Both the position numbers and the translations under genes were made by a program. Of a stretch of 64,000 nucleotides of DNA, positions 1 to 64,000 are shown piece after piece. The stretch spans positions 1,240,001 to 1,304,000 of the forward strand of contig NZ_JACCCJ010000001.1 of the NCBI RefSeq assembly GCF_013410105.1, given 5' to 3'. The notes under the pieces were generated by a model. That model saw only the letters and a list, made by a program, of their open reading frames with translations, did not search any database and was not told the origin of the DNA. The DNA comes from Sphingopyxis sp. JAI108. Its GTDB lineage: Bacteria; Pseudomonadota; Alphaproteobacteria; Sphingomonadales; Sphingomonadaceae. How positions within the stretch are numbered: position 1 is the first letter of the stretch; every line of letters starts with the position of its first letter.

Positions 1-2244
1 GATCCCCGCCTCGATCGAAATGTTGCGGGTGGGCTCCAGATAGAGGATCGCGCGCGGAACGGGTGTGATCGGCGCCGGCAGGTTGAACGCGCTGCCGATC
101 GTTTTCTGGTTGGTCAGATTCTTGCCGACCAGCGCGAGGTGCCAACTGTCGTCCTGATCGGCGAGCTGGACGCGAAGGTCGAGTTTCACATAGCCGTTCT
201 GAACCCCGAAGATCGGGCTCTGGTTGTCCGAGTTGAAATATTTCGAACGGCCGGCGGCGACGCCGGTGATGTCGAGCTTCATATCGTCTGACATGTCGAA
301 GCGCGCGTGCGCGGTTACGCTGCCTGTCCATTTCGACGCGTAGGCGACCGGATAGCCGGCCAGGTTGTTCGTCGCCGGGGTGCAGGTCGCGGGTTGCGAC
401 GCGAGGCAGGCCGCGCCCGGATAATCGTCATATTTGATATCCGAATAGGCGGCCGACGCGCTGATGTCGAAATTGTCGATCGGGAAGATGCTCAGCGACC
501 CTTCGACGCCCTTCGATGTCGCGGCGGCGGCGTTGCCGGTCAAATAGCTCGAGGTCGCGGGCTGATAGACCGAAACCTGGAGATCCTTGAACTTGGTGTG
601 ATAGGCGGAGACGTTCGCGACGACCTTGCCGTCGAACAGCGTCGACTTGACGCCCGCCTCGAAATTTTCGGACTGCTCGGGTTCGAAGGTGAAGGTGCTG
701 TCGACGGTGCCGAGCGTGTTCGAGACGAAACCGCCCGATTTCGACCCGCGGCCCCATGTCGCATAGAGCATGACGCGCGGCGCGACGTCATATTGCACCG
801 TCACCGACGGATCGACATTGCCTTCGCTGATCGAGCCCTCGGCGCTTGAAATCGGGCGTATGGCGAAGGGCCCGTAAACCAGTCGCGACGCGAAATCGCC
901 GTCCTTCTTGGTGTGGCTATAGCGCAGGCTGCCGATCACGCGCAGCGCGTCGGTGGCGTTGAACGTTCCCTGCCCGAACACCGACCAGCTTTCGGCATCC
1001 TGGTTGAAGATGCTGTCGATGCGGCCGAAATAGGGGCCGGTGAACACGCCGGGGATATTGAGGTTGGGGATGTTGAAGCCCTGAAATTGCTCCAGCTGAT
1101 AGTTGGATTTGTCGTAATAGGCGCCCGCTACGAATTCGAAGGTTCGGCCCGTCGGCGACAGGATGCGGATTTCCTGCGAGAATTGGTCGAAGCGTTCGGG
1201 GAAGGCGTTGTAGACCGAATTGGCGGTAAACGCGCCGCCGCTGTTCGGGATCGTCTGATCGAAGCCGTTGACGATCTTCGACTTGAACCAGCTGTAGCCG
1301 GTGACCGAGGTCAGCGTGAAATCGCCGAGCGCGAGGTTGCCAACGCCCGAGATCATCACCGACTTATTGTCGTTCCCCTCGTCGCCGAGCGCCGAGCGTT
1401 CGAGATAGCGATTGGTCTGCGGATCCTGGTCGCTGGTCAGCGGGCTCGACACGGTGATGCCGCCGATGACTTCGCGGTTTCCGTACTCGACCTTCGCCGT
1501 GTAATCGAAATTCGCCGACGGCTCCCACTTCAGCGTCAGGCGCAACAGCTGCGACCTGATCTCGGGATCGTCGTGATCCTTCGCGCGGTTGTAGATATAG
1601 CCGTCCTGGTTGACGATCTTGTACGCGAAGCGCGCGCCGAGCGTGTCGGAGATCGGCCCCGACAGATAGCCCGAGAAATCGGTGCCCTTGTGGTCGAAAT
1701 TGTAAAGGCCGGTAATCGCGCCCTCGAAATCCCTCGTCGGACCCGCCGACACGACGCTGACCGCGCCGGCCGCGGTGTTCTTGCCGAACAGCGCACCCTG
1801 CGGCCCGCGCAGCACTTCGACGCGTTCGAGATCGAAGAAGGGCGCCTGCGCCTGGCGATTGCGACCGGCATAGATGCCGTCGACGTAGAGGGAGACCGAC
1901 TGGTCGAAGGCGAAGTTCGCCGGCGGCGAGCCGAAACCACGGATATAGATGACGTCGTTGCCCGCAGTCGACTGGACGAAGACGTTCGGCGTGTAGTTCA
2001 TCACCGCCTTGATGTCGCTGGTGTTGAATTCGGCGAGCTTGGCGCCGCTCACGACTTCCATCGAGATCGGCACGTCCTGCAAGCTCTGCTCGCGTTTTTG
2101 CGCGGTGACGATGATTTCGTTGGTGTTGCTGTCATCGATCTCCGCCGCGTCGGCGGGCGCCGCCTGCGCGAACGCCGGTGCGGCACCCGCGAGCATCGCG
2201 ATTCCCGCGACGCCGGACAGCAGAAACTGGTTACGAGCCTTCAT
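1..2244 (-). CDS. TonB-dependent receptor, 3' end just cut off
   Basis: Outer-membrane TonB-dependent receptor for active import of an unknown substrate. Reading the minus strand from ATG 2244 gives a signal peptide ending near AFAQA, then a TonB-box-like segment EIIVTAQKREQSLQDVPIS, a plug with IRGFGSPP and LERVEVLRGPQGALFGKNT, and a long beta-barrel. The frame is open through 748 codons to base 1, where it reads NISIEAGI. This resembles the last strand of the barrel, so only a few residues are missing. It is divergent from the DUF3237/GST pair, and the intergenic region carries a palindromic site. The neighbouring CaiB, HMG-CoA-lyase and acyl-CoA-dehydrogenase genes suggest a carboxylic or aromatic carbon substrate; this is inference. 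Confidence 0.93.
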   Translation of the reverse strand, partial: MKARNQFLLSGVAGIAMLAGAAPAFAQAAPADAAEIDDSNTNEIIVTAQKREQSLQDVPISMEVVSGAKLAEFNTSDIKAVMNYTPNVFVQSTAGNDVIYIRGFGSPPANFAFDQSVSLYVDGIYAGRNRQAQAPFFDLERVEVLRGPQGALFGKNTAAGAVSVVSAGPTRDFEGAITGLYNFDHKGTDFSGYLSGPISDTLGARFAYKIVNQDGYIYNRAKDHDDPEIRSQLLRLTLKWEPSANFDYTAKVEYGNREVIGGITVSSPLTSDQDPQTNRYLERSALGDEGNDNKSVMISGVGNLALGDFTLTSVTGYSWFKSKIVNGFDQTIPNSGGAFTANSVYNAFPERFDQFSQEIRILSPTGRTFEFVAGAYYDKSNYQLEQFQGFNIPNLNIPGVFTGPYFGRIDSIFNQDAESWSVFGQGTFNATDALRVIGSLRYSHTKKDGDFASRLVYGPFAIRPISSAEGSISEGNVDPSVTVQYDVAPRVMLYATWGRGSKSGGFVSNTLGTVDSTFTFEPEQSENFEAGVKSTLFDGKVVANVSAYHTKFKDLQVSVYQPATSSYLTGNAAAATSKGVEGSLSIFPIDNFDISASAAYSDIKYDDYPGAACLASQPATCTPATNNLAGYPVAYASKWTGSVTAHARFDMSDDMKLDITGVAAGRSKYFNSDNQSPIFGVQNGYVKLDLRVQLADQDDSWHLALVGKNLTNQKTIGSAFNLPAPITPVPRAILYLEPTRNISIEAGI

Positions 2245-2314
2245 TGTCACCCTCCCATAGAGCTTGTTTGTTGCGGTCCCGGAAAGCCTTCCGATCCGTC
2301 AATCTGATTGACCC

Positions 2315-2326
2315 TTAGTATACTAA
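2315..2326. promoter_or_regulatory. AGTATACT-type palindrome, putative operator
   Basis: TTAGTATACTAA is a perfect 12-bp palindrome in the 123-bp gap between the divergent receptor gene and the DUF3237 gene. A second TATACTT lies at 2333-2339. Closely similar cores occur at 7278-7290 and 9285-9297, in two other intergenic regions of the same catabolic block. It may be an operator for a common regulator; overlap with -10 elements is possible. Confidence 0.45.
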
Positions 2327-2367
2327 TGGTTTTATACTTGTCCATAGGCAGGAAGAGGATTCGCATC

Positions 2368-2874
2368 ATGGACGAAGAAAATTCGCGCGCTGAACCCACC
2401 GCGCTGGCGACGCGCCATCTGTGCACCGTCGAGTTCGAGGTAGGCGGCGGTATCATCGGCATCGGTGCCTCGCCGTTCGGCGATCAGCGGTTGGGATATA
2501 TCAGCGGTGGTCGCTTTTTCGGTCCGCGTATCAACGGGATAGTATTGCCCGGTGGCGGCAACTGGTCACGCAGCGGGCGGCTGGGTGACGACGCTTCGGT
2601 CGGCACTTTCGATGCCCGCGCGGTGTGGCAGACGGACGACGGCGACCTCATTTATCTGAGCTATACAGGGCGCAATATAATTCCCGACGATGTCCGCGCG
2701 ACCTTTGTCGATCCGGAGGTGCCCGACGCCGACCCGTCAAGATACTATCTGCGAATCGCGCCGGTGTTCGAAACCGCGAGCGCGAAATATGGCTGGCTCA
2801 ACGGCGTGCTCGCCGTGGGCGTGGGCGCGCGCACCGATTTCGGGGTCCGCCATGTGATCCACGAGGTGCTTTGA
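2368..2874 (+). CDS. DUF3237 family protein
   Basis: Protein of 168 residues from ATG 2368. An in-frame upstream extension exists, but AGGAAGAGG lies about ten bases before this ATG and fits as a ribosome-binding site. The sequence has the DUF3237 (UPF0311) pattern: an N-terminal strand CTVEFEVGG, a glycine-rich NGIVLPGGGNW turn, DARAVWQTDDGDLIYLSYTG, and a C-terminal FGVRHVIHEVL. Members are small beta-barrel proteins, often found beside aromatic and CoA-ester catabolic genes; no reaction is firmly known to me. The stop is separated by one base from the next ATG (TGAGATG), so it is translationally coupled to the GST gene. Confidence 0.8.
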   Translation: MDEENSRAEPTALATRHLCTVEFEVGGGIIGIGASPFGDQRLGYISGGRFFGPRINGIVLPGGGNWSRSGRLGDDASVGTFDARAVWQTDDGDLIYLSYTGRNIIPDDVRATFVDPEVPDADPSRYYLRIAPVFETASAKYGWLNGVLAVGVGARTDFGVRHVIHEVL

Positions 2875-2875
2875 G

Positions 2876-3601
2876 ATGATCGACCTGCATTATTCGGCGA
2901 CCCCGAACGGACAGAAGGTCGCGATCATGCTTGAGGAAATCGGCGAGCCGTATCGCGTCATCCCCTATGACATTTTCAACGGCGATCAGCTCGCCTCATC
3001 GTTCGGCCGTATCAATCCGAACCACAAATTGCCCGCGATCGTCGATCTTGCTCCGGCGGGTGGCGGCGATCCCGTGACGGTATTTGAGTCGGGAGCGATT
3101 CTGCAATATCTGGCCGAAAAGGGCGGGCGTTTCCTGCCGGCATCGGGCGCGGCGCGCGCGGCGACGCTGTCGTGGCTGACGTGGCAGGTCGCCGGGCTCG
3201 GGCCGATGGGCGGGCAGGCGAGTCACTTCCTGCGCTATGCCCCGGCGGGGCAGGATTATGCCGTCGAGCGTTATACCAAGGAATTGAAGCGCCTGCTCAC
3301 CGTGCTCGAAAAGCGGCTGGACAAGAGCGCCTATGTCGCCGGCGACGAATACAGCATCGCCGATATGGCGATCTGGCCTGGCCGCGCATCGGCGTTCGTG
3401 ATGGGCATGGGGCTCGACGAATGGCCGGCGATGCACAGATGGTTCGAACGCATCCGCGAACGCCCCGCCGTCGCGCGCGCGATAGCGCGCGAGGACCTGA
3501 AGGCGCCCGAGAAATATATCGGCCGCCACCAGACGCTCGACGAGAAGGAGTGGTCGAACATGTTCGGCGCCGCAAATCACGCAGCGGTGAAGGGCGACTG
3601 A
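2876..3601 (+). CDS. Glutathione S-transferase, YfcG/Nu-class-like
   Basis: Cytosolic glutathione transferase of 241 residues. The N-terminal thioredoxin-fold domain begins MIDLHYSATPNGQKVAIMLEE and continues with NPNHKLPAIVD and FESGAILQYLAEK, which contains the glutathione gamma-glutamyl-binding ES pair. The helical C-terminal domain has YSIADMAIWPG. The pattern YSATPNGQK matches the YfcG/YghU (Nu) class, whose members act as glutathione-dependent disulfide reductases or peroxidases rather than classical conjugating enzymes. It is coupled to the preceding DUF3237 gene. A second GST of the same class lies at 5353-6057 next to a CoA-transferase, which suggests glutathione chemistry in this catabolic block. 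Confidence 0.9.
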   Translation: MIDLHYSATPNGQKVAIMLEEIGEPYRVIPYDIFNGDQLASSFGRINPNHKLPAIVDLAPAGGGDPVTVFESGAILQYLAEKGGRFLPASGAARAATLSWLTWQVAGLGPMGGQASHFLRYAPAGQDYAVERYTKELKRLLTVLEKRLDKSAYVAGDEYSIADMAIWPGRASAFVMGMGLDEWPAMHRWFERIRERPAVARAIAREDLKAPEKYIGRHQTLDEKEWSNMFGAANHAAVKGD

Positions 3602-3654
3602 AGGCGACGGCGCGCGAGAGGGTGCCGGGATCGGCGAATCCCGGCACCAACGGA

Positions 3655-4308
3655 TCAGCCGGCCGCGTCGGGCACAGGCGTGTTGAGCAGTTGCTGTTCC
3701 CACAGATAGGCGATGCCGCTGCCCGCGGCGTGCTGGATGAGGACGTCGGTCAGTTCGGCGGCATGTTCGGTCCGCGCCCAGTCGCGCTGCCATTCCGCCG
3801 CGAGGGCAAGCCACGTCATCATGTTCGCGCCCGCTGCGATCATGCGCTGGATCGCAACCTCATGCGCCTCGATCGATGTCCCGCCCGACGCATCGGTGAT
3901 GACCGTGACGTCCCAGCCTTCGCCGAGCGCCTGGATAACCGGCATCGCGACGCAGATCTCGGTCCACAGGCCCGCGATGATCAGCTGCTTGCGGCCCGTC
4001 GCCTTCACCGCGTCGACCACCTTCCGGTCTTCCCATGTGTTGATGAAGGTGCGGTCGATCACTTCCTGGCCGGGGAACAGATCGGTGATCTGGGGAAAGA
4101 TAAGGCCGCCGCGATCGGCGACCACGCTGGTCAGGATGGTGGGGACGCCGAACGCCTTCGCGGTTTTTGCGAGGGCGGCCGAATTATTGACCACCGCGTG
4201 CGGATCGTGGCTGTTGAGGTTCGCCAGCTGATAGGGCTGGTGATCGATCAGGACGAGGACCGAATCCTCGGGGCGAAGGAGCGACGCGAGGCCGTTGCGA
4301 AAGGTCAT
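3655..4308 (-). CDS. Isochorismatase-family cysteine hydrolase (YcaC-like)
   Basis: Protein of 217 residues, started at ATG 4308 (MTFRNGLASLLRPEDSVLVLIDHQP) because AAGGG sits just upstream; the frame is open further 5'. The isochorismatase-like fold is shown by the catalytic Asp region LVLIDHQPYQL, the Lys/Trp region TFINTWEDRKVVDAVKATGRKQLIIAGLWTE, and the nucleophilic Cys in TEICVAMPVIQAL. The arrangement resembles E. coli YcaC-type hydrolases, whose physiological substrate is not settled. It is transcribed divergently from a LysR regulator, 149 bp away, which is therefore the likely regulator of this gene. Confidence 0.87.
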   Translation of the reverse strand: MTFRNGLASLLRPEDSVLVLIDHQPYQLANLNSHDPHAVVNNSAALAKTAKAFGVPTILTSVVADRGGLIFPQITDLFPGQEVIDRTFINTWEDRKVVDAVKATGRKQLIIAGLWTEICVAMPVIQALGEGWDVTVITDASGGTSIEAHEVAIQRMIAAGANMMTWLALAAEWQRDWARTEHAAELTDVLIQHAAGSGIAYLWEQQLLNTPVPDAAG

Positions 4309-4457
4309 GATTATCCCTTGCTGTCGATAGAGTAAGGCATTGTGCCGGCAGGCCCGCGCTCTCTGCGACATGGCCTGCACACGGGTATTGCCGTTCCCCA
4401 AGCCGATCCGGTAGTGTCGCCATCTGCCACACAGCGTCGCGGAATGAGGAACGGCTA

Positions 4458-5348
4458 TTGGATATCGATGACCTGCGCACCTTTGTGGAAGTGGCCGACG
4501 CCGGGGGCGTGTCGCCCGCCGCGCGTCGGCTGGGTGTTTCCAAATCGATCGTCAGTCGGCGGCTATCGCGGATCGAGGCGGAGCTGGGCGTCCAATTGCT
4601 CGCGCGATCGACGCGCGGCGCCGCGCTGACCGAAGCGGGCGCCATCTTCCGCGACCATGCCGCCAGAGCCGGCGCCGAGATCGACGTGGCGAGGGAAACC
4701 ATTCTTCCCGCGGGCGACCTCCGCGGCCGCTTGCGGGTTTCGGCGCCTCTGACTTTCGGCCCGACCCATTTCGCGCCCGTGCTTGCCGAAATGGCGCGCC
4801 GCCATCCGCGGCTTCATCTCCAGACCTGTTACACCGACCGGTTCGTCGATCTGATCGCGGAGGGTTATGATTGCGCGATCCGCGTCGGCTATCTGCAGGA
4901 CTCCAACCTGATCGCGCGCCGTATCGGCCCGATGTACGGACGGTTGCTCGCCAGCCCGGCTTATATCGAAGCGCATGGTGCGCCCGAGACGCCCGACGAG
5001 CTCGTCGCCCATCAGGCGCTGATGCAGGGCACCGAAAGCTGGCAGCTCATGGACGGCGACAGGGTCGTAACGGTCCGTCCGCAGGGGCGTTTCAAGGCGG
5101 ACAACGGGACGGCGTTGATCGCGGCGGCGGTGGCCGGACTCGGGGTTGCCTATCTCCCCGACGGCCTGTCGCATGACTATGTGGCCTCGGGCGCGCTCGT
5201 CCCCGTCATGACGCGGCATCTTCCGCCGCCTGCGGGTGTTTATGTCGTCCGCCCGCCCAGCCAGCACCCCGCGCGAAAGATACGGGAACTCACCGAACTG
5301 CTCATCGAATATTATGAACAGACGCCGGCGCTGGCGGGGTTTGCATAG
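4458..5348 (+). CDS. LysR-family transcriptional regulator
   Basis: LysR-type regulator of 296 residues starting at TTG 4458, preceded by GAGGAA at suitable spacing. The N-terminal winged helix-turn-helix (about residues 1-60) reads DDLRTFVEVADAGGVSPAARRLGVSKSIVSRRLSRIE. Residues about 90-290 form the substrate-binding domain (GRLRVSAPLTFGPTHFAPVLAEM and YDCAIRVG). It belongs to the CrgA/PerR-like branch that often controls an adjacent divergent gene, here the isochorismatase-fold hydrolase. The intergenic segment 4414-4432 has a weak GTG-TCGC/GCCAC dyad that could be a LysR box, but I do not count it as established. Confidence 0.92.
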   Translation: MDIDDLRTFVEVADAGGVSPAARRLGVSKSIVSRRLSRIEAELGVQLLARSTRGAALTEAGAIFRDHAARAGAEIDVARETILPAGDLRGRLRVSAPLTFGPTHFAPVLAEMARRHPRLHLQTCYTDRFVDLIAEGYDCAIRVGYLQDSNLIARRIGPMYGRLLASPAYIEAHGAPETPDELVAHQALMQGTESWQLMDGDRVVTVRPQGRFKADNGTALIAAAVAGLGVAYLPDGLSHDYVASGALVPVMTRHLPPPAGVYVVRPPSQHPARKIRELTELLIEYYEQTPALAGFA

Positions 5349-5352
5349 CCGC

Positions 5353-6057
5353 TCAACGTGTCGCGTGCTGGCGGTCGCCCCATAGGATCGCGCGATGTTC
5401 GTCGGTGAAGCCGGTGAGCCCGCCCTCGATCGTCTCGGCGCGCGCGACGCCGACCTTCATCCCCTCGGCGACCGCTGGCCGTTCGAGCATGGCGGCGCCC
5501 CAGCGCTCGACATGGGGGAAGCGCCCGGCCTTCTCGATCAGCTGGCGGCGGAGATAGGGCAGGGTGGCCATGTCGGCGATGGTATAGTCGTGGCCGGCCA
5601 GCCATTCGGCCTCGCCCAGTCTTTTGTCGATCACCATCATCAGCCGGTCGACCTCGCGGCTGTACCGTTCGATCGCATATTCGTGCCGGTCCTTGGCATA
5701 GTGGGTGAAATGTGCCTCCTGCCCGAACATCGGACCGACGCCCGATAGCTGGAACGTCAGCCATTGCCAGCAGATCGCGCGCTTTACCGGGTCGGCGGGC
5801 AGGAAGCGCCCGGTCTTTTCGGCGAGATAGAGCAGGATCGCGCCGGTTTCCCACAGTATGAACCGCTCGCCGCCGGGTCCTTGATCATCGACGATCACCG
5901 GCGTCTTGTTGTTCGGGTTGAGCGCGAGGAATTCGGGGGTCAGCTGGTCGCCCGCAAGGATGTCGATATATTCGAGCCGCCAGTCGAGCTCCATTTCGAG
6001 GAGCGCGATCGCGATCTTGCGCGCATTGGGGGTCGGGCCGCCGTAGAGGGTGATCAT
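5353..6057 (-). CDS. Glutathione S-transferase, Nu-class-like
   Basis: Protein of 234 residues with the N-terminal pattern MITLYGGPTPNARKIAIALLE, then LNPNNKTPVIVD and ETGAILLYLAEKTG, and a C-terminal helical domain with YTIADMATLPYLRR. It shares the TPN-x-x-K motif with the GST at 2876-3601, but the two are clearly diverged paralogues. It lies four bases downstream of a CaiB-type CoA-transferase on the same strand, so the two are almost certainly co-transcribed. It is convergent with the LysR gene, with only four bases between the stop codons. A role in a glutathione-dependent step or in detoxifying a reactive CoA-pathway intermediate is inference. Confidence 0.9.
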   Translation of the reverse strand: MITLYGGPTPNARKIAIALLEMELDWRLEYIDILAGDQLTPEFLALNPNNKTPVIVDDQGPGGERFILWETGAILLYLAEKTGRFLPADPVKRAICWQWLTFQLSGVGPMFGQEAHFTHYAKDRHEYAIERYSREVDRLMMVIDKRLGEAEWLAGHDYTIADMATLPYLRRQLIEKAGRFPHVERWGAAMLERPAVAEGMKVGVARAETIEGGLTGFTDEHRAILWGDRQHATR

Positions 6058-6061
6058 CGCC

Positions 6062-7225
6062 TCAAGCCTCCCGTCCGAGCCATCGTTTCAGGACGTCTGC
6101 GCTATCCTGTCCAACCGTCAGCGGGGCAGGGCGGCGAACGCTGCCCGGCGTGGCTGACAGCTTGGGGAAGACACCCTGCATGGTGACTTCGCCCAATTCT
6201 TCGTCGGCGACCGTCACCAAGGCATCGCGCGCGGCGAAATGCGGGTCGGCCATCATGTCTTCGGCGTCGAAGACGCGGCCTGCGGGCACGCCGGCTTCGA
6301 CCATCTTCGCTTCGAGTTCCTCGATCGTCAGCGTCCTCGTCCATTCGCCGATCAGCGCGTCGAGTTCCTCCTGCCGCACACCGCGCGCGCGGTGCGTGGC
6401 ATAGCGTTCGTCGTGCGCAAGCTCAGGCCGCCTCATGGCGGCGGCGAGCCGCGCGAAGACGCCGTCCTGATTGGCGCCGATCAGATATTCGCCGTCGCGG
6501 CACGGATAGACGTTCGAGGGCGCGATGCCGGGCAAGGTCGATCCGGTGCGCCGACGCTTGGTGCCGCTCGCCGAATAGTCGGACACGGTCGATTCCATGA
6601 CCTGCAGCACCGCCTCATAGAGGGCGGAATCGACGATCTGTCCTTCGCCGGTCTTGCTGCGGTGATGGAGCGCTGCGAGCGCCCCCATGCAGCCGTAAGT
6701 CGCGGCGAGCGTGTCGCCGATCGACACGCCCATGCGCGCGGGCGGCAGGTCGGGATAGCCGACGATACCGCGCCAGCCACCCATTGCCTCCCCGATACCG
6801 CCGAAGCCGGCGCGCGTGGAGTAAGGGCCGGTCTGACCATAGCCCGACACGCGCACGACGATCAGCCCGGGGTTCGCCGTGCGGAGTTCGGCGGGATCGA
6901 GATTCCACTTCTCGAGCGTGCCGGGACGGAAATTCTCGATCAATATATCCGCCTTCGCGATCAGCTCGCGTGCCAGCGCCTGGCCTTCTTCGGACCGCAG
7001 ATCGACCGCTACCGAATATTTGTTGCGCGCGATCACGCGCCACCAGCTCGGCTTGTCGCCCTGACCCCAGTTGCGCATCTGGTCGCCGGTCACCGGCGGT
7101 TCGAGCTTGACGATTTCGGCACCCATGTCGCCGAGCAGCTGTCCGCAGAAGGGGCCGGCGATGAGCTGCCCCATCTCGACCACCCTGATGCCTTCCAGCG
7201 CGCCCCCGCTGCCCGTCTCGCTCAT
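6062..7225 (-). CDS. CaiB/BaiF family CoA-transferase
   Basis: Class III CoA-transferase or racemase of 387 residues, cytosolic, expected to move CoA between carboxylic acids. Diagnostic segments are GIRVVEMGQLIAGPFCGQLLGDMGAEIVKLE at the N-terminus, WWRVIARNKYSVAVDLRSEEG, ADILIENFRPGTLEKW, and the GFGGIGEAMGG loop followed by PPARMGVSIGDTLA. The catalytic Asp of the family falls in GDTLAATYG. It is divergent from an HMG-CoA-lyase-like gene and is followed by a GST. CaiB plus HMG-CoA-lyase-like partners typically activate a dicarboxylic acid and cleave the resulting 3-hydroxy-acyl-CoA. The actual substrate cannot be read from the sequence. Confidence 0.92.
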   Translation of the reverse strand: MSETGSGGALEGIRVVEMGQLIAGPFCGQLLGDMGAEIVKLEPPVTGDQMRNWGQGDKPSWWRVIARNKYSVAVDLRSEEGQALARELIAKADILIENFRPGTLEKWNLDPAELRTANPGLIVVRVSGYGQTGPYSTRAGFGGIGEAMGGWRGIVGYPDLPPARMGVSIGDTLAATYGCMGALAALHHRSKTGEGQIVDSALYEAVLQVMESTVSDYSASGTKRRRTGSTLPGIAPSNVYPCRDGEYLIGANQDGVFARLAAAMRRPELAHDERYATHRARGVRQEELDALIGEWTRTLTIEELEAKMVEAGVPAGRVFDAEDMMADPHFAARDALVTVADEELGEVTMQGVFPKLSATPGSVRRPAPLTVGQDSADVLKRWLGREA

Positions 7226-7277
7226 ATCATTCCTTTCGCGGCCGACTCTGGTAAGACGGCCTGCTTCGTCGATGGCC

Positions 7278-7290
7278 TTTGTATACTTAG
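7278..7290. promoter_or_regulatory. AGTATAC-type site, putative operator
   Basis: TTTGTATACTTAG lies in the 118-bp gap between the divergent CoA-transferase and HMG-CoA-lyase-like genes. Its complement CTAAGTATACAAA matches CTTAGTATACTAA at 2314-2326 in 11 of 13 positions. The central GTATAC is palindromic. It is a plausible shared operator, or in part a promoter -10 region. Confidence 0.4.
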
Positions 7291-7343
7291 AATGCTATGT
7301 AATTTTCAACCTGCTAAATGACTCGGGATGTCGAAGGCGCAAG

Positions 7344-8246
7344 ATGTTGAAAAATAAGGTGGTGAAACTGGTAGAGGTCGGCCCGCGCGATGGGCTCCAG
7401 AATGAAGCGGCGATCGTTTCCACCGCCGACAAGCTCGAACTCGTCCGCCGTGCGATCGAGTATGGCGTGCGTCGCATCGAGGTGACGAGCTTCGTCAATC
7501 CGAAGAAGGTGCCGCAGCTTGCCGACGCCGAGGACCTCGTCGCGATGCTGCCCGAGCGCGACGATGTGACCTATATCGGGCTCGTCCTCAACCGGCGCGG
7601 TGCCGAGCGCGCGCTCGCGACCGGGCGCATCGACGAACTCGGTGCGGTTTGCGTGACGAGCGACAGTTTCGGCATTCGCAATCAGGGCCAAAGCTCCGAC
7701 GAATCGCTCGCCGCGGCGATGGAGATCGTTGCACTGGCGAGGGAGGCGGGGCGCAGCGGCCAGATCACCATTGCGACCGCCTTCGGCTGTCCGTTTGAAG
7801 GGCGCGTCGCGATCGAGCGCGTCGTCGAGATGGCGAAGCGCGCCGCCGACGCAGACCCGCGCGAAATCGCGCTCGCCGACACGATCGGCGTCGGGGCACC
7901 CGCGCAGGTTTCGGAAATGGTCGGCTGCGTGCGCGAGGCGGTCGGGGAACTCCCCGTGCGCGTCCATTTTCATAACACGCGCGGCACCGGCATCGCCAAC
8001 GTCTGGGCGGCGGTGAACGAGGGGGCGGCGACTGTCGACGCGTCGCTCGGCGGGCTCGGCGGCTGTCCCTTCGCGCCCGGCGCGGCAGGCAATGTCGCGA
8101 CCGAGGATGTCGTCTATATGCTCGAACGGAGCGGGGTCGCGACGGGTGTGGATTTGTCGAAGGTCGTCGAAGCGGCCGACTGGCTCACCGGCGTAATGGG
8201 GCGCCCCTTGCCGGCAATGGTCAGCAGGGCGCCCGTCTTTTCCTAG
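7344..8246 (+). CDS. Hydroxymethylglutaryl-CoA lyase family protein
   Basis: TIM-barrel lyase of 300 residues cleaving 3-hydroxy-3-methylglutaryl-CoA or a related citramalyl-type CoA ester by a retro-Claisen reaction. The start is ATG 7344, because the conserved N-terminus VKLVEVGPRDGLQNE begins a few residues later. Signatures are VGPRDGLQNE (catalytic Arg and metal Asp), RRIEVTSFVNPKKVPQLAD, VHFHNTRGTGIANVWAA (metal His pair) and the family signature GLGGCPFAPGAAGN with the catalytic Cys. Length is typical. It is divergent from the CaiB-type transferase and convergent with the DMT exporter. It probably acts after the CoA-transferase in one pathway. Confidence 0.9.
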   Translation: MLKNKVVKLVEVGPRDGLQNEAAIVSTADKLELVRRAIEYGVRRIEVTSFVNPKKVPQLADAEDLVAMLPERDDVTYIGLVLNRRGAERALATGRIDELGAVCVTSDSFGIRNQGQSSDESLAAAMEIVALAREAGRSGQITIATAFGCPFEGRVAIERVVEMAKRAADADPREIALADTIGVGAPAQVSEMVGCVREAVGELPVRVHFHNTRGTGIANVWAAVNEGAATVDASLGGLGGCPFAPGAAGNVATEDVVYMLERSGVATGVDLSKVVEAADWLTGVMGRPLPAMVSRAPVFS

Positions 8247-8296
8247 AGCGGTGTCGCCTAATATACTCCGTTTGGAAAAGCCTGACCAACGTGGCC

Positions 8297-9208
8297 CTAA
8301 AAGGTGGCGAGCAGCGCCATCACGACGCCGCCGACGACGAGCAGCAGCCCGACGATCTCGTGCCACCGCACCGGCTCGCGCAGGTAGAAATGCGCAAAGC
8401 CGATCGTGAACACGACCTCGACCTGCCCGACGATCCGCACCAGCGCCGCAGGTGCCGCGGCGAAGCCGATATACCAGCAGGCTGAGCCGAGCGCCGACAG
8501 CAGCCCGACCTGGCTCGAATTGCGCCACGTCCGGAAAACCGCGCGCAGGGTATCGCGGTCGCGCAGCGCGACCCAGAGGATGTGCAGTCCGGTCTGGATT
8601 GCCATCACGACGACGAGCGTGACGAGCGCCGATCCGACCAGGTCGATATCTTCCAGTTCGGCGGTCGCGAGTTTCACGGCGATCGCCGCGAGCGCGAACA
8701 TCGATCCCGCGCCGAGCCCGCACAGCGCCGCCGGCTGGCCGAACGCGCGCCTGAGCTCGCGCGCCGAAACCCCGCGTCCGGCGAGCGCGAGCACCAGCAC
8801 GCCCGCAACCCCGGCGACGATCCCGATCCATGCGAGCAGCGGCAATCGCTCGCCAAGGAACAGCGCGGTGACGAGCGCCGCCTGCACCGCTTCTGTCTTG
8901 GAAAAGGCGGTGCCGACGACGAAGCCGCGATGCCCGAAAGCCATGATCAGCAGGATCGTTCCCGCCATTTGCGTGATTGCCCCCGCGACGGTGAAGGCCG
9001 CGAAAGCCGCACCGAATATCGGGACGGCGTCGCGCTGGATCGTCAGCCAGATGGTGGCGAAGGCAAGGGCGAAGGGAACGCCGTAAAGGTAGCGGATCAG
9101 CCCCGCGCCGCTGACGCTGAGCTCGGCGCGCAGGCGCTGTTGCAATGCGGTGCGCCAGGCCTGGAACAGGCCGCCAAACAGCGATGCGGGAAGCCAGATG
9201 GGATTCAT
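8297..9208 (-). CDS. EamA/DMT-superfamily transporter
   Basis: Integral inner-membrane protein of 303 residues with about ten hydrophobic segments in two homologous halves, ending GLLLVVGGVVMALLATF. The pattern (IRYLYGVPFALAFATIWL, FVVGTAFSKTEAVQAALVTALFLGERLPLLAWIGI, FAHFYLREPVRWHEIVG) matches the drug/metabolite transporter EamA family. The second half keeps the typical LxEP/LREP motif. Substrates cannot be predicted. It stands alone on the minus strand, 50 bp from the HMG-CoA-lyase-like stop codon, and its upstream region is shared with the acyl-CoA dehydrogenase gene at 9448. Confidence 0.88.
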   Translation of the reverse strand: MNPIWLPASLFGGLFQAWRTALQQRLRAELSVSGAGLIRYLYGVPFALAFATIWLTIQRDAVPIFGAAFAAFTVAGAITQMAGTILLIMAFGHRGFVVGTAFSKTEAVQAALVTALFLGERLPLLAWIGIVAGVAGVLVLALAGRGVSARELRRAFGQPAALCGLGAGSMFALAAIAVKLATAELEDIDLVGSALVTLVVVMAIQTGLHILWVALRDRDTLRAVFRTWRNSSQVGLLSALGSACWYIGFAAAPAALVRIVGQVEVVFTIGFAHFYLREPVRWHEIVGLLLVVGGVVMALLATF

Positions 9209-9284
9209 GTCCTACTTCCGCGCCGCGCCGCGTCCCCGATTCGTTCCCAGCCCTGCATCGCTTTGCCATGCAATACTTTTATTG

Positions 9285-9297
9285 CTAAGTATATGAG
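9285..9297. promoter_or_regulatory. AGTATA-type site, putative operator
   Basis: CTAAGTATATGAG lies in the divergent gap between the DMT transporter and the acyl-CoA dehydrogenase. It shares CTAAGTATA with the complement of the 7278-7290 site. An inverted half ATACTT at 9273-9278 pairs with AAGTAT at 9288-9293. It is a weaker member of the three-site family and may double as a -10 region. Confidence 0.3.
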
Positions 9298-9398
9298 ACA
9301 GTCTCCGGAAGCGCGGGGCGCATCCGTCCGGGTGACCTGCCACACCAATCAGCTAGACCCGCGCCGCTCCACGCGGCACAAACGGTGCGGGAGAGCAA

Positions 9399-9446
9399 AT
9401 GACACATACCGACCAACAGCCGCGCCCCGCCGCTCCGGCCTTCTGA
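9399..9446 (+). CDS. Possible 15-codon leader ORF
   Basis: ATG 9399 follows a good ribosome-binding sequence (CGGGAGAG) and encodes MTHTDQQPRPAAPAF. It stops at TGA 9444-9446, one base before the ATG of the acyl-CoA dehydrogenase (TGACATG). The dehydrogenase itself has no visible Shine-Dalgarno sequence, so translation may be coupled through this mini-ORF. It is too short to judge by coding bias and may be fortuitous. Confidence 0.35.
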   Translation: MTHTDQQPRPAAPAF

Positions 9447-9447
9447 C

Positions 9448-10470
9448 ATGGCTGCCCTCGACCTTCCGCTCTGCGAAGATCAGCGCATGCTTCAGGAAAG
9501 CGTCCAGCGTTTCCTCGCCGACCATGCGCGCCCCGGCTGGCGCGACCTGTCCGCGTCGCTCGGCCTCGCCGGGATTGCGCTGCCCGAAAATGTTGGCGGT
9601 TTCGGCGGCGGTCCGATCGACATCGCGCTCGTGATGGCCGAGCTTGGCCCGGCGCTCGCGGGCGCCGACTGGCTGTCGCACGTCGCGGCGAGCGCGCTTC
9701 TCGCGCGCGTTGCGCCCGCGCATCCGGCGCTTGGCGATCTGGCGGCGGGCCGGCGCCGCATCGCGATCATCTGCGCCGCCTCGACCGCCGCGATGCCGGC
9801 CGTCGAGGACGGGCTCGTGCGCGGCTGCGCCGCCCTGGTCGCAGGCGCGGCGGAAGCCGACCTGCTGCTGCTCGCAAGCGAAGAGGCGCTGCTGCTCATC
9901 GCCGCCGACGGCGGCAAGGTTGAACAGCGGCATCGCATCATGCACGACGGCAGCGTGTCGGCTGATCTAGCCTTCACACTCAAGCCAGGCGATGCGAGCT
10001 TGCTTGCGGATGGGGACAAGGCGCGTGGCCTGACCGATTATGCGAACGACCTGATCCTCGCCGGGCGCTGCGCCGAGGCGGTGGGTCTGATACAGCATAT
10101 GATCGCCGACAGCGTCGATTACCTTGGGCAGCGCAAGCAGTTCGGTATGGCGATCGGTCGTTTCCAGTCGCTCCGCCACCGCGCCGCCGACATGCAGCTT
10201 GCGGCGATGAAGGCGGCAGCGCTGACGGAGGTGGCGATCGTCGCCGTCGATCAGGATCGCGCCGACCGGGCGCAGGCGGTGAGCGCGGCGTGTATCGAGG
10301 TCGGCGACGCGGTGCGGATCGCCGGCGAGAGTGCCGTGCAAATCCACGGCGCGATGGGATTGACCGAGGAACTCAGCCTCGGCGGGCATTTCAAACGTGC
10401 ACTGGCGATCGCGGCGGCATTCGGTCCGCGCGGCGGTCACCTCGTGCGCTTTGCCGAGGTGGCGTCCTAG
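9448..10470 (+). CDS. Acyl-CoA dehydrogenase family protein, short form
   Basis: Flavoprotein dehydrogenase-like subunit of 340 residues, shorter than the roughly 380-400 residues of a complete acyl-CoA dehydrogenase. The N-terminus MAALDLPLCEDQRMLQESVQRFLADHARPG and LGLAGIALPENVGGFGGGPIDIALVMAELG are typical. The middle beta domain is reduced. The C-terminal helical domain has DYLGQRKQFGMAIGRFQSLRHRAADM and the FAD-contacting IHGAMGLTEELSLG. The catalytic Glu of complete enzymes is not obvious. Short forms commonly pair with a full-length partner as heterotetramers in steroid or side-chain degradation. The likely partner is the convergent gene at 10467-11597, whose stop codon overlaps this one. 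Confidence 0.85.
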   Translation: MAALDLPLCEDQRMLQESVQRFLADHARPGWRDLSASLGLAGIALPENVGGFGGGPIDIALVMAELGPALAGADWLSHVAASALLARVAPAHPALGDLAAGRRRIAIICAASTAAMPAVEDGLVRGCAALVAGAAEADLLLLASEEALLLIAADGGKVEQRHRIMHDGSVSADLAFTLKPGDASLLADGDKARGLTDYANDLILAGRCAEAVGLIQHMIADSVDYLGQRKQFGMAIGRFQSLRHRAADMQLAAMKAAALTEVAIVAVDQDRADRAQAVSAACIEVGDAVRIAGESAVQIHGAMGLTEELSLGGHFKRALAIAAAFGPRGGHLVRFAEVAS

Positions 10471-11597
10471 CCGAGCATCGCCCGCGCGATCAGGTCGCGC
10501 TGGATTTCGTTCGATCCGGCATAGATGGTCGCGGCGCGATCGTTGAGGTAGCGCGGGACCGCGACCGCCAGATCGGCGGGCGCCTGCCCGTCGGCGTCGG
10601 CCCATGCCGCATAGCCGGCGAGCTCGCATGCCAGCGTGTCGATGCGCTGCGCTGCCTCGGTCCCGAGGATCTTGAGCGCCGAGGCATAGAGCGCCGCGCT
10701 GCCGCCTACGCCGCGCATCGCTTTCAGCTCGAGTGCCTGCAGCGCCTTGAGCGTCACTGCCTCGCGGTCGAGCTGCGCGCGAAGTGCGGGGTCGATGTCG
10801 TGATGCGCACGCAGCCGTTCGAGCCGACCGATCAGCCCCGGCGCATATTTGCCGCCGCGCTCGAACGTCAGCAGGTGCTTCGCGACCGACCAGCCCTCAT
10901 TCTCGTCGCCGAGCCGGTTTGCCTGCGGCACGCGCACATCGTCGAAGAAGACCTGGTTGAACTCATGATCGCCAGCGAGTGTGCGGATTGGCTCGACGCT
11001 GATCCCCGGCGTTGCCATGTCGAGCAGCAGGAAGCTGATACCCGCCTGCGGCTTGCCTTCGTTCGACGTCCGCACCAGCGCGAACATGCGGTTCGCGAAA
11101 TGTGCGTGCGTGGTCCAGATCTTCGAACCGTTCAGCACATAGTCGGCGCCATCGGGCACGGCCCGTAATTGCAGCGCGGCAAGATCGGATCCCGCGCCGG
11201 ATTCGGAAAAGCCCTGGCACCAATAATCCTCGCCCGACAATATGCGCGGCAGATAATGGGCGCGCTGTTCCGGGCTGCCATAGTGCATGATCACTGGCGC
11301 CACCATTTTCAGGCCCATCGGCGCCAGGTTCGGCGCGCCGGCGCCCGCGCATTCGGCGGCGAAGATATAGCGCTCGATCTCGCTCCACCCGGGACCGCCG
11401 AACTCGGCGGGCCAGTCGGGCGCGGCCCAGCCCTGGGCATGAAGGATGCGCTGCCAGGGCAGCGAGATATCGGGGTCGATGAAGACGCTCGTTGCGCGCG
11501 CTGCGCCGCGGCGGACGTTCTCGGGCAGATGCGTCGCGAGAAAGGTGCGAACCTCGTCGCGAAAGGCCGTCAACGCCGGGTCGTTCAGCATGTCCAT
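10467..11597 (-). CDS. Acyl-CoA dehydrogenase family protein
   Basis: Full-length acyl-CoA dehydrogenase-like flavoprotein of 376 residues that desaturates an acyl-CoA ester. Segments seen are WAAPDWPAEFGGPGWSEIERYIFAAE, the FAD/substrate region WCQGFSESGAGSDLAALQLRAV, the lid FNQVFFDDVRVPQANRLGDENEGW, and the C-terminal GSNEIQRDLIARAMLG. GSNEIQ is characteristic of the heteromeric alpha-like subunits. ATG 11597 is used; ATG 11591 is an alternative. Its last bases overlap the stop codon of the short dehydrogenase gene, an unusual tail-to-tail arrangement for two probable subunits. The LuxR gene lies upstream on the same strand with a 49-bp gap and may be co-transcribed. Confidence 0.9.
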   Translation of the reverse strand: MDMLNDPALTAFRDEVRTFLATHLPENVRRGAARATSVFIDPDISLPWQRILHAQGWAAPDWPAEFGGPGWSEIERYIFAAECAGAGAPNLAPMGLKMVAPVIMHYGSPEQRAHYLPRILSGEDYWCQGFSESGAGSDLAALQLRAVPDGADYVLNGSKIWTTHAHFANRMFALVRTSNEGKPQAGISFLLLDMATPGISVEPIRTLAGDHEFNQVFFDDVRVPQANRLGDENEGWSVAKHLLTFERGGKYAPGLIGRLERLRAHHDIDPALRAQLDREAVTLKALQALELKAMRGVGGSAALYASALKILGTEAAQRIDTLACELAGYAAWADADGQAPADLAVAVPRYLNDRAATIYAGSNEIQRDLIARAMLG

Positions 11598-11646
11598 AGT
11601 CCCGGCTTAGGCTCTTGGCCGATGCCGCGCCAAGCTGGCACCTGCA

Positions 11647-12396
11647 TCAGGCGGCGCGCGCGCCGACGAAGCCGAGCCCGGCGGCGATCTGGATCGACTG
11701 GGCGCGACCGGTCGCGCCGAGCTTGCCCGCGGCGTTGCGCAAGTGGAAGCGCACCGTCGACACCGACAGCGACAGGATGATGCCGATCTCGCCGTCGGTC
11801 TTGCCCGCCGCTGCCCAACGCAGGCATTGCACCTCGCGCCGCGTCAGCGTCTGCGGCACGGTGGCGTTGCGCGGGCGGCCGCGCGCCTCGTTGTGCGTCG
11901 CGACCAGCTTGACCGCAAGGTTGTGGAGATGCCCGGCTTGTTCGGCGAAGACCGCCTCCACCCCGATCGGCTCGCGCGAGCACCAGAAGACCGCGCCGAC
12001 CAGCCCGCGCGGCAGATGCACCGGCGCGATGATCGCCTCGCCGAAATTGGGCGTGTTCCGAGCCTGCGAACAGTCGACCTCGTCGAGAAGGTGCGTCGGA
12101 CGCCACGTGCCGAGGCGCCCGTCGCTGTAGTAGAAGGGTTCGGCGGCGAGGCGCGCAGCGGTGAGGAAGGCGAGTTGCAGCGCGAGCTTGCGGTCGCGCC
12201 AATAGGCATAGCTCGGATCAACCCAGTGAAAGCTGGTTTCGGCGTAGGGGCGGCCTTCCTCGTCGCTCATCGGTTCGGGGTCGCCAAGGTCCGCTTGCGC
12301 CGCGACATAGGGAAGGCCGATCGCATCGCCCGCGGCTTGCACCGCCGCTACGAGCGCAGGCATCTCCGCCCAGCATTCGGCCCTCTGATCGGTCAC
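11647..12396 (-). CDS. LuxR-family transcriptional regulator
   Basis: Protein of 249 residues from GTG 12396, preceded by AGGAGGGAC. The N-terminal part (about 1-165) resembles an autoinducer-binding/GAF-like fold: FHWVDPSYAYWRDRKLALQLAFLTAARL, then IIAPVHLPRGLVGAVFWCS. The C-terminal helix-turn-helix (about 185-240) reads LTRREVQCLRWAAAGKTDGEIGIILSLSVSTVRFHLRNAAGKLG. No luxI-like synthase is present, so it would be a solo regulator. The next gene on the other strand is a TonB receptor, and the gap carries a CTG-N10-CAG element. Regulation by a small ligand of the catabolic pathway, rather than by a homoserine lactone, is equally possible. Confidence 0.85.
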   Translation of the reverse strand: MTDQRAECWAEMPALVAAVQAAGDAIGLPYVAAQADLGDPEPMSDEEGRPYAETSFHWVDPSYAYWRDRKLALQLAFLTAARLAAEPFYYSDGRLGTWRPTHLLDEVDCSQARNTPNFGEAIIAPVHLPRGLVGAVFWCSREPIGVEAVFAEQAGHLHNLAVKLVATHNEARGRPRNATVPQTLTRREVQCLRWAAAGKTDGEIGIILSLSVSTVRFHLRNAAGKLGATGRAQSIQIAAGLGFVGARAA

Positions 12397-12416
12397 GCCC
12401 GCGTCCCTCCTTTATC

Positions 12417-12432
12417 CTGACACAGGTGTCAG
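12417..12432. promoter_or_regulatory. lux-box-like inverted repeat
   Basis: CTGACACAGGTGTCAG is a 7-bp perfect inverted repeat around a 2-bp centre and fits the CTG-N10-CAG core of lux boxes. It lies between the divergent LuxR-type gene (start 12396) and TonB receptor gene (start 12535), just upstream of the LuxR gene's ribosome-binding site. It is likely the binding site of that regulator, with autoregulation and control of the receptor. Confidence 0.55.
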
Positions 12433-12534
12433 CTTGCTCGCCCCGCCGCAATCCTTTGTTCTGTCACGGTCCGGTTCGCGCGACGCTCGCACAAAGACGA
12501 GCCGCGGGACAAGGTGTTTGAGAGAGGATGAGTG

Positions 12535-14982
12535 ATGAAAGCAATGCGTATCTTGCTGGGCGCGGGTTCGGCGATGGGGCTCGTTCTGGCGGCGCCTGCT
12601 TTTGCCGCCGGGGAAGGCGCGCCCGACGGCGTCGCGGCCGAAGGCGACATCATTGTCACCGCACAGCGCCGCGCGGAGTCGATGAACGACGTCGGTATGG
12701 CGATCCAGGCGGTCGATGGCGAAACGCTGGAAAATCTGCGCGTCACCGACATGCGCGATCTGACTGCGGTCGCGCCGAGCTTCACCGTTTCGCAAAGCTA
12801 TCAGGGCGTGCCTACCTATACGCTGCGCGGAATCGGCTTCAACACGATCAACCTCTCCTCGACCTCGACCGTCGGCACCTATGTCGATGAAGTCGCTTAT
12901 GCCTATCCGATCATGAACACCGGACCGGTGATGGACCTCGAGCGCGTCGAGGTGCTCAAAGGCCCGCAGGGCACGCTCTATGGGCGCAACACAACGGCGG
13001 GCCTGATCAACTTCATCACCGCCAAGCCGACCGACAGTTTGGAGGGGAGCGTCAAGGCCGACCTCGGCAATTACCAGACCTATAATATAGGCGGCCATAT
13101 TTCGGGCCCGCTCGGCGAAGGCGTCGCGGCGCGCATCGCGTTCCGCAGCGAAAATAGCGACAAGGGCTGGCAGGTCAGCAACACGCGGGACGAACGGCTC
13201 GGCGAGGTCGACAAGCTGGGCATCCGCGGCTCGCTTGCGATCGATCCGGCGCCGGGAACGCATTTCGACCTTTCCGTAACCTGGTGGCGCAACAGGTCGG
13301 ATACCGTCGCGGGGCAGGGGATCGGCTTCACGCCTGCGACCGACCCCGTCACCGGCACCAGCAATTCGCGCTTCTTCAACGCGCCGGGGCTCGCCGATTA
13401 TATCGCGCACAATTTCCCGACCAAGGCAAGCCAGGCCGACTGGGCGCCCGAAGCTGCGCGCTCTGCCGACATCGGCTCGGGGCTCGGCCTCGATGGCCCG
13501 CTCGCCGAGGACAATCGCTTCTGGGGGCTCAAGCTGCGCTGGGATCAGGATCTCGGTGAAACGACGAAGCTCGTTTCGCTGACGAGCTATAATGATTTCA
13601 GGCGCAACGCGCTCTCCGACTGGAGCGGCGCGCCGTTCGAAATCCTGCTCCAGAACACCGTCGGGCGGATCAAGAGCTTCGCTCAGGAACTGCATCTGGA
13701 AGGCGAAAGCGGCGCGGTCAACTGGCTCGTCGGCGCCTATTATGCGAACGACCGGATCATCGATTCCAACCGCACCTTGCTGGGCCAGAACGCCAACGTC
13801 GGGCTCATTCGCGGCGCGGGTGTGCCCTTGCTCGGAACCCCGTTCAATTCGGGTGGCTATACGCCGACCGAACTCAGCCAGGCTTTCCGCACCTATGAGG
13901 ACTTCGGTCGTATCCGGACCAAGACGTGGAGCATTTTCGGCAACGCCGATGCCGAACTGACCGAGCAGGTGAAGCTGACGGTCGGGGTGCGCTATACCAA
14001 GGACAAGCAGCGCTACAATGGCTGCTCGCGCGATTTCAACGGCAATATGCTGCCCAACGTCAACGTCGTGAACCGCGCGCTCTATTTCCAGACCTATGGC
14101 GTCCTCGCGCCCGAAATCGCGGCGGGTCAGTGCAACACATTCGATCCTGCGACGGGCACTTTCGGCGAGGTGCAGTCGCTGCTCAAGGAAGACAATCTCG
14201 CGTGGCGTGTCGCACTCGACTGGTCGCCGAATGACGACACCCTGATGTATGTGTCGGTATCGCGCGGCTATAAATCGGGGACGACGCCGATCAACGCCGC
14301 GAACCTCGCGCGCCAGAATGCACCGGTGAAGCAAGAGAAACTGACCGCCTACGAAGTCGGCGTGAAGGCGACGCTCGCCAACCGCGCGGTGCAGGCCAAT
14401 CTCTCGGCCTTCTACTATGATTATCGCGACAAGCAGATCAGCACCTATTTCGCCGACCCGATCTACACCGCATTGTCGCGCCTCGATAATGTCCCCGACA
14501 GCGAGGCCTATGGGGTCGAAGGCGAACTGACGATCCGGCCGGCGACGGGGCTGACTCTCGCCGCCAACGCGCTGTGGCTGAAGACGCGGATCAATGATTA
14601 CAACGGCACCAACGCGGCCGGCCAGCCGGAAAATTTCGACGGCGCCGAATTCATCTATAGCCCGAAATTCCAGGGTAGCATCACGATCGCCTATGACACG
14701 CCGGTCAGCGAGGCGATCAGCCTGACGGGCGCGGTCAGCGCGCGATACCAGAGCAAGTCGAATACGATCTTCGAGGATCTCGATCTCTACAAGGTCGATG
14801 CCTATGGTACCGTCAATGCGAGCCTTGGCCTTCGGCATGAAAGCGGCTGGTCGGTATCGCTGTGGGCGAAGAATCTGCTCGACAGATATTATTGGTCGGC
14901 GGTCGCGAGCAACGCCAATGTTGTCGTGCGTTTCGCCAACCAGCCGCGAACCTATGGGCTGACCGTCGGTTACGACTTCTAA
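12535..14982 (+). CDS. TonB-dependent receptor
   Basis: Outer-membrane receptor of 815 residues starting at ATG 12535; an adjoining GTG in frame is ignored because AGAGAGGA is better spaced to the ATG. Signal peptide to about AFAAG, TonB-box-like DIIVTAQRRAESMNDVGMAI, plug with YTLRGIGFNTINL and MDLERVEVLKGPQGTLYGRNTTAGLINFIT, and a barrel ending NQPRTYGLTVGYDF with the terminal aromatic residue used by the Bam machinery. It is divergent from the LuxR regulator and followed after 13 bp by an MpaB-type oxygenase gene, so import and first oxidation of one substrate may be coupled. Confidence 0.95.
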   Translation: MKAMRILLGAGSAMGLVLAAPAFAAGEGAPDGVAAEGDIIVTAQRRAESMNDVGMAIQAVDGETLENLRVTDMRDLTAVAPSFTVSQSYQGVPTYTLRGIGFNTINLSSTSTVGTYVDEVAYAYPIMNTGPVMDLERVEVLKGPQGTLYGRNTTAGLINFITAKPTDSLEGSVKADLGNYQTYNIGGHISGPLGEGVAARIAFRSENSDKGWQVSNTRDERLGEVDKLGIRGSLAIDPAPGTHFDLSVTWWRNRSDTVAGQGIGFTPATDPVTGTSNSRFFNAPGLADYIAHNFPTKASQADWAPEAARSADIGSGLGLDGPLAEDNRFWGLKLRWDQDLGETTKLVSLTSYNDFRRNALSDWSGAPFEILLQNTVGRIKSFAQELHLEGESGAVNWLVGAYYANDRIIDSNRTLLGQNANVGLIRGAGVPLLGTPFNSGGYTPTELSQAFRTYEDFGRIRTKTWSIFGNADAELTEQVKLTVGVRYTKDKQRYNGCSRDFNGNMLPNVNVVNRALYFQTYGVLAPEIAAGQCNTFDPATGTFGEVQSLLKEDNLAWRVALDWSPNDDTLMYVSVSRGYKSGTTPINAANLARQNAPVKQEKLTAYEVGVKATLANRAVQANLSAFYYDYRDKQISTYFADPIYTALSRLDNVPDSEAYGVEGELTIRPATGLTLAANALWLKTRINDYNGTNAAGQPENFDGAEFIYSPKFQGSITIAYDTPVSEAISLTGAVSARYQSKSNTIFEDLDLYKVDAYGTVNASLGLRHESGWSVSLWAKNLLDRYYWSAVASNANVVVRFANQPRTYGLTVGYDF

Positions 14983-14995
14983 GGAGGCCATCAAC

Positions 14996-15895
14996 GTGGC
15001 GCGTTTGCCGATGCCGACCGACTATCTGGGGACCGCGATCGATTTCGCCGCGCCGACTGGCGAACCTGCGCTGCTCGCGCCCGACAGCGTCCAGTGGCGC
15101 GTGTACAAGAATCCGATCGCGCTCGGCATCGGCGGCATCGCGGCGGTGCTGCTCGAATTCGCCGAGCCGCGCATCCGGTCGGGGGTGTGGGACCATTCAA
15201 CCTACAAGACCGATCCGATCGCCCGCTCGCGCCGCACCGGTCTCGTCGCCATGCTCGCCTGTTATGGGTCCGCAAGCGCCGCGAAGGAGGTGATCGGCAA
15301 GGTCAACCGCATGCACGGCAAGGTGAAAGGCGAAACGCCGGTGGGGGAGAGATATCGCGCGATGGACCCGCTCCTGCTCGACTGGGTCGCGGCGACGGCT
15401 TCCTATGGTTTCCTGATGGCCTATGATCGTTTCGTCCACCCGCTGAGCGATGCCGACAAGGACCGCTTCATGCGCGACGGCGATGCGATCGGGCGCGAGT
15501 TCGGCGCGCGTCGCACCCCGCCAACGGTGGCTGCGTTCATGGACATGATGGCCGAACTCGAACCGCGCTTGGAGCCGCATCCGATCATCTTCGAATTCCT
15601 CGATATTATCCAGTCGGGCCGCGCTGCGCCGGGCGTGCCGCGTTTTCTGCATCGCGCCATCGCCCGCGCGTCGGTGTCGCTGCTGCCCGATCATATCCGG
15701 CACAAGCTGGCGCTTGGAACCCGCTACGACCTGACGCGGCGCGACCGCGCCGCGCTGCGCATCGCCGGCCGGCTCGCCGACCGACATGTCGATCGTGCGG
15801 CGCCGCATTGTCAGGCGAGCGTCCGCCTCGGCCTGCCGCATGATTTCCTGTTCAGATCACCCGCCCAGCAGCGGCTCTTGCTTGCCGCCGCTTAG
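14996..15895 (+). CDS. Oxygenase MpaB family protein (DUF2236)
   Basis: Protein of 299 residues from GTG 14996 with AAGGAGG upstream. It shows the DUF2236/MpaB pattern: GGIAAVLLEFAEPRIRSGVWDHSTYKTDPIARSRRTGLVAMLACYGSASAA, then HGKVKGETPVGERYRAMDP and a LLLDWVAATASYGFLMAYDRF helix. The family includes the fungal MpaB prenyl side-chain oxygenase and bacterial latex-clearing protein, both heme b enzymes that cleave C=C bonds; many bacterial members are uncharacterised. The conserved H-S-x(8)-R-x-x-R-T region is present. It lies 13 bp after a TonB receptor gene. Its stop codon overlaps that of the convergent amidohydrolase gene. Confidence 0.82.
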   Translation: MARLPMPTDYLGTAIDFAAPTGEPALLAPDSVQWRVYKNPIALGIGGIAAVLLEFAEPRIRSGVWDHSTYKTDPIARSRRTGLVAMLACYGSASAAKEVIGKVNRMHGKVKGETPVGERYRAMDPLLLDWVAATASYGFLMAYDRFVHPLSDADKDRFMRDGDAIGREFGARRTPPTVAAFMDMMAELEPRLEPHPIIFEFLDIIQSGRAAPGVPRFLHRAIARASVSLLPDHIRHKLALGTRYDLTRRDRAALRIAGRLADRHVDRAAPHCQASVRLGLPHDFLFRSPAQQRLLLAAA

Positions 15896-17589
15896 GAACA
15901 GCGGTTGAAGCCCGCGCCGCGCACCGCGCGCCCCGGTGTCGCGCCGCTATGTTCGCCGTTCCGTAGCACCGCGACGCCGTTGACGAACACGTCGCGCACG
16001 CCGACTGAATATTGGTGCGGCTTCTCGAAGGTCGACCGGTCGCCGATCACTGCCGGGTCGAACACCACGACATCGGCATAATAGCCGGGCCTGAGCGCCC
16101 CGCGATCCTTGATCCCCAAATTGGTCGCGGGCAGGGTGGTCAGACGATAGACCGCCTGTTCGAGCGGGATCAGCTTTTCGTCGCGGACATAGCGGCCGAG
16201 CAGCCGGGCGAAATTGCCATAGGTGCGCGGGTGTGCGCCCGATTTCAGGAAAACGCCCTCGGGCGCCTGCGACGCCGCATCGGATCCGAAGCTCATCCAC
16301 GGCAGCTGGATCTGCTTGCGGACATTGTCCTCGGACATCAGGAAATAGACGGTGCCGACGCGCGAGCCGTCCTCGACGACGAGGTCCATCGCCGTCTCTT
16401 CGGGCGACTTGCTGCGCATCGCCGCGACCTCCGCCAGCGTCTTGCCGGTCAGCGGCTTCAGCGCGTCATTCTTGAACCCCGACAGGATCATCTTGTCAGC
16501 GCCCGCGCCGAAATAGAGATTTTCCCAGTCGCTTCCGGGCTTCTTCATTTCCTCGGCAACGCGGGCGCGGATCGCCGGGTCTTTCAGGCGCTCGATCCAC
16601 TTCTCGAGCCCGCCCGCCTGCACCCACGTCGGCATCGCGGCGTCGAGCCCGGTGGCGCCCGCGGTATAAGTATACATATCGGTCGTGATCCGCAGTCCCG
16701 CGGCGCGGGCATCCTCGATCTTCTTCACGATCGCGCTGAGCTTGCCCCAATTGCTGCGCCCCGCCATCTTTAGGTGATAGATTTCCGCCGGCGCCCCCGA
16801 ACGGCGCGATATGTCGATCAACTCGTCGACCGCCTCCTCGATCCGGTCGCCTTCGGACCGCATGTGGCTGATATACATGCCGCCGCATTTCGCGGCCTCG
16901 CTCGTCAGCGCGACGAGTTCGTCGGTTTCGGCGTAGGAGCCGGGCGCATAGATGATCGAGCTGCCGACGCCCATCGCACCCTCGTTCATCGCCTGTCGCA
17001 CCAGCGCGCGCATCCGGGCAAGCTGCTCGGGGGTCGGATCGACGTCGCCCTCGCCCAGTTCGTGCACACGCACCGTCGCCGCGCCGACGAAGCTTGCGAT
17101 ATTGGTCGAAATGCCGCGTTTTTCGAGCCAGCCGAAATAATCGCCGAGCGTCGTCCATTCGATCGGATATTTGATGTCGCCCTGCCGCTCCGTTTCCTGG
17201 GCTTTCATCGCCGCGTTCATCGGTCCCATCGACCAGCCTTCGCCCATCACCTCCAGCGTAACGCCCTGGCGGATATCGCTCTGGCTTCTGGGATCGGCGA
17301 TCAGCGATTCGGTCGCCCAGCTCAGCATGTTGATAAAGCCGGGCGCGACCGCCATGCCCTTGGCCGAAACCTCGCTCTTCGCCGTTCCGTCGATCTTGCC
17401 CATCGCGACGATGCGATCGTCCTTGATTGCGACATCGCCGACGACGGGCGGCTTGCCCGACCCGTCATAGAGCGTGCCGCCGCGGATGATCAGGTCATAG
17501 GCCGGCGCCTGCGCGACTGCGGCGGCGGATATGAGCATCGAACTGCAAAGCAGCAACAGGGAGGGTGCGAAGCGCCGGTGCGATGCCAT
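15892..17589 (-). CDS. Amidohydrolase, N-acyl-D-amino-acid deacylase family
   Basis: Exported protein of 565 residues with a signal peptide to about AAVAQA. The urease-like amidohydrolase fold is clear: YDLIIRGGTLYDGSGKPPVVGDVAIKDDRIVAMG, VAPGFIN, and the C-terminal GALRPGYYADVVVFDP. The D-aminoacylase branch is indicated by GGMYISHMRSEGDRIEEAVDE (His 242), EIYHLKMAG (His 272) and SFGSDAAS (Asp 437). However, the PGFIDxHxH motif reads PGFINMLSW (residues 83-91), and the metal-bridging Cys region reads VMGEGWS, so the alpha-metal ligands are missing. It may use one metal or a different chemistry. It lies directly downstream of the XRE-cupin regulator gene (23-bp gap, same strand). Confidence 0.85.
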   Translation of the reverse strand: MASHRRFAPSLLLLCSSMLISAAAVAQAPAYDLIIRGGTLYDGSGKPPVVGDVAIKDDRIVAMGKIDGTAKSEVSAKGMAVAPGFINMLSWATESLIADPRSQSDIRQGVTLEVMGEGWSMGPMNAAMKAQETERQGDIKYPIEWTTLGDYFGWLEKRGISTNIASFVGAATVRVHELGEGDVDPTPEQLARMRALVRQAMNEGAMGVGSSIIYAPGSYAETDELVALTSEAAKCGGMYISHMRSEGDRIEEAVDELIDISRRSGAPAEIYHLKMAGRSNWGKLSAIVKKIEDARAAGLRITTDMYTYTAGATGLDAAMPTWVQAGGLEKWIERLKDPAIRARVAEEMKKPGSDWENLYFGAGADKMILSGFKNDALKPLTGKTLAEVAAMRSKSPEETAMDLVVEDGSRVGTVYFLMSEDNVRKQIQLPWMSFGSDAASQAPEGVFLKSGAHPRTYGNFARLLGRYVRDEKLIPLEQAVYRLTTLPATNLGIKDRGALRPGYYADVVVFDPAVIGDRSTFEKPHQYSVGVRDVFVNGVAVLRNGEHSGATPGRAVRGAGFNRCS

Positions 17590-17612
17590 ATCATTCTCCA
17601 GGGTCAGGTTAG

Positions 17613-18236
17613 TCAGCCGTGCAGGCTCATCAGCGAATCCATCAGTCCGTCGTCGGCGCTCGAGCAGACGCCGAGCACCAGCGCCTCCTCATATCCATCG
17701 GCGACGACATAGGCGTGGCCCATCGACGAATCGATATAGATGCCCTGGCCAACGTCGAGCGTGACCGGGTCGTAAAATTCACTGTGCACCTCGATCCGCC
17801 CTTCGAGGACATAGATGAACTCCTCGCCCTGGTGATGGACGAGTTCGCCGAATTCGCGCGCGCTGTGGGCGCGGATGCGCGTCAGGATCGGGATCATCCG
17901 TTTCTGGCGCAAATCGGTGCAGAGATAGTGATAGTCGTAATTATCGGTCGTGACGCGCGCCGCGCGTTCGATGGTCCCGATGCTGCGGCGTCCGGTGACG
18001 CGCGGTGCGGCATCTTCCTCATCCTCTGCGAAGAGGTCCGACATGCGAATCTTGAGTCGCTGGCTGAGCTGTTGGAGCTTGTCGTAGCTCAAAGTCAGCC
18101 GGTCGTGCTCGACCTTCGACAGCGTCGAAACAGGAATGCCCGACTTCGCGCTCATTTCCTTGAGCGTCCAGCCGTTGCGCGCCCTTATGCCCTTCATCAC
18201 CGCGCCGAGCGTCGGCGGGGTAGCACGGTCCGCCAT
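17613..18236 (-). CDS. XRE-family regulator with C-terminal cupin domain
   Basis: Two-domain regulator of 207 residues. ATG 18236 is chosen with GGAAA upstream; an in-frame TTG at 18248 is possible. Residues about 10-65 are an HTH_3 domain (GIRARNGWTLKEMSAKSGIPVSTLSKVEHDRLTLSYDKLQQLSQRL). Residues about 120-195 are a cupin (HHQGEEFIYVLEGRIEVHSEFYDPVTLDVGQGIYIDSSMGHAYV). Such XRE-cupin proteins, like PuuR, sense amines, amino acids or their derivatives and act mainly as repressors. It sits between the amidohydrolase and the divergent serine hydrolase genes. The promoter element in front of it recurs before the dipeptidase gene at 21449. Confidence 0.9.
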   Translation of the reverse strand: MADRATPPTLGAVMKGIRARNGWTLKEMSAKSGIPVSTLSKVEHDRLTLSYDKLQQLSQRLKIRMSDLFAEDEEDAAPRVTGRRSIGTIERAARVTTDNYDYHYLCTDLRQKRMIPILTRIRAHSAREFGELVHHQGEEFIYVLEGRIEVHSEFYDPVTLDVGQGIYIDSSMGHAYVVADGYEEALVLGVCSSADDGLMDSLMSLHG

Positions 18237-18255
18237 CAGTTTTTCCAATCCCCGT

Positions 18256-18290
18256 TTGACAATTTTCTAATCAGGATCATTATGTCCCTA
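18256..18290 (+). promoter_or_regulatory. Promoter/operator shared with 21386
   Basis: TTGACA (18256-18261) followed by ATTTTCTAATCAGGATC and CATTAT (18278-18283) looks like a vegetative promoter for the serine hydrolase gene. Twenty of the first 25 bases match the element at 21386-21410. The conserved TAATCAGGAT/GATTAGGACA part lies between -35 and -10, where a repressor would act. It is in the divergent region next to the XRE-cupin gene, the likely regulator. Confidence 0.55.
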
Positions 18291-18377
18291 TCGGGCTAAC
18301 AGTCGTTGGCCCTTGGTAAGGGGTCGCGCGGCTGGCCGCAAGGTGTTGCAGGACGCGCCAGACAAAAGGGGAAAGCG

Positions 18378-20357
18378 ATGCGTTTCATCCGCAAGGCGAT
18401 GATCGGGCTGGCGGCCTTTGCCGCACTGCCGCTGGCGGCGCAGGGGCCGGTGCCCGCGCCTGCCGTAAAGAAGGCCGAGGCAACTGCGTCGGCCGCCAAG
18501 ACAGCCGCGGCGCCGGCTTCGCTCGACCCCAAGGATCTCGAAGCCTGGATGGACGGATATCTGCCCTATGCGCTCGAACGCGGACGCATTCCGGGCGCAG
18601 TCGTCGTCGTCGTGCGCGGCGGCGAGGTCGTGCTTGAGAAGGGCTATGGCTATTCGGATGTCGCGAAGCGTGCGCCAGTCCTGCCCGAGACCACGCTTTT
18701 CCGCCCCGGTTCGGTGTCGAAGCTGCTGACCTGGACCGCGGTGATGCAGCAGGTCGAGGCGGGCAAGATCGATCTCGACAAGGACGTCAACGCGTACCTC
18801 GATTTCAAGATTCCGCCCTTTGAGGGCAAGCCGGTGACGATGCGCAACATCATGACGCACACCGCGGGCTTCGAGGAATCGGTGCGTCACCTGATCAGCA
18901 GCGATCCCAAGGCGGTGATGACGCTGAAGAAGCAGATGCCGCTCGCGCTGCCCGAACGCGTCTTCGCGCCGGGCACGACGCCGGCCTATTCCAACTATGC
19001 GACGGCGCTCGCGGGCTATATCGTCGAACGCGTCAGCGGCGAAAATTTCGACAATTATATCGAGAACCATATCTTCAAGCCGCTCGGCATGGCGCATTCG
19101 TCTTTCCGCCAGCCGCTCCCCGCGCGGCTCGCGCCGCATATGTCCAAGGGCTATCCCGACATCACGCAAAAGCCCGAGCCGTTCGAAATGGTCATCCCCG
19201 CGCCCGCGGGTAGCCTTTCGTCGAGCGGTGCTGACATGGCGAAGTTCATGATCGCGCATCTGAACAACGGTGCGGGGCTGATGAAGCCCGAAACCGCAAA
19301 GATGATGCACGATTTCAAGGCGCCCGGCGTCGGCCCGCTCAACAGCATGGCGCTTGGCTTCTATGAGCAATGGGTCAACGGCCACCGCGCCATCGCGCAT
19401 GGCGGCGATACCGTCTGGTTCCACTCCTATCTCTGGCTGTTCCCCGATGCCGATGTCGGAATCTTCGTGTCGATGAACAGCGCAGGCAAGGACGGCGCGG
19501 CGGGCGCGGTGCGTAGCGCGCTATTCCACAAATTCGCCGACCGCTACCTGCCGGGTCCGGCCGAAAAGCCGGCGCAGGTCGATGCCAAGACCGCCGCGCA
19601 GCACGCGCAGATGATGGTCGGCAATTACATCAGCAGTCGTGGCAGCTTCACCAACTTCATGAGCCTGTTCGGGCTGTTGGGACAGGCGACGATCGGATTG
19701 ACCGAGGATGGCAAGATCAGCCTTCCGGCGCTCGACGGGCTCGGCGCGGGCGCGCGCGACTGGGTCGAGGTCGAGCCCTTCGTGTGGCGCGACACCGGCA
19801 CCGGCGAGCGGCTTGCCGCCGAGGTGAAGGACGGCCGCGTCGTGCGGTGGAGCGTCGACGCCGGATCGCCTTTCATGGTGTTCGAACCCGCGCCTGCCAG
19901 CGTCAACGCCGCCTGGCTCAATCCCGCGCTGATCTTCGCCTTTGGCATCATCCTGCTCGCCGCGCTGGCGTGGCCGGTGCGTGCGATGGTCCGCCGCAGC
20001 TTCAAGGCCGACTTTGCGCTTACGGGCAAGTCGCTCCGCGCCTATCGCCTGTCGCGCGTCTTCGCCTGGCTCGCGATCGGCGCGCTCGTCGGCTGGATCG
20101 GGTTGATCGCCGCCTTCTCGGCCGACATCGGCAGCATCGGCGGCCCGCTCGACTGGCTCATCCACCTGCTGCGCATCCTGACCCCGCTCGCCGCCTTCGG
20201 GCTGCTCGCGACGGCCGCCTGGCACTTGTGGCTCGCTATCAAGGACAAGCGGCGCTGGACGATGAAGCTCGGCGCGGTGCTGCTGATCCTCGCCGCGCTG
20301 ATACTCGTCTGGGTGACGCTCGTCTTCCACCTCTACGGCTTTGGGATGGTCTATTGA
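18378..20357 (+). CDS. Serine hydrolase, class C beta-lactamase fold, with C-terminal membrane domain
   Basis: Protein of 659 residues from ATG 18378 (AAAGGGGAAAGCG upstream). Signal peptide about 1-21, then a penicillin-recognising serine hydrolase domain (about 50-400): Ser112-x-x-Lys115 in RPGSVSK, Tyr204-Ser-Asn206, and HGG in AIAHGGDTVW. Residues about 525-659 hold roughly four membrane segments, so the catalytic domain is tethered on the periplasmic side. Relatives include D-Ala-D-Ala carboxypeptidases, D-aminopeptidases and esterases. In this locus a peptidase acting on D-residue peptides is plausible but not shown. The stop overlaps the ATG of the epimerase gene (TGATG), so the two genes are coupled. 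Confidence 0.9.
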   Translation: MRFIRKAMIGLAAFAALPLAAQGPVPAPAVKKAEATASAAKTAAAPASLDPKDLEAWMDGYLPYALERGRIPGAVVVVVRGGEVVLEKGYGYSDVAKRAPVLPETTLFRPGSVSKLLTWTAVMQQVEAGKIDLDKDVNAYLDFKIPPFEGKPVTMRNIMTHTAGFEESVRHLISSDPKAVMTLKKQMPLALPERVFAPGTTPAYSNYATALAGYIVERVSGENFDNYIENHIFKPLGMAHSSFRQPLPARLAPHMSKGYPDITQKPEPFEMVIPAPAGSLSSSGADMAKFMIAHLNNGAGLMKPETAKMMHDFKAPGVGPLNSMALGFYEQWVNGHRAIAHGGDTVWFHSYLWLFPDADVGIFVSMNSAGKDGAAGAVRSALFHKFADRYLPGPAEKPAQVDAKTAAQHAQMMVGNYISSRGSFTNFMSLFGLLGQATIGLTEDGKISLPALDGLGAGARDWVEVEPFVWRDTGTGERLAAEVKDGRVVRWSVDAGSPFMVFEPAPASVNAAWLNPALIFAFGIILLAALAWPVRAMVRRSFKADFALTGKSLRAYRLSRVFAWLAIGALVGWIGLIAAFSADIGSIGGPLDWLIHLLRILTPLAAFGLLATAAWHLWLAIKDKRRWTMKLGAVLLILAALILVWVTLVFHLYGFGMVY

Positions 20358-21364
20358 TGGCGACGCAGAGCAGGCAGAAAATGACGCTCGACCTTCGGGT
20401 CGGGCGTTTTCCCTATCATCAGCCGTTCCGCATTTCGGGGCATGTCTTCACCGAAACCGCGCTGCTCGTCGCCGAGATATCCGACGGCTCGCATGTCGGG
20501 CGCGGGGAGGGGGCCGGGGTCTATTATCTCGGCGACGATATCGATCATATGCTCGCCGAAGCGACCGGCGTGCGCGATGCGATCGAGCAGGGCGCGACGC
20601 GCGCGGAACTGCAACAGCTCCTTCCGCCCGGCGGTGCCCGCAATGCGCTCGACTGTGCTTTCTGGGATCTCGAAGCCAAGCAGGCGGGCCGCCCCGTGTG
20701 GGAGCTTGCCGGGCTGGAATCCCCGAAAGCACTGCGATCGACGCTGACTCTGGGCGCCGACAGCCCGGACAATATGGCGAAAGCCGCACTGGCGATCGAC
20801 GCGCAAGCCCCGGTCAAGGTCAAGCTGACCGGCGATTTGACAGACGACATCGCGCGGGTCGTCGCAATCCGCACGGCGCGGCCCGATGCGTGGATCGGCG
20901 TCGATGCCAATCAGGGTTATGACATCGGCACGCTTTCCGACCTGCTGCCGGTTCTCGTCTCGATGCGCATCGCGCAGCTCGAGCAGCCATTGAAACGCGG
21001 GCGCGAGGCCGATCTCGACGGCCTCAAGCGGCCCTTGCCCTTCGTCGCCGACGAAAGCGCGCTGTCACTTACCGACACCGCCTCGCTTGTCGGGCGCTTC
21101 GACGTCGTGAACATCAAGCTCGATAAATGTGGCGGGCTGACCGAGGGGCTGGCGATCGCGCGGCAGGCGAAGAAGCTCGGCCTCGACGTGATGGTCGGCA
21201 ACATGATGGGCACAAGCCTGTCGATGGCACCCTCCTACCTGGTCGGGCAGCTGTGCGACATCGTGGATCTCGACGGGCCGACCTTTCTTGCGCGCGATCG
21301 CGTGCCCGGCGTCGAATATCGCGATGGCATGATTCATTGTCCGGCGGAAATTTGGGGTTCGTGA
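20357..21364 (+). CDS. dgcA: Dipeptide epimerase / N-acetyl-D-Glu racemase-type enolase-superfamily enzyme (DgcA-like)
   Basis: Enolase-superfamily enzyme of 335 residues. Catalytic lysines in VKVKLTGD (Lys154/156) and NIKLDKCGG (Lys254), with metal ligands Asp183 (GVDANQGY), Glu209 (LEQPL) and Asp232 (ADES), are all present, as in L-Ala-D/L-Glu epimerase. The DLDGP motif (Asp304-x-Asp306) resembles the DxD pair that binds the dipeptide alpha-amino group in that enzyme. A close alternative is DgcA, which converts N-acetyl-D-glutamate to N-acetyl-L-glutamate in the DgcN-DgcA pathway; a DgcN-type gene lies at 24803. The start overlaps the serine hydrolase stop. The symbol is provisional. Confidence 0.85.
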   Translation: MATQSRQKMTLDLRVGRFPYHQPFRISGHVFTETALLVAEISDGSHVGRGEGAGVYYLGDDIDHMLAEATGVRDAIEQGATRAELQQLLPPGGARNALDCAFWDLEAKQAGRPVWELAGLESPKALRSTLTLGADSPDNMAKAALAIDAQAPVKVKLTGDLTDDIARVVAIRTARPDAWIGVDANQGYDIGTLSDLLPVLVSMRIAQLEQPLKRGREADLDGLKRPLPFVADESALSLTDTASLVGRFDVVNIKLDKCGGLTEGLAIARQAKKLGLDVMVGNMMGTSLSMAPSYLVGQLCDIVDLDGPTFLARDRVPGVEYRDGMIHCPAEIWGS

Positions 21365-21372
21365 CAATTTGA

Positions 21373-21413
21373 TGTCCTAAATGGGTTGACAATTTTCCGA
21401 TTAGGACAATAGT
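21373..21413 (+). promoter_or_regulatory. Promoter with 8-bp inverted repeat, shared with 18256
   Basis: TGTCCTAA (21373-21380) and TTAGGACA (21401-21408) form a perfect 8-bp inverted repeat flanking a -35 TTGACA at 21386-21391. The segment TTGACAATTTTC followed by GATTAGGA matches the element in front of the serine hydrolase at 18256. A -10 near 21408-21414 is weak. It drives the dipeptidase gene at 21449 and probably the genes to 29731. Repression by the XRE-cupin protein is inferred. Confidence 0.55.
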
Positions 21414-21448
21414 CTTGAAATTGAGATTTTCGTAAGAAGGAGGCTGGA

Positions 21449-22591
21449 ATGACGACGTCATTCCCGATGACGCGCCGCGCGGCACTCGCGGGCGCGGTCG
21501 GGGTCACTTTGTCCGCGCCGATGGTGGGTCGCGGCGCCTATGCCTTCGCTGCGGCGCCCGCAAAGGCCTATTCGCGCCGCACGGTTGACCTCGTCGCTTC
21601 CTCGCTCGTCATCGACATGCTCGCGCCGCTCAAGATCACGCTGGAAGAAGATTATGTGGCGCACCGGCTGACTGATGCCGAGGCGGCGGAGTTCAAGGCG
21701 TCGGGTATCACCGGTTTCCACAATGCCTATGGCCTCGGCGGACCTGACGCAAAGCAACAGGCGTTGACCTTCCTCGCAGGCTGGCAGGGCTTTGCGGGAC
21801 GCAACAGCCACGTCTTCACCCTCGTCGATACCGCCGCCGATCTCGACCGCGCGAAATCCGAGGGCAAATGCGCTGTCATCATGGGCATCCAGAACGCCGA
21901 GCATTTCGAGACGGTCGCGGACGTCGCGCTGTTCCGCCGCCTCGGCCTGCGCTGTTCGCAGCTTACCTATAACAGCCAGAACCGCATCGGATCGGGCAGC
22001 ACCGATCGCGTCGACGGCGGCGTCAGCGACTATGGCGCAGCGATTATCACCGAAATGGAAAAGCAGAAGATGCTCGTCGACGTCTCGCATTGCGGCGACC
22101 GGACGACGCTCGACGCCATCGACATCGCCAAGGGGCCGATCGCGATCACGCACAGCAATGCCCGCGCTCTCGTTGATCATCCGCGCGTCAAGACCGACGA
22201 AGCGATTAAGGCGCTCGCGGCAAAGGGCGGGGTGATGGGCATCACCGGCGTGCGCATGTTCGTGCGCAGCACCGACCCCACCCATGTCGGGCACATGGCC
22301 GATCATATCGACCATGTCGCAAAGCTCGTCGGCATTGATCATGTCGGCATCGGCTCCGACGCGGACCTTCACGGCTATGACGACATGAAGCCTGATGAAT
22401 ATGCCGTGCTGAAGGGCGCCTACAAGGACAGCTACGCCTTTCGAGACAAGATCGACATCGATGGTTTCGACCATCCATTGAAGACCTTCGACCTCGTCGA
22501 GGAACTCATTCGCCGCAACTATTCGAACGATAACATCCGGGCCGTGCTCGGTGGCAATTTCCGCCGCCTGCTCGCCCAAGTCTGGGGGTAA
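21449..22591 (+). CDS. M19 dipeptidase family protein, Tat-exported, first metal motif absent
   Basis: Protein of 380 residues with a twin-arginine signal (MTRRAALAGAVGV), so it folds before export to the periplasm. The renal-dipeptidase (peptidase M19) fold is recognised from DVSHCGD (His214), ITHSNARAL (His235) and GIGSD (Asp304). The N-terminal H-x-D motif is replaced by IDMLAPL (residues 55-61), and the bridging Glu is replaced by Gln148 in MGIQNAEHF. A normal binuclear zinc site is therefore unlikely. The second M19 protein in this locus (28550) keeps every ligand. It may be a divergent hydrolase or a binding protein. A TonB receptor gene starts five bases after its stop. Confidence 0.87.
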   Translation: MTTSFPMTRRAALAGAVGVTLSAPMVGRGAYAFAAAPAKAYSRRTVDLVASSLVIDMLAPLKITLEEDYVAHRLTDAEAAEFKASGITGFHNAYGLGGPDAKQQALTFLAGWQGFAGRNSHVFTLVDTAADLDRAKSEGKCAVIMGIQNAEHFETVADVALFRRLGLRCSQLTYNSQNRIGSGSTDRVDGGVSDYGAAIITEMEKQKMLVDVSHCGDRTTLDAIDIAKGPIAITHSNARALVDHPRVKTDEAIKALAAKGGVMGITGVRMFVRSTDPTHVGHMADHIDHVAKLVGIDHVGIGSDADLHGYDDMKPDEYAVLKGAYKDSYAFRDKIDIDGFDHPLKTFDLVEELIRRNYSNDNIRAVLGGNFRRLLAQVWG

Positions 22592-22595
22592 GACG

Positions 22596-24782
22596 ATGAA
22601 CAAGGGACTTTTGGTAGCAGCAAGCATGGTCGCGGTGATCGCCGCGATGCCGGTACAGGCGCAGGAAGCGGGGGCGATCGAAGCCGCGGGCGAGATCGTT
22701 GTGACCGCACAGAAGCGCGTTCAGAATGTGCAGGACGTGCCGATCTCGATCTCGGTGGTCAGCGGCGAGGAACTGCAGGAACAGGGCTCGGCCTCGCTCG
22801 TCGACTATGCGGGCTATGTTCCCGGCATGAACGTCAGCAACGGCGGCACGCCTGGCCAGACGACGATCACGCTGCGCGGCGTCGCACCGCTCAATGCCAG
22901 CCAGACGGTCGGCATCTATCTCGACGATGCGCCGGTCGGGTCGAGCGCGCTCTATAACCGCGCTGGGCAGTTCACCATCGACCTCATGCCCTATGACCTC
23001 GAACGCATCGAAGTGCTCAAAGGCCCGCAGGGCACGCTCTATGGCGCGAGTTCGATCGGCGGCCTGGTCAAATATGTTACCGTCCAGCCCGACACGCGCG
23101 AATTCAAGGTGCGCGCGGGCGTCGAAGGTTTCACGATCAAGGACGCCGGCAGCCTCGGCTGGGGTGGGCAGGTCTATGTCAATGCGCCGATTGCGACCGA
23201 CACGCTCGCGATTTCGGGCAGCTTCGCATGGCGCAAGACGCCGGGCTGGGTCGACAGCGTCAACAATGCCGCGCTCAAGGACCAGAACGACTATGAACAG
23301 CGCGGCGGTCGCGCCGCGCTGCTGTGGCAGCCGACCCCCGAGCTCAGCGTAAAGCTCGCCGGCATCTGGCAGTCGCTCGATTCTGACGGCAATGGCCTCT
23401 ATGCCGCCGATCTCGACGGCAACCGTTTGGGCAACGGCCATTCGTTCAACAATTATGTGCCCGAATCCTACGACGTCGATCTCGATTATTATTCGGCGAC
23501 GATCGACTATGATTTCGGCGCGGCGACGCTGACGTCTGCGACGACCTACAGCAAAACGCAGAGCCGGCAGGTACAGGACGCGAGCTATGCGTTCGGCGTG
23601 CTTTTCCCGCTGCTCACCGGCGGTGCCATCGATCCCGGCATCACACCTTTCTCGCTCGACCTCGGGCTCAAGAAATGGACGCAGGAAGTCCGTCTCGCTT
23701 CGCCGAGCGGCGGGCGTTTCGAATGGATGATCGGCGGCTTCTTCACCGATGAAGAGACGAGCAATGCGCAGCTTGTCCGCTCGTTCGATATGGACGGCAA
23801 TGTCATCGCGCCGCTCGATCCGCTGGCGATCGTCGGCCTTCCGGCGACCTACAAGGAATATGCGATCTTCGGCAATGCGACTTTCAAGCTGAGCGAGCAG
23901 TTCGAGGTGACCGGCGGCCTTCGCTGGGCGCGCAACGAGCAGACCTTTACCCAGATCAGCTCGGGGGCGATCGTCCCCAGCGCCAATGATCCGGGCGAGT
24001 CGGCCGAAAGCGTCTGGACCTTCTCGGTCAGCCCGCAGTTCCATATCAACGAAGACGCCATGCTCTATGCGCGCGTCGCGACGGGCTATCGCCCCGGCGG
24101 CCCGAACGTCATCGTCCCCAATGTCCCGCCCAGCGTCGATGCCGACCGCATGACCAATTACGAGGTCGGGCTGAAAGCCGACTTCGCCGACCGCATGGTG
24201 TCGGTCGATGCCGCCTTCTTCTGGATGGACTGGACCGATATCCAGGTCACGCGCGCTTTCGGCGGCGTATCGGGCGGCGCGAACGGCGGCAAGGCGACGA
24301 GCAAGGGCTTCGAGGGTAGCCTGGCGCTGCGCCCGGCGCCGGGCCTGACGATCAGCGCCACCGGAAGCTACACCGACGCGAGCCTCAGCGAGGATGTGCC
24401 CGATATCAGCGGCCTCGACGGCGACCGCTTGCCCGCTGTACCCAAGTTCAGCGGCGCGCTGCGCGCCGATTATGCGTTCGAGCTGGGCGGCGGCAACCGG
24501 GGCAGCTTCGGCGCCGGCATCCGCCACGCGAGCAACCGCCTGTCGCTCGTCGAGAGCGATCCGCTCGTCGCGCGCGCCAAGGCTTACACCTCGGTCGACC
24601 TCAATGCGTCGGTGACCTTCGATGATCACTGGACGCTGCGCGCCTATGCGCGCAATCTGCTCGACAACAAGGGCGAGATGGCGCGGTCGACGCTTGCCGA
24701 CGGGATCAACCAGCCGAGCTTCCTAGCGATCTCGCCATTGCAGCCGCGCACGATCGGTGTCGCGCTCGACATGGCATTCTGA
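22596..24782 (+). CDS. TonB-dependent receptor
   Basis: Outer-membrane receptor of 728 residues from ATG 22596, preceded by GGGGGTAAG. Signal peptide to about MPVQAQ, TonB-box-like EIVVTAQKRVQNVQDVPISIS, plug with ITLRGVAPLNASQTVGIYLDDAP and DLERIEVLKGPQGTLYGASSIGG, and a barrel ending RTIGVALDMAF. It is encoded between an M19-family protein and the DUF1611 gene and is closely spaced with both, so it should import the peptide or D-amino-acid-containing compound that this operon degrades. Confidence 0.95.
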   Translation: MNKGLLVAASMVAVIAAMPVQAQEAGAIEAAGEIVVTAQKRVQNVQDVPISISVVSGEELQEQGSASLVDYAGYVPGMNVSNGGTPGQTTITLRGVAPLNASQTVGIYLDDAPVGSSALYNRAGQFTIDLMPYDLERIEVLKGPQGTLYGASSIGGLVKYVTVQPDTREFKVRAGVEGFTIKDAGSLGWGGQVYVNAPIATDTLAISGSFAWRKTPGWVDSVNNAALKDQNDYEQRGGRAALLWQPTPELSVKLAGIWQSLDSDGNGLYAADLDGNRLGNGHSFNNYVPESYDVDLDYYSATIDYDFGAATLTSATTYSKTQSRQVQDASYAFGVLFPLLTGGAIDPGITPFSLDLGLKKWTQEVRLASPSGGRFEWMIGGFFTDEETSNAQLVRSFDMDGNVIAPLDPLAIVGLPATYKEYAIFGNATFKLSEQFEVTGGLRWARNEQTFTQISSGAIVPSANDPGESAESVWTFSVSPQFHINEDAMLYARVATGYRPGGPNVIVPNVPPSVDADRMTNYEVGLKADFADRMVSVDAAFFWMDWTDIQVTRAFGGVSGGANGGKATSKGFEGSLALRPAPGLTISATGSYTDASLSEDVPDISGLDGDRLPAVPKFSGALRADYAFELGGGNRGSFGAGIRHASNRLSLVESDPLVARAKAYTSVDLNASVTFDDHWTLRAYARNLLDNKGEMARSTLADGINQPSFLAISPLQPRTIGVALDMAF

Positions 24783-24802
24783 GCGAATTGGAGTTGGACA
24801 AG

Positions 24803-25843
24803 ATGAACGCGCCCACCGGCAGGCTGGCCGAAAGCCTGACCCTGCCGCAACCCTATCTGCTGTTCCTCGGCGACACGACCGAGGCGGGCTATGCCAAGAC
24901 CGCCTTTGGCCTCGCCGACTGGGCGGCTGACCGCTGCGTCGGCGAGTATGGGATCGGCGCCTGCTCGGTCAGCGCCGGCTTGCCGCGGCTGTCGCCTGAC
25001 GAGGCCCGCGCGGCGGGAGCGCAGTCGCTGGTGATCGGCGTCGCGAACCAGGGCGGCGTCATCGGCGACGCCTGGGTCGCCGTGCTTGTCGAGGCGATGG
25101 AGGCGGGGCTCGACATTGTCAGCGGGCTCCACACACGGCTGACGAGCATCCCCGCGCTCGTCGAGGCTGCGAAACGGACCGGCCAGCGGCTGATCGACGT
25201 GCGCACGCCGCCGCCGTCGATCCCGATCGCCAACGGCCGCAAGCGCAGCGGCAAGCGCCTGCTGACGGTTGGCACCGATTGCGCGCTCGGCAAGAAATAT
25301 ACCGCGCTCGCGCTCCATCGGGCCTTTGTCGCGCGCGGAATCGACGCCGATTTTCGCGCCACCGGCCAGACCGGGATCATGATCGCGGGCGGCGGGATGC
25401 CGATGGACGCGGTGGTCTCCGATTTCGAGGCGGGGGCGGCGGAGATATTGAGCCCCGACGCGCCCGAAGACCATTGGGACCTGGTGGAGGGGCAGGGGTC
25501 GATCTTCAATCCTGCCTATGCCGCGGTATCGCTTGGCCTGCTCCACGGCAGTCAGCCCGACGTGTTCGTCGTCTGCCACGATCCGGCGCGCAAGGTGATC
25601 CTGGGCATGGAAAGCTTCGCGCTTCCCAGCATCGAGGAGGTGATCGACCTGACGATCCGCCTCGGCAGCCGGACCAATCCGGCGATCCGCTGCGGCGGGG
25701 TGAGCCTCAACACCTCGGCCTATGACGCCGATGCCGCCGAGGCGCTGATGGCGGCCGAACGGCAACGCCTGGGGTTGCCCGTAGCCGACCCGATCCGCGG
25801 CGGCGCGTCGTTCGACGCGCTCGTCGAAAACTGTCTCGCATGA
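24803..25843 (+). CDS. dgcN: DUF1611 family protein, D-glutamate N-acetyltransferase DgcN-like
   Basis: Cytosolic protein of 346 residues. ATG 24803 has GGAG nine bases upstream; an upstream in-frame TTG at 24788 is less likely. The DUF1611 pattern includes LGDTTEAGYAKTAFGLADW, a P-loop-like GTDCALGKKYTA (157-168), GQTGIMIAGGG and DLVEGQGSIFNPAYAAVSLGLLHGSQPD. DgcN proteins of this family acetylate D-glutamate so that DgcA can racemise it to N-acetyl-L-glutamate. The epimerase at 20357 belongs to the DgcA/dipeptide-epimerase family. Here the two genes are separated by a dipeptidase and a receptor gene. The function is inferred from family and context. The ATG of the next gene overlaps its stop (ATGA). 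Confidence 0.82.
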   Translation: MNAPTGRLAESLTLPQPYLLFLGDTTEAGYAKTAFGLADWAADRCVGEYGIGACSVSAGLPRLSPDEARAAGAQSLVIGVANQGGVIGDAWVAVLVEAMEAGLDIVSGLHTRLTSIPALVEAAKRTGQRLIDVRTPPPSIPIANGRKRSGKRLLTVGTDCALGKKYTALALHRAFVARGIDADFRATGQTGIMIAGGGMPMDAVVSDFEAGAAEILSPDAPEDHWDLVEGQGSIFNPAYAAVSLGLLHGSQPDVFVVCHDPARKVILGMESFALPSIEEVIDLTIRLGSRTNPAIRCGGVSLNTSAYDADAAEALMAAERQRLGLPVADPIRGGASFDALVENCLA

Positions 25844-26979
25844 GTGTGGGCGAGACGGGTGGCAGGTCGAGCTGGTTCCAGCGCTTCCTGCTGCCCGGTT
25901 TCGCGTTGAAGGCCGTCATCATCGGCGGCGGCTATGCCACGGGGCGCGAGCTGGCCGAATATTTCGTGCCGTCGGGGCCGTGGGGCGGGCTGGCCGCGAT
26001 GCTGCTCGCGACCTTGATCTGGAGCATCGTCGCGGCGCTGACCTTCGCGCTCGCGCGCCGGATGCAGGCTTATGACTACCGCAGCTTCTTCGAAGGCCTG
26101 CTCGGCCCCGCCTGGATCGCGTTCGAAGGCGCCTATCTGATTTTCGTCGTGTTGATCATCGCGGTGTTCGGTGCGGCGGCGGGCGCGATCGGCGCAGCGA
26201 CCTTCGGCTGGCCCGACCTCGCCGGGTCGGTGCTGCTGGCGCTCAGCATCCTCGGTTTCACCGCCTTCGGCACGGCGCTTGTCGAGACATTGTTCAAATA
26301 TGCCTCGATGCTGATCTACGCGGTCTATGCGCTGTTCCTTGTGTTCGCGCTCGCCAGCTTTGGCGAAATGATCGGAAGCGGCTTCGCGAATGCGCCGCCG
26401 CCGTCGGGCAATTGGGTGGCGGGCGGCATCACCTATGCGAGTTATAATATCGTCGGTGCGGTCGTCATCCTGCCCGTCCTCCGCCACCTCACCAGCCAGC
26501 GCGACGCAGTCGTCGCGGGGCTGATCGCGGGGCCGCTGACGATGCTGCCGGCAATCCTCTTCTTCGTCGCGATGATGGCTTTTTACCCTGCGATCGGCAG
26601 CGAAACCTTGCCTTCGGATTTCCTGCTGCGGCAGATGGCCGTGCCGGGCTTTCATATATTGTTCCAGATGATGATCTTTGCCGCGCTGCTCGAAAGCGGC
26701 GTCGGCGCGATCCATGCGATCAACGAACGCGTCTCGGGCGTCGTCGAGGCGCGCGGGCGGCCGCCGCTCGGCACCGGCCCGCGCGCCGCGATCGGGACGC
26801 TCGTTCTTGTCGGCTGCATGTTCGTCGCTGCGCGCGTCGGTCTCGTCGACCTGATCGCCAGTGGCTATCGTTTCCTCGCCTGGCTTTTCCTCGCGGTCTT
26901 CGTTCTGCCCTTGCTGACGATCGGGACCTGGCGCCTGCTTCGTCCCGCACCCGCTCCCCAAATGGAGGCCTTGCCATGA
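25840..26979 (+). CDS. YkvI-like polytopic membrane transporter
   Basis: Inner-membrane protein of 379 residues with about ten hydrophobic helices and almost no soluble domain. It begins FLLPGFALKAVIIGGGYATGRELAEYFVPSGPWGGL, a pattern typical of the YkvI/BCCT-APC-like permeases. Middle helices contain YASYNIVGAVVILPVLRHLTSQRDA and LPAILFFVAMMAFYPAIGSETLPSD. Substrates of the family are unproven. Lying between the DgcN-like gene and a peptidase gene, with 4-bp ATGA overlaps on both sides, it is the best candidate for inner-membrane uptake of the amino acid or dipeptide released in the periplasm. Confidence 0.82.
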   Translation: MSVGETGGRSSWFQRFLLPGFALKAVIIGGGYATGRELAEYFVPSGPWGGLAAMLLATLIWSIVAALTFALARRMQAYDYRSFFEGLLGPAWIAFEGAYLIFVVLIIAVFGAAAGAIGAATFGWPDLAGSVLLALSILGFTAFGTALVETLFKYASMLIYAVYALFLVFALASFGEMIGSGFANAPPPSGNWVAGGITYASYNIVGAVVILPVLRHLTSQRDAVVAGLIAGPLTMLPAILFFVAMMAFYPAIGSETLPSDFLLRQMAVPGFHILFQMMIFAALLESGVGAIHAINERVSGVVEARGRPPLGTGPRAAIGTLVLVGCMFVAARVGLVDLIASGYRFLAWLFLAVFVLPLLTIGTWRLLRPAPAPQMEALP

Positions 26980-28553
26980 AAGCCGTTCGCCTGCTCGCCC
27001 TGTCGCTGATGCTGTCGGTCGCCGCGCCCGCATGGGCCGAGCCGCCCGCCGACATCGGCGAAAGCGTCGAGGCGCTGCGCAAGAAGGTCGGCGCGGCGGG
27101 CGTGTCGATCGCGATCGTCGAGGACAGCAAGACGACGTTGTCGCGCGGCTGGGGCGTGCGCAAGCTCGGCGAGCGCGCGCCGGTCGATGCGCAGACGATC
27201 TTCCAGACCGGATCGACCGGCAAGGCGATGACCGCCGCGGCGCTTGCGATCCTCGTCGACGAAGGCAAGATCGCGTGGGACGATCCGGTGATCAAACATA
27301 TGCCCTGGTTCCGCATGTACGACGCCTGGGTAACCCGCGAGATCACGATCCGCGACCTGCTTGTCCATAGAAGTGGGCTGGGGCTGGGGCAGGGGGACCT
27401 GATGTTCGTGCCGCGCACGCATCTGACGCGCAAGCAGACGGTCGAGCGCGTCGCCTATTTGAAGCCCAAGACGAGTTTTCGCTCGGCCTATGCCTATGAC
27501 AATATCCTCTATGCCGTCGCGGGTCAGCTGATCGAGGAAGTCACCGGGCAGACGTGGGAGGATTTCATCCGCGCCCGCGTGCTGCGCGCCGGCGGCATGA
27601 AGAATGCGACGAGCGACAGCGAAGACCGATTCCGTATCGCGAACCGCAGCTGGCCGCACGCCCGGCTGTCGGGCGCGCTGCGTGGGCTGGGCCCGCAACA
27701 GGCGCTCGACGAACGCGACGAGCTCGGCCGCAACGGCGCCCCCGCTGGCGGGCTCGCGCTCAGCGCCGACGACATGGCGGCGTGGCTCAAGATCCAGCTT
27801 GCGCACGGCGCGCTCCCCAACGGAAAACGCCTGTTCAGCGAGAAGCAGGCGGCGGAAATGTGGGCGCCGGTGACACCGATGCCGATCACGCCGCTTCCCG
27901 ACCAGCTCAAGCCCGCGCAGCCGACGCAGCAGGCCTATGCGCTCGGCTGGCAGGTGCAGGATTATCGCGGCCACCGCATCATCCAGCACGGCGGCGGCGT
28001 CTTCGGGTCGATCACGCGCGTCGTCATGATCCCCGACAAAAATGTCGGCTTCGCGATCATGATGAACAGCGAGGACAGCGGGATGCTCCTCGGCCTCACC
28101 TACGACCTTCTCGATCATTATCTGGACCAGGGCGAGTATGGCTGGATCCAGAAGTGGGAAGACTGGTATCAGGCGCGGCTCGCGGGGGGCGAGGCGTTCC
28201 TGAAGCAGTCGAAGGCGTCGCCGGCGCAGAGCGGTCCCTCGCTCGCGCTGGCGCGCTACGCCGGGCGCTACCGCGATCCCTGGTATGGCGATGTCGTCGT
28301 GGGGTCGGGCGCGAACGGGCTGACGATCGATTTCACCTCGACGCCGCGGATGGCGGGGCGGCTCAAGCATTGGCAATATGACAGCTTCGTCACCAAGTTC
28401 GACGATCCGGCGATCGAGCCCGCCTATGTCACCTTCGCGCTCGACGCCGACGGCAAGGTGACGGGCGTGACGATGAAGGCGGTGAGCCAGATCGCCGACT
28501 TCAGCTGGGACTATCACGATCTGGATTTGAAGCCCGTGGAGGACACGAAATGA
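26976..28553 (+). CDS. Serine hydrolase, class C beta-lactamase fold
   Basis: Exported protein of 525 residues, signal peptide to about APAWA. Ser80-Thr-Gly-Lys83 in QTGSTGK is the SxxK nucleophile motif, YDN in AYAYDNILY is the YxN motif and RIIQHGGGVFGS carries the HxG motif. The C-terminal 110 residues (GRYRDPWYGDVVVGSGANG onward) look like the DUF3471 domain found after this fold. Such proteins include D-aminopeptidases, DD-peptidases and esterases. Start and stop overlap the neighbouring genes by 4 bp, so it is an integral member of the operon. It differs from the hydrolase at 18378 in lacking the membrane domain. Confidence 0.9.
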   Translation: MKAVRLLALSLMLSVAAPAWAEPPADIGESVEALRKKVGAAGVSIAIVEDSKTTLSRGWGVRKLGERAPVDAQTIFQTGSTGKAMTAAALAILVDEGKIAWDDPVIKHMPWFRMYDAWVTREITIRDLLVHRSGLGLGQGDLMFVPRTHLTRKQTVERVAYLKPKTSFRSAYAYDNILYAVAGQLIEEVTGQTWEDFIRARVLRAGGMKNATSDSEDRFRIANRSWPHARLSGALRGLGPQQALDERDELGRNGAPAGGLALSADDMAAWLKIQLAHGALPNGKRLFSEKQAAEMWAPVTPMPITPLPDQLKPAQPTQQAYALGWQVQDYRGHRIIQHGGGVFGSITRVVMIPDKNVGFAIMMNSEDSGMLLGLTYDLLDHYLDQGEYGWIQKWEDWYQARLAGGEAFLKQSKASPAQSGPSLALARYAGRYRDPWYGDVVVGSGANGLTIDFTSTPRMAGRLKHWQYDSFVTKFDDPAIEPAYVTFALDADGKVTGVTMKAVSQIADFSWDYHDLDLKPVEDTK

Positions 28554-29731
28554 AGCATATCGCGATCCTGCTGGCCGCAACGGCACTCACGGCCTGCTCG
28601 ACCGGAGGCGACAAGCCGAAGGAGGCGCCCGACGCGCCGCTGCACAGCCGGATGCTCGTGCTCGACACGCACCTCGACACCCCGCTCCATTTCGAACGCG
28701 CGGGCTGGAGCTTTGCCGATCGTCACGCGCTCGCCGACGACATTTCGCAGCTCGACATTCCGCGGATGAAGGACGGCAATCTCGACGGCGGCTTTTTCGC
28801 CATCTACACCGAGCAGGGGCCATTGACGCCAAAGGGTTACGCCGATGCACTCGCCTTCGCGCGCAAGCGTTCGGACCTGATCGACAGCACCATCGCCAAA
28901 TATCCCGAAGTCATCGCTCCCGCCTTGACGGCACCCGATGCGCTGCGGCTGAACAAGGAAGGCAAGCTGATCGCCTTCAAGTCGATGGAGAACAGCTATC
29001 CGCTCGGCGAAGACCTTTCGCTGCTTCAGGAATTTTACGACAAGGGCCTGCGCCTCGCGGGGCCGGTGCATTCGAAGGACAATCAGTTCGCCGACAGCGC
29101 GACGGGGGCTGGGCGCTGGAAAGGGCTGAGCCCGCTCGGCAAACAGTGGGTCGCAGAGATGAACCGTCTCGGCATCGTGATCGATGCGAGCCATTCGTCC
29201 GACGCGGCGTTCGACCAGCTATTGGCGCTGTCGAAATATCCGATCCTGCTTTCGCACTCGAGCCTGCGATCGGCCTATGACCATCCGCGCAACCTCGACG
29301 AGGGCCGATTGAAGGCGCTCGCGGCGAAGGGCGGCGCCATGTGCATCTCGACGATCTTCATGTCGGAGATGAACATGTCGCCCGCGCGCGGCGAGCTGTT
29401 CGGCAAATATGAACGGATCGGCACGCTCTCGCCCGCCGAGCAGGCCGACCTCAACCGCCAGTGGCGCGAACTCGACAAGACCGAAAAATTGTGGGCGGCC
29501 GATTTCGACGCCTATATGACGATGGTGCTGCGCGCGATCGAGGTCGGCGGCGTCGACCATATCTGCTTCGGCGCCGACTGGGACGGCGGCGGCGGACTGC
29601 CGGGCATTGAGGATGTCTCGGCGCTGCCCAAGGTCACCGAGCGGCTGAAGGCGGCGGGTTATTCGGACGTCGACATCGAGAAGATGTGGAGCGGCAACAT
29701 CCTGCGCGTGCTCGCGGCGCAGGGGAAATAG
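28550..29731 (+). CDS. M19 membrane-type dipeptidase, lipoprotein
   Basis: Protein of 393 residues with a lipoprotein signal (LAATALTAC, acylated Cys16). All M19 zinc ligands are visible: His41-x-Asp43 in LDTHLDTPLHF, Glu in SMENSYPLGED, His in VIDASHSSDA, His in LLSHSSLRSAYDHPRN, and Asp in CFGADWDGGGG. It should hydrolyse dipeptides, including L-D dipeptides that ordinary peptidases leave, in the periplasm at a membrane face. It is the last gene of the operon, starting within the serine hydrolase stop codon. It is convergent with dctD, six bases from the other stop codon. Confidence 0.93.
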   Translation: MKHIAILLAATALTACSTGGDKPKEAPDAPLHSRMLVLDTHLDTPLHFERAGWSFADRHALADDISQLDIPRMKDGNLDGGFFAIYTEQGPLTPKGYADALAFARKRSDLIDSTIAKYPEVIAPALTAPDALRLNKEGKLIAFKSMENSYPLGEDLSLLQEFYDKGLRLAGPVHSKDNQFADSATGAGRWKGLSPLGKQWVAEMNRLGIVIDASHSSDAAFDQLLALSKYPILLSHSSLRSAYDHPRNLDEGRLKALAAKGGAMCISTIFMSEMNMSPARGELFGKYERIGTLSPAEQADLNRQWRELDKTEKLWAADFDAYMTMVLRAIEVGGVDHICFGADWDGGGGLPGIEDVSALPKVTERLKAAGYSDVDIEKMWSGNILRVLAAQGK

Positions 29732-29737
29732 ACGGCG

Positions 29738-31075
29738 TCAGCCGCGGAACTGCTTGGGGTCGATCCCGAGCTTTGCCATCTTGTCGTACAGCGTCTTTCG
29801 CGGCACCCCTAGCCGCGCCATCGTCGCAGCAATATTGCCGCGCGCCTGCGCCAGTGTGTCCTCGATGATCGTCGCCTCGAAGCGGCGCAGCCGCTCGGCG
29901 AGCGGCGCCTCGGCGGGTAGCGAGGAACGGCCTGGGTCGGAGGGCAGGTCCAGCACGACGCTATAGGCGAAATTCTTCAGCTCGCGGACATTGCCCGGCC
30001 AGTCGTGCTCGACCAGGTGGCGGCGGATGCTGTCGTCGATCTGGAACCCCGACATTCCCATCTTCGCCGCGGCTTCGTCGAGGAAGAAGGCGAAAGTCTG
30101 CGGAATGTCCGACCGCCGCTCGCGCAAGGGCGGAATGCGCAGCTTCACGACGTGCAGCCGGTAATAGAGATCCTCGCGGAAATCGCCGCCGCGCACCGCG
30201 TCCATCAGGTCGGTCTTCGTCGCCGCGATGACGCGCAGGTCGACGGGCTCGGGTGCGCTGGCGCCCAAGGGCTGCACCTCGCGTTCCTCGATCACGCGCA
30301 GCAGCTTCGCCTGCACCGCGGGGTGCATCGTGTCGATCTCGTCGAGGAACAAAGTCCCGCGGTGCGCGCTGCGGATGCGTCCGGCCTGACCCAGCTTGCC
30401 CGTCGCGCGGTCGGCAAGGTCGCTGCCGAACAGCTCGGCTTCCGCGAGCTCTTGCGGCAGGGCGGCGCAATTGACCGCAACCAGCGATGCCGCGCTCCGC
30501 CGGCTCTGGCGGTGGAGCATATGTGCGACCAGCTCCTTCCCGGTTCCCGTCTCACCCTCGATCAGCACGTCGATATCGGCCTGTGCGAGCTGTGCGATGG
30601 TCTCGCGCAGCCGCACCATCGCCGGGCTTTCCCCGATCAGCGGGCTGTCGATTGCCGCCGCCGCCGCGGTCAGCCGGCGGTTGTCGAGGATCAGCGCCCG
30701 GTGGGCGAGCGCGCGGCGCGCGACCCCGACCAGATGGTCCGCCGCAAAGGGTTTGGCGAGGAAATCGAACGCCCCGTCGTGGAGCGCGCGCACCGCCATC
30801 GTGACATCGGCGTGACCGGTGATCAGGACAACCGGAATCTCGGGATCGATCGAATGGATCGCCGCGCGCAGTTCGAGCCCGTCCATTCCGGGCATGCGGA
30901 TATCGGTGACGACGATACCGGGAAAGCCGCTGTCGATGCGCGGCAGGACGCTGCGTGCATCCGGAAAGGACTCGACCGCGAGCCCCGCCAGATCGAGCGT
31001 CTGAACATTCGCTTCGCGCAGCGCCGCATCGTCGTCGACGAAGAAGACCGTCTGCTCGGCCGTGAAAAAGCTCAT
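29738..31075 (-). CDS. dctD: DctD-like response regulator of the NtrC class, GAFTGA motif lost
   Basis: Response regulator of 445 residues for C4-dicarboxylate uptake, started at ATG 31075 (overlapping the dctB stop by 4 bp). Receiver domain 1-120 with phospho-acceptor Asp58 in VVTDIRMPGMDG; AAA+ domain with Walker A GETGTGKE (174-181), Walker B GTLFLDEID, and WPGNVREL; C-terminal Fis-type helix-turn-helix (NIAATMARLGVPRKTLYDKMAKLG). After ELFG (214-217) the sigma54-contacting GAFTGA loop is replaced by SDLADRATGKLG. Activation of a sigma54 promoter is therefore doubtful. Partner of the sensor kinase at 31072. Confidence 0.88.
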   Translation of the reverse strand: MSFFTAEQTVFFVDDDAALREANVQTLDLAGLAVESFPDARSVLPRIDSGFPGIVVTDIRMPGMDGLELRAAIHSIDPEIPVVLITGHADVTMAVRALHDGAFDFLAKPFAADHLVGVARRALAHRALILDNRRLTAAAAAIDSPLIGESPAMVRLRETIAQLAQADIDVLIEGETGTGKELVAHMLHRQSRRSAASLVAVNCAALPQELAEAELFGSDLADRATGKLGQAGRIRSAHRGTLFLDEIDTMHPAVQAKLLRVIEEREVQPLGASAPEPVDLRVIAATKTDLMDAVRGGDFREDLYYRLHVVKLRIPPLRERRSDIPQTFAFFLDEAAAKMGMSGFQIDDSIRRHLVEHDWPGNVRELKNFAYSVVLDLPSDPGRSSLPAEAPLAERLRRFEATIIEDTLAQARGNIAATMARLGVPRKTLYDKMAKLGIDPKQFRG

Positions 31076-32868
31076 GCTCGCCTCAACGTCAGGCGGAAAC
31101 CCGCGCCGCCGAGGGGCGAGGGGATGAGGGTCAGCGTACCGCCGAACCCGGTCATGATGTCGCTGGCGATCGCCAGCCCCAGTCCCAGCCCGTCGGGCCG
31201 GCCGGTGACGAAGGGCGTGAACAACTGCGGCAATATGTCCGCCGGAACACCGGGGCCATTGTCGCAAATGTCGATCAGCACCGGCCCGTTGCCATGCGCC
31301 AGCAGGGTTACGCGCGCGCCATCGACGTCGCGAACCGCCTCGGCGGCATTTTGCAGCAGGTTGATCAGCACCTGTTCCAGCCGCACGCGATCGGCGTGCA
31401 CGGCGACGGCCGGCTCGTCTACTCCCACGTCAAGTGCGATGCCCTGCGCGCGCAGCCGGTCGCCGATCAGCAACAATGTCCCGTCGATCGCCGATCGCAG
31501 CGGGACAGGACCAAGCGGTGCCGGCGCGCGGCGCGCGAAATTGCGCAGCTCGCCGGTGATCGCGCCGACGCGGGCGGTCAGCTCGACGATATGGCCCAGA
31601 TTGCCGCGCGCCTTGTCGGGCTGCGTCCGGTCGAGATAGGCAAGGGCGTTTTCGGCGAAGGTGCGGATCGCGGCGACCGGCTGGTTGATCTCGTGCGCGA
31701 CGCCGGCGGTGATCTGTCCGATCGAGCCGAGCCGGCTCGCCTGCGCGAGTTCCTCGCGCGCGGCGCGATAGCGGCGGTCGGTTTCGGCCTGCCGCTCCGA
31801 TGCCTGCCGTAATTCGTCGTTGGCGGCGCGCAAATCGCGCGTGCGGGCGGCAACCTCGCGTTCGAGCGCTTCGTGTGCCGCCTGCCGCATCGTCTGCCGC
31901 TCGACGAGGCGCAGCAGCGTGACGATCGCCGCGCCGACGAGGATCAGCAGGATCAGGAAGGCGACGCGCGCGGTCGCGGCGGCGCTGTCGCGCGCGGGTC
32001 CGGCGGGCTGGAGCAGGCGGAGTGTGCTGCCGCGAAGTGAAACGCGCTCGTCGGCCTGACGGAACAGATCGTCGCCGACGCGAAGGCCGCCCCCTGCGCG
32101 GTCGACCGGCAGCGGGGCCAGCCGCGCCTCGCCATAGCTGCGCGTCGCGCGAAGCCGCCGCTGCGCTTCGGCCGAGATCGGCACGAAGGAGCGGAAGCGC
32201 CAGCGCGCGTCGCTGCTCATCACGACGATACCCGCTGCGTCGGTCACCAGTGTGGTTGCGGACGAATCGGCCCAGCGCGACTCGAGCTTGTCGAATTCGA
32301 CCTTGAGCACGATTACACCGAGCCGGCGCCCGCCGACGGTGACGCGCCGCGCGAGATAGAGGCCGGGGCGCCCGCTCACCGTCCCGAGCGCGAACAGCTC
32401 GGCCTCGCCGTCTTGCATCGCGCCCTGGAAATAGGGCCGGAAACGGTAGTTCTGGCCGACAAAGCTCGTCGGCGCGCTCCAGTTGCTCGCGGCGATCGTC
32501 GTGCCGCCGGCATCGAGGACATAGATCACCGCGGCGTCGGTGCGCGTGGCAAGCTGCTCGAGTTCGCGGTCGAGACGGCGCGAGGCGGCGTCGCTCTTGT
32601 CGGCGAGCGCCGCGCGCACGTCGGGAAATTCGGTGAGGACGCGCGGCAGCAGGCGGAATTTCTGCAATTCGCTTTCGAGCAGATTCGCATGCGCGCGCGC
32701 ATTCTGGCGCGCTTCGAGATCGGCCTGCGCGTTCGCGCGATCGGCCGCCCATCGGGCTAGGCCAAAACCCGCGACGAGCAGGATCGCGAAGCCGACCGCG
32801 ACGGCGACGAGCAGGCGCCGGCGACCCGCTTGGGCCCTTGGTGGCTGCGAATCGGTAGGATCGGACAT
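31072..32868 (-). CDS. dctB: DctB-like sensor histidine kinase
   Basis: Membrane-bound kinase of 598 residues. TM1 about 19-39 and TM2 about 302-321 flank a periplasmic double-PAS-like sensor domain typical of DctB, with YRFRPYFQGAMQ and GRPGLYLARRV. A short coiled coil (323-375) follows, then the phosphorylation site His392 in GVAHEINQPVAAIRTF. The ATPase domain has NLLQNAAEA (N box), DICDNGPGV (G1) and DGLGLGLAIA (G2). It senses succinate-type C4-dicarboxylates and phosphorylates DctD. The start codon overlaps the first of two operator-like repeats located between this gene and dctA. Confidence 0.93.
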   Translation of the reverse strand: MSDPTDSQPPRAQAGRRRLLVAVAVGFAILLVAGFGLARWAADRANAQADLEARQNARAHANLLESELQKFRLLPRVLTEFPDVRAALADKSDAASRRLDRELEQLATRTDAAVIYVLDAGGTTIAASNWSAPTSFVGQNYRFRPYFQGAMQDGEAELFALGTVSGRPGLYLARRVTVGGRRLGVIVLKVEFDKLESRWADSSATTLVTDAAGIVVMSSDARWRFRSFVPISAEAQRRLRATRSYGEARLAPLPVDRAGGGLRVGDDLFRQADERVSLRGSTLRLLQPAGPARDSAAATARVAFLILLILVGAAIVTLLRLVERQTMRQAAHEALEREVAARTRDLRAANDELRQASERQAETDRRYRAAREELAQASRLGSIGQITAGVAHEINQPVAAIRTFAENALAYLDRTQPDKARGNLGHIVELTARVGAITGELRNFARRAPAPLGPVPLRSAIDGTLLLIGDRLRAQGIALDVGVDEPAVAVHADRVRLEQVLINLLQNAAEAVRDVDGARVTLLAHGNGPVLIDICDNGPGVPADILPQLFTPFVTGRPDGLGLGLAIASDIMTGFGGTLTLIPSPLGGAGFRLTLRRA

Positions 32869-32885
32869 GTGCGGATTATTGCACA
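32868..32885. promoter_or_regulatory. Putative DctD binding site 1
   Basis: TGTGCGGATTATTGCACA: inverted 5-bp ends TGTGC/GCACA around 8 bp. It overlaps the dctB start codon. Fourteen of 18 positions match site 2, which begins 32 bp downstream (three helical turns). The layout resembles the tandem DctD sites upstream of rhizobial dctA. Confidence 0.5.
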
Positions 32886-32899
32886 GATATTTGCAAACC

Positions 32900-32917
32900 T
32901 ATGCGGAAAGTTGCACA
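32900..32917. promoter_or_regulatory. Putative DctD binding site 2
   Basis: TATGCGGAAAGTTGCACA is the second copy of the 18-bp element, in the same orientation. It lies about 170 bp upstream of the dctA start. No convincing sigma54 promoter (GG-N10-GC type) lies between it and dctA; the following stretch 32941-32990 is AT-rich. Confidence 0.45.
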
Positions 32918-33087
32918 AATCTGTTGTCGCCGCGAACAGGCTTATAAATAAAATTGAGCTATTACATATATTTATGAAAAATTGCCCTCATATTTGACCC
33001 CCGTTCCGCGCCGCTCGTAAATTGGCGGAAAGGCCGTCCGACGGCCGCAAGCGAGCGCCGATGGCGCGAAGACATGGGGAGAGGCTG

Positions 33088-34422
33088 GTGGCAGTCACGA
33101 TCGATTTGACCGCGCCGCAGACGCCGCAGGCCCGGCCGTGGTGGACGCACCTCTACGTCCAGGTGCTCGCGGCAATCCTCGCGGGCGTGCTGCTCGGCCA
33201 TTATTGGCCGTCGGTCGCGACCGAGTTCAAACCGCTCGGCGACGGCTTCATAAAACTCGTCAAGATGATCATCGCCCCCGTCATCTTCCTGACCGTCGCG
33301 ACGGGCATCGCGTCGATCGGGGAGACCAAGGCGCTCGGCCGCGTCGTCGGCAAGACCTTCGCCTATTTCCTTTTCTTTTCAACGCTGGCGCTGATCGTCG
33401 GGCTGGTCGTCGCCAATGTGATACAGCCGGGTGCCGGGATGAACATCGACCCGGCGACGCTCGATGCCGGGGCGGTCGCGCAATATGAGGCCAAGGCGCA
33501 CGAAGCGACGCTCACCGCCTTCCTGCTCGAGATCATTCCGACCACTTTTGTCTCGGCGCTGACCGAGGGATCGATCCTGCAGGCACTGTTCGCCGCGATC
33601 CTCTTCGGCCTCGCGCTGTCGCACGCGGGCGAACCGGGGCGGCAGGTGCTGGGTCTGCTCGAAAAAGTGTCGGTGGTCTTCTTCGGTCTCGTCGGCATGT
33701 TGATGAAATTCGCGCCAATCGGGGCGTTCGGCGCGATGGCGTTCACGATCGGCCGATATGGCGTCGAATCGCTCGCCAACCTCGGCCTGCTGATAGCGAC
33801 CTTCTATCTGACCTCGCTCTTCTTCGTGATCGTCGTCCTCGGCGCGGTCGCACGGCTATGCGGTTTCTCGATCTTCAGCCTGATCGCTTACCTCAAGGCC
33901 GAATTGCTGCTCGTGCTCGGCACCTCCTCGTCGGAAGCCGCCTTGCCGAGCCTCATCCAGAAGCTCGAACAGGCCGGCTGCGCCAAGCCGATCGTGGGCC
34001 TCGTCGTGCCGACCGGCTACAGCTTCAACCTCGACGGCACCAACATCTATATGACGCTCGCCGCGTTGTTCATCGCGCAGGCGGTCGGCGTCGACCTCAG
34101 CCTCGGCGACCAGCTTGCGCTCCTGCTCGTTGCGATGGTCAGCTCGAAGGGCGCGGCCGGTGTCACCGGCGCGGGCTTCATCACGCTCGCCGCGACGCTG
34201 TCGATCGTGCCGTCGGTGCCCGTCGCGGGGCTCGCGCTGATCCTTGGCATCGACCGTTTCATGAGTGAGTGCCGCGCGCTCACCAACTTCATCGGCAACG
34301 CGCTCGCGGCGATCGTCGTCGCGGGATGGGAAAAGGCGCTCGACCGCGACGCGCTCCACCGCGCGCTCAGGGGCGAGCCCGCGCCGCTCGCCGCGCAGCC
34401 GATCGAGACCGACGCCGATTGA
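33088..34422 (+). CDS. dctA: C4-dicarboxylate transporter DctA
   Basis: Inner-membrane symporter of 444 residues importing succinate, fumarate and malate with cations. GTG 33088 is chosen because GGGGAGAGG precedes it; a longer frame with ATG 33061 exists. DAACS-family marks are clear: [37 protein letters not shown], the serine-rich hairpin [43 protein letters not shown] and [19 protein letters not shown]. It is divergent from dctBD with the tandem sites between them, and lies 32 bp upstream of a TonB receptor gene that is probably co-transcribed. Confidence 0.95.
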
Positions 34423-34454
34423 CCGACAACGAAAAGAATATGGGGAGTGAGACA

Positions 34455-37400
34455 ATGAAAATGACCAAAGCCCGTTGGGCCCGCCACAGCAGCCGCACCG
34501 TGCTGGTGCTCGTCGGCATCGGCGCCTTCGCCGCGCCGCTCGCCGCGCAGGAAGCGCCGGCGGAGACCGCCGCCACGCCGCCGGGTGAAGAGGCGATCGT
34601 CGTCACCGGCAGCCGCATCGCGCGCGAAACCTATGACACCCCGGCGCCGGTGATCGGCGTCTCGTCCGAGGACCTGGCTGAATCGGGCGACAGCGAACTC
34701 AGCGAAACGCTCGCCGACCTGCCGCAATTGTCGTCGGCGACCAACGATTCCACGGTCACCGGAAACACGCAGAATTCGGGTCTCAGTTCGATCGAGCTAC
34801 GCAACCTTGGCTCGAACCGTACGCTCGTTCTCGTCGATGGTCGCCGCACCGTGTCGAACAGCGGCATTTCCAACCTCGTCAGCCTCTCGACGATCCCCAG
34901 CGATTTCATCGACCGGGTCGAGGTCATCACCGGCGGCACCTCGTCGGTTTACGGTTCGGACGCGGTCGCGGGCGTCGTCAACATCATCACCAAGAAGAAT
35001 GAACGCGGCCTGACGCTGCGCGCGCGCGCCGGCGTCACCTCGGAAGGCGACGGGCAGGAACTGACGCTGGGCGCGACTTATGGCACGCGCTTCGCCGACG
35101 GTCGCGGTTATTTCCTCGTCAGCGGCACCTATGACCGCGACTGGGGCATCCGCGCGGTCGATCGCGAATGGGCGGTGCGGCCGGTGTCTTACGACTATGA
35201 TTTCGAAAATGGCATCAACGAGTTCGAGGGCGTCTATATCAACGCCGACGGCGCGCCCGCGAGCGGATCGCGCCCCGCGTCCCAATTCCCGCCGCTGATG
35301 ATGAGCGATCTCAGCAGCTTCATCCCCGGCGGCGTGTTCTCGGGCGCCAACTCGGCGCGCGACCGCTTCTACCGGAACGGCGTGCTCGTCGAGCGCGGCC
35401 CCGACCCCGTCACCGGGGACCCTGTCACCGGCAGCGGCGGCGGCGCGAACAGTCCCGGCAACGTCGGCTATTTCCTGCCGAACCGCGACGGGTACAACCA
35501 GCGCACCGGCCGCTCGCTGATCCTCGCCCGCGAACGCTATCTGGGCGCGGCCAAGCTCGAATATGAATTTTCGGACGCGATCGAGGGGTTCGCGCAGCTC
35601 CAATATTCGCGGATCACATCCGGCGAAACGCGCGAATCGGTGGGCATCGGGTGGGATTCGACCTATCCGCTGACCGATCCCGTCACCGGCGTCACGACCG
35701 AGATCGAATATGGCAAGATCCCGTGCCGCCCGGACAGTGGCCGGGGGTCGGGCCCGTGCAATCCGTTCGTTCCCGACGAAATTCGCGCCGATGCCCCTTC
35801 GACCGGCGCGGGCATCGCCTGGGACCGCCGCTTCGACGAGGTCGGCGGCCAGATCACCGAGAACAAGCGCGAGACGATCCGCAGCTGGGCCGGCCTGCGC
35901 GGCAAGATTTCGGACAGCTGGAATTGGGAAGCGAGCTTCGGTTATGGCCAGTACAAGCAGGATCAGTGGCGCCGGAACGAGATCAACGGCGTCAATCTGA
36001 CACAGGCGCTTAACGCCGAGCTGGGACCAGACGGCGCCGCGCGGTGCGTCGATGCCGATGCGCGCGACGCAGGCTGCGTCCCCATCAACCTGTTCGGCGA
36101 AGGGGCGATCACCCCCGAAGCCGCGGCGTGGATCCGCGCCGACCTGCACCAGGAACTGACGATCCGCCAATATACGGGGCAGGCCTTCGTCACCGGCGAA
36201 TTGTTCCAGCTTCCCGCCGGCCCGGTCGGCGCCGCCTTCGGCGTCGATTATCGCAAGGACAGCCAGGAACTCACCGGCGATCTGCTGTCGCAGACGGGCG
36301 GCACGACCGGCAATGCCGTGCCCAATTTCGGCGGCTCGATCCGCGCACTCGAAGGTTATGGAGAAGTCAGCGTGCCGCTGCTCCGCGACGCGCCGGGCGC
36401 CTATCTGCTCAGCGTTGATGCCTCGGCGCGCGTCGCCGACTACAGCATCGACAATGTCGGTACGGTGTTCAGCTGGCGCGGCGGCGTACAATATGCGCCG
36501 ATCCCCGATATCCGCTTCCGCGCCCAATATGCCCGCGCCCAGCGCGCACCCGACATCGCCGAGCTCTATTCACCGCCGCGCGGCAATTTCGAGGCCGCGA
36601 ACGACATCTGCGATGGCGTGACTCCGACGACGACCGGACAGATTGCCGCGGGTTGCCGCCTCGATCCGGGCATCCAGGCGCTCTTCGCGCAGCAGGCGAC
36701 CGATGGCGTGACGCAGCAATATTCGCAGGCGGGCAACAGCCTCTACAGCCCCAACGGCGGCAACCTCGACCTCAAGGAGGAAACCGCCGACACGCTGACG
36801 CTCGGCGCCGTGCTCGCGCCGCGCTTTATCCCCGGCCTCACGATCGCGGTCGATTATTACGACATCCGCATCAAGGACGCGATCGACGCCTATTCGAACC
36901 GCGACATCCAGCTGCAATGCTATGACACCGACGTGCCTCAGGCGGACAACCCCTTCTGCGCCGACATCACGCGCAACGCCAACAACGGCCAGATCGTGGA
37001 GCTGGTCCAGCGGCAGGTAAATCTCGCGCGCTTCGACACGCAGGGGATCGACGTCGCGTTCAACTATCGCTTCCGCCTCGACGATGCGCTCGGCATCCCC
37101 GGCCGCTTCGACCTGCGTTACGACGGCACGCATGTGCTGAAGCAGAAGGTGCAGTTTCAGGGAGTCGACGGGACCGTCACCAACGACCTCGCCGGCGACC
37201 TGGCCGAAGGCAGCTTCAAATATCGCGCACGCGCATCGCTCGGCTGGCGGCTCGACAATTTCCGCATCCGCTGGACGACGACCTATTATGGCAAGATCAA
37301 CGACAGCAATTCGCTCGCCGACCAATATGCCGCGCTGCTCGAAACCAATCCGAATGCCGAGGTGCCGATCTTCCTCAATATCGGCGACGTGTGGGAGCAC

Positions 37401-37592
37401 GACCTGTTCCTGTCGTTCGACCTCGACGCGGGCGGCAAGGAATTTCGCCTCTATGGCGGCGTGAACAACCTGTTCAATTCGATCAGTCCCTTCCTGCCGA
37501 GCGGGACCGAAAGCGGACGCTTGACCAACCAGAACGGCGTCTATGATATTGCCGGACGCCGCTTCTACGTCGGCGCAACGGTGAAATTCTGA
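34455..37592 (+). CDS. Large TonB-dependent receptor
   Basis: Outer-membrane receptor of 1045 residues, well above the 700-800 residue norm, as in the large sphingomonad oar/CirA-like receptors. ATG 34455 has GGGGAG upstream. Signal peptide to about APLAAQ, TonB-box-like EAIVVTGSRIARETYDTPAPV, plug with LSSIELRNLGSNRTLVLVDGRR and DFIDRVEVITGGTSSVYGSDAVAGVVNIIT, and a long barrel ending in RRFYVGATVKF. Its position behind dctA suggests uptake of an outer-membrane substrate that yields C4-dicarboxylates, or an esterified compound cleaved by the next gene's hydrolase. Its stop overlaps the ATG of that gene. Confidence 0.95.
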   Translation: MKMTKARWARHSSRTVLVLVGIGAFAAPLAAQEAPAETAATPPGEEAIVVTGSRIARETYDTPAPVIGVSSEDLAESGDSELSETLADLPQLSSATNDSTVTGNTQNSGLSSIELRNLGSNRTLVLVDGRRTVSNSGISNLVSLSTIPSDFIDRVEVITGGTSSVYGSDAVAGVVNIITKKNERGLTLRARAGVTSEGDGQELTLGATYGTRFADGRGYFLVSGTYDRDWGIRAVDREWAVRPVSYDYDFENGINEFEGVYINADGAPASGSRPASQFPPLMMSDLSSFIPGGVFSGANSARDRFYRNGVLVERGPDPVTGDPVTGSGGGANSPGNVGYFLPNRDGYNQRTGRSLILARERYLGAAKLEYEFSDAIEGFAQLQYSRITSGETRESVGIGWDSTYPLTDPVTGVTTEIEYGKIPCRPDSGRGSGPCNPFVPDEIRADAPSTGAGIAWDRRFDEVGGQITENKRETIRSWAGLRGKISDSWNWEASFGYGQYKQDQWRRNEINGVNLTQALNAELGPDGAARCVDADARDAGCVPINLFGEGAITPEAAAWIRADLHQELTIRQYTGQAFVTGELFQLPAGPVGAAFGVDYRKDSQELTGDLLSQTGGTTGNAVPNFGGSIRALEGYGEVSVPLLRDAPGAYLLSVDASARVADYSIDNVGTVFSWRGGVQYAPIPDIRFRAQYARAQRAPDIAELYSPPRGNFEAANDICDGVTPTTTGQIAAGCRLDPGIQALFAQQATDGVTQQYSQAGNSLYSPNGGNLDLKEETADTLTLGAVLAPRFIPGLTIAVDYYDIRIKDAIDAYSNRDIQLQCYDTDVPQADNPFCADITRNANNGQIVELVQRQVNLARFDTQGIDVAFNYRFRLDDALGIPGRFDLRYDGTHVLKQKVQFQGVDGTVTNDLAGDLAEGSFKYRARASLGWRLDNFRIRWTTTYYGKINDSNSLADQYAALLETNPNAEVPIFLNIGDVWEHDLFLSFDLDAGGKEFRLYGGVNNLFNSISPFLPSGTESGRLTNQNGVYDIAGRRFYVGATVKF

Positions 37593-38563
37593 TGCGAAAA
37601 CAAATGAAACGAGCTTCGGGGCTTCTATCCACTGGACCCCTGAAGGCCATGTCGGGAGCGGTGCTGCTGACGCTGGCAGGGTGCGCGCCCGGCCAGGCGG
37701 TCGCCAGCACCGCCCCGCATGGTGAAACCGCCGGGCAGGCGATATCGTCCGAGCCCAAGGCCGCGCCGAAAACGATCCTCTTCATCGGCAACAGCTTTAC
37801 CCAGGGCGCGCATTCGGCGGCGCGCAACTGGCGCGCGGGGTCGGTCGCTGACCTCAACCAGGCGGGCTATGGCGGCGTGCCCGCGCTGTTCAAGCTGTTC
37901 ACCGAGCAGGCGGGGCTCGACTATGAGGTCAGCCTCGAGACGCAAGGCGGCAAGTCGCTCGGCTTTCATTATGACGAGCGGCGCCAGCGTTTCGACCGCG
38001 CGTGGGACGTGGTGGTGCTACAGGAATATAGCACGCTCGACCGCGAGCGGCCCGGCGACCCCGCTGAATATATCCGCAACGTCGGCCGCCTTGCGGCGCT
38101 GTTCAAAGCGCGCAATCCGGCAGTCGATATCCGCCTCGCCGCGACCTGGTCGCGCGCCGACCAGGCCTACAAGCCCAAGGGCCATTGGTACGGCAAGCCG
38201 GTGTCGACGATGGCCGAAGACCTTCGTGCCGCCGCCGATCGCGCGCGATCCGCCAACTCCGCAGTGGCGGGCGTACTGCCGGTCGGGCAGGCGTGGAACC
38301 GCGCGATGACGACGGGGGTCGCCGACCCCAATCCCTATGACGGGATCGGCTATGGCCAGCTCGACCTCTGGGCCTACGACCATTATCACGCGAGCGTCGC
38401 GGGCTATTATCTCTCGGCGCTCGTTACGTTCGGTGCGGTCACCGGTATCGACCCGACCACGCTCGGCCCGAAGGAAAAGGGCGCCGACGAGCTTGGCCTT
38501 TCGGACGCGCAGGCCGCGGCGCTGCAACGCGTCGCGCGCGATACGCTCGCAGGCGCCCCATAG
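37592..38563 (+). CDS. Lipoprotein SGNH/GDSL-type hydrolase (DUF4886-like)
   Basis: Protein of 323 residues with a lipobox LTLAGC, hence periplasmic and membrane-anchored. The SGNH nucleophile block is ILFIGNSFTQGAHS, with QGGKSLGFHYD and DVVVLQEYSTLDR further on, and the C-terminal Asp-x-x-His in WAYDHYHASVAGYY. This resembles DUF4886/SGNH esterases of polysaccharide and TonB loci. It probably removes ester groups from a substrate brought in by the adjacent receptor. It begins inside the receptor stop codon (TGATG), so translation is coupled. Confidence 0.82.
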   Translation: MRKQMKRASGLLSTGPLKAMSGAVLLTLAGCAPGQAVASTAPHGETAGQAISSEPKAAPKTILFIGNSFTQGAHSAARNWRAGSVADLNQAGYGGVPALFKLFTEQAGLDYEVSLETQGGKSLGFHYDERRQRFDRAWDVVVLQEYSTLDRERPGDPAEYIRNVGRLAALFKARNPAVDIRLAATWSRADQAYKPKGHWYGKPVSTMAEDLRAAADRARSANSAVAGVLPVGQAWNRAMTTGVADPNPYDGIGYGQLDLWAYDHYHASVAGYYLSALVTFGAVTGIDPTTLGPKEKGADELGLSDAQAAALQRVARDTLAGAP

Positions 38564-38669
38564 ATCGAAAGCGCCGCGAACGACTGTCGAACAGGGGAAC
38601 GAACCGCCGCGCCAAGCGTCCAATATGGGCTCTCGGCCGGTCGTGGCCGCGGTCGGGCAGGAGGATCGG

Positions 38670-39185
38670 ATGCAGGCGCCCGAAGGTTTGGAATCCCCGC
38701 CGCAGCGCCTGCGCCTGTGGGACCGCCACGCCAGCCCGATCTCGATCCTCGTCCTCGGCGCGCTCCTGCTCGCGGCCGTCCTCGGCTTCACTGGCGGCCA
38801 GCCCAGCCCGCCGCGCACCGCCGATTTCGGCGCGGCCCGCCTGACCGTGAAGACGCCGGCCATCATCCGCAACGGCGAGTTTTTCGAAACCGACGTGACG
38901 CTGACCGCCAACGCCCCGCTGGGTGACGCCGTGATCGCGGTGACGCCGACGCTGTGGCGCGACATGACCGTCAACACGATGATCCCGGCCCCCGTCGAGG
39001 AGAGCTTTGAGGATGGACGCTTTCATTTCTCCTACGGCCCGCTCGAGCCCGGAGAGCGCCTCCGCGTCAAGATCGACGGTCAGATCAACCCGCCGCTGTT
39101 CGCCGGCACGCAGGGGGACATCGCGGTGTTCGATGGCGAGCGGCGGATCGGCGCGATACCGCTGCGCATCAAGGTGCTTCCCTGA
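38670..39185 (+). CDS. Hypothetical single-pass membrane protein
   Basis: Protein of 171 residues from ATG 38670, with GGAGGATC as ribosome-binding site. One membrane helix (SPISILVLGALLLAAVLGF, about residues 23-41) is followed by an extracytoplasmic beta-rich region with LTVKTPAIIRNGEFFETDVTLTAN, a pattern that suggests an immunoglobulin-like fold; a proline-rich QPSPPRTADFG linker comes between. I do not recognise a named family. Its stop overlaps the DUF421 start, so the two form a small operon and the proteins may interact. Confidence 0.8.
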   Translation: MQAPEGLESPPQRLRLWDRHASPISILVLGALLLAAVLGFTGGQPSPPRTADFGAARLTVKTPAIIRNGEFFETDVTLTANAPLGDAVIAVTPTLWRDMTVNTMIPAPVEESFEDGRFHFSYGPLEPGERLRVKIDGQINPPLFAGTQGDIAVFDGERRIGAIPLRIKVLP

Positions 39186-39667
39186 TGGATATCGTCCTGC
39201 GCGCCACGGTGATGTTCTTCGTCTTGTTCCTCCTGATCCGCCTGCTCGGCAAGCGCGAGCTTGGCCAGATGACGCCGTTCGAATTCGTCGTGCTCGTCGT
39301 GCTCGGTGACCTGATCCAGCAGGGCGTGACGCACAATGATTTCAGCCTGACCGGCGCAACGCTCGCCATCTGCACCTTTGCCTTCTGGGCGCTGGTTCTC
39401 AGCTGGACCGCCTATCTGGTCCCGCGCGCGAAGAATCTGCTCGAAGGGACGCCGCGGGTGATCGTGCGCGATGGCCGGATCGTAACCGAAAACCTGCGCC
39501 GCGACCGGCTGACGCGCGACGAAATCCTCTCCGAAATGCGGCTCGCCGGCATCGGGCGACTCGCCGACGTCGCCTGGGCGATCCTGGAGCCGCAGGGCAA
39601 GATGAGCTTCATCAAGAAGGATGAGGGCGACGCGCGGCAACGGGATCGCGACGATCCCGCCGACTGA
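39185..39667 (+). CDS. DUF421 (YetF/YcaP-like) membrane protein
   Basis: Inner-membrane protein of 160 residues. Three hydrophobic helices occupy about residues 1-80, including RLLGKRELGQMTPFEFVVLVVLGDLIQQGVT, the DUF421 signature. A small cytosolic domain follows with GTPRVIVRDGRIVTENLRRDRLTRDEILSEMRLAGI. YetF-family proteins are conserved membrane proteins of unclear function, in some bacteria linked to spore or membrane stress. It is translationally coupled to the preceding hypothetical gene (TGATG) and ends 60 bp before the PBP1A start. Confidence 0.87.
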   Translation: MDIVLRATVMFFVLFLLIRLLGKRELGQMTPFEFVVLVVLGDLIQQGVTHNDFSLTGATLAICTFAFWALVLSWTAYLVPRAKNLLEGTPRVIVRDGRIVTENLRRDRLTRDEILSEMRLAGIGRLADVAWAILEPQGKMSFIKKDEGDARQRDRDDPAD

Positions 39668-39688
39668 CCGGCCGGCACGACAAGCCAT

Positions 39689-39717
39689 TTGCTTATGCTG
39701 TATTGGGGCTGTAATAC
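39689..39717 (+). promoter_or_regulatory. Promoter of the PBP1A gene
   Basis: TTGCTT (39689-39694), a 17-base spacer and TAATAC (39712-39717) form a good vegetative promoter. Transcription would start near 39724-39727, only a few bases before the ATG at 39728. The transcript would then be leaderless or nearly so, which agrees with the lack of a ribosome-binding site. Confidence 0.55.
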
Positions 39718-39727
39718 GGCCCCGAGC

Positions 39728-41782
39728 ATGACCTGGTTTCGTAAACCCGATGGCCCCGACCCCACCCTTGCGGTGGGGCCGGGCGCACCCTTTGCCGAAA
39801 TGGTGCCGCCTCCGCCGCCGCCCCTTCCCGAAACGCGGCGGGGCAAATGGGTGCGCCGCATCGCGCGCGGTTTCGTTGTGTTCTTCGCCTTTTTCCTCCT
39901 GCTCGTCGGCTGGCTCGCCCTCACCGCGCCGCTGTCGAAATCGCTCGAGCCGATCGCGCCGCCGCAGATCACCCTGCTCGCCTCCGATGGCACGCCGATC
40001 GCGCGCACCGGCGCGATCGTCGACGCGCCGGTCGAGGCGAAGAAGCTGCCCAAACATGTCACCGGCGCCTTCCTCGCGATCGAGGACCGGCGCTTTTACA
40101 GCCATTGGGGTATCGACCCGCGCAGCATCGCGCGCGCGGTATGGAGCAACGTCACCGGCGGGCGGACGCAGGGCGGCAGCACGATCACCCAGCAGCTCGC
40201 GAAATTCACCTTTCTGACGCCGAAGCGCACGCTGGGCCGCAAGGCGCGCGAGGCGCTGATCGCTTTCTGGCTCGAAGCCTGGCTGACCAAGGACGAGATT
40301 CTCGAACGTTATCTGTCGAACGCCTATTTCGGCGACAATACTTATGGCCTGCGTGCCGCCTCGCTCCACTATTTCTACCGGCATCCTGAAAAGCTGACCC
40401 CCGCGCAGGCGGCGATGCTCGCAGGGCTGGTGCAGGCGCCGTCGCGCCTCGCGCCGACGCGCAACCCCGATCTCGCCGAAAAGCGCATGAAGCTGGTCCT
40501 GAATGCGATGGTCGACACCGGCTATATGACCGAGCGCGAGGCCGGGGCGATCCGCACCCCGCGGATCGACGTGCGCACCCGCAACACGTTGCCGACCGGC
40601 ACCTATTTCGCCGACTGGGCGCTGCCCGAGGCGCGCAAATTGAGCGACGTCGGCTATTCGCGCCAGACAATCACGACAACGCTTGACGCGCGGCTGCAAT
40701 CGATCGCGCGCCGCGTGACGGGGCGCGCGGGGCTCGGCAAGGCGCAGGTCGCGCTTGTCGCGATGCGCCCGAATGGAGAGGTTGTCGCGATGATCGGCGG
40801 CAAGGATTATGCCGCCTCGCCCTTCAACCGCGCGACGCAGGCGCGGCGTCAGCCGGGTTCGACCTTCAAGCTTTTCGTTTATCTCGCGGCGCTTGCGGCC
40901 GGCTGGGAACCCGATGACCGGATCGACAACAGCGCGATCGAAACCGGCTCCTATCGTCCCAAAAATTCGGGCGGTGCCTATTCGAAGGACATCAGCCTCG
41001 AAGACGCCTTCGCCTCGTCGAGCAATGTCGCCGCGGTGCGTCTGTTCGGCGAAGTGGGCGACGAGAAGGTGATCGCGATGGCGCGCGACCTTGGCGTCAC
41101 CGCGCCGATGGCGAAGGGGGACCCCAGCCTCGCGCTCGGCACGTCGAGCATGACCTTGATCGAACTCACCGCCGCCTATGCCGCGGTCGCGGCGAACAGC
41201 TATCCGGTCGAACCCCACGCATTCAAGGAACAGGAAAAGGGATGGTTCGAAAATCTGGTCTGGGGACCGTCGCGTTTCGGCGCTGGCGAGCATGAGGATA
41301 TCGAGAAAATGCTGCGCGCCGCGGTCAATCGCGGGACCGGCCGCGCCGCGCGGCTGCCGCAAGCCAATTATGGCAAGACCGGCACGACGCAGGACAATCG
41401 TGACGCCCTGTTTGTCGGTTATGCGAACGACCTCGTCGTCGGCGTGTGGATCGGCAACGACGACAATACGCCGCTTCGGGGCATATCGGGCGGCGGCCTG
41501 CCCGCGCGCATCTGGCGTGATTTCATGACCGAGGCATCGGGCCGGCAGGCGGCGCCGCGACCCCGGCGCGCCGACCCGGCGGGCCCGGTCGAACCGCTCG
41601 ACATTCCCGACATCAGCGACATTCCCGTCGGTGACCGGACGCGCGTCGGGATCGAGGGCGGCGATGCGGTGATTTCGACCGAGATCAATGGCAGCCGCAT
41701 CGACCTCAGGCTGCCGATCCAGGACCGGGCGTCCGAACCGGTCGAGGCGGAACCGCCGCCGGCGGCGCCGACCCCTCCCTAG
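39728..41782 (+). CDS. Penicillin-binding protein 1A, transglycosylase/transpeptidase
   Basis: Bifunctional class A PBP of 684 residues that polymerises and cross-links peptidoglycan. ATG 39728 (MTWFRKPDG) is preferred since the promoter overlaps any earlier start. A cytosolic proline-rich N-terminus is followed by one membrane helix (about 54-75). The GT51 domain has AIEDRRFYSHWGID, GGSTITQQLAKFTFL and RKAREALIAFWLE. The transpeptidase domain has the nucleophile in RRQPGSTFKLF, SSSNVAA (SxN) and YGKTGTTQD (KTGT). It ends in a proline-rich tail. Convergent with the alkC gene. Confidence 0.94.
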   Translation: MTWFRKPDGPDPTLAVGPGAPFAEMVPPPPPPLPETRRGKWVRRIARGFVVFFAFFLLLVGWLALTAPLSKSLEPIAPPQITLLASDGTPIARTGAIVDAPVEAKKLPKHVTGAFLAIEDRRFYSHWGIDPRSIARAVWSNVTGGRTQGGSTITQQLAKFTFLTPKRTLGRKAREALIAFWLEAWLTKDEILERYLSNAYFGDNTYGLRAASLHYFYRHPEKLTPAQAAMLAGLVQAPSRLAPTRNPDLAEKRMKLVLNAMVDTGYMTEREAGAIRTPRIDVRTRNTLPTGTYFADWALPEARKLSDVGYSRQTITTTLDARLQSIARRVTGRAGLGKAQVALVAMRPNGEVVAMIGGKDYAASPFNRATQARRQPGSTFKLFVYLAALAAGWEPDDRIDNSAIETGSYRPKNSGGAYSKDISLEDAFASSSNVAAVRLFGEVGDEKVIAMARDLGVTAPMAKGDPSLALGTSSMTLIELTAAYAAVAANSYPVEPHAFKEQEKGWFENLVWGPSRFGAGEHEDIEKMLRAAVNRGTGRAARLPQANYGKTGTTQDNRDALFVGYANDLVVGVWIGNDDNTPLRGISGGGLPARIWRDFMTEASGRQAAPRPRRADPAGPVEPLDIPDISDIPVGDRTRVGIEGGDAVISTEINGSRIDLRLPIQDRASEPVEAEPPPAAPTPP

Positions 41783-41791
41783 GCTGGCATC

Positions 41792-42892
41792 TCAGCCGGG
41801 CAACAGGTCGAATGCCGCGGTCGCCAACGTCCGCCCGTTGACGATCAACTCGACTTCATGGCGCCCCGGATGATGGCGCCGCGTACTGAAATCGCGGATC
41901 GTCTGGCCGATGGCGAGGGTGGCGGTATCGCGTCCGGCAAGCGCGAATGTTTTCAGTTTGAACACTTTGGGCGCGGTCTTGCCCCCCGCGCGGGCGTAGT
42001 GGACGCGGTAATCAACGACCAGTCGCTGATCGTCGGGCGAATCCGACAGGATCTCGGCGCTGATCGCGATCCGGTCGCCGAGGCGCACCGTTGCCGGTAC
42101 GATGACGAAATCGCGCACGCTGACCGCCGCGCCATGGCCGACGCCGATCAGCGCGAGCGCGCCGGGGTCGCCTTTCTTGATCAGCGTGCGCAGCGCGTGG
42201 CGAACGATCCACGCCGTGCGCGCGTCGCCCTGCGGCCAATCGTTCAGTCGCGCCAACAACCAGTCGGGCCGGTCCTTGGCGATGTCGTTCAAATGGTTGG
42301 CGACCGATTTGCGGACATAGGCGCTGGGATCGGCCTTCAGCGCCTCGAGGATCGGCGCCGCCAGCGTCGGATCGGCCTTGAGCGCCGGCACGCGCGCTGC
42401 CCACGGCAGTCGCGGCCGCGCGCCCTCGCTCGCGAGCCGGCGCACATGATCGTCGTCGCTGCCGGTCCAGCGGGTCATCGTCGCCAGCGCGCGGGCACTA
42501 TCGGCCACCAGAAAGGGGCGGATCGCGAATTCGGCGGAGCCGAAGCGCGTCAGGTCCGCGAGCGCATCCATCGACGCATCGAAATCGGCAAGACCGTGGC
42601 GCGCCACATATTCGATGATCGCGATCGCCTGAAACCCGTGGGTCAATCGCGGTGCCATCGCCCGAAGGACATCGAGACGCGCCGCATGGTCGCCGGGCAA
42701 TGCGGGATGGAGCGCGTCGGCGATATGGCGCACGCGTTCCCTGATCGACAGCGCGTCGAGCCCATCGGACGCCGCGCCCAGAAACGCCTCACGGTCGAAG
42801 CGCGGAGAGACCCCGGAACCCGCGTCAGCGATCGTCTCCAGCGCCCGGAGCCCCAGAATATCCTTGAGCAGGGCCGGGGTTTCGGCGGTCAC
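41792..42892 (-). CDS. AlkC-like DNA glycosylase (DNA alkylation repair, HEAT repeats)
   Basis: Protein of 366 residues from GTG 42892 with TAAGGCC upstream. About residues 60-250 are HEAT-like repeats (IIEYVARHGLADFDASMDALADLTRFGSAEFAIRPFL, DPSAYVRKSVANHLNDIAKDRPDWLLARL, TAWIVRHALRTLIKKGDPGAL) as in AlkD/AlkC, which remove alkylated bases without flipping them. The C-terminal 110 residues (VRLGDRIAISAEILSDSPDDQRLVVDYRVHYAR to the end) look like the immunoglobulin-like domain of AlkC. It is the last gene of an RND efflux operon, ten bases after the OMF gene; its own stop lies ten bases from that of PBP1A. Confidence 0.85.
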   Translation of the reverse strand: MTAETPALLKDILGLRALETIADAGSGVSPRFDREAFLGAASDGLDALSIRERVRHIADALHPALPGDHAARLDVLRAMAPRLTHGFQAIAIIEYVARHGLADFDASMDALADLTRFGSAEFAIRPFLVADSARALATMTRWTGSDDDHVRRLASEGARPRLPWAARVPALKADPTLAAPILEALKADPSAYVRKSVANHLNDIAKDRPDWLLARLNDWPQGDARTAWIVRHALRTLIKKGDPGALALIGVGHGAAVSVRDFVIVPATVRLGDRIAISAEILSDSPDDQRLVVDYRVHYARAGGKTAPKVFKLKTFALAGRDTATLAIGQTIRDFSTRRHHPGRHEVELIVNGRTLATAAFDLLPG

Positions 42893-42902
42893 GATGTTGG
42901 CC

Positions 42903-44318
42903 TTACCGGCTCTCGACCAGCCCGCCGCCGAGCGCGACGTAGAGCGTGACCAGATTGTCGACCTGCGCGCGGCGCAGTTCGATCAGTGTCTGTTCGGACG
43001 CGAACAGATTGCGCTCGGCGTCGAGCACTTCGAGATATGTCGAAACGCCTTCGCGATATCTTTTGCGCGCCAGATCGGCGATCTGCCGCGTCGCAAGCGT
43101 GCCGCGCTCCTGCGCATCGACCTGTTCGGCGAGGTAGCGGCGCCCGGCGAGCGCGTCGGCGACTTCGCGAAAGGCGCCTTGCACCGTGCGCTCATAGGTG
43201 GCGACCGCGATATTCTCGCGCGCTTCGGCGACGGTCAGATTGCCCTTGTTGCGCCCGAAGTCGAAGATCGGCAGGCTGATCGACGGGCCGAAGCTCCACG
43301 TCATGCTGTCGTCGCTGAAAAGATTGTCGAGCGACAGCGACGAAAAGCCGAGATTGCCCGTCAGCGAGATCGAGGGGAAGAAGGCGGCGCGCGCGGCGCC
43401 GACATTGGCGCGAGCGGCGCGCAGTTGTTCTTCGGCCGCGACCACGTCGGGGCGCGCGACGAGCAGGTCCGACGGCAGGCCTGCGGTCAGCGTCGGTGAC
43501 TGCGCCTGCGCGACGAGCGGCAGCGGCGCGGGCAGGGGGCCGGCTACCGGGCCACCGGTGAGCACGGCGAGGAAATTATCGGCCTGTGCCTTGCCGAGCT
43601 TCAGGCTCGCAAGCTGCGTCTCGGCCTGCGTCAGCAACGTTTCCGACTGGCGATAGTCGAGCGCGGAGGTCACCCCGGCGTCAAGGCGGCGTTTGGCGAT
43701 CCGCAGCCCTTCCTTGCGGCTTGTCACCGTCGCCTCGGCAAGCTCGATCTGCTCCTCGGCGCCGCGTGCGGAGAAATAGGTCGAGGCAACGTCGCGGACG
43801 AGCGCGAGGCGGAAGGCGCGCTCGGCCTGCTCTGTCGCGAGATACTGGCTGCGCGCGGCTTCGGACAGATTCTTGACCCGGCCCCAGAAGTCGAGCTCGA
43901 ACGAGGTCACGCCGACGCCGACCGAATAGCGGTTGATCGTCGCAGCGCCCGTGCCCGGAACCAGCTGGCTGCGCGACCGCGTCGCGTCGGCGCTCGCGCC
44001 CACCGTCGGCAGGCGATCGGCGTCCTGAATGCGATAGAGGCCACGCGCTTCCTCGATCTGCGCGACCGCGACGGCAAGGTCGCGGTTGCGCCCGATCGCC
44101 TGTTCGATCAGCACCTCGAGCTGCGGGTCGGCGAAGAAGTCGCGCCACGCGACCTCGGTCGCGCGCTGTCCCAGCGTCACGTCGCCCGCGAATTCGGCCG
44201 GATAGTCGGCGGCGGTCGACAGCGGCGGGCGCTCGTGCTGCGGAGCCATGTTGACGCATCCGGCAAGCGCCGTCGCCGCGGCGAGCGCGATCAGGTTACG
44301 CATGGCCGGGTTCCTCAT
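42903..44318 (-). CDS. RND efflux outer-membrane factor (NodT/OprM family lipoprotein)
   Basis: TolC-like outer-membrane channel of 471 residues. Lipobox TALAGC follows a hydrophobic signal; two tandem OEP domains contain the repeated pattern LEVLIEQAIGRNRDLAVAVAQIEEARGLYRIQDADRLPTV and VVAAEEQLRAARANVGAARAAFFPSISLTGNLGFSS. ATG 44318 has GAGAAAGG upstream; ATG 44303, inside the overlap with the pump gene, is a second option. It forms the tripartite pump with the two preceding genes. Confidence 0.94.
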   Translation of the reverse strand: MRNPAMRNLIALAAATALAGCVNMAPQHERPPLSTAADYPAEFAGDVTLGQRATEVAWRDFFADPQLEVLIEQAIGRNRDLAVAVAQIEEARGLYRIQDADRLPTVGASADATRSRSQLVPGTGAATINRYSVGVGVTSFELDFWGRVKNLSEAARSQYLATEQAERAFRLALVRDVASTYFSARGAEEQIELAEATVTSRKEGLRIAKRRLDAGVTSALDYRQSETLLTQAETQLASLKLGKAQADNFLAVLTGGPVAGPLPAPLPLVAQAQSPTLTAGLPSDLLVARPDVVAAEEQLRAARANVGAARAAFFPSISLTGNLGFSSLSLDNLFSDDSMTWSFGPSISLPIFDFGRNKGNLTVAEARENIAVATYERTVQGAFREVADALAGRRYLAEQVDAQERGTLATRQIADLARKRYREGVSTYLEVLDAERNLFASEQTLIELRRAQVDNLVTLYVALGGGLVESR

Positions 44319-47300
44319 GATGGCCTTTCTCGGCGGGGGCAGGGGGGCGTTTGCGGCTGAGCCATTTGCGCACCGAAAGGTAGAAGAGCGGGATGAAAAA
44401 GATGCCCAGCAAAGTGGCTGCGATCATCCCGCCCATGACACCCGATCCAACCGCGATGCGGCTCGCGGCGCCCGCGCCGCTCGCGATCACCAGTGGCACC
44501 ATGCCGAGGATGAAGGCAAGGCTGGTCATGATGATCGGACGCAGGCGCAGCTTCACCGCTTCCATTACCGCATCGAGCGTCGACTTGCCTTCGGCTTCCT
44601 GCTCGATCGCGAATTCGACGATCAGGATCGCATTCTTCGCGGCGAGCCCGATGATCGTGATCAGGCCGACGTTGAAATAGATGTCCGCCGACAAACCGCG
44701 GAACATCGAAAAGAGCACCGCGCCGAGCACGCCCAGCGGCACGACGAGCAGCACAGCGACCGGAACCGACCAGCTTTCATAGAGCGCCGCGAGCAGCAGG
44801 AAGACGACGACGAGCGACAGGCCGAGGAGCATGCCGATCTGGCCCGCCGACTGCTTCTCCTCATAAGAAATGCCCGTCCATTCGAACGCGAAGCCCGCGG
44901 GAAGCTGCGACGCAAGCCGCTCCATCTCGGCCATCGCCTCGCCGGTCGACTGACCCGGCGCGGGCTCGCCCGAGATAGTCATCGCGGGATAGCCGTTATA
45001 CCGCTGGAGCTGCGGGGCTTCCGCTGACCATTCAGCCTTGCTGAACGATCCGAAGGGCACCATGCCGCCGTTCGCACTGCGGACGCGCAGGTCGAGCACG
45101 TCCTGCGGCGTCATCCGGTTCGCGGCATCGGCCTGCAACAGCACACGCAGCACGCGGCCTTCGCGGGTGAAGTCGTTGGCATAGGCGCTGCCGAAGCTGA
45201 TCGCGAGCGTCGCGTTGACGTCGCCGATCGACAGGCCGAGCGCCCGCGCCTGGATGCGGTCGATATCGACCTTCAGCACCGGAGCGTCCTCCTGACCCTC
45301 GGGACGGACGTTGGCGAGCAGCTTGCTCTGCATTGCGCCGCCGAGCATCTGGTTGCGCGCGGCGACCAGCGCATCGCGCCCGTTGCCGCCGCGGTCCTGC
45401 AGCTTGAAGGTGAAGCCGCTCGACGTGCCGAGCTCGGGGATCGACGGCGGGCTCAGCGAAAAGGCAAACGCCTCCTTGATCCCCATGAACGTCCCCATCG
45501 CCTTGCCCGCGATCGCGTCGGCGCTGTCGCCTTCGCCCGTGCGTTCGTCCCAGGGCTTGAGCGGCGTGAACATGATCGCGTTCGCCTGGCCCTGGCCAAA
45601 GAAGCTGAAGCCGTTGACCGATACCACATTGGCCACCTGCGGCTGTTCGGCGAAGAAGGCCTTAACCTGCTTGGTCGCCTCGTTGGTGCGTTGCGTCGTC
45701 GCGCCCGGCGGTGCCTGGATGACGGTGATCAGATAGCCCTGGTCCTCCTGCGGCAGGAAGGATCCCGGCAGGCGGAAGAACAGCAGCCCGGTCACCGCGA
45801 CCATCAGGACGAAGACGCCGAGCCAGCGCAGAGGCGCCGACAATATCTTGCCGACGCCGCCCTGATAGCGATCGGTCGTGCGGCCGAACCAGTCATTGAA
45901 CCGGCCGAAGAAGCGGTCGGCGAAGGCTCCGATCCGGCCCTTGCGCTCTGTATTGTCGTGCGGTTTCAGGAGCGTCGCGCAGAGCGCCGGGGTCAGCGTC
46001 AGCGCGAGCAGCGCCGAAAAGGCGATCGAGATCGCAAGCGTCATCGAGAATTGGCGATAGATGCCGCCGGTCGATCCGGGGAAGAAGGCCATCGGGATGA
46101 ACACCGCGATCAGCACCAAAGTGATGCCGATGATCGCCGAGGTGATCTGGCCCATCGCCTTCACCGTCGCTTCATAGGGCGGCAGATGCTCCTCGTTCAT
46201 GATGCGCTCGACATTCTCGATCACGACAATCGCATCGTCGACGAGGATGCCGATCGCGAGTACCATGCCGAACAGCGTCAGCACGTTGATCGAGAAACCG
46301 AACATCCACAGGCCAAGGCACGCGCCCGCAAGCGCGATCGGCACCACTACCGTCGGGATCACCGTCGCGCGCCAGTTCTGGAGGAACAGGAACATGACGA
46401 GGAAGACGAGCAGCATCGCCTCGCCCAGCGTTACCACCACTTCCTCGATCGACAGGCTGATGAAGGGTGTCGTGTCATAGGGGATCGACCAGGTGATGTC
46501 GGACGGGAAGCCCTTCGACAGCTCGTCCATCCGGGCGCGAATGCCCTCGGCGGTCGACAGCGCGTTGGCGCCCGGGGTCAGCTGGACCGCGAGCCCCGCC
46601 ATCGGCTTGCCGTTGAGTTCGGACGAAAAGAGATAGCTCGCCGCGCCCAGCTCGACGCGACCGACATCGCCCAGCGTCACCGCCGACCCGTCGGGGTTGG
46701 CGCGCAGGATGATGCTCTCGAACTGTTCGGGCTTGGTGAAGCGGCCCTGCGTGGTGATCACGGCATTGAGCTGCGCGCCCTTGGCGATCGGCTGGTCGCC
46801 GAGCTGGCCGCCCGGCGTCTGGCTGTTCTGCTCCTGCACCGCGCCCAGGGCTTCGGCGGCGGAGAGGTTGTAGGACGCCAGCTTTTGCGGATCGAGCCAG
46901 ATACGCATCGCATATTCGGGCGCGAAAGCCTGGACATTGCCGACGCCATTCACGCGGCGCAGCTCGTCGAGGACGCGCGTATTGGCGAAGTTGTTGACCT
47001 CCATCGGGTCGGTGTTGCCGCTCTTGGACGTGATCGCGACGATCAAGAGGAAGCCCGAATTCGCTTCGGTTACCGAAATGCCCTGGCGCCGGACATCTTC
47101 GGGCAGGCGCTGTTCGACGCGGCGCAGGCGGTTCTGCACCTCCATTTGCGCATTATCGATGTCGGTCCCGGCCTCGAAGGTCAGGGTGATCGACGCGGTG
47201 CCGTTCGATTCGCTGGTCGAGGCCATGTAGAGGAAGCCCTCGACCCCGTTCAGTTCCTGCTCGATGACCTGCGTGACATTTTGTTCGAGCGTGCTCGCGT

Positions 47301-47460
47301 CGGCGCCCGGATAGGTGACGCCGATCGTCAGCGACGGCGGCGCGACCGTGGGATATTGCTCCACGGGCAGGCTGCGCAGCGCGATGATGCCCGACAAGAG
47401 GATGCCGATGGCGATGACCCAGGAGAAGATGGGCCGGTCGATGAAGAAGCGGGGGGTCAT
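44296..47460 (-). CDS. RND multidrug efflux permease (HAE1/AcrB family)
   Basis: Proton-driven inner-membrane pump of 1054 residues, typical length for HAE1. It has MTPRFFIDRPIFSWVIAIGILLSGIIALRSLPVEQYP at the N-terminus, GVTYPGADASTLEQNVTQVIEQELNG, the TM4 proton-relay motif in GMVLAIGILVDDAIVVIENVERIMNEE, the glycine-loop region, and GAVLFSMFRGLSADIYFNVGLITIIGLAAKNAILIVEFA. It should export hydrophobic drugs, dyes or solvents. It starts six bases after the adaptor stop and overlaps the OMF gene. Confidence 0.96.
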   Translation of the reverse strand: MTPRFFIDRPIFSWVIAIGILLSGIIALRSLPVEQYPTVAPPSLTIGVTYPGADASTLEQNVTQVIEQELNGVEGFLYMASTSESNGTASITLTFEAGTDIDNAQMEVQNRLRRVEQRLPEDVRRQGISVTEANSGFLLIVAITSKSGNTDPMEVNNFANTRVLDELRRVNGVGNVQAFAPEYAMRIWLDPQKLASYNLSAAEALGAVQEQNSQTPGGQLGDQPIAKGAQLNAVITTQGRFTKPEQFESIILRANPDGSAVTLGDVGRVELGAASYLFSSELNGKPMAGLAVQLTPGANALSTAEGIRARMDELSKGFPSDITWSIPYDTTPFISLSIEEVVVTLGEAMLLVFLVMFLFLQNWRATVIPTVVVPIALAGACLGLWMFGFSINVLTLFGMVLAIGILVDDAIVVIENVERIMNEEHLPPYEATVKAMGQITSAIIGITLVLIAVFIPMAFFPGSTGGIYRQFSMTLAISIAFSALLALTLTPALCATLLKPHDNTERKGRIGAFADRFFGRFNDWFGRTTDRYQGGVGKILSAPLRWLGVFVLMVAVTGLLFFRLPGSFLPQEDQGYLITVIQAPPGATTQRTNEATKQVKAFFAEQPQVANVVSVNGFSFFGQGQANAIMFTPLKPWDERTGEGDSADAIAGKAMGTFMGIKEAFAFSLSPPSIPELGTSSGFTFKLQDRGGNGRDALVAARNQMLGGAMQSKLLANVRPEGQEDAPVLKVDIDRIQARALGLSIGDVNATLAISFGSAYANDFTREGRVLRVLLQADAANRMTPQDVLDLRVRSANGGMVPFGSFSKAEWSAEAPQLQRYNGYPAMTISGEPAPGQSTGEAMAEMERLASQLPAGFAFEWTGISYEEKQSAGQIGMLLGLSLVVVFLLLAALYESWSVPVAVLLVVPLGVLGAVLFSMFRGLSADIYFNVGLITIIGLAAKNAILIVEFAIEQEAEGKSTLDAVMEAVKLRLRPIIMTSLAFILGMVPLVIASGAGAASRIAVGSGVMGGMIAATLLGIFFIPLFYLSVRKWLSRKRPPAPAEKGHHEEPGHA

Positions 47461-47466
47461 GTCAGG

Positions 47467-48621
47467 TCAGCGCTTCGCCGCGGGGGCCGACGCCGTTCCC
47501 TTGGGCGCAGCGACGCGGACCGGCTGTCCCGGCTGGACCTTTTGCAGTCCGTCCACGATGACCCGGTCGCCCGGTTTCAGCCCGTCGAGGATCGACCACT
47601 GACCCGCGACCATGGTGCCCAGCTTGACGGGGCGCGGTGTCGCCACATTCTTTGCATCGAGCACCATCACGCTCGCCGCGTCGGCGGCCAGCTTCACCGC
47701 ACGCTGCGGGATCAGCATGCCGTCGGCGCGATTGCCGGCAAAGATGCGCGCCCGGACGAACTGTCCGGGAAGCAGCGCCGAGTTCGGGTTCGGGAATTCG
47801 GCGCGCAGCGCCGCGGTGCCCGTCGCTTCGTCGATCGAGAGGTCGAAGAAATCGAGGTGTCCGACGATCGGGTAGGCGGTGCCGTCCTCGAGGATGAGCT
47901 GGACTTCGACGCGTTCGAGTTGCGGTGCGTTGACCTTGCCCGATTCCATGTCGCGACGTGTCGCCAAAAGGTCGGAGCTGGACTGGCCGAAATTGACATA
48001 GACGCGATCGATCTGCTCGATGGTGGTGAGCAGCGTCCCCTGTCCGGCGTTCACCAGCGCGCCCTCGGTAACCTCGGCGCGGCGCGCGCGGCCCGAAATC
48101 GGCGCGGTGACCGACGCATAGCCGAGATTGAGGCGCGCCGATTCCAGATTGGCCTGCGCCGCCTGCACATCGGCTTCGGCCGTCCGCTGCGCGGCAACCG
48201 CGGCGTCATATTCCTGTTTGCCGATTGCCTGATCGGCGAGCAGCGGCTGATAGCGTCCGACGACCTGGCGCGCGTTGGCCGCGGTGGCCTGCGCACGTGC
48301 GAGCTGCGCCCGCGCCGCATTGGCGGTCGCGGTCAACTCGCGGGGATCGATGCGGAACAGGGGGGTTCCGGCGCGCACATAGCTGCCCTCGTCGAACAGT
48401 CGCCGTTCGACGATGCCGTTGACGCGCGCGCGGACTTCGGACGTGCGATACGCCTGAACCCGACCGGGCAGTTCGATGACGTTCGGCACGGCTTGCGCGC
48501 GGACGGTCACTATATTGACCTCTGGCGGGGGTGGCGCGGGGGGCGCCTCGGACGAGCAGGCAGCCAGCAGAAAGGCCAGCGCAGCGCCGGCGGCGCAGCT
48601 GAGAGGACGGACGCGACTCAT
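47467..48621 (-). CDS. RND efflux periplasmic adaptor (membrane fusion protein), lipoprotein
   Basis: Adaptor of 384 residues with lipobox LLAAC and a proline-rich linker (SSEAPPAPPPPEVNIV). AcrA-type order: beta-barrel start VIELPGRVQAYRTSEVRARVNGIVERRLFDEGSYVRAGTPLFRIDP, a coiled coil of about residues 90-165, a lipoyl half, and the membrane-proximal domain with GQFVRARIFAGNRADGMLIPQRAV. It links the pump to the OMF. First gene of the operon, divergent from the tetR-like gene. A TATAAA sequence on this strand at 48663-48658 is a possible -10, close to the palindromic operator. Confidence 0.95.
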   Translation of the reverse strand: MSRVRPLSCAAGAALAFLLAACSSEAPPAPPPPEVNIVTVRAQAVPNVIELPGRVQAYRTSEVRARVNGIVERRLFDEGSYVRAGTPLFRIDPRELTATANAARAQLARAQATAANARQVVGRYQPLLADQAIGKQEYDAAVAAQRTAEADVQAAQANLESARLNLGYASVTAPISGRARRAEVTEGALVNAGQGTLLTTIEQIDRVYVNFGQSSSDLLATRRDMESGKVNAPQLERVEVQLILEDGTAYPIVGHLDFFDLSIDEATGTAALRAEFPNPNSALLPGQFVRARIFAGNRADGMLIPQRAVKLAADAASVMVLDAKNVATPRPVKLGTMVAGQWSILDGLKPGDRVIVDGLQKVQPGQPVRVAAPKGTASAPAAKR

Positions 48622-48688
48622 ATGAACCCCTGAAAAATCGCAGTTGTGCGGGATTTGTTTATACGCAAAAGCTTGCGCCGATGCGCCG

Positions 48689-48704
48689 TGTAATTTAAAT
48701 TACA
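48689..48704. promoter_or_regulatory. TetR-type operator, perfect 16-bp palindrome
   Basis: TGTAATTTAAATTACA reads identically on both strands, in the gap between the divergent RND operon and tetR-like gene. AT-only core in GC-rich DNA. It sits near the expected promoters of both units, as for AcrR/TtgR-type repressors. Confidence 0.7.
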
Positions 48705-48732
48705 GGAAAGAGCAAGGGAAGGGGAGCGGGAA

Positions 48733-49368
48733 TTGAGCATGTCGGAAACGATTTTATGTCAAATGGATAAGTCATCGCCGCGCGAACGGCGGCAAAGCGC
48801 TATTCTCGACGCCGCCGAGTCGTTATTTCTCGAACAGGGCTACGAGCGCACCAGCCTTGCCGAAATCGTCAAACGCTCGGGCGGTTCGCTCGCGACCCTT
48901 TATGAACTGTTCGGCAACAAGCAGGGATTGCTCCGCGCGATCGCGACCCGCTGGTGCGACGAAGCCATGCTCAGGTCGCTCGACGATGATGCGACCCGGG
49001 GACTGTCGAGCGTCGATGTCCTGAAGCGTTATGCGCATCGCCAGAAAGAGCTGATGGAATCGCCGCACGCGGTCGCCCTGATGCGCATGTTGATATCGGA
49101 AAGTTTGCGCGACCACGAATTTGCCATGCAGATCTACCTCGACCTTCATGTGCCTGCGCTGGAGGAATTGATCGAACTGTTCGCCGAATGGGCGGCGACG
49201 GGCAGGGCCGAGATTGATCGCCCGGACGCCGCAGCGCGCCTGTTTTTCGATATCGTCATCGGCGATTCGATGCTGAACACGCTGATGGGGATAGAGGTCG
49301 AATGGCTCGATCCCGAGCAGATCGACTGGCGGCTCCAGCCGTTCCTGTCGCATTTCAAGATCCGGTAA
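48733..49368 (+). CDS. TetR-family repressor of the RND operon
   Basis: Regulator of 211 residues. TTG 48733 has GGGGAG at good spacing; ATG 48739 is possible. N-terminal helix-turn-helix (about 17-65): RRQSAILDAAESLFLEQGYERTSLAEIVKRSGGSLATLYELFGNKQGLLRAI. The C-terminal ligand domain (80-211) ends in a TetR_C-type helix pattern (ARLFFDIVIGDSMLNTLMG). Divergence from the RND operon and the palindrome between them predict that it represses that operon and itself and is released by exported compounds. Confidence 0.93.
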   Translation: MSMSETILCQMDKSSPRERRQSAILDAAESLFLEQGYERTSLAEIVKRSGGSLATLYELFGNKQGLLRAIATRWCDEAMLRSLDDDATRGLSSVDVLKRYAHRQKELMESPHAVALMRMLISESLRDHEFAMQIYLDLHVPALEELIELFAEWAATGRAEIDRPDAAARLFFDIVIGDSMLNTLMGIEVEWLDPEQIDWRLQPFLSHFKIR

Positions 49369-49392
49369 AGCGTCTGCGCGACGCGTTGATGT

Positions 49393-49406
49393 TGACATGA
49401 TTGTCA
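49393..49406. promoter_or_regulatory. Inverted repeat upstream of MFS gene
   Basis: TGACA-TGAT-TGTCA (14 bp) lies 43 bases before the MFS start codon and 24 after the tetR-like stop. The segment TTGACA at 49392-49397 could also be a -35 box. Operator or promoter role is uncertain. Confidence 0.3.
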
Positions 49407-49448
49407 GTAACTGAAAACCTGCGCCTTCCGTTTCGGGAGTGTCGCAAC

Positions 49449-50777
49449 TTGGCCAGTACCGCCCTGCCATCGGCCGCCCCGGCCGACGAAACCTCCGCCT
49501 TGCGGCCGCGCACCGTCGCCGCCTATGCTGCAACCGCGGGGCCGACGGTCATGCTCGGCCTTCCATTCAGCGTCTATCTGCCGCCTTATATCGCCGAGGG
49601 CGGGGCGATTTCGGTTGCGCTGGTCGGGCTTCTCTTTTCGCTGACGACGATCTGGGACGGTGCCGTCGATCCGCTGATCGGGACGATGGTCGATCGCGTC
49701 CGCACCGGGCTGGGCGCGCACCGGCGCTGGATGCTGCTGGCGCTGCTTCCCTTGTCGCTACTGCTGCTGGCGCTCGTAACCGTGGGCAATCAACTGCCGT
49801 TCGCGGCGCTCTTCCTGATGATGGTGCTGTTTTACTCGAGCTACAGTCTGTACGAGGTCGCGCAGCTGTCGTGGGGATCGGCGCTCGTCCGCACGCCGGC
49901 CGACAGCGCGCTCCTCTATGGCATGCGCGACTGGTTCGCGAAAATCGCGCTGATCCTGGCTTTCGCCGCGCCCGCCGCGGCGCAGCTGCTGATTCCGGGG
50001 CTTGGTCTGCAGGGGCGGATCATGGCCTATGCCAGCCTCTTCCTTCTATTGGTGCCGATAGCGCTCGTCGCGATCCGCCGCGTGCCGTTGCGCGCGGTGG
50101 TGGCCGAATCCGGCTTCGGCTGGCGGCACGAAATCCGCGCGTCGCTGTCCTTTCGGCCCCTGATGCTGCTGCTCGGGGTGCAGTTCCTCAACAGCTTCGC
50201 TTTCGGGTCGCTGACTTCGCTCTTCGTCTTCTTCGCTGCGGCCGTGCTCGATCTCGACGCGCAGAGCGCCGTTCTGCTTTTTGCGAGCTTCATCGGCGGG
50301 GCGCTGGCGTCGCCGGTCTGGACTTTCCTCGCGCGCCGCTTCGGCAAGCCGCCGATGATGATGGCGATGGGGCTGCTGATCGGCAGTCTGCTCGTCGCGA
50401 CACTGGCACAGCAGCCGCGCGGGCTGGGGCAGGCGGTCGGCTTTTCGCTGATGCTCGGCACCGGCTTCGTCGGCCTGCTGTTCACCTATTCGATGCTTGC
50501 CGACCTGATTCCGCGCGACAGCGCGCGATGCGGGCGGAGCCGGTCGGCCTTCCTCTTTGCGCTCTTGAACCTGATGGCGAAATTCGGCGTCGCTACCGCG
50601 ATCGCGGTCAGCTATGCGGCGCTTGATATCGTCGGTTTCGATCCGCAAAACGGCGAGGCGGCTGCGCGCGAACTGCATCTGATCTTCGCGCTGCAACCGA
50701 CCGCCAGCTGGATTGTCATGGTCGGCCTGTTGATCTGGATGCAGCACGAACTTGCAATCGCCGCGCGGCCCAAGTAA
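49449..50777 (+). CDS. MFS transporter, GPH/MelB-like (MFS_2)
   Basis: Inner-membrane carrier of 442 residues with about twelve helices. TTG 49449 is chosen since CGGGAG precedes it; the open frame extends 48 bases further. The N-terminal half has VLGLPFSVYLPPYIAE-like TAGPTVMLGLPFSVYLPPYIAEGG and FSLTTIWDGAVDPLIGTMVDRVRTGLGAHRRWMLLALLPLS, the D-P-x-x-G-x-x-x-D-R loop of the glycoside-pentoside-hexuronide family. The substrate could be a sugar or another small solute. It follows the tetR-like gene in the same direction but has its own start region. Confidence 0.88.
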   Translation: MASTALPSAAPADETSALRPRTVAAYAATAGPTVMLGLPFSVYLPPYIAEGGAISVALVGLLFSLTTIWDGAVDPLIGTMVDRVRTGLGAHRRWMLLALLPLSLLLLALVTVGNQLPFAALFLMMVLFYSSYSLYEVAQLSWGSALVRTPADSALLYGMRDWFAKIALILAFAAPAAAQLLIPGLGLQGRIMAYASLFLLLVPIALVAIRRVPLRAVVAESGFGWRHEIRASLSFRPLMLLLGVQFLNSFAFGSLTSLFVFFAAAVLDLDAQSAVLLFASFIGGALASPVWTFLARRFGKPPMMMAMGLLIGSLLVATLAQQPRGLGQAVGFSLMLGTGFVGLLFTYSMLADLIPRDSARCGRSRSAFLFALLNLMAKFGVATAIAVSYAALDIVGFDPQNGEAAARELHLIFALQPTASWIVMVGLLIWMQHELAIAARPK

Positions 50778-50784
50778 AGGCCGC
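50765..50784 (+). terminator. Weak hairpin at the end of the MFS gene
   Basis: GCGGCC (50765-50770) and GGCCGC (50779-50784) form a 6-bp stem across the stop codon. No run of T follows (TTCATT), so termination here would be inefficient or Rho-dependent. Confidence 0.25.
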
Positions 50785-50867
50785 TTCATTCGGACAGATG
50801 CGCCGTTCTTTCCCGCCTTTCGCCGACACGCTCGGGGAGGGTGGGCGGACTATTGCCCAAAGCGTGC

Positions 50868-50896
50868 TTGACGCATGGGCGGCGGCAACCCATCTG
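50868..50896 (+). promoter_or_regulatory. Candidate promoter for secE-nusG
   Basis: TTGACG (50868-50873), 17-base spacer, CATCTG (50891-50896), 39 bases before the secE start. The -10 is poor. The rest of the 157-bp gap shows no tRNA-Trp, a gene that often precedes secE. Confidence 0.35.
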
Positions 50897-50934
50897 GCCC
50901 GGATCATTGACGTTGCAAGGACAGGACGATCGAC

Positions 50935-51132
50935 ATGGCCAAGACCAGCCCGGCTGAGTTCATCAATCAGGTGCGCGCCGAAGCTCGCAAGATCGTCTGG
51001 CCGACGAGCCGCGAAACGGTGCAGACGACGATCATGGTGCTGATCATGACGACGATCCTTTCGCTCTTCTTCCTCGGCGTCGACACGGTTTTCAACGCGA
51101 TCGTCAGCTGGCTGACGTCGCTCGCGCGCTAA
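50935..51132 (+). CDS. secE: Preprotein translocase subunit SecE
   Basis: Short single-helix SecE of 65 residues, essential partner of SecY in the inner-membrane translocon. MAKTSPAEFINQVRAEARKIVWPTSRETVQTTIMVLIMTTILSLFFLGVDTVFN has the amphipathic helix with the VWPTSRET motif and one membrane span (about 31-57). Ribosome-binding site AAGGACAGGA. It precedes nusG by 32 bp, the usual secE-nusG order. Confidence 0.97.
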   Translation: MAKTSPAEFINQVRAEARKIVWPTSRETVQTTIMVLIMTTILSLFFLGVDTVFNAIVSWLTSLAR

Positions 51133-51164
51133 CGCCCGCGATCACAGGGACAGGATACGCATAC

Positions 51165-51701
51165 ATGGCGCGCTGGTACATCATTCACGCCTATTCGGGT
51201 TTCGAGAACAAGGTTCGCGATTCGGTGCTGTCCGAAGCCGAACGCATGGGCCTCACCGACTTCGTCGAAGCGGTCGAGGTGCCGGTCGAAACCGTCACCG
51301 AGGTGAAGCGCGGCAAGAAGGTCCAGGCCGAGCGTAAATTCTTCCCTGGCTATGTTCTCGCCAAGCTGACGATGACCGACGACGTCTATCACCTCGTCAA
51401 GAATACGCCGAAGGTCACCGGCTTCCTCGGCTCGATGGGCAAGCCGCAGGCGATCAGCGAAGCCGAAGCCGCGCGCATCCTCAACAGCAAGGAAGAGGCC
51501 GCGGCGCGTCCGAAGACCGAAATCCGCGTCGACTATGAAATCGGCGACCAGGTCAAGGTGCTCGACGGTCCCTTCGCCAGCTTCAACGGGCTGGTCGAGG
51601 AACTCGATTTCGAAAAGGCGCGCGTCAAGGTGTCGGTGTCGATCTTCGGTCGCGCGACGCCGGTCGAACTCGACTTCGAACAGGTCGAACGCTTCAAGTA
51701 A
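51165..51701 (+). CDS. nusG: Transcription termination/antitermination factor NusG
   Basis: NusG of 178 residues. NGN domain: MARWYIIHAYSGFENKVRDSV and KFFPGYVLAKLTMTDDVYHLVKNTPKVTGFLG; C-terminal KOW domain (about 125-178): VDYEIGDQVKVLDGPFASFNGLVEELDFEKARVKVSVSIFGRATPVELDFEQVERF. It binds RNA polymerase and couples it to Rho or the ribosome. Located between secE and a thioesterase gene. Confidence 0.98.
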   Translation: MARWYIIHAYSGFENKVRDSVLSEAERMGLTDFVEAVEVPVETVTEVKRGKKVQAERKFFPGYVLAKLTMTDDVYHLVKNTPKVTGFLGSMGKPQAISEAEAARILNSKEEAAARPKTEIRVDYEIGDQVKVLDGPFASFNGLVEELDFEKARVKVSVSIFGRATPVELDFEQVERFK

Positions 51702-51722
51702 CGGCGCCGTGCGCCCCAGCCG

Positions 51723-52661
51723 ATGGAACAGCGCATGAGCTTCACGCCCGAAGAGCTGCAGGCGCGCCTCGATCTCGCGCGCGAAATCAACGCGAGCACG
51801 CCCGCCGACAAGGTCGTTGGCGCCGTGGCGCGGCTGTTCGACCTCGACGCGGTGCCGGGCCTCGACGATGAATTCACCTTTCCCGCGCGCCCGACCACCT
51901 CGCGCGACCGGATTTTCGGCGGGCAGGTCATCGCGCAGGCGATGACCGCCGCGGCGCGCACGGTCGATCCTGACAAGCAGGTTCATTCGCTTCACGCCTA
52001 TTTCCTGCGCGGCGGCGACGAGACGAAGCCGCTGCATTTCCGCCTGCACCGTGACTTCGACGGCCGCAGCTTTTCGAACCGCCGCGTCGTCGTTCGTCAG
52101 GACGGCAAGGTCATCTTCAACCTGACCGCGTCGTTTCAGCTACCCGCCGAAGGACTGTCGCACCAGGTTCCCATGCCCGACCTGCTGCCGCCCGAGGAAT
52201 GCTGGGACTTCACCGATTTCATCGCGGCAGATCCCCATATTTCCGACCGTCAGCTCGCGCATATGGCGCGCAGCCGCCCGTTCGAGGTGCGCAGCTTCCG
52301 CCCCCCGGCTTCGGACAAGGCGACGCAGCATTACCAGTGGTTCCGCGTCGCATCGCCGATCGGCGATGACCCGCTGCTCCACCGGGGTTTCCTCGCCTTC
52401 GCGTCCGACATGGGGCTCCTGTCGTCTGCAATGTTGCCGCACGGCGTCAGCTTCTCGACCCCGGGCATGGTGTCGACCAGCCTCGATCATGCGATGTGGC
52501 TCCATGGGCCGGTGCGCGTCGACGACTGGTTCGTCTTTGTGATGGACAGCCCGTGGACGGGCGGCGACCGCGGGCTGTGCCGCGGCTCGATCTATCGCCG
52601 CGATGGCACGCTGATGGCCACCGTCGCGCAGGAAGGCCTGATCCGCTACCGCCCCCAATAA
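51723..52661 (+). CDS. tesB: Acyl-CoA thioesterase II (TesB)
   Basis: Double hot-dog thioesterase of 312 residues that hydrolyses acyl-CoA to free acid. FTFPARPTTSRDRIFGGQVIAQAMTAAARTVDPDKQVHSLHAYFLRGGD holds the first hot-dog helix with the conserved Gln/Asp region; VSTSLDHAMWLHGPVRVDDWFVFVMDSPWTGGDRGLCRGSIYRRDGTLMATVAQEGLIR is the conserved C-terminal block. ATG 51735 (MSFTPEEL) with GGAAC upstream is an alternative start. It lies 21 bp after nusG, inside the secE-nusG-rplK-rplA block, an unexpected position. Confidence 0.93.
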   Translation: MEQRMSFTPEELQARLDLAREINASTPADKVVGAVARLFDLDAVPGLDDEFTFPARPTTSRDRIFGGQVIAQAMTAAARTVDPDKQVHSLHAYFLRGGDETKPLHFRLHRDFDGRSFSNRRVVVRQDGKVIFNLTASFQLPAEGLSHQVPMPDLLPPEECWDFTDFIAADPHISDRQLAHMARSRPFEVRSFRPPASDKATQHYQWFRVASPIGDDPLLHRGFLAFASDMGLLSSAMLPHGVSFSTPGMVSTSLDHAMWLHGPVRVDDWFVFVMDSPWTGGDRGLCRGSIYRRDGTLMATVAQEGLIRYRPQ

Positions 52662-52734
52662 GGCTTGTTTTCCGGCGCCTTTGGCCTTATGGGCGCCGCT
52701 TCGCATCAGATACGGTTGCGATTCCGCGCGGGAG

Positions 52735-52750
52735 GAGGGGTGATGCCCTC
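52735..52750 (+). promoter_or_regulatory. Leader hairpin before rplK
   Basis: GAGGG-GTGATG-CCCTC forms a short hairpin in the 154-bp gap before rplK. A ribosome-binding-like GGGAGGAGGGGTGATG lies here, but the following frame is not a gene. It could belong to an L1 autoregulatory leader, as rplK-rplA operons are commonly controlled by L1; I cannot match it to a known structure. Confidence 0.2.
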
Positions 52751-52815
52751 TGCTGGACCGCTTATTTTGAGGCTCGTCGCCACGCGGCGGGCCGACAGAA
52801 AGAAAGGAGGCCATC

Positions 52816-53247
52816 ATGGCCAAGAAGATCAGCGGCTACATCAAGCTGCAGGTGCCCGCCGGCACCGCCAACCCCTCGCCGCCGCTCGGGCCGGCGCTCG
52901 GTCAGCGCGGCGTCAACATCATGGAATTCTGCAAGGCGTTCAACGCCGCGACCGATTCCATGGAAAAGGGCACCCCAACCCCGACCATCATCACCGTCTT
53001 CGCCGACAAGAGCTTTTCGTTCGTCACGAAAACGCCGCCGGCAACCTACCTGATCAAGAAGGCCGCGAACCTGAAATCGGGTTCGAAGGAGCCCGGCAAG
53101 ATCAGCGGTGGCAAGATCGCGCGCTCGAAGCTCGCCGAAATCGCCGAGATCAAGATGAAGGATCTCAACGCCAACGACATTGAACAGGCGACGAAGATCA
53201 TCGAAGGCAGCGCCCGCTCGATGGGCCTCGAAGTGACGGAGGGCTGA
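52816..53247 (+). CDS. rplK: 50S ribosomal protein L11
   Basis: L11 of 143 residues, normal length, binding the GTPase-associated region of 23S r[46 protein letters not shown] is the conserved N-terminal domain, and [24 protein letters not shown] joins it to the C-terminal rRNA-binding domain ending in [20 protein letters not shown] is the ribosome-binding site. Two bases separate its stop from the rplA ATG. Confidence 0.99.
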
Positions 53248-53249
53248 AC

Positions 53250-53948
53250 ATGGCCAAGCTGACCAAGAAGCAGAAGGCCCTCGAGGGCAAGGTCGACGCG
53301 CTGAAGCTCCACGGCGTCGACGAAGCGATCAAGCTGGTTCGCGAACTGGCGACCGCCAAGTTCGACGAAACGCTCGAAATCGCGATGAACCTGGGCGTCG
53401 ATCCGCGTCACGCCGACCAGATGGTCCGCGGCGTCGTCACGCTCCCCGCCGGTACCGGCAAGGACGTCAAGGTTGCCGTGTTCGCGCGCGGCGATAATGC
53501 CGACAAGGCGCTGGCCGCCGGAGCCGACAAGGTCGGTGCCGAAGACCTGATGGAAGACATGCTCGCGGGCAACCTCGACTATGGCCGCGTCATTGCGACG
53601 CCGGACATGATGGGCATCGTCGGCCGCCTCGGCAAGACGCTGGGTCCGAAAGGCCTGATGCCGAACCCGAAGCTGGGTACCGTGACCCCGAACGTCGCCG
53701 AAGCCGTGAAGGCCGCCAAGGGCGGTCAGATCGAATTCCGCGTCGAAAAGGTCGGCATCATCCACGCTGGCCTCGGCAAGCTGTCGTTCGGCGAGGAAAA
53801 GCTCCGCCAGAACTTCGACGCCTTCGTCGACGCGATCGTCAAGGCCAAGCCGTCGGGTGCCAAGGGCAAGTATGTCCGCAAGGTCGCGCTGTCGTCGTCG
53901 ATGGGCCCGGGCGTAAAGGTCGACACGGCCGAGGTCGCCGGCGCCTGA
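53250..53948 (+). CDS. rplA: 50S ribosomal protein L1
   Basis: L1 of 232 residues: EALKLVRELA-type start ([55 protein letters not shown]), [43 protein letters not shown], and a C-terminal [12 protein letters not shown]1 binds the stalk of 23S rRNA and usually represses its own operon. A strong terminator follows, so rplJ-rplL must lie elsewhere or in another unit. Confidence 0.99.
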
Positions 53949-53973
53949 TTTCAGGCACGCGCATGATTTAGAG

Positions 53974-54004
53974 AAGGGCCGGAGGAAACTCCGGCCCTTT
54001 TCTT
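53974..54004 (+). terminator. Rho-independent terminator of the rplKA operon
   Basis: GGGCCGGAG (53976-53984), loop GAAA, CTCCGGCCC (53989-53997), then TTTTTCTT. A perfect 9-bp GC-rich stem with a tetraloop and a T run ends transcription 28 bases after rplA. Confidence 0.95.
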
Positions 54005-54040
54005 ATGGGCGGGTTTGGGGTGGGAAGGGGGCATCTGAAA

Positions 54041-54505
54041 TCATTCACGGGATCTCAGATATCTAACCGTGTCAATGCAGCGGTCGGTCGGGGTGCGGGA
54101 GAAAAAATCTTCTCCGAATTTAGAAATCCATTCTGACTTACTATCGGGAAGTGCATTCAGAAGGTCACGTATCTTCCCAAAAAAGTTCCTGTCGACCCCG
54201 CCCTCGATGATCTCCGATCCGGTGATGGTCGACGGAAAGTTCGCCGTTGGCATGAAGGTCACAAGGCCGCCAAATTTGAACCGCTTTGATGGCGGACGCA
54301 GACGCTCGAGATCTTCCTCGAAAACCACAATCAGGTCACCTTCGACTCTGCGTTTCTGCGTGCTTGCTCCGAACATTCTGCTCGACCGGGGAGAAAACAT
54401 CTTCAACGTTTCGCCGCGCTCGAAGACGAGGCAGTCGAAATGCTCGAACGAGACCACCTCTAATCCGCTCTGAATTGCGAGCTGGGCGGCAAGCTTCCGC
54501 TGCAT
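54041..54505 (-). CDS. Hypothetical protein, low-GC orphan
   Basis: Protein of 154 residues I do not recognise. It starts at ATG 54505, with AAAAGAG upstream, as MQRKLAAQLAIQSGLEVVS. No signal peptide or membrane helix. It contains VEGDLIVVFEEDLERLRPPSKRFKFGGLVTFM and ends GEDFFSRTPTDRCIDTVRYLRSRE. Its base composition is clearly richer in A+T than either neighbour (ribosomal operon and ccm genes), and Ser/Phe/Lys codons are more frequent, which suggests recent transfer. It lies convergent to rplA behind that operon's terminator. A small immunity-type or mobile-element cargo protein is one possibility, but unsupported. Confidence 0.65.
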   Translation of the reverse strand: MQRKLAAQLAIQSGLEVVSFEHFDCLVFERGETLKMFSPRSSRMFGASTQKRRVEGDLIVVFEEDLERLRPPSKRFKFGGLVTFMPTANFPSTITGSEIIEGGVDRNFFGKIRDLLNALPDSKSEWISKFGEDFFSRTPTDRCIDTVRYLRSRE

Positions 54506-54578
54506 TACTCTTTTCCCCTATGCTGCCGACTTAGCCTTATGAGGTGCAGAGCGAACGTCCACAACCGGTCGTTAGCCG

Positions 54579-54989
54579 TCACCCCGCCCGCCGAAACTCG
54601 ATCAGGTCCCACTTGTTGCCGTAAACGTCGAGGAACACCGCCACCGTGCCATAATCGGCCTCCATCGGCTCGCGTTCGATCCGCACGCCCCGGTCGAGCA
54701 GACGCTGATAGTCGCGGGCGAAATCGTCGGTCTGCAGGAACAGAAAGACGCGCCCGCCCGACTGGTTGCCGATGAATTTCGCCTGTTCCTCGTTGGCGGC
54801 GCGCGCGAGCAGGATTGTCGCGCCGCCCGGCGGATTGCCCGGCGGCGCCACCAGCACCCAGCGCTTGTCCTGCGCCGGCTGATATTCGTCGACGACGAGC
54901 GTGAAGCCGAGCGTGCCGACATAAAAGCCGATCGCCTCGTCATAGTCGCGCACGACGAGTGCAATATGCGCGAGCGACTGGCGCGTCAT
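54579..54989 (-). CDS. VOC family (glyoxalase-fold) protein
   Basis: Protein of 136 residues, vicinal-oxygen-chelate fold in two beta-alpha-beta-beta-beta modules: HIALVVRDYDEAIGFYVGTLGFTLVVDEY, and VFLFLQTDDFARDYQRLLDRGVRIEREPMEADYGTVAVFLDVYGNKWDLIEF. His7 and Glu in the last motif fit metal-binding positions. Bleomycin-resistance, glyoxalase I or dioxygenase-like functions are all possible. It begins within the ccmB stop region (ATGA overlap). Confidence 0.88.
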   Translation of the reverse strand: MTRQSLAHIALVVRDYDEAIGFYVGTLGFTLVVDEYQPAQDKRWVLVAPPGNPPGGATILLARAANEEQAKFIGNQSGGRVFLFLQTDDFARDYQRLLDRGVRIEREPMEADYGTVAVFLDVYGNKWDLIEFRRAG

Positions 54990-55633
54990 TCGCGCAGCCC
55001 CCTTAGCGCCGCGCCGGCAGCAAACGGCCCGATTACCGTCAGCAGCAAGCTTGTCGCCGCGAGCAATTTCATCGCGCCGCGCCCCGACGGATCTAGCATT
55101 CCCGCCCCGAAGATCAGCAGCGGCACCGCGAGCGGCAGGATCAGCAGCCCCCCGATCGCACTGCCGCCCTTGTGGTTCGCGGTCAGCGCGGCGCTCAGCA
55201 CCGCAAGCGAGGCGAGCGCCGGAACGGCCATGGCGATGCCCGTCGCGAGCAGTTCAGCGCGCGCCGCATCCTGTGCGAGCAGCGCCGCTGCGGGGAGGAG
55301 GGCGATCAACAAAGGCAGCCCGAAACCAATGGCATGCGCGCCAATCTTCACTGCAGCGATGACCTCATCGGCAAAGCCGCGCACCGCGAGTTGATCGAGC
55401 ACGCCTGCATCCTTGTCGGGCTTCACCAACCGGTCGATGGGCAGCAAGGCCGCGAGCAGCGCCGCGACCCAGACCATCCCGCCGCCCGCGCGGCGCAGCA
55501 GCGGCGCATCGGGACCAACCGCGAAAGGAAATGCCGTCGCGACGAGCAGGAAGAAGAGCACCGGTAGCCACAGCGCCCCGCTGCCCCACGCGCGCCGCAG
55601 GTCGCGCCAGAAGAGGGCGATGAGAGCCGTCAC
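54986..55633 (-). CDS. ccmB: Heme exporter protein CcmB
   Basis: Inner-membrane permease of 215 residues for cytochrome c maturation System I. GTG 55633 (VTALIALFWRDLRRAWGSGALWLPVLFFLLVATAFPFAVGPDAPLL) is preferred, with AAAGGGCGG upstream; the longer frame runs into the repeat. Six hydrophobic segments; conserved MVWVAALLAALLPIDRLVKPDKDAGVLDQLAVRG and LPLLIALLPAAALLA. It forms the CcmAB ATPase complex that drives release of holo-CcmE. The ccmA gene is upstream but separated by a 76-bp inverted repeat. Confidence 0.93.
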   Translation of the reverse strand: MTALIALFWRDLRRAWGSGALWLPVLFFLLVATAFPFAVGPDAPLLRRAGGGMVWVAALLAALLPIDRLVKPDKDAGVLDQLAVRGFADEVIAAVKIGAHAIGFGLPLLIALLPAAALLAQDAARAELLATGIAMAVPALASLAVLSAALTANHKGGSAIGGLLILPLAVPLLIFGAGMLDPSGRGAMKLLAATSLLLTVIGPFAAGAALRGLRE

Positions 55634-55650
55634 GCGATACCGCCCTTTCT

Positions 55651-55726
55651 CGTCATTGCGAGCGAAGCGAAGCAATCCAGCGTCACGTAAACCGCCCTGG
55701 ATTGCTTCGCTTCGCTCGCAATGACG
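55651..55726. repeat. Palindromic repeat element, 30-bp perfect arms
   Basis: Left arm 55651-55680 starts CGTCATTGCGAGCGAAGCG and ends CAATCCAG. The right arm 55697-55726 is its exact reverse complement; the loop is 16 bases. CGTCATTGCGAGC-type elements of this kind are dispersed in many proteobacterial genomes. It lies between ccmA and ccmB, so transcripts would form a 30-bp hairpin inside the operon. No T run follows. Confidence 0.9.
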
Positions 55727-55739
55727 GAGTGGAGGAGCA

Positions 55740-56351
55740 TCAGGCGAGCGCCCCCATATCCAGCTCCGCCAAGTCCGGGATCCCGAGCGCGAAGTGTGAC
55801 GCCAGCATTACCGCTCCGCCGTTCGCGCGGTGCCTGGCAACCGCTGCGACCAGCCGCGCCTGTGCTGCCTCGTCCATGCCGTTCGCGGGTTCGTCGAGCA
55901 GCCAGATCGCCGCGCCGCTCGCGAGCACCCTCACCATCGCCGCGCGCTTGCGCTGGCCGGTCGAGAGCATCGCGACCGGCACCTCGGCGAGCGGGGCGAG
56001 TGCCATATCGGCCATCGCGCGGTCGACCGCATGGCCATCGACCGTGTCGACCCGCGCCCAGAAATCGAGAGCGCGCCGCAACGGCAGCTCGGCGTCGAGT
56101 GCGCTGGCTTCGTCGATCAGCGCGACGCGCTCGCGGCGCTCGACTGTTCCGGCTGCCGGGCGGAGCAATCCGGCGGCAAGGCGGATCAAACTCGACTTGC
56201 CCGCGCCGTTGGGCCCGCGCAGCCACAGCGCATCGCCGCGGCCGAGCGTCAGCGACAGTCGCTCGAACAGCAACCGGTCGCCGCGGATGCACGCCACATT
56301 GTCCAGCCGCAGCAATTCACCCACGCTCGCCGCGCGCGGAGGAACGCTCAC
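55740..56351 (-). CDS. ccmA: Heme exporter ATP-binding protein CcmA
   Basis: ABC ATPase of 203 residues. GTG 56351, with GAGGA upstream and a 4-bp overlap with the metallopeptidase gene (GTGA), is chosen over longer frames. Walker [11 protein letters not shown], the Q-loop region [12 protein letters not shown], signature [16 protein letters not shown], Walker [14 protein letters not shown], and switch His in MLASHF. With CcmB it powers heme handling in cytochrome c maturation. The later System I genes (ccmC, D, E and others) are not in this window. Confidence 0.92.
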
Positions 56352-56779
56352 GCCATATCCTCGAGCGCGTGCATGTCGTCGTCGGAAAAACCGAAATGAT
56401 GGCCGATCTCGTGGATCAACACATGACGGACCAGCCATTCGAGCTTTTCGCCGGTTTCGATCCATTCGACGAGTATGGGAATGCGATAGAGCGTCACCCG
56501 GTCGGGCATGCCGCCGCTTTCGCCGACGCTGCGCTCGGTCAGCGGGCGGCCTTCATAGAGGCCGGTGAGGTCGTGGGGATGCTCGATTTCGAGCGCGGCG
56601 AGTATCTCGTCGTCGGCGAATTCCTCGATCGCAATCACTACGCCCTTGATATGCGGCTTGAACACATCGGGCATGGTTTCGAACGCCGCCTCGGCCATCG
56701 CGAACAGCGCATCGGCGTCGGGGGCGGTGCCGGTCCATCCGGCGGGCAGGTCGGGGGGCAGGCTGGTCTTGTCGCTCAT
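56348..56779 (-). CDS. Zincin-like metallopeptidase family protein
   Basis: Protein of 143 residues from ATG 56779 with AGGAAGAG upstream. Motif [22 protein letters not shown] has the HExxH zinc motif with a third ligand His further on, as in PF06262 metallopeptidases. The N-terminal region ([41 protein letters not shown]) agrees with that family. Cytosolic; role unknown. Upstream of ccmA and overlapping it by 4 bp. Confidence 0.85.
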
Positions 56780-56830
56780 CGCGCTCTTCCTTATGGCGAG
56801 CGCACGACATTGACCAGCGGGAGAAACAAG

Positions 56831-57118
56831 ATGGTCCGGAAACTCGACGAAACCGAGCGCAGCGCGCTCCTCGCCCGCTTTCCCGAATGGATGCACGAAC
56901 CGTCGCGCGACGCGATCACGCGCCAGTTCAAATTCGCCGATTTCGCACAGGCCTTCGGCTTCATGGCGAGCGTCGCGATCGTCGCCGAAAAGATGGACCA
57001 TCATCCCGAATGGTCGAACGTCTATAATCGCGTCGATATCCTGCTGACGACGCACGATGCCGACGGCTTGTCGGAACGCGACGCCAAATTGGCCGAAGCG
57101 ATCGAGGCGCTCGCCTGA
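56831..57118 (+). CDS. phhB: 4a-hydroxytetrahydrobiopterin dehydratase
   Basis: Pterin-4a-carbinolamine dehydratase of 95 residues. The diagnostic active-site segment [30 protein letters not shown] carries the His-His-Pro-Glu-Trp and the later catalytic His. It regenerates the pterin after aromatic amino acid hydroxylases; bacteria without phenylalanine hydroxylase may use it for molybdopterin. ATG 56831 follows GGGAGAAACA. Divergent from the metallopeptidase gene. No phhA is nearby. Confidence 0.93.
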
Positions 57119-57155
57119 CCCGCTGCAACGGCCGCTTTTGGGCCGGCAGTCGATA

Positions 57156-57794
57156 TTATTCCGCGTCCAACCGCACGAACCGCATGTCGCCGCCGGCGCG
57201 GTGAAGCGTCAGCCCGCGTTCGGTTCGTTCCGCGCACGCGCCGTTGAAATCGACCACGCCGATGTCGTTGGGCACGATGACGACGCGCAGCTTGCCGCCG
57301 TCGGCGTCGGTCAGCTCGTAGCGCGGCACGGTGATGCCGTAGATCGGTTCGCGCAGCTCGATCCAGCGGGGGATGCGCGCGTCGCCTTCGGGCATCGTCC
57401 AGCCATCATATTGGGTATAATTCTCGGCCGCATCGCCGCTATCGAAACCGATCGTGAAATCGACGCCGGGGATCGCTTCGCCATTCGGCCAGGTGACGAG
57501 CAGCGTCGGGACGGCGCCGTCGACCTCGATCAGCGGGCCCTTTTCCATCACGGGCAGCACGGGCCTGGGATCGGTGGTGAGACAGATGCGTTCGTCGCAA
57601 GCTTCCCACCGGCCCTCGGCGCGTTCGTCGAGCGCGCCCGCGGCGAGCATATATTGGAAACGGCCATCGCTGCGGATCAGCAGGCCGCCGCCGACATCGG
57701 GCCCTTCGGAAAGGCTATATTCGCCGACGAAAGGTGAATCCTGCGCGCCGGCAGGCGAGGCGGTCAGGGCGACGGCGAGGAGCAGGGAGCGCAT
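57156..57794 (-). CDS. Hypothetical exported protein
   Basis: Protein of 212 residues with a signal peptide to about ASPAGAQ. The mature part is beta-rich: FVGEYSLSEGPDVGGGLLIRSDGRFQYMLAAGALDERAEGRWEACDERICLTTDP, a pattern of a small beta-barrel with two cysteines (DERIC and NGACAE) that may pair in the periplasm. No named family recognised. It is convergent with phhB and divergent from prfC. Confidence 0.78.
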   Translation of the reverse strand: MRSLLLAVALTASPAGAQDSPFVGEYSLSEGPDVGGGLLIRSDGRFQYMLAAGALDERAEGRWEACDERICLTTDPRPVLPVMEKGPLIEVDGAVPTLLVTWPNGEAIPGVDFTIGFDSGDAAENYTQYDGWTMPEGDARIPRWIELREPIYGITVPRYELTDADGGKLRVVIVPNDIGVVDFNGACAERTERGLTLHRAGGDMRFVRLDAE

Positions 57795-57871
57795 ATGCCG
57801 ACCATGCGGCGACCGGGGCGCGGACGCCAGCCCCTTTCCACTTGCCCCGCCACCTGCTAGGCGCCCGCGCC

Positions 57872-59464
57872 ATGTCCAAGCATCCCGACCGCCGTACCTT
57901 CGCCATCATTTCGCACCCCGACGCGGGGAAGACGACGCTGACCGAGAAGCTGCTCGTCGCGGGCGGCGCGATCCATATCGCGGGCGAGGTCAAGGCGCGC
58001 GGCGCCGCGCGGCGCGCGCGCTCCGACTGGATGAAGATCGAGCAGCAGCGCGGGATTTCGGTGACCTCGTCGGTGATGACCTTCGAGCATGCGGGGCTGA
58101 TCTTCAACCTGCTCGACACGCCGGGGCACGAGGATTTCAGCGAGGATACCTACCGCACCCTCACGGCAGTCGACAGCGCGGTGATGGTGATCGACGCCGC
58201 GAAGGGCATCGAGCCGCAGACGCTGAAGCTGTTCGAGGTGTGCCGGCTGCGTTCGGTGCCGATCATCACCTTCATCAACAAGGTCGACCGCGAAGGGCAG
58301 ACGCCGTTCGAGCTGCTCGACGAGGTTGCCGACCGGCTGGCGCTCGACGTGTGCCCGATGAACTGGCCCGCGGGCATGGGCGGGCAGTTCGAGGGGATTT
58401 ACGACCTCGTCGATCCGGCGCTGATGGTGCCCGGCGGCGACGCGTCGCGCATGTATGAGGGCGAACGGATCGCGGTCGAGGGGCTCGATGACCCGCGGCT
58501 TGCGGCGAAGCTCAGCTCCGATGCCTTTGCCTTGCTCAAGGAAGAAACCGAGCTGGCGTCGGCCTGCTACGCGCCGTTCGATCCAGCCGCATACCGGAAC
58601 GGCGACCTGACGCCGGTCTTCTTTGGTTCGGCGCTCAAGGAGTTCGGCGTCATTGACCTGCTTGCGGGACTGGCGAACCACGCGCCGGGGCCGCAGCCGC
58701 AGCCCGCCGAGCCCGCGCCGGTGCAGCCGGACGACGATGCCGTCACCGGCTTCGTGTTCAAGGTGCAGGCGAACATGAACCCCGCGCACCGCGACCGCAT
58801 CGCCTTCATGCGGCTGTGCTCGGGCAAGTTCGAGCGCGGGATGCGGCTGATGCAGGGCGGGACGGGCAAGGCGATCGCGATCAGCCGCCCGATGTTGTTC
58901 CTCGCGCAGGACCGCGAAATGGCCGAAGAGGCGTTTCCCGGCGACATCATCGGTATTCCGAACCACGGCACACTGCGCGTCGGCGATACGCTGTCGGAAC
59001 GCAGCGATATCATGATTACCGGCTTGCCCAATTTCGCGCCCGAAATCCTCCGCCGCGTCGCGCTTGTCGACCCGACCAAGACCAAGCAGCTGAGGAAAGC
59101 GCTCGACGACATGGCCGAGGAGGGGATCATCCAGGTCTTCTACCCCGAAATCGGGGCGAACATGATCGTTGGCGTCGTCGGCCAGTTGCAGCTCGACGTG
59201 CTGATCAGCCGGCTTGAGGCCGAGTATAAGGTCGAGGCGAAGCTCGAGCAGTCGCCGTGGGACACCGCGCGCTGGATCGCCAGCGACGACGCCGCGGCGC
59301 TGAAGGCATTCCAGGCCGACAATCGCGGCGCGGCGGCGACCGACCGCGACGGCGCTCCGGTGTTCATGGCGAAGGATGCGTGGGAGGTCGGCTATGTCAC
59401 CCAGCGCCATCCCGCGATCCGCTTCACCGCGACGAAGGAGCGGGTTTTCGCTCCGGCCGGTTGA
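57872..59464 (+). CDS. prfC: Peptide chain release factor 3 (RF3)
   Basis: Translational GTPase of 530 residues that recycles RF1/RF2. ATG 57872 gives MSKHPDRRTFAIISHPDAGKTTLTEKLL. G motifs: SHPDAGKTT (P-loop), RGISVTSSVM (switch I), LLDTPGHEDFSEDTYR, FINKVDRE. RF3-specific PVFFGSALKEFGVIDLLAGL and the C-terminal domain VGQLQLDVLISRLEAEYKVE follow. No clear ribosome-binding site precedes the ATG, so the transcript may be leaderless. Codon use matches surroundings. Confidence 0.96.
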   Translation: MSKHPDRRTFAIISHPDAGKTTLTEKLLVAGGAIHIAGEVKARGAARRARSDWMKIEQQRGISVTSSVMTFEHAGLIFNLLDTPGHEDFSEDTYRTLTAVDSAVMVIDAAKGIEPQTLKLFEVCRLRSVPIITFINKVDREGQTPFELLDEVADRLALDVCPMNWPAGMGGQFEGIYDLVDPALMVPGGDASRMYEGERIAVEGLDDPRLAAKLSSDAFALLKEETELASACYAPFDPAAYRNGDLTPVFFGSALKEFGVIDLLAGLANHAPGPQPQPAEPAPVQPDDDAVTGFVFKVQANMNPAHRDRIAFMRLCSGKFERGMRLMQGGTGKAIAISRPMLFLAQDREMAEEAFPGDIIGIPNHGTLRVGDTLSERSDIMITGLPNFAPEILRRVALVDPTKTKQLRKALDDMAEEGIIQVFYPEIGANMIVGVVGQLQLDVLISRLEAEYKVEAKLEQSPWDTARWIASDDAAALKAFQADNRGAAATDRDGAPVFMAKDAWEVGYVTQRHPAIRFTATKERVFAPAG

Positions 59465-59520
59465 TCGCGTCCGCCAATTCCGCCACCATGACCTCATCTT
59501 GGGCAAAGGTGGGGGTATCG

Positions 59521-59979
59521 ATGCGCGGATGGATTTTGACGCTGGCGGCGATTACCAGCTGCGCGCCGGCGATGGCACAGCCGGCGATCCAATTGCCGAT
59601 CGCGGCCGGGTTCTGGACCAACGACGACCAGACATGCGCGACGGTGCGCTATGGCTATATCTTCGACGGGTCGCGTTGGGGCTCGGTCTATTATTACGGA
59701 CCGTCGGGCAATCTGGGGCCCGCGGCTGAGTTGCAGCTGATCACACAGACGCGCGCCGTCGAGGACGATTTTACCCAGATGCAGTTCGGCGGCTATGACG
59801 GTGCGGGCTATTTCCGGGTCAAGGCGACAGGCGCCGACCGCGCGCTCTATCGCGTCGGCGCGCCCTTTCGTGAAGAGATCCAGGTTTCCGACGAGGCGCT
59901 GATCCGCTGCTCCTACCAGGCGATGTCGCCGAAGATGAAGGCCGCGATGCGGCGCTTCGCGCCCGCGCTCGCTAAATAA
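59521..59979 (+). CDS. Hypothetical exported protein
   Basis: Protein of 152 residues with signal peptide (MRGWILTLAAITSCAPAMAQ). Mature part: IAAGFWTNDDQTCATVRYGYIFDGSRWGSVYYYGPSGNLGPAAEL, rich in Gly/Tyr, with Cys pairs that could form a disulfide; no family recognised. GGGGG precedes the ATG. Its stop codon lies inside the dinB 3' end (8-bp tail-to-tail overlap). Confidence 0.75.
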   Translation: MRGWILTLAAITSCAPAMAQPAIQLPIAAGFWTNDDQTCATVRYGYIFDGSRWGSVYYYGPSGNLGPAAELQLITQTRAVEDDFTQMQFGGYDGAGYFRVKATGADRALYRVGAPFREEIQVSDEALIRCSYQAMSPKMKAAMRRFAPALAK

Positions 59980-61084
59980 GGCTGAGCAGGTCGGCGGGGG
60001 CGGGGGCTTCGTCCTCTTCCTCTTCGCCTTCGAACTTGCTCAGCGTGACGCCGAGCAGGCGGATACCCTTTTCGGTAGGCAGGAGCGGCGCAAGGATCGC
60101 TTCACCCGCCGCGAGCAGCGAATTGCCGTCGAGGATCGGCGAAGGCACCGACTTCGCGCGCGTGATCGTCTTGAAATCGGCGTAACGCAGCTTCAGCGTC
60201 ACCGTGCGGCCACGCGCACCTTTCTTTGCCGCGCGGTCCCACACGACGGTGCAGACATGCGCAAGCGCCTCGCGGATTTCGGTATCGGTGACCAGATCGT
60301 TGAAGAAGGTGCGCTCGCCGCCCAGCGATTTCAGCGGCCGGTTCGACTTGACGCAGCGGTGATCAATGCCGCGCGCCAGGTTATGGAGCCATTCGGCGCT
60401 GTTGCCGAAATGCTCGGCAAGCCAGAACGGGTCCTTCGCCGCGAGATCGGCGCCCGAAAAAATGCCGAGCCCTTCCATCTTCGCCGCGGTGACCGGGCCG
60501 ATGCCGTGGAAGCGGCGGATCGACAGCGTCTGGACGAACGCCGCGCCGCGGCCGGGCGGGATGACGGTCAGGCCGTCGGGCTTGTTCTGGTCCGACGCCA
60601 GCTTGGCGATGAACTTGTTGTACGAAACGCCGGCGGAGGCGGTGAGGCCGGTTTCCTCGCGGATGCGGCGGCGGATCAGCCGCGCGGTCTCGGTCGCGCT
60701 GCCCAGCCCTTCCTTGTCGGCGCTGACGTCGAGATAGGCTTCGTCGAGCGACAAGGGCTCGACCTCATCGGCATAGTCGCGGAAGATCGCGCGAATCTGC
60801 TGCGACACCTCGCGATACACTTCGAAGCGCGGGGGCACGAAGATGAGGGCGGGGCACTGGCGCTTCGCCGTGACGCTGGGCATCGCCGAGCGAACGCCGA
60901 ACTTGCGCGCTTCGTAGCTGGCTGCGGCCACCACCCCGCGCCGCGACGAGCCGCCGACCGCGACGGGCTGGCCGCGCAGCGCGGGATCGTCGCGCTGTTC
61001 GACCGAGGCGTAAAAGGCGTCCATGTCGACATGGATGATCTTGCGGTTGGTTGTCGTTGTATCTCTCTGGTGAATCAGGGGCAT
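59972..61084 (-). CDS. dinB: DNA polymerase IV (DinB)
   Basis: Y-family translesion polymerase of 370 residues. Catalytic residues are seen in KIIHVDMDAFYASVEQRDDP and VEPLSLDEAYLDVS; the thumb region has ASAGVSYNKFIAKLASDQNKPDGLTVI, and the helix-hairpin-helix is FHGIGPVTAAKMEGLGI. The last residues ADLLSLI look like a beta-clamp binding motif. No GTTC-N7-GTTC LexA-type box is visible in the 40 bases upstream. A remnant of an integrative element begins 88 bp upstream. Confidence 0.95.
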   Translation of the reverse strand: MPLIHQRDTTTTNRKIIHVDMDAFYASVEQRDDPALRGQPVAVGGSSRRGVVAAASYEARKFGVRSAMPSVTAKRQCPALIFVPPRFEVYREVSQQIRAIFRDYADEVEPLSLDEAYLDVSADKEGLGSATETARLIRRRIREETGLTASAGVSYNKFIAKLASDQNKPDGLTVIPPGRGAAFVQTLSIRRFHGIGPVTAAKMEGLGIFSGADLAAKDPFWLAEHFGNSAEWLHNLARGIDHRCVKSNRPLKSLGGERTFFNDLVTDTEIREALAHVCTVVWDRAAKKGARGRTVTLKLRYADFKTITRAKSVPSPILDGNSLLAAGEAILAPLLPTEKGIRLLGVTLSKFEGEEEEDEAPAPADLLSLI

Positions 61085-61172
61085 ATCTCTTGACCGGCTT
61101 TTGCCTCCATGGGGCGAAAATCTCTATCGATTGCCGCATCGAGATTACCTGACGATTGCTCAGGATGCCAGT

Positions 61173-61325
61173 GTGAAGAAGAACAAACCGAGAATTCATG
61201 TCACAGTGAACGCCATTCGGTCCCTGCGTCCGTCAACTCCAAACAAGAAGAATTTCATCTGGGATGACGAGGTTCGTGGGTTTGGAGTGTATCGCACTTC
61301 AGGTGGAAATGTCATCTTCGTCTAA
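61173..61325 (+). pseudogene. Tyrosine integrase, N-terminal fragment
   Basis: From GTG 61173 (AGGA upstream) the frame reads HVTVNAIRSLRPSTPNKKNFIWDDEVRGFGVYRTSGGNVIFV and stops at TAA 61323. This is the N-terminal Arm-type DNA-binding start of phage-like tyrosine integrases (DUF4102). After the stop the same frame continues QYRTPN, as integrases usually do, so the TAA looks like a nonsense mutation. The catalytic domain is absent. Confidence 0.7.
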
Positions 61326-61367
61326 CAGTACCGAACACCGAATAACTTTTCAACAAACTGGGCGAAT

Positions 61368-61440
61368 ATGCCGCGTTCCGGACGGCCTCTGCTCAAGACG
61401 GCGGAGGCGGCGCATTATCTCGGGCTTGCTAGTACCGGCG
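61368..61440 (+). pseudogene. Excisionase/HTH remnant
   Basis: ATG 61368, in frame with the integrase fragment, gives MPRSGRPLLKTAEAAHYLGL, the beginning of a MerR/excisionase-type helix-turn-helix as in AlpA or Xis proteins. Homology stops near 61440, where the sequence becomes the antisense of an MFS gene. The start falls 45 bases behind the integrase stop, so the middle of the element is deleted. Confidence 0.5.
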
Positions 61441-62161
61441 TGTTGACGATGACCATCGCGCTCGCGCTCGCGCTCGCGGCCGCGGCGGCGAGCGTGACCG
61501 CGAGCAGGCCGCGCAGGCGCGGCGTTTTGAGATATTGACGGGTGCCTTGGGTGGTCTTGTCGTAAATTCCGCCGGGCTGCGCCTTCGCGGTGGTACGCGG
61601 CAGGGTCACCGACAGCACAAGCAGTGCCGAGCAGGCGAAGCCGATCGCGGTGCCCGAGAAGAGCCAGTGGAAACTCATGATGCCGAGCAGAGCCGCGGCG
61701 AGGATCGGGCTGACGAGGCTTTCCATGTCATAGGCGAGGCGCGAGAGCGACAGCGCGCGCGTATAGTCTTTCTCGTCGGAGAGCACGTCGGGGATCGTTG
61801 CCTGAAAGGTCGGCGTGAACCCCGCCGACGCCGATTGAAGAATGAAGATCAGCAGGTAAATCTGCCAGACTTGGTCCACGAACGGGAGGGTCAGCGCAAC
61901 GAGGCCGCGTACGACATCCATCGCGACGAGAAAGGTCTTGCGCGGCAGACGGTTCGCATAGGCGCCGACGACCGGTGCGACGCCGATATAGGCGACCATC
62001 TTGATTGCCATTGCCGTTCCCAGCACCGCGCCTGCGTTCGCGCCCGCGATCTCGAAGGCGAGCAGCCCGAGCGCGACGGTTGCGAGCCCGGTGCCGACGA
62101 GCGCGATGATCTGCGCGAGGAAGAGGTGGCGGTAGGTGCGGTTGGCAAGCACGTCGAGCAT
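61415..62161 (-). pseudogene. MFS transporter truncated at its C-terminal half
   Basis: Starts at ATG 62161 with AGGA upstream: MLDVLANRTYRHLFLAQIIALVGTGLATVALGLLAFEIAG, then VAPVVGAYANRLPRKTFLVAMDVVRG (the MFS loop) and about seven helices. Protein of 248 residues instead of about 400. The normal frame ends at VIVNT; the final PVLASPR comes from the adjoining mobile-element remnant. The gene probably belonged to the metal-efflux cluster upstream. Some function of the first half is unlikely. Confidence 0.75.
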
Positions 62162-62219
62162 GACAAGTCCTGGCAATGGTCTCCGGCCAGACGCTGCCGG
62201 CCGGAGGCAGACCGCGTCG

Positions 62220-62837
62220 TCAGACGACGCGGCGCAGGTCGGTATAGGCGCCTTCGGTGCGCAACGTAATCGTGACCGGCCCGGCCGAGCGATTGCGCCA
62301 GAACCAGCCATGCTTGCCGTCGAAGGCGGCGACAAGCTCACCGGACTCACCGGCGGTCTCCTTGCCCTTGCCGTAGCCGTGGTAATCGATGCCCGGTGCA
62401 TCGGCGTGCGTGTCGAAATTGACGCGGCCACCTTCGACCGACCAGTTGAAGGTGAGGCGCGCGTTCTTCGCCATCGTCGCCTTGATCTCGGCGCCTTGGC
62501 CCGGCGCGAGGGTCAGCTTCATCGTGTCCGAGCGCGGGGCTTCGGCCGCCGCGCCCACTGTCGCGACCTTTGCGGGTGCTGCCTGCGAAGCCGGGGCAAC
62601 GGGCGCGGCGCCAGCGGTCGCATCGGCTGCGGCTTCCTCGGCAAGCTGGGCCTTGATCTCGCCCATCCGGGTGAGGCCGAGCTGACGGCCGATGCCCGTT
62701 GGATCGATCGCATATTCGCTGGGGAGCACGACCGCGACGAGGATCGCGCCGGCGGCGGCGAACGCCAATGCGGTCGCTCTCAAAAGTTGACGGCTTGTTG
62801 GCAAGTCTTCGATTTGGGGTTTCTGGCTGTTGAACAT
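62220..62837 (-). CDS. Membrane-anchored protein of metal RND clusters
   Basis: Protein of 205 residues with one N-terminal membrane helix (ATALAFAAAGAILVAVVLPSEYAIDPTGIGRQLGL), a low-complexity Ala/Pro linker (AAPVAPASQAAPAKVATVG) and a C-terminal domain containing TMKLTLAPGQGAEIKATMAKNARLTFNWSVEGGRVNFDTHAD and GKHGWFWRNRSAGPVTITLRTEG. Such 'transmembrane anchor' proteins accompany CzcA-type pumps and HupE-like proteins in sphingomonads. It may bring the pump or metal to the membrane; this is unproven. Confidence 0.75.
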   Translation of the reverse strand: MFNSQKPQIEDLPTSRQLLRATALAFAAAGAILVAVVLPSEYAIDPTGIGRQLGLTRMGEIKAQLAEEAAADATAGAAPVAPASQAAPAKVATVGAAAEAPRSDTMKLTLAPGQGAEIKATMAKNARLTFNWSVEGGRVNFDTHADAPGIDYHGYGKGKETAGESGELVAAFDGKHGWFWRNRSAGPVTITLRTEGAYTDLRRVV

Positions 62838-62854
62838 GATGGATTTCCTTTGGG

Positions 62855-63577
62855 TTAGCTGATGACGTAGCCGGCGAGCTGGTAGCCGACGAGCACGAAG
62901 CCCGCGGTCATCAGCAGCACATTGGCGGCGAAGGCATGGCGCATGAAACTCGGCGTGCGGCGCCAGAAGCCCATGACGATCAGGATAGCGCCGAGCGCCA
63001 GCAATTGCCCGATCTCGACCCCGATGTTGAAGGCGAGCAGGTTTGCGATCAGCCCTTCTTGCGCGATCTCGAACTCGATGATCTTGGTCGCCAAGCCAAA
63101 GCCGTGGAAGAAACCGAAGATCAGCGTGGCGGCCTTGGTGTTCGGCTGGACGCCGAACCAGCGCTGATAGGCGCCGAGATTGTCGAGCGCCTTATACACG
63201 ACGGACAGGCCGATAATCGCGTCGATGATATAGGCGTTGGCGCTGATGCCGGTGAGCACGCCGAACAGCATCGTCGTCGAATGGCCGATCGCGAACAGGG
63301 TCACATACAGCCCGATGTCCTTCATCCGGTAGAGAAAGAAGATGACGCCGAAGAGGAAGAGCAGATGGTCGTAGCCCGTGACCATATGCTTGGCGCCCAG
63401 ATAGACGAACGGCCAGAAGAGGACGCCGCTGCTTTCCTGGATATAGCCCTTGTCGCCCTCGGCGACATTATGCGCCCAGGCATCGGCGCCTGCCGCGAGC
63501 GTGAGTAGGGTCAGGCTTAGCGCGAGCAGGAGCCTCTGAAGATTTTTGCCCCGCGGGACGGTCGTCCGGATGAACAT
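62855..63577 (-). CDS. HupE/UreJ family protein
   Basis: Integral membrane protein of 240 residues with about seven helices, signal-like start (ALSLTLLTLAAGADAWAH). KHMVTGYDHLLFLFGVIFF carries the H-x-x-x-G-x-D-H motif of the HupE/UreJ_2 family of nickel/cobalt-type carriers, and FFHGFGLATKI keeps another conserved His. It stands between the anchor gene and the CzcA-type pump gene, so a heavy-metal transport role (Ni, Co, Zn or Cu) is likely. Confidence 0.87.
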   Translation of the reverse strand: MFIRTTVPRGKNLQRLLLALSLTLLTLAAGADAWAHNVAEGDKGYIQESSGVLFWPFVYLGAKHMVTGYDHLLFLFGVIFFLYRMKDIGLYVTLFAIGHSTTMLFGVLTGISANAYIIDAIIGLSVVYKALDNLGAYQRWFGVQPNTKAATLIFGFFHGFGLATKIIEFEIAQEGLIANLLAFNIGVEIGQLLALGAILIVMGFWRRTPSFMRHAFAANVLLMTAGFVLVGYQLAGYVIS

Positions 63578-63646
63578 GCGGATATTCTCCTTGGTGATGG
63601 GTGCCCCGCGCGCCGCAAGGATGCGCGGGGCGAGCGGTCAGGCCGG

Positions 63647-64000
<354 letters not shown>

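What the first reader, a model, noticed from the sequence alone, without database searches (positions are those of the whole stretch)
15892..29731. A possible integrated D-glutamate/muropeptide scavenging system
One continuous block encodes a TonB receptor, periplasmic or lipoprotein peptidases (two M19-type proteins, two class-C serine hydrolases, an N-acyl-D-amino-acid-deacylase homologue), a YkvI-like permease, and both a DUF1611 (DgcN-type) and an enolase-superfamily (DgcA/dipeptide-epimerase-type) enzyme, next to an XRE-cupin regulator. The known DgcN-DgcA pathway converts D-Glu through N-acetyl-D-Glu. Here it seems fused to machinery that frees D-Glu from L-Ala-D-Glu peptides or other D-residue peptides. 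I know of no described system with this composition; it may be a new outer-membrane-to-cytoplasm D-amino-acid pathway.
Basis: partly seen in the sequence, partly recalled or inferred. Interest (0 to 1): 0.75.

Follow-up and report, generated by a model that had tools for sequence, protein, structure and literature searches.

The report
Sphingomonad operon for D-amino-acid peptides

Summary
The gene set and coordinates are confirmed. The block is a conserved sphingomonad operon: XRE-cupin regulator (with a D-aminoacylase homologue) facing S12a-DgcA-M19a-TonB receptor-DgcN-permease-S12b-M19b. Its promoter/operator is unique in the host genome and recurs in sister loci. Of the best 80 permease loci in named genomes, 75 have DgcN beside the permease.

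The D-glutamate/muropeptide reading is weakened. The window's DgcN and DgcA miss NCBIfam's equivalog cut-offs (448.9/480; 364/400 bits); a second pair in the same host passes both (526.6; 426). The 20s-loop Arg of DgcA is Gly in the window and in all 38 permease loci with a called DgcA, but Arg in all 18 LysR loci. M19a and the deacylase homologue lack usual metal-site residues.

Best reading: a D-residue peptide utilisation operon for non-glutamate, probably neutral residues, inverted in the cytoplasm as N-acetyl derivatives and/or dipeptides. A related cluster in another order has the epimerase, but no DgcN was found in that genome. The receptor gene appears to be exchanged between species. 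No substrate was tested.

The parts
15892..17589 (-). D-aminoacylase-family amidohydrolase (DAA), signal-peptide-like N-terminus; HxH motif replaced (FINMLSW), zinc-binding Cys absent; His, His and Asp columns appear kept; lies behind the regulator on the same strand
   Evidence: Pfam PF07969; closest PDB 1rjp D-aminoacylase, with alignment; motifs
17613..18248 (-). XRE-cupin regulator, divergent from the operon (likely start 18236)
   Evidence: HTH_3 + Cupin_2; family present in 38 of 47 G-type, 0 of 27 R-type and 10 of 27 other loci
18256..18287 (+). Conserved promoter/operator TTGACAATTTTCTAATCAGGATCATTATGTCC
   Evidence: Only site in the host genome at up to 3 mismatches, control 0; chance expectation 0.00 in the window; distribution over loci; sigma-70-like hexamers
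18378..20357 (+). S12a: exported S12 serine hydrolase (SVSK, YSN) with beta domain and four C-terminal helices, likely membrane-spanning
   Evidence: Pfam PF00144; motifs; AF2 model pLDDT 82.6; Foldseek hits include Lip3 DL-peptidase 9sn1
20357..21364 (+). DgcA-like enolase-superfamily epimerase, no signal peptide seen; 20s loop SGHVF instead of SRG, 50s loop VYYLGDD instead of PRYGES
   Evidence: NF042940 364 bits against cut-off 400; residue tables; tree
21449..22591 (+). M19a: M19-family protein with Tat-like signal; HxD and the Glu not conserved
   Evidence: Pfam PF01244; closest PDB 2i5g; IDML at the HxD site in 28 of 65 M19 proteins of these loci
22626..24782 (+). TonB-dependent receptor (ORF from 22551); apparently replaced as a cassette in related loci
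   Evidence: Pfam Plug + barrel; break points; two-peaked identity; receptor types
24788..25843 (+). DgcN-like DUF1611 protein, no signal peptide seen
   Evidence: Pfam PF07755/PF17396; NF041892 448.9 bits against cut-off 480; PDB 7xrj E 2e-101
25840..26979 (+). PERM: inner-membrane permease, LeuT/APC-type fold, no significant Pfam or NCBIfam match
   Evidence: AF2 pLDDT 89.7; best Foldseek match BasC 6f2g, TMq 0.71, 14% identity; best Pfam E 0.043 among 20 members
26976..28553 (+). S12b: exported S12 serine hydrolase with DUF3471; STGK at 80, YDN at 174
   Evidence: Pfam; PDB matches include ClbP and D-peptidases; motifs
28550..29731 (+). M19b: lipoprotein-type M19 dipeptidase homologue with HxD, Glu, His, His and Asp in the alignment
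   Evidence: Pfam PF01244; PDB 2rag E 2.3e-121 with alignment; LTAC lipobox

Best explanation
A dedicated operon for using peptides that contain D-amino acids other than glutamate, probably neutral or hydrophobic ones. Shown by sequence: gene content and order, export signals, one conserved divergent promoter beside a resident XRE-cupin regulator, and absence of the 20s-loop Arg in the epimerase. Inferred: the TonB receptor imports oligopeptides; the two S12 hydrolases (S12a membrane-anchored) cut at D-residues; M19b splits L-X-D-Y dipeptides in the periplasm. PERM (and POT in some sister loci) brings free amino acids or small peptides into the cell. There the DgcA-like epimerase inverts the D-residue in an N-acylated form, made either by DgcN-like N-acetylation of the free D-amino acid or present as a dipeptide. 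The product enters L-amino acid metabolism. XRE-cupin releases the promoter when the substrate or a product binds.
For: Conserved synteny: 43 of 44 PERM genes in 101 loci lie about 1 kb on the 3' side of DgcN, 42 of 44 on its strand; 75 of the best 80 PERM loci in named genomes have adjacent DgcN, 70 of those 75 with an epimerase gene in the stretch. Operator unique in the host and conserved. The host has a separate pair that passes the DgcN and DgcA cut-offs; the window pair fails both. DgcA residue 28 is Gly in 47, Arg in 27 and other in 3 of 77 rows; it is Gly in 38 of 38 loci with PERM and a called DgcA, and Arg in 18 of 18 loci with LysR. Within those two residue classes position 57 is Tyr 93% against Arg 85%. 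By tree: a 55-row clade with 53 G, 2 other and no R; a 34-row clade with 33 R and 1 other; a 7-row clade with 6 G and 1 other. G-type loci carry M19 32/47, S12 44/47, POT 15/47, LysR 0/47, SDF 2/47; R-type loci M19 1/27, S12 6/27, POT 0/27, LysR 18/27, SDF 12/27. S12 relatives in the PDB include Lip3 DL-peptidase, ClbP and alkaline D-peptidase. PERM's best fold match is BasC, an amino-acid transporter.
Against: No substrate is shown. That the 20s-loop Arg binds the Glu side chain is recalled; the papers were not held. DgcN evidence is weaker: Arg46 is kept in G-type loci of other families (L210, L212, L214), and positions 40 and 225 already differ in Ruegeria DgcN. Window-type DgcA has Arg at 175 and 214 where canonical ones have Ala; these might serve an acidic group. 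No gene for an N-acetyl-L-amino acid deacetylase was recognised in the block. The top-ranked S12 matches include esterases, PBP-like proteins and AmpC, and PERM also matches Nramp metal transporters. The deacylase family and the large receptor family do not favour G-type loci: 15/47 and 6/47 against 18/27 and 10/27 in R-type. A DctA carrier lies just downstream.
Confidence: 0.55

Rival explanations
1. One reading: the operon frees and catabolises D-glutamate from L-Ala-D-Glu or other murein peptides through N-acetyl-D-Glu.
For: DgcN and DgcA homology is strong although below cut-off; M19b is a full-site dipeptidase homologue; the enolase keeps the DLD motif and its second-best PDB match is the E. 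coli L-Ala-D/L-Glu epimerase 1jpd.
Against: The host has another pair that passes both cut-offs; residue 28 is Gly in 38 of 38 PERM loci with a called DgcA; the transporter and regulator partners differ from canonical loci; no murein endopeptidase, LD-carboxypeptidase or amidase family was hit in the block.
Confidence: 0.15
2. The epimerase is purely a dipeptide epimerase acting on imported L-X-D-Y dipeptides; DgcN does a separate accessory job.
For: G842 and G959 (another order of the class, 99 and 100% complete) hold related clusters with POT, PERM and S12b (the G842 stretch also XRE, S12a and epimerase), window-type epimerases at 521 and 532 bits, and no DgcN match at E 0.001; POT lies in 15 of 47 G-type loci; Asp304 and Asp306 are invariant in 20 of 20 aligned window-type DgcA.
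Against: Most canonical DgcA rows printed also keep DLD, so the motif does not decide; DgcN stays beside PERM in 75 of the best 80 named loci, 70 of which also have an epimerase gene.
Confidence: 0.2
3. A defence or detoxification operon against D-residue peptide antibiotics or other S12/M19 substrates rather than a feeding pathway.
For: S12a and S12b have ClbP, Lip3 and AmpC-type relatives; the receptor is replaced between close relatives, as surface targets of phages or bacteriocins often are (recalled).
Against: A receptor and a permease that would import the compound, followed by cytoplasmic inversion enzymes, suit catabolism better than detoxification.
Confidence: 0.1

Closest known systems
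DgcN-DgcA D-glutamate pathway (NCBIfam NF041892, NF042940)
   Same: Homologous DUF1611 N-acetyltransferase and enolase-type racemase, encoded in one locus
   Different: Window pair is below both equivalog cut-offs; DgcA comes first with two genes between; 20s-loop Arg absent; APC-type permease, XRE-cupin, S12, M19 and TonB receptor where canonical loci often have LysR and an SDF symporter
L-Ala-D/L-Glu epimerase and murein-peptide salvage (YcjG/MpaA, YkfABCD; composition recalled)
   Same: Enolase-superfamily epimerase with the Lys/Asp/Glu catalytic set and DLD
   Different: No NlpC/P60, M14 or LD-carboxypeptidase hit in the block; SGHVF/VYYLGDD loops instead of the SRG/PRYGES type
mlr microcystin-degradation genes (MlrB, MlrD)
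   Same: Sphingomonad periplasmic serine hydrolase plus dipeptide/tripeptide permease (PMC12474180, Table 1 and passages seen); POT-family permease in sister loci
   Different: No CAAX-protease (MlrA) or M81 (MlrC) hit in the block; MlrB and MlrD themselves were not compared by sequence; DgcN/DgcA, TonB receptor and M19 are not named as mlr genes in the passages seen
Lip3 DL-peptidase (PDB 9sn1) and ClbP
   Same: S12 catalytic domain; Lip3 chain of 663 residues against 659 in S12a; 'DL-peptidase' in the entry title
   Different: About 22% identity; substrate of S12a unknown
Polysaccharide utilisation loci (recalled kind)
   Same: One regulated block from outer-membrane receptor to cytoplasmic catabolism, with related copies in one genome
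   Different: Peptidases and inversion enzymes rather than glycoside hydrolases; no SusD-type hit in the block

Membership tests
DgcN (NF041892) | Score above the curated equivalog cut-off (480 bits) | tested here: not met
   Window 448.9; controls: host C5 copy 526.6 and Ruegeria TM1040 551.4 pass; S. yanoikuyae cluster 428.9 fails
DgcA (NF042940) | Score above the curated equivalog cut-off (400 bits) | tested here: not met
   Window 364; host C5 copy 426 and Ruegeria 507.9 pass; S. yanoikuyae 352.8 fails; the host's third homologue also fails, 386.9
DgcA / L-Ala-D/L-Glu epimerase | Arg of the 20s loop (SRG/ARG) as in 4gfi and 1jpd | tested here: not met
   Gly28 in the window; of 77 rows 47 Gly, 27 Arg, 3 other; Ruegeria DgcA has the Arg. 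Its role in Glu binding is recalled
Enolase superfamily, MLE subgroup | Catalytic KxK, metal ligands D-E-D and a second Lys | tested here: met
   K154, K156, D183, E209, D232, K254, K257 invariant in 20 aligned members; roles recalled
Canonical dgcN-dgcA pair | dgcN directly followed by dgcA | tested here: not met
   DgcA lies upstream of DgcN with M19a and the TonB receptor between
Murein-peptide salvage | Murein-specific endopeptidase, amidase or LD-carboxypeptidase in the block | tested here: not met
   None among the Pfam hits of the ten block proteins at E 0.001; rest of genome not tested
D-aminoacylase | HxH, zinc-binding Cys, His, His and catalytic Asp | tested here: not met
   HxH replaced and Cys absent; His/His/Asp columns appear kept; in the related PpOngB, passages say the HxH His residues are needed for activity (PMC12017989)
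M19 membrane dipeptidase (M19b) | HxD, Glu, His, His, Asp (ligand set recalled) | tested here: met
   Alignment to 2rag; LDTHLD motif
M19 membrane dipeptidase (M19a) | HxD, Glu, His, His, Asp (ligand set recalled) | tested here: not met
   IDML in place of HxD; Gln at the Glu position in the alignment to 3id7
S12 serine peptidase | SxxK and YxN | tested here: met
   S12a SVSK and YSN; S12b STGK and YDN (the narrower pattern had missed them)
D-residue specificity of the pathway | Activity on a D-amino acid or D-residue peptide | not testable with these tools
   Needs enzyme assays and mutants

The most novel reading that the evidence does not exclude
A new kind of locus, built like a polysaccharide utilisation locus but for D-residue peptides. 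It pairs an exchangeable TonB receptor cassette with D-specific peptidases, an uncharacterised LeuT-fold permease and a second DgcN/DgcA class retuned from D-glutamate to neutral D-amino acids, under a private XRE-cupin operator. With its relatives (genomes with up to at least 7 DgcN homologues of several kinds) it gives some sphingomonads a repertoire for nonribosomal and other D-peptides.
Probability: 0.4. Interest if true: 0.78.

Novelty: new variant of a known kind. Interest (0 to 1): 0.6.

Why it matters
D-residue peptides are a slowly degraded pool (murein remains, nonribosomal antibiotics, cyanobacterial toxins). A complete outer-membrane-to-cytoplasm route for non-glutamate D-residues would explain how common water and soil bacteria use them. 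It would put a function on a transporter family that the Pfam and NCBIfam scans here did not recognise, and give a second specificity to the DgcN/DgcA enzymes. The claim is directly testable: the epimerase loop makes a sharp prediction about substrate, and a second, canonical pair in the same genome is a built-in control. The receptor exchange at a fixed operon position also offers a natural experiment on what drives receptor change.

Tried and rejected
Chance co-location: rejected by gene order conserved over many species. Reading the downstream DctA as part of the pathway: it is a true DctA by NCBIfam (651.1 against 513) with two-component genes beside it; an SDF gene follows M19b in several Sphingopyxis loci, so a link is not excluded. 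The SDF symporter of canonical loci as a proven glutamate carrier: not supported, the three tested score far below the DctA and GltP cut-offs. DgcN residues as an equally strong argument: weakened. DLD as proof of dipeptide use: rejected, since most canonical DgcA rows have it too. Fisher values printed are not used as tests: the loci are related, and the residue label needs only 4 changes on the DgcA tree. A count of Gly and Arg within classes that I had defined by that same residue is circular; I replaced it by counts over loci sorted by neighbour genes and by the tree; the odds did not need to change. Literature: listings of searches showed no paper on this gene set; several lists were capped (one search showed 8 of 32, 8 of 2,266, 12 of 37, 20 of 26, 15 of 16). 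I recall a paper that first described DgcN-DgcA and two on dipeptide-epimerase specificity; none was held under the ids tried.


Full report
What is there. Pfam and NCBIfam scans, translations and PDB sequence searches identify, on the minus strand, a D-aminoacylase-family amidohydrolase (15892-17589) and an XRE-cupin regulator (17613-18248). On the plus strand come S12a, a DgcA-like enolase, M19a, a TonB receptor, a DgcN-like DUF1611 protein, a permease (PERM), S12b and M19b, ending at 29731. With the start sites chosen by my script the plus-strand genes overlap by 1-4 bases or are 5-102 bases apart. Export signals, read by eye and with a simple script, fit a layout of receptor, periplasmic hydrolases and cytoplasmic DgcN/DgcA: an AxA-type signal in S12b, a Tat-like RR in M19a, a lipobox in M19b, none seen in DgcA or DgcN. 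No signal-peptide predictor was at hand. The nearest named genomes by PERM are Sphingopyxis (93% identity at best).

Conservation. In the window's family 85 of 298 genomes drawn have a DgcN homologue; 28 of those 85 have two or more matches and 11 have four or more, up to 7 (at most 7 candidates were scored per genome, so 7 is a floor). These homologues are of several kinds. I fetched 100 neighbourhoods of up to 20 kb. The order XRE < > S12a, DgcA, (M19a), TonB receptor, DgcN, PERM, S12b, M19b or deacylase recurs again and again. Over the 101 loci with the window, PERM was called in 44: 43 lie about 1 kb on the 3' side of DgcN, 42 of 44 on its strand. In named genomes 541 PERM relatives were found and the best 80 kept; 75 of these have DgcN beside PERM on the same strand, and 70 of the 75 also hold an epimerase gene. 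Of the other five, L153 is cut off at PERM; L158, L176, L184 and L196 lack an adjacent DgcN. In wide draws PERM is rare: 7 of 398 genomes of the phylum, of which 4 are partial matches under 50 bits, and 5 of 289 of the class, 1 of them at 35 bits; both counts include the host. Named plasmid copies are in Sphingobium yanoikuyae pKN1 and Novosphingobium sp. EMRT-2.

A private promoter. Between regulator and S12a lies TTGACAATTTTCTAATCAGGATCATTATGTCC. It is the only such site in the host genome at up to three mismatches, with zero control hits. The 29-base core has 0 expected chance matches in the window and is exact in 51 of the 221 loci then held, some of which are the same place fetched twice. 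Counting loci with distinct sites, 103 of 186 hold a match at 7 or fewer mismatches; the reversed control pattern never does better than 10. By DgcA class in the first 101 loci, a match at 7 or fewer is present in 36 of 47 G-type, 0 of 27 R-type and 8 of 27 others. A copy with 2 mismatches lies in the related cluster of G842, of another order. Its hexamers fit a sigma-70 promoter (10 of 12); another promoter-like site lies at 21386, before M19a; the region gave 6 such sites against 2.5 expected. That XRE-cupin binds the site is inferred.

Two classes. Of 77 aligned DgcA proteins, residue 28 of the window numbering is Gly in 47, Arg in 27 and another residue in 3. The structures 4gfi and 1jpd show the Arg form in the alignments, and so does Ruegeria DgcA. 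Sorted by neighbours rather than by the residue: 38 of 38 loci with PERM and a called DgcA have Gly (6 more PERM loci have no called DgcA), and 18 of 18 loci with LysR have Arg. By tree, the window type lies in a clade of 55 rows (100/100) with 53 Gly, 2 other and no Arg; a clade of 34 rows holds 33 Arg and 1 other; a third clade of 7 rows, mostly from other families, holds 6 Gly and 1 other and falls with the Arg clade under the midpoint root, which is for drawing only (two remote rows left out). That this Arg reads the Glu side chain is recalled from dipeptide-epimerase work, not taken from a call; a passage of PMC13338154 says that the Thermotoga epimerase accepts dipeptides with hydrophobic C-terminal residues. 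G-type loci carry PERM 38/47, XRE 38/47, M19 32/47, S12 44/47, POT 15/47, LysR 0/47, SDF 2/47; R-type loci 0/27, 0/27, 1/27, 6/27, 0/27, 18/27 and 12/27; 27 loci fit neither class, most of them without a DgcA. The deacylase family (15/47 against 18/27) and the large receptor family (6/47 against 10/27) go the other way. These counts are not independent, as the loci are related. NCBIfam agrees with a split: the window pair fails both equivalog cut-offs, while the host's other pair on contig C5 and the Ruegeria pair pass. For DgcN the class differences are less clean: Arg46 to Ala and Met170 to Lys hold in the family set, but some G-type rows of other families keep Arg46.

What the other parts say. 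S12a and S12b have PDB relatives that include alkaline D-peptidase, ClbP and, for S12a and S12b alike, 9sn1, which titles Lip3 DL-peptidase, of 663 residues. The lists also hold esterases, PBP-like proteins and AmpC, some ranked higher. S12a is modelled with a catalytic domain, a beta domain and four C-terminal helices. PERM has a LeuT/APC-type fold, nearest BasC, an amino-acid transporter, with Nramp transporters also among the first matches, and no member of a 20-protein set has a convincing Pfam match. POT, a di/tripeptide-transporter family, sits between DgcA and the receptor in many sister loci. M19b keeps the dipeptidase site. M19a has IDML in place of HxD, as have 28 of 65 M19 proteins of these loci. 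The deacylase homologue lacks HxH and the zinc-binding Cys; of 65 family members in these loci, 8 share its INMLSW, 12 have IDMMDQS and 31 have HxH at that place. In a related enzyme, PpOngB, passages say that the HxH His residues are needed for activity (PMC12017989), so this protein should not be called a D-aminoacylase on homology.

Receptor exchange. Of 41 named loci with DgcN at 80% identity or more to the window, the receptor is at 80% or more in 25, at 60% or less in 16, and in between in none (L138 and L140 come from one contig). With the window, the 42 receptors fall into types of 26, 5, 3, 2, 2, 2 and 1 sequences; representatives are 36-61% alike between types where a value was obtained. 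One further row (L146) failed in my extraction and one (L136) is a fragment. One type is shared by a Sphingopyxis, a Sphingomonas and a Pelagerythrobacter locus (L118, L155, L165). In L118, L141, L147 and L161 the DNA similarity to the window, elsewhere 82-89%, breaks at the receptor gene only; in L118 about the first 150 codons of the receptor are still alike. The receptor therefore seems to change by replacement while the enzymes stay. Whether diet or escape from phages or bacteriocins drives it is open, and I made no comparison with other receptor genes of these genomes.

How it most likely works. The receptor takes up D-residue peptides; S12a, S12b and M19b cut them in the periplasm; PERM, and POT where present, import products; DgcA inverts the D-residue as an N-acyl compound. 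Two supplies are possible: N-acetyl-D-amino acid made by DgcN, or an imported dipeptide. The cluster in G842 (XRE, S12a, DgcA with GYVF/GVYY loops, POT, PERM, S12b, deacylase homologue) lies in a genome without a DgcN match, and G959 of the same genus has none either. So at least there the epimerase seems to work without DgcN, which favours dipeptides. Which D-residue is handled is inferred only.

Against this reading. No activity is known for any protein here. The window-type DgcA has Arg at positions 175 and 214 that could serve an acidic group. A DctA carrier and two-component genes adjoin the block. The D-Glu reading keeps about 15% in my estimate.

Novelty. The paper listings seen for DgcN/DgcA, DUF1611, dipeptide epimerase with TonB/M19/S12, and D-peptide use in sphingomonads showed no description of this gene set; the library holds only open-licence papers and some lists were capped. 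Parts are known families; the combination, the non-canonical enzyme class, the private operator and the receptor exchange are new to me. I file it as a new variant of a known kind.

Noticed in passing
L118, L141, L147, L161 against window 22626-24782: The TonB receptor gene alone appears replaced in an otherwise conserved operon; several receptor types recur across species.
   Followed up: partly
window 29738-34422: A sigma-54 response regulator and sensor kinase (-) followed by a true DctA (+) adjoin the block; in several Sphingopyxis loci an SDF gene follows M19b.
   Followed up: partly
L222 (G842), L223 (G959): Related clusters in another order of the class with PERM and POT (L222 also XRE, operator and epimerase) in genomes in which no DgcN was found.
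   Followed up: yes
L206 (host C1 near 128074): A second, distant PERM homologue in the host beside a TonB receptor and a LysR gene.
   Followed up: no
L114 (Haladaptatus plasmid): A PERM homologue (about 30%) beside a maleate isomerase-family gene, an M24 peptidase and IclR, hinting at a wider role of this transporter family.
   Followed up: no
L112 (Bradyrhizobium sp. 155 plasmid p155_2): A DgcA-like and DUF1611 gene pair among IS110 elements on a conjugative plasmid.
   Followed up: no
L138 and L140 (Sphingopyxis sp. HIX contig NZ_LNSB01000045.1): The same cluster at both ends of one contig in opposite orientation; may be an assembly artefact.
   Followed up: no
L207 (host C1 near 768982): A third DgcA/epimerase homologue in the host, with the Arg-type 20s loop and no DgcN match in the 20-kb stretch.
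   Followed up: no
DgcN matches in G047, G295, G144 and G140: Some DgcN matches read with one in-frame stop; pseudogene or overlong alignment, not decided.
   Followed up: no
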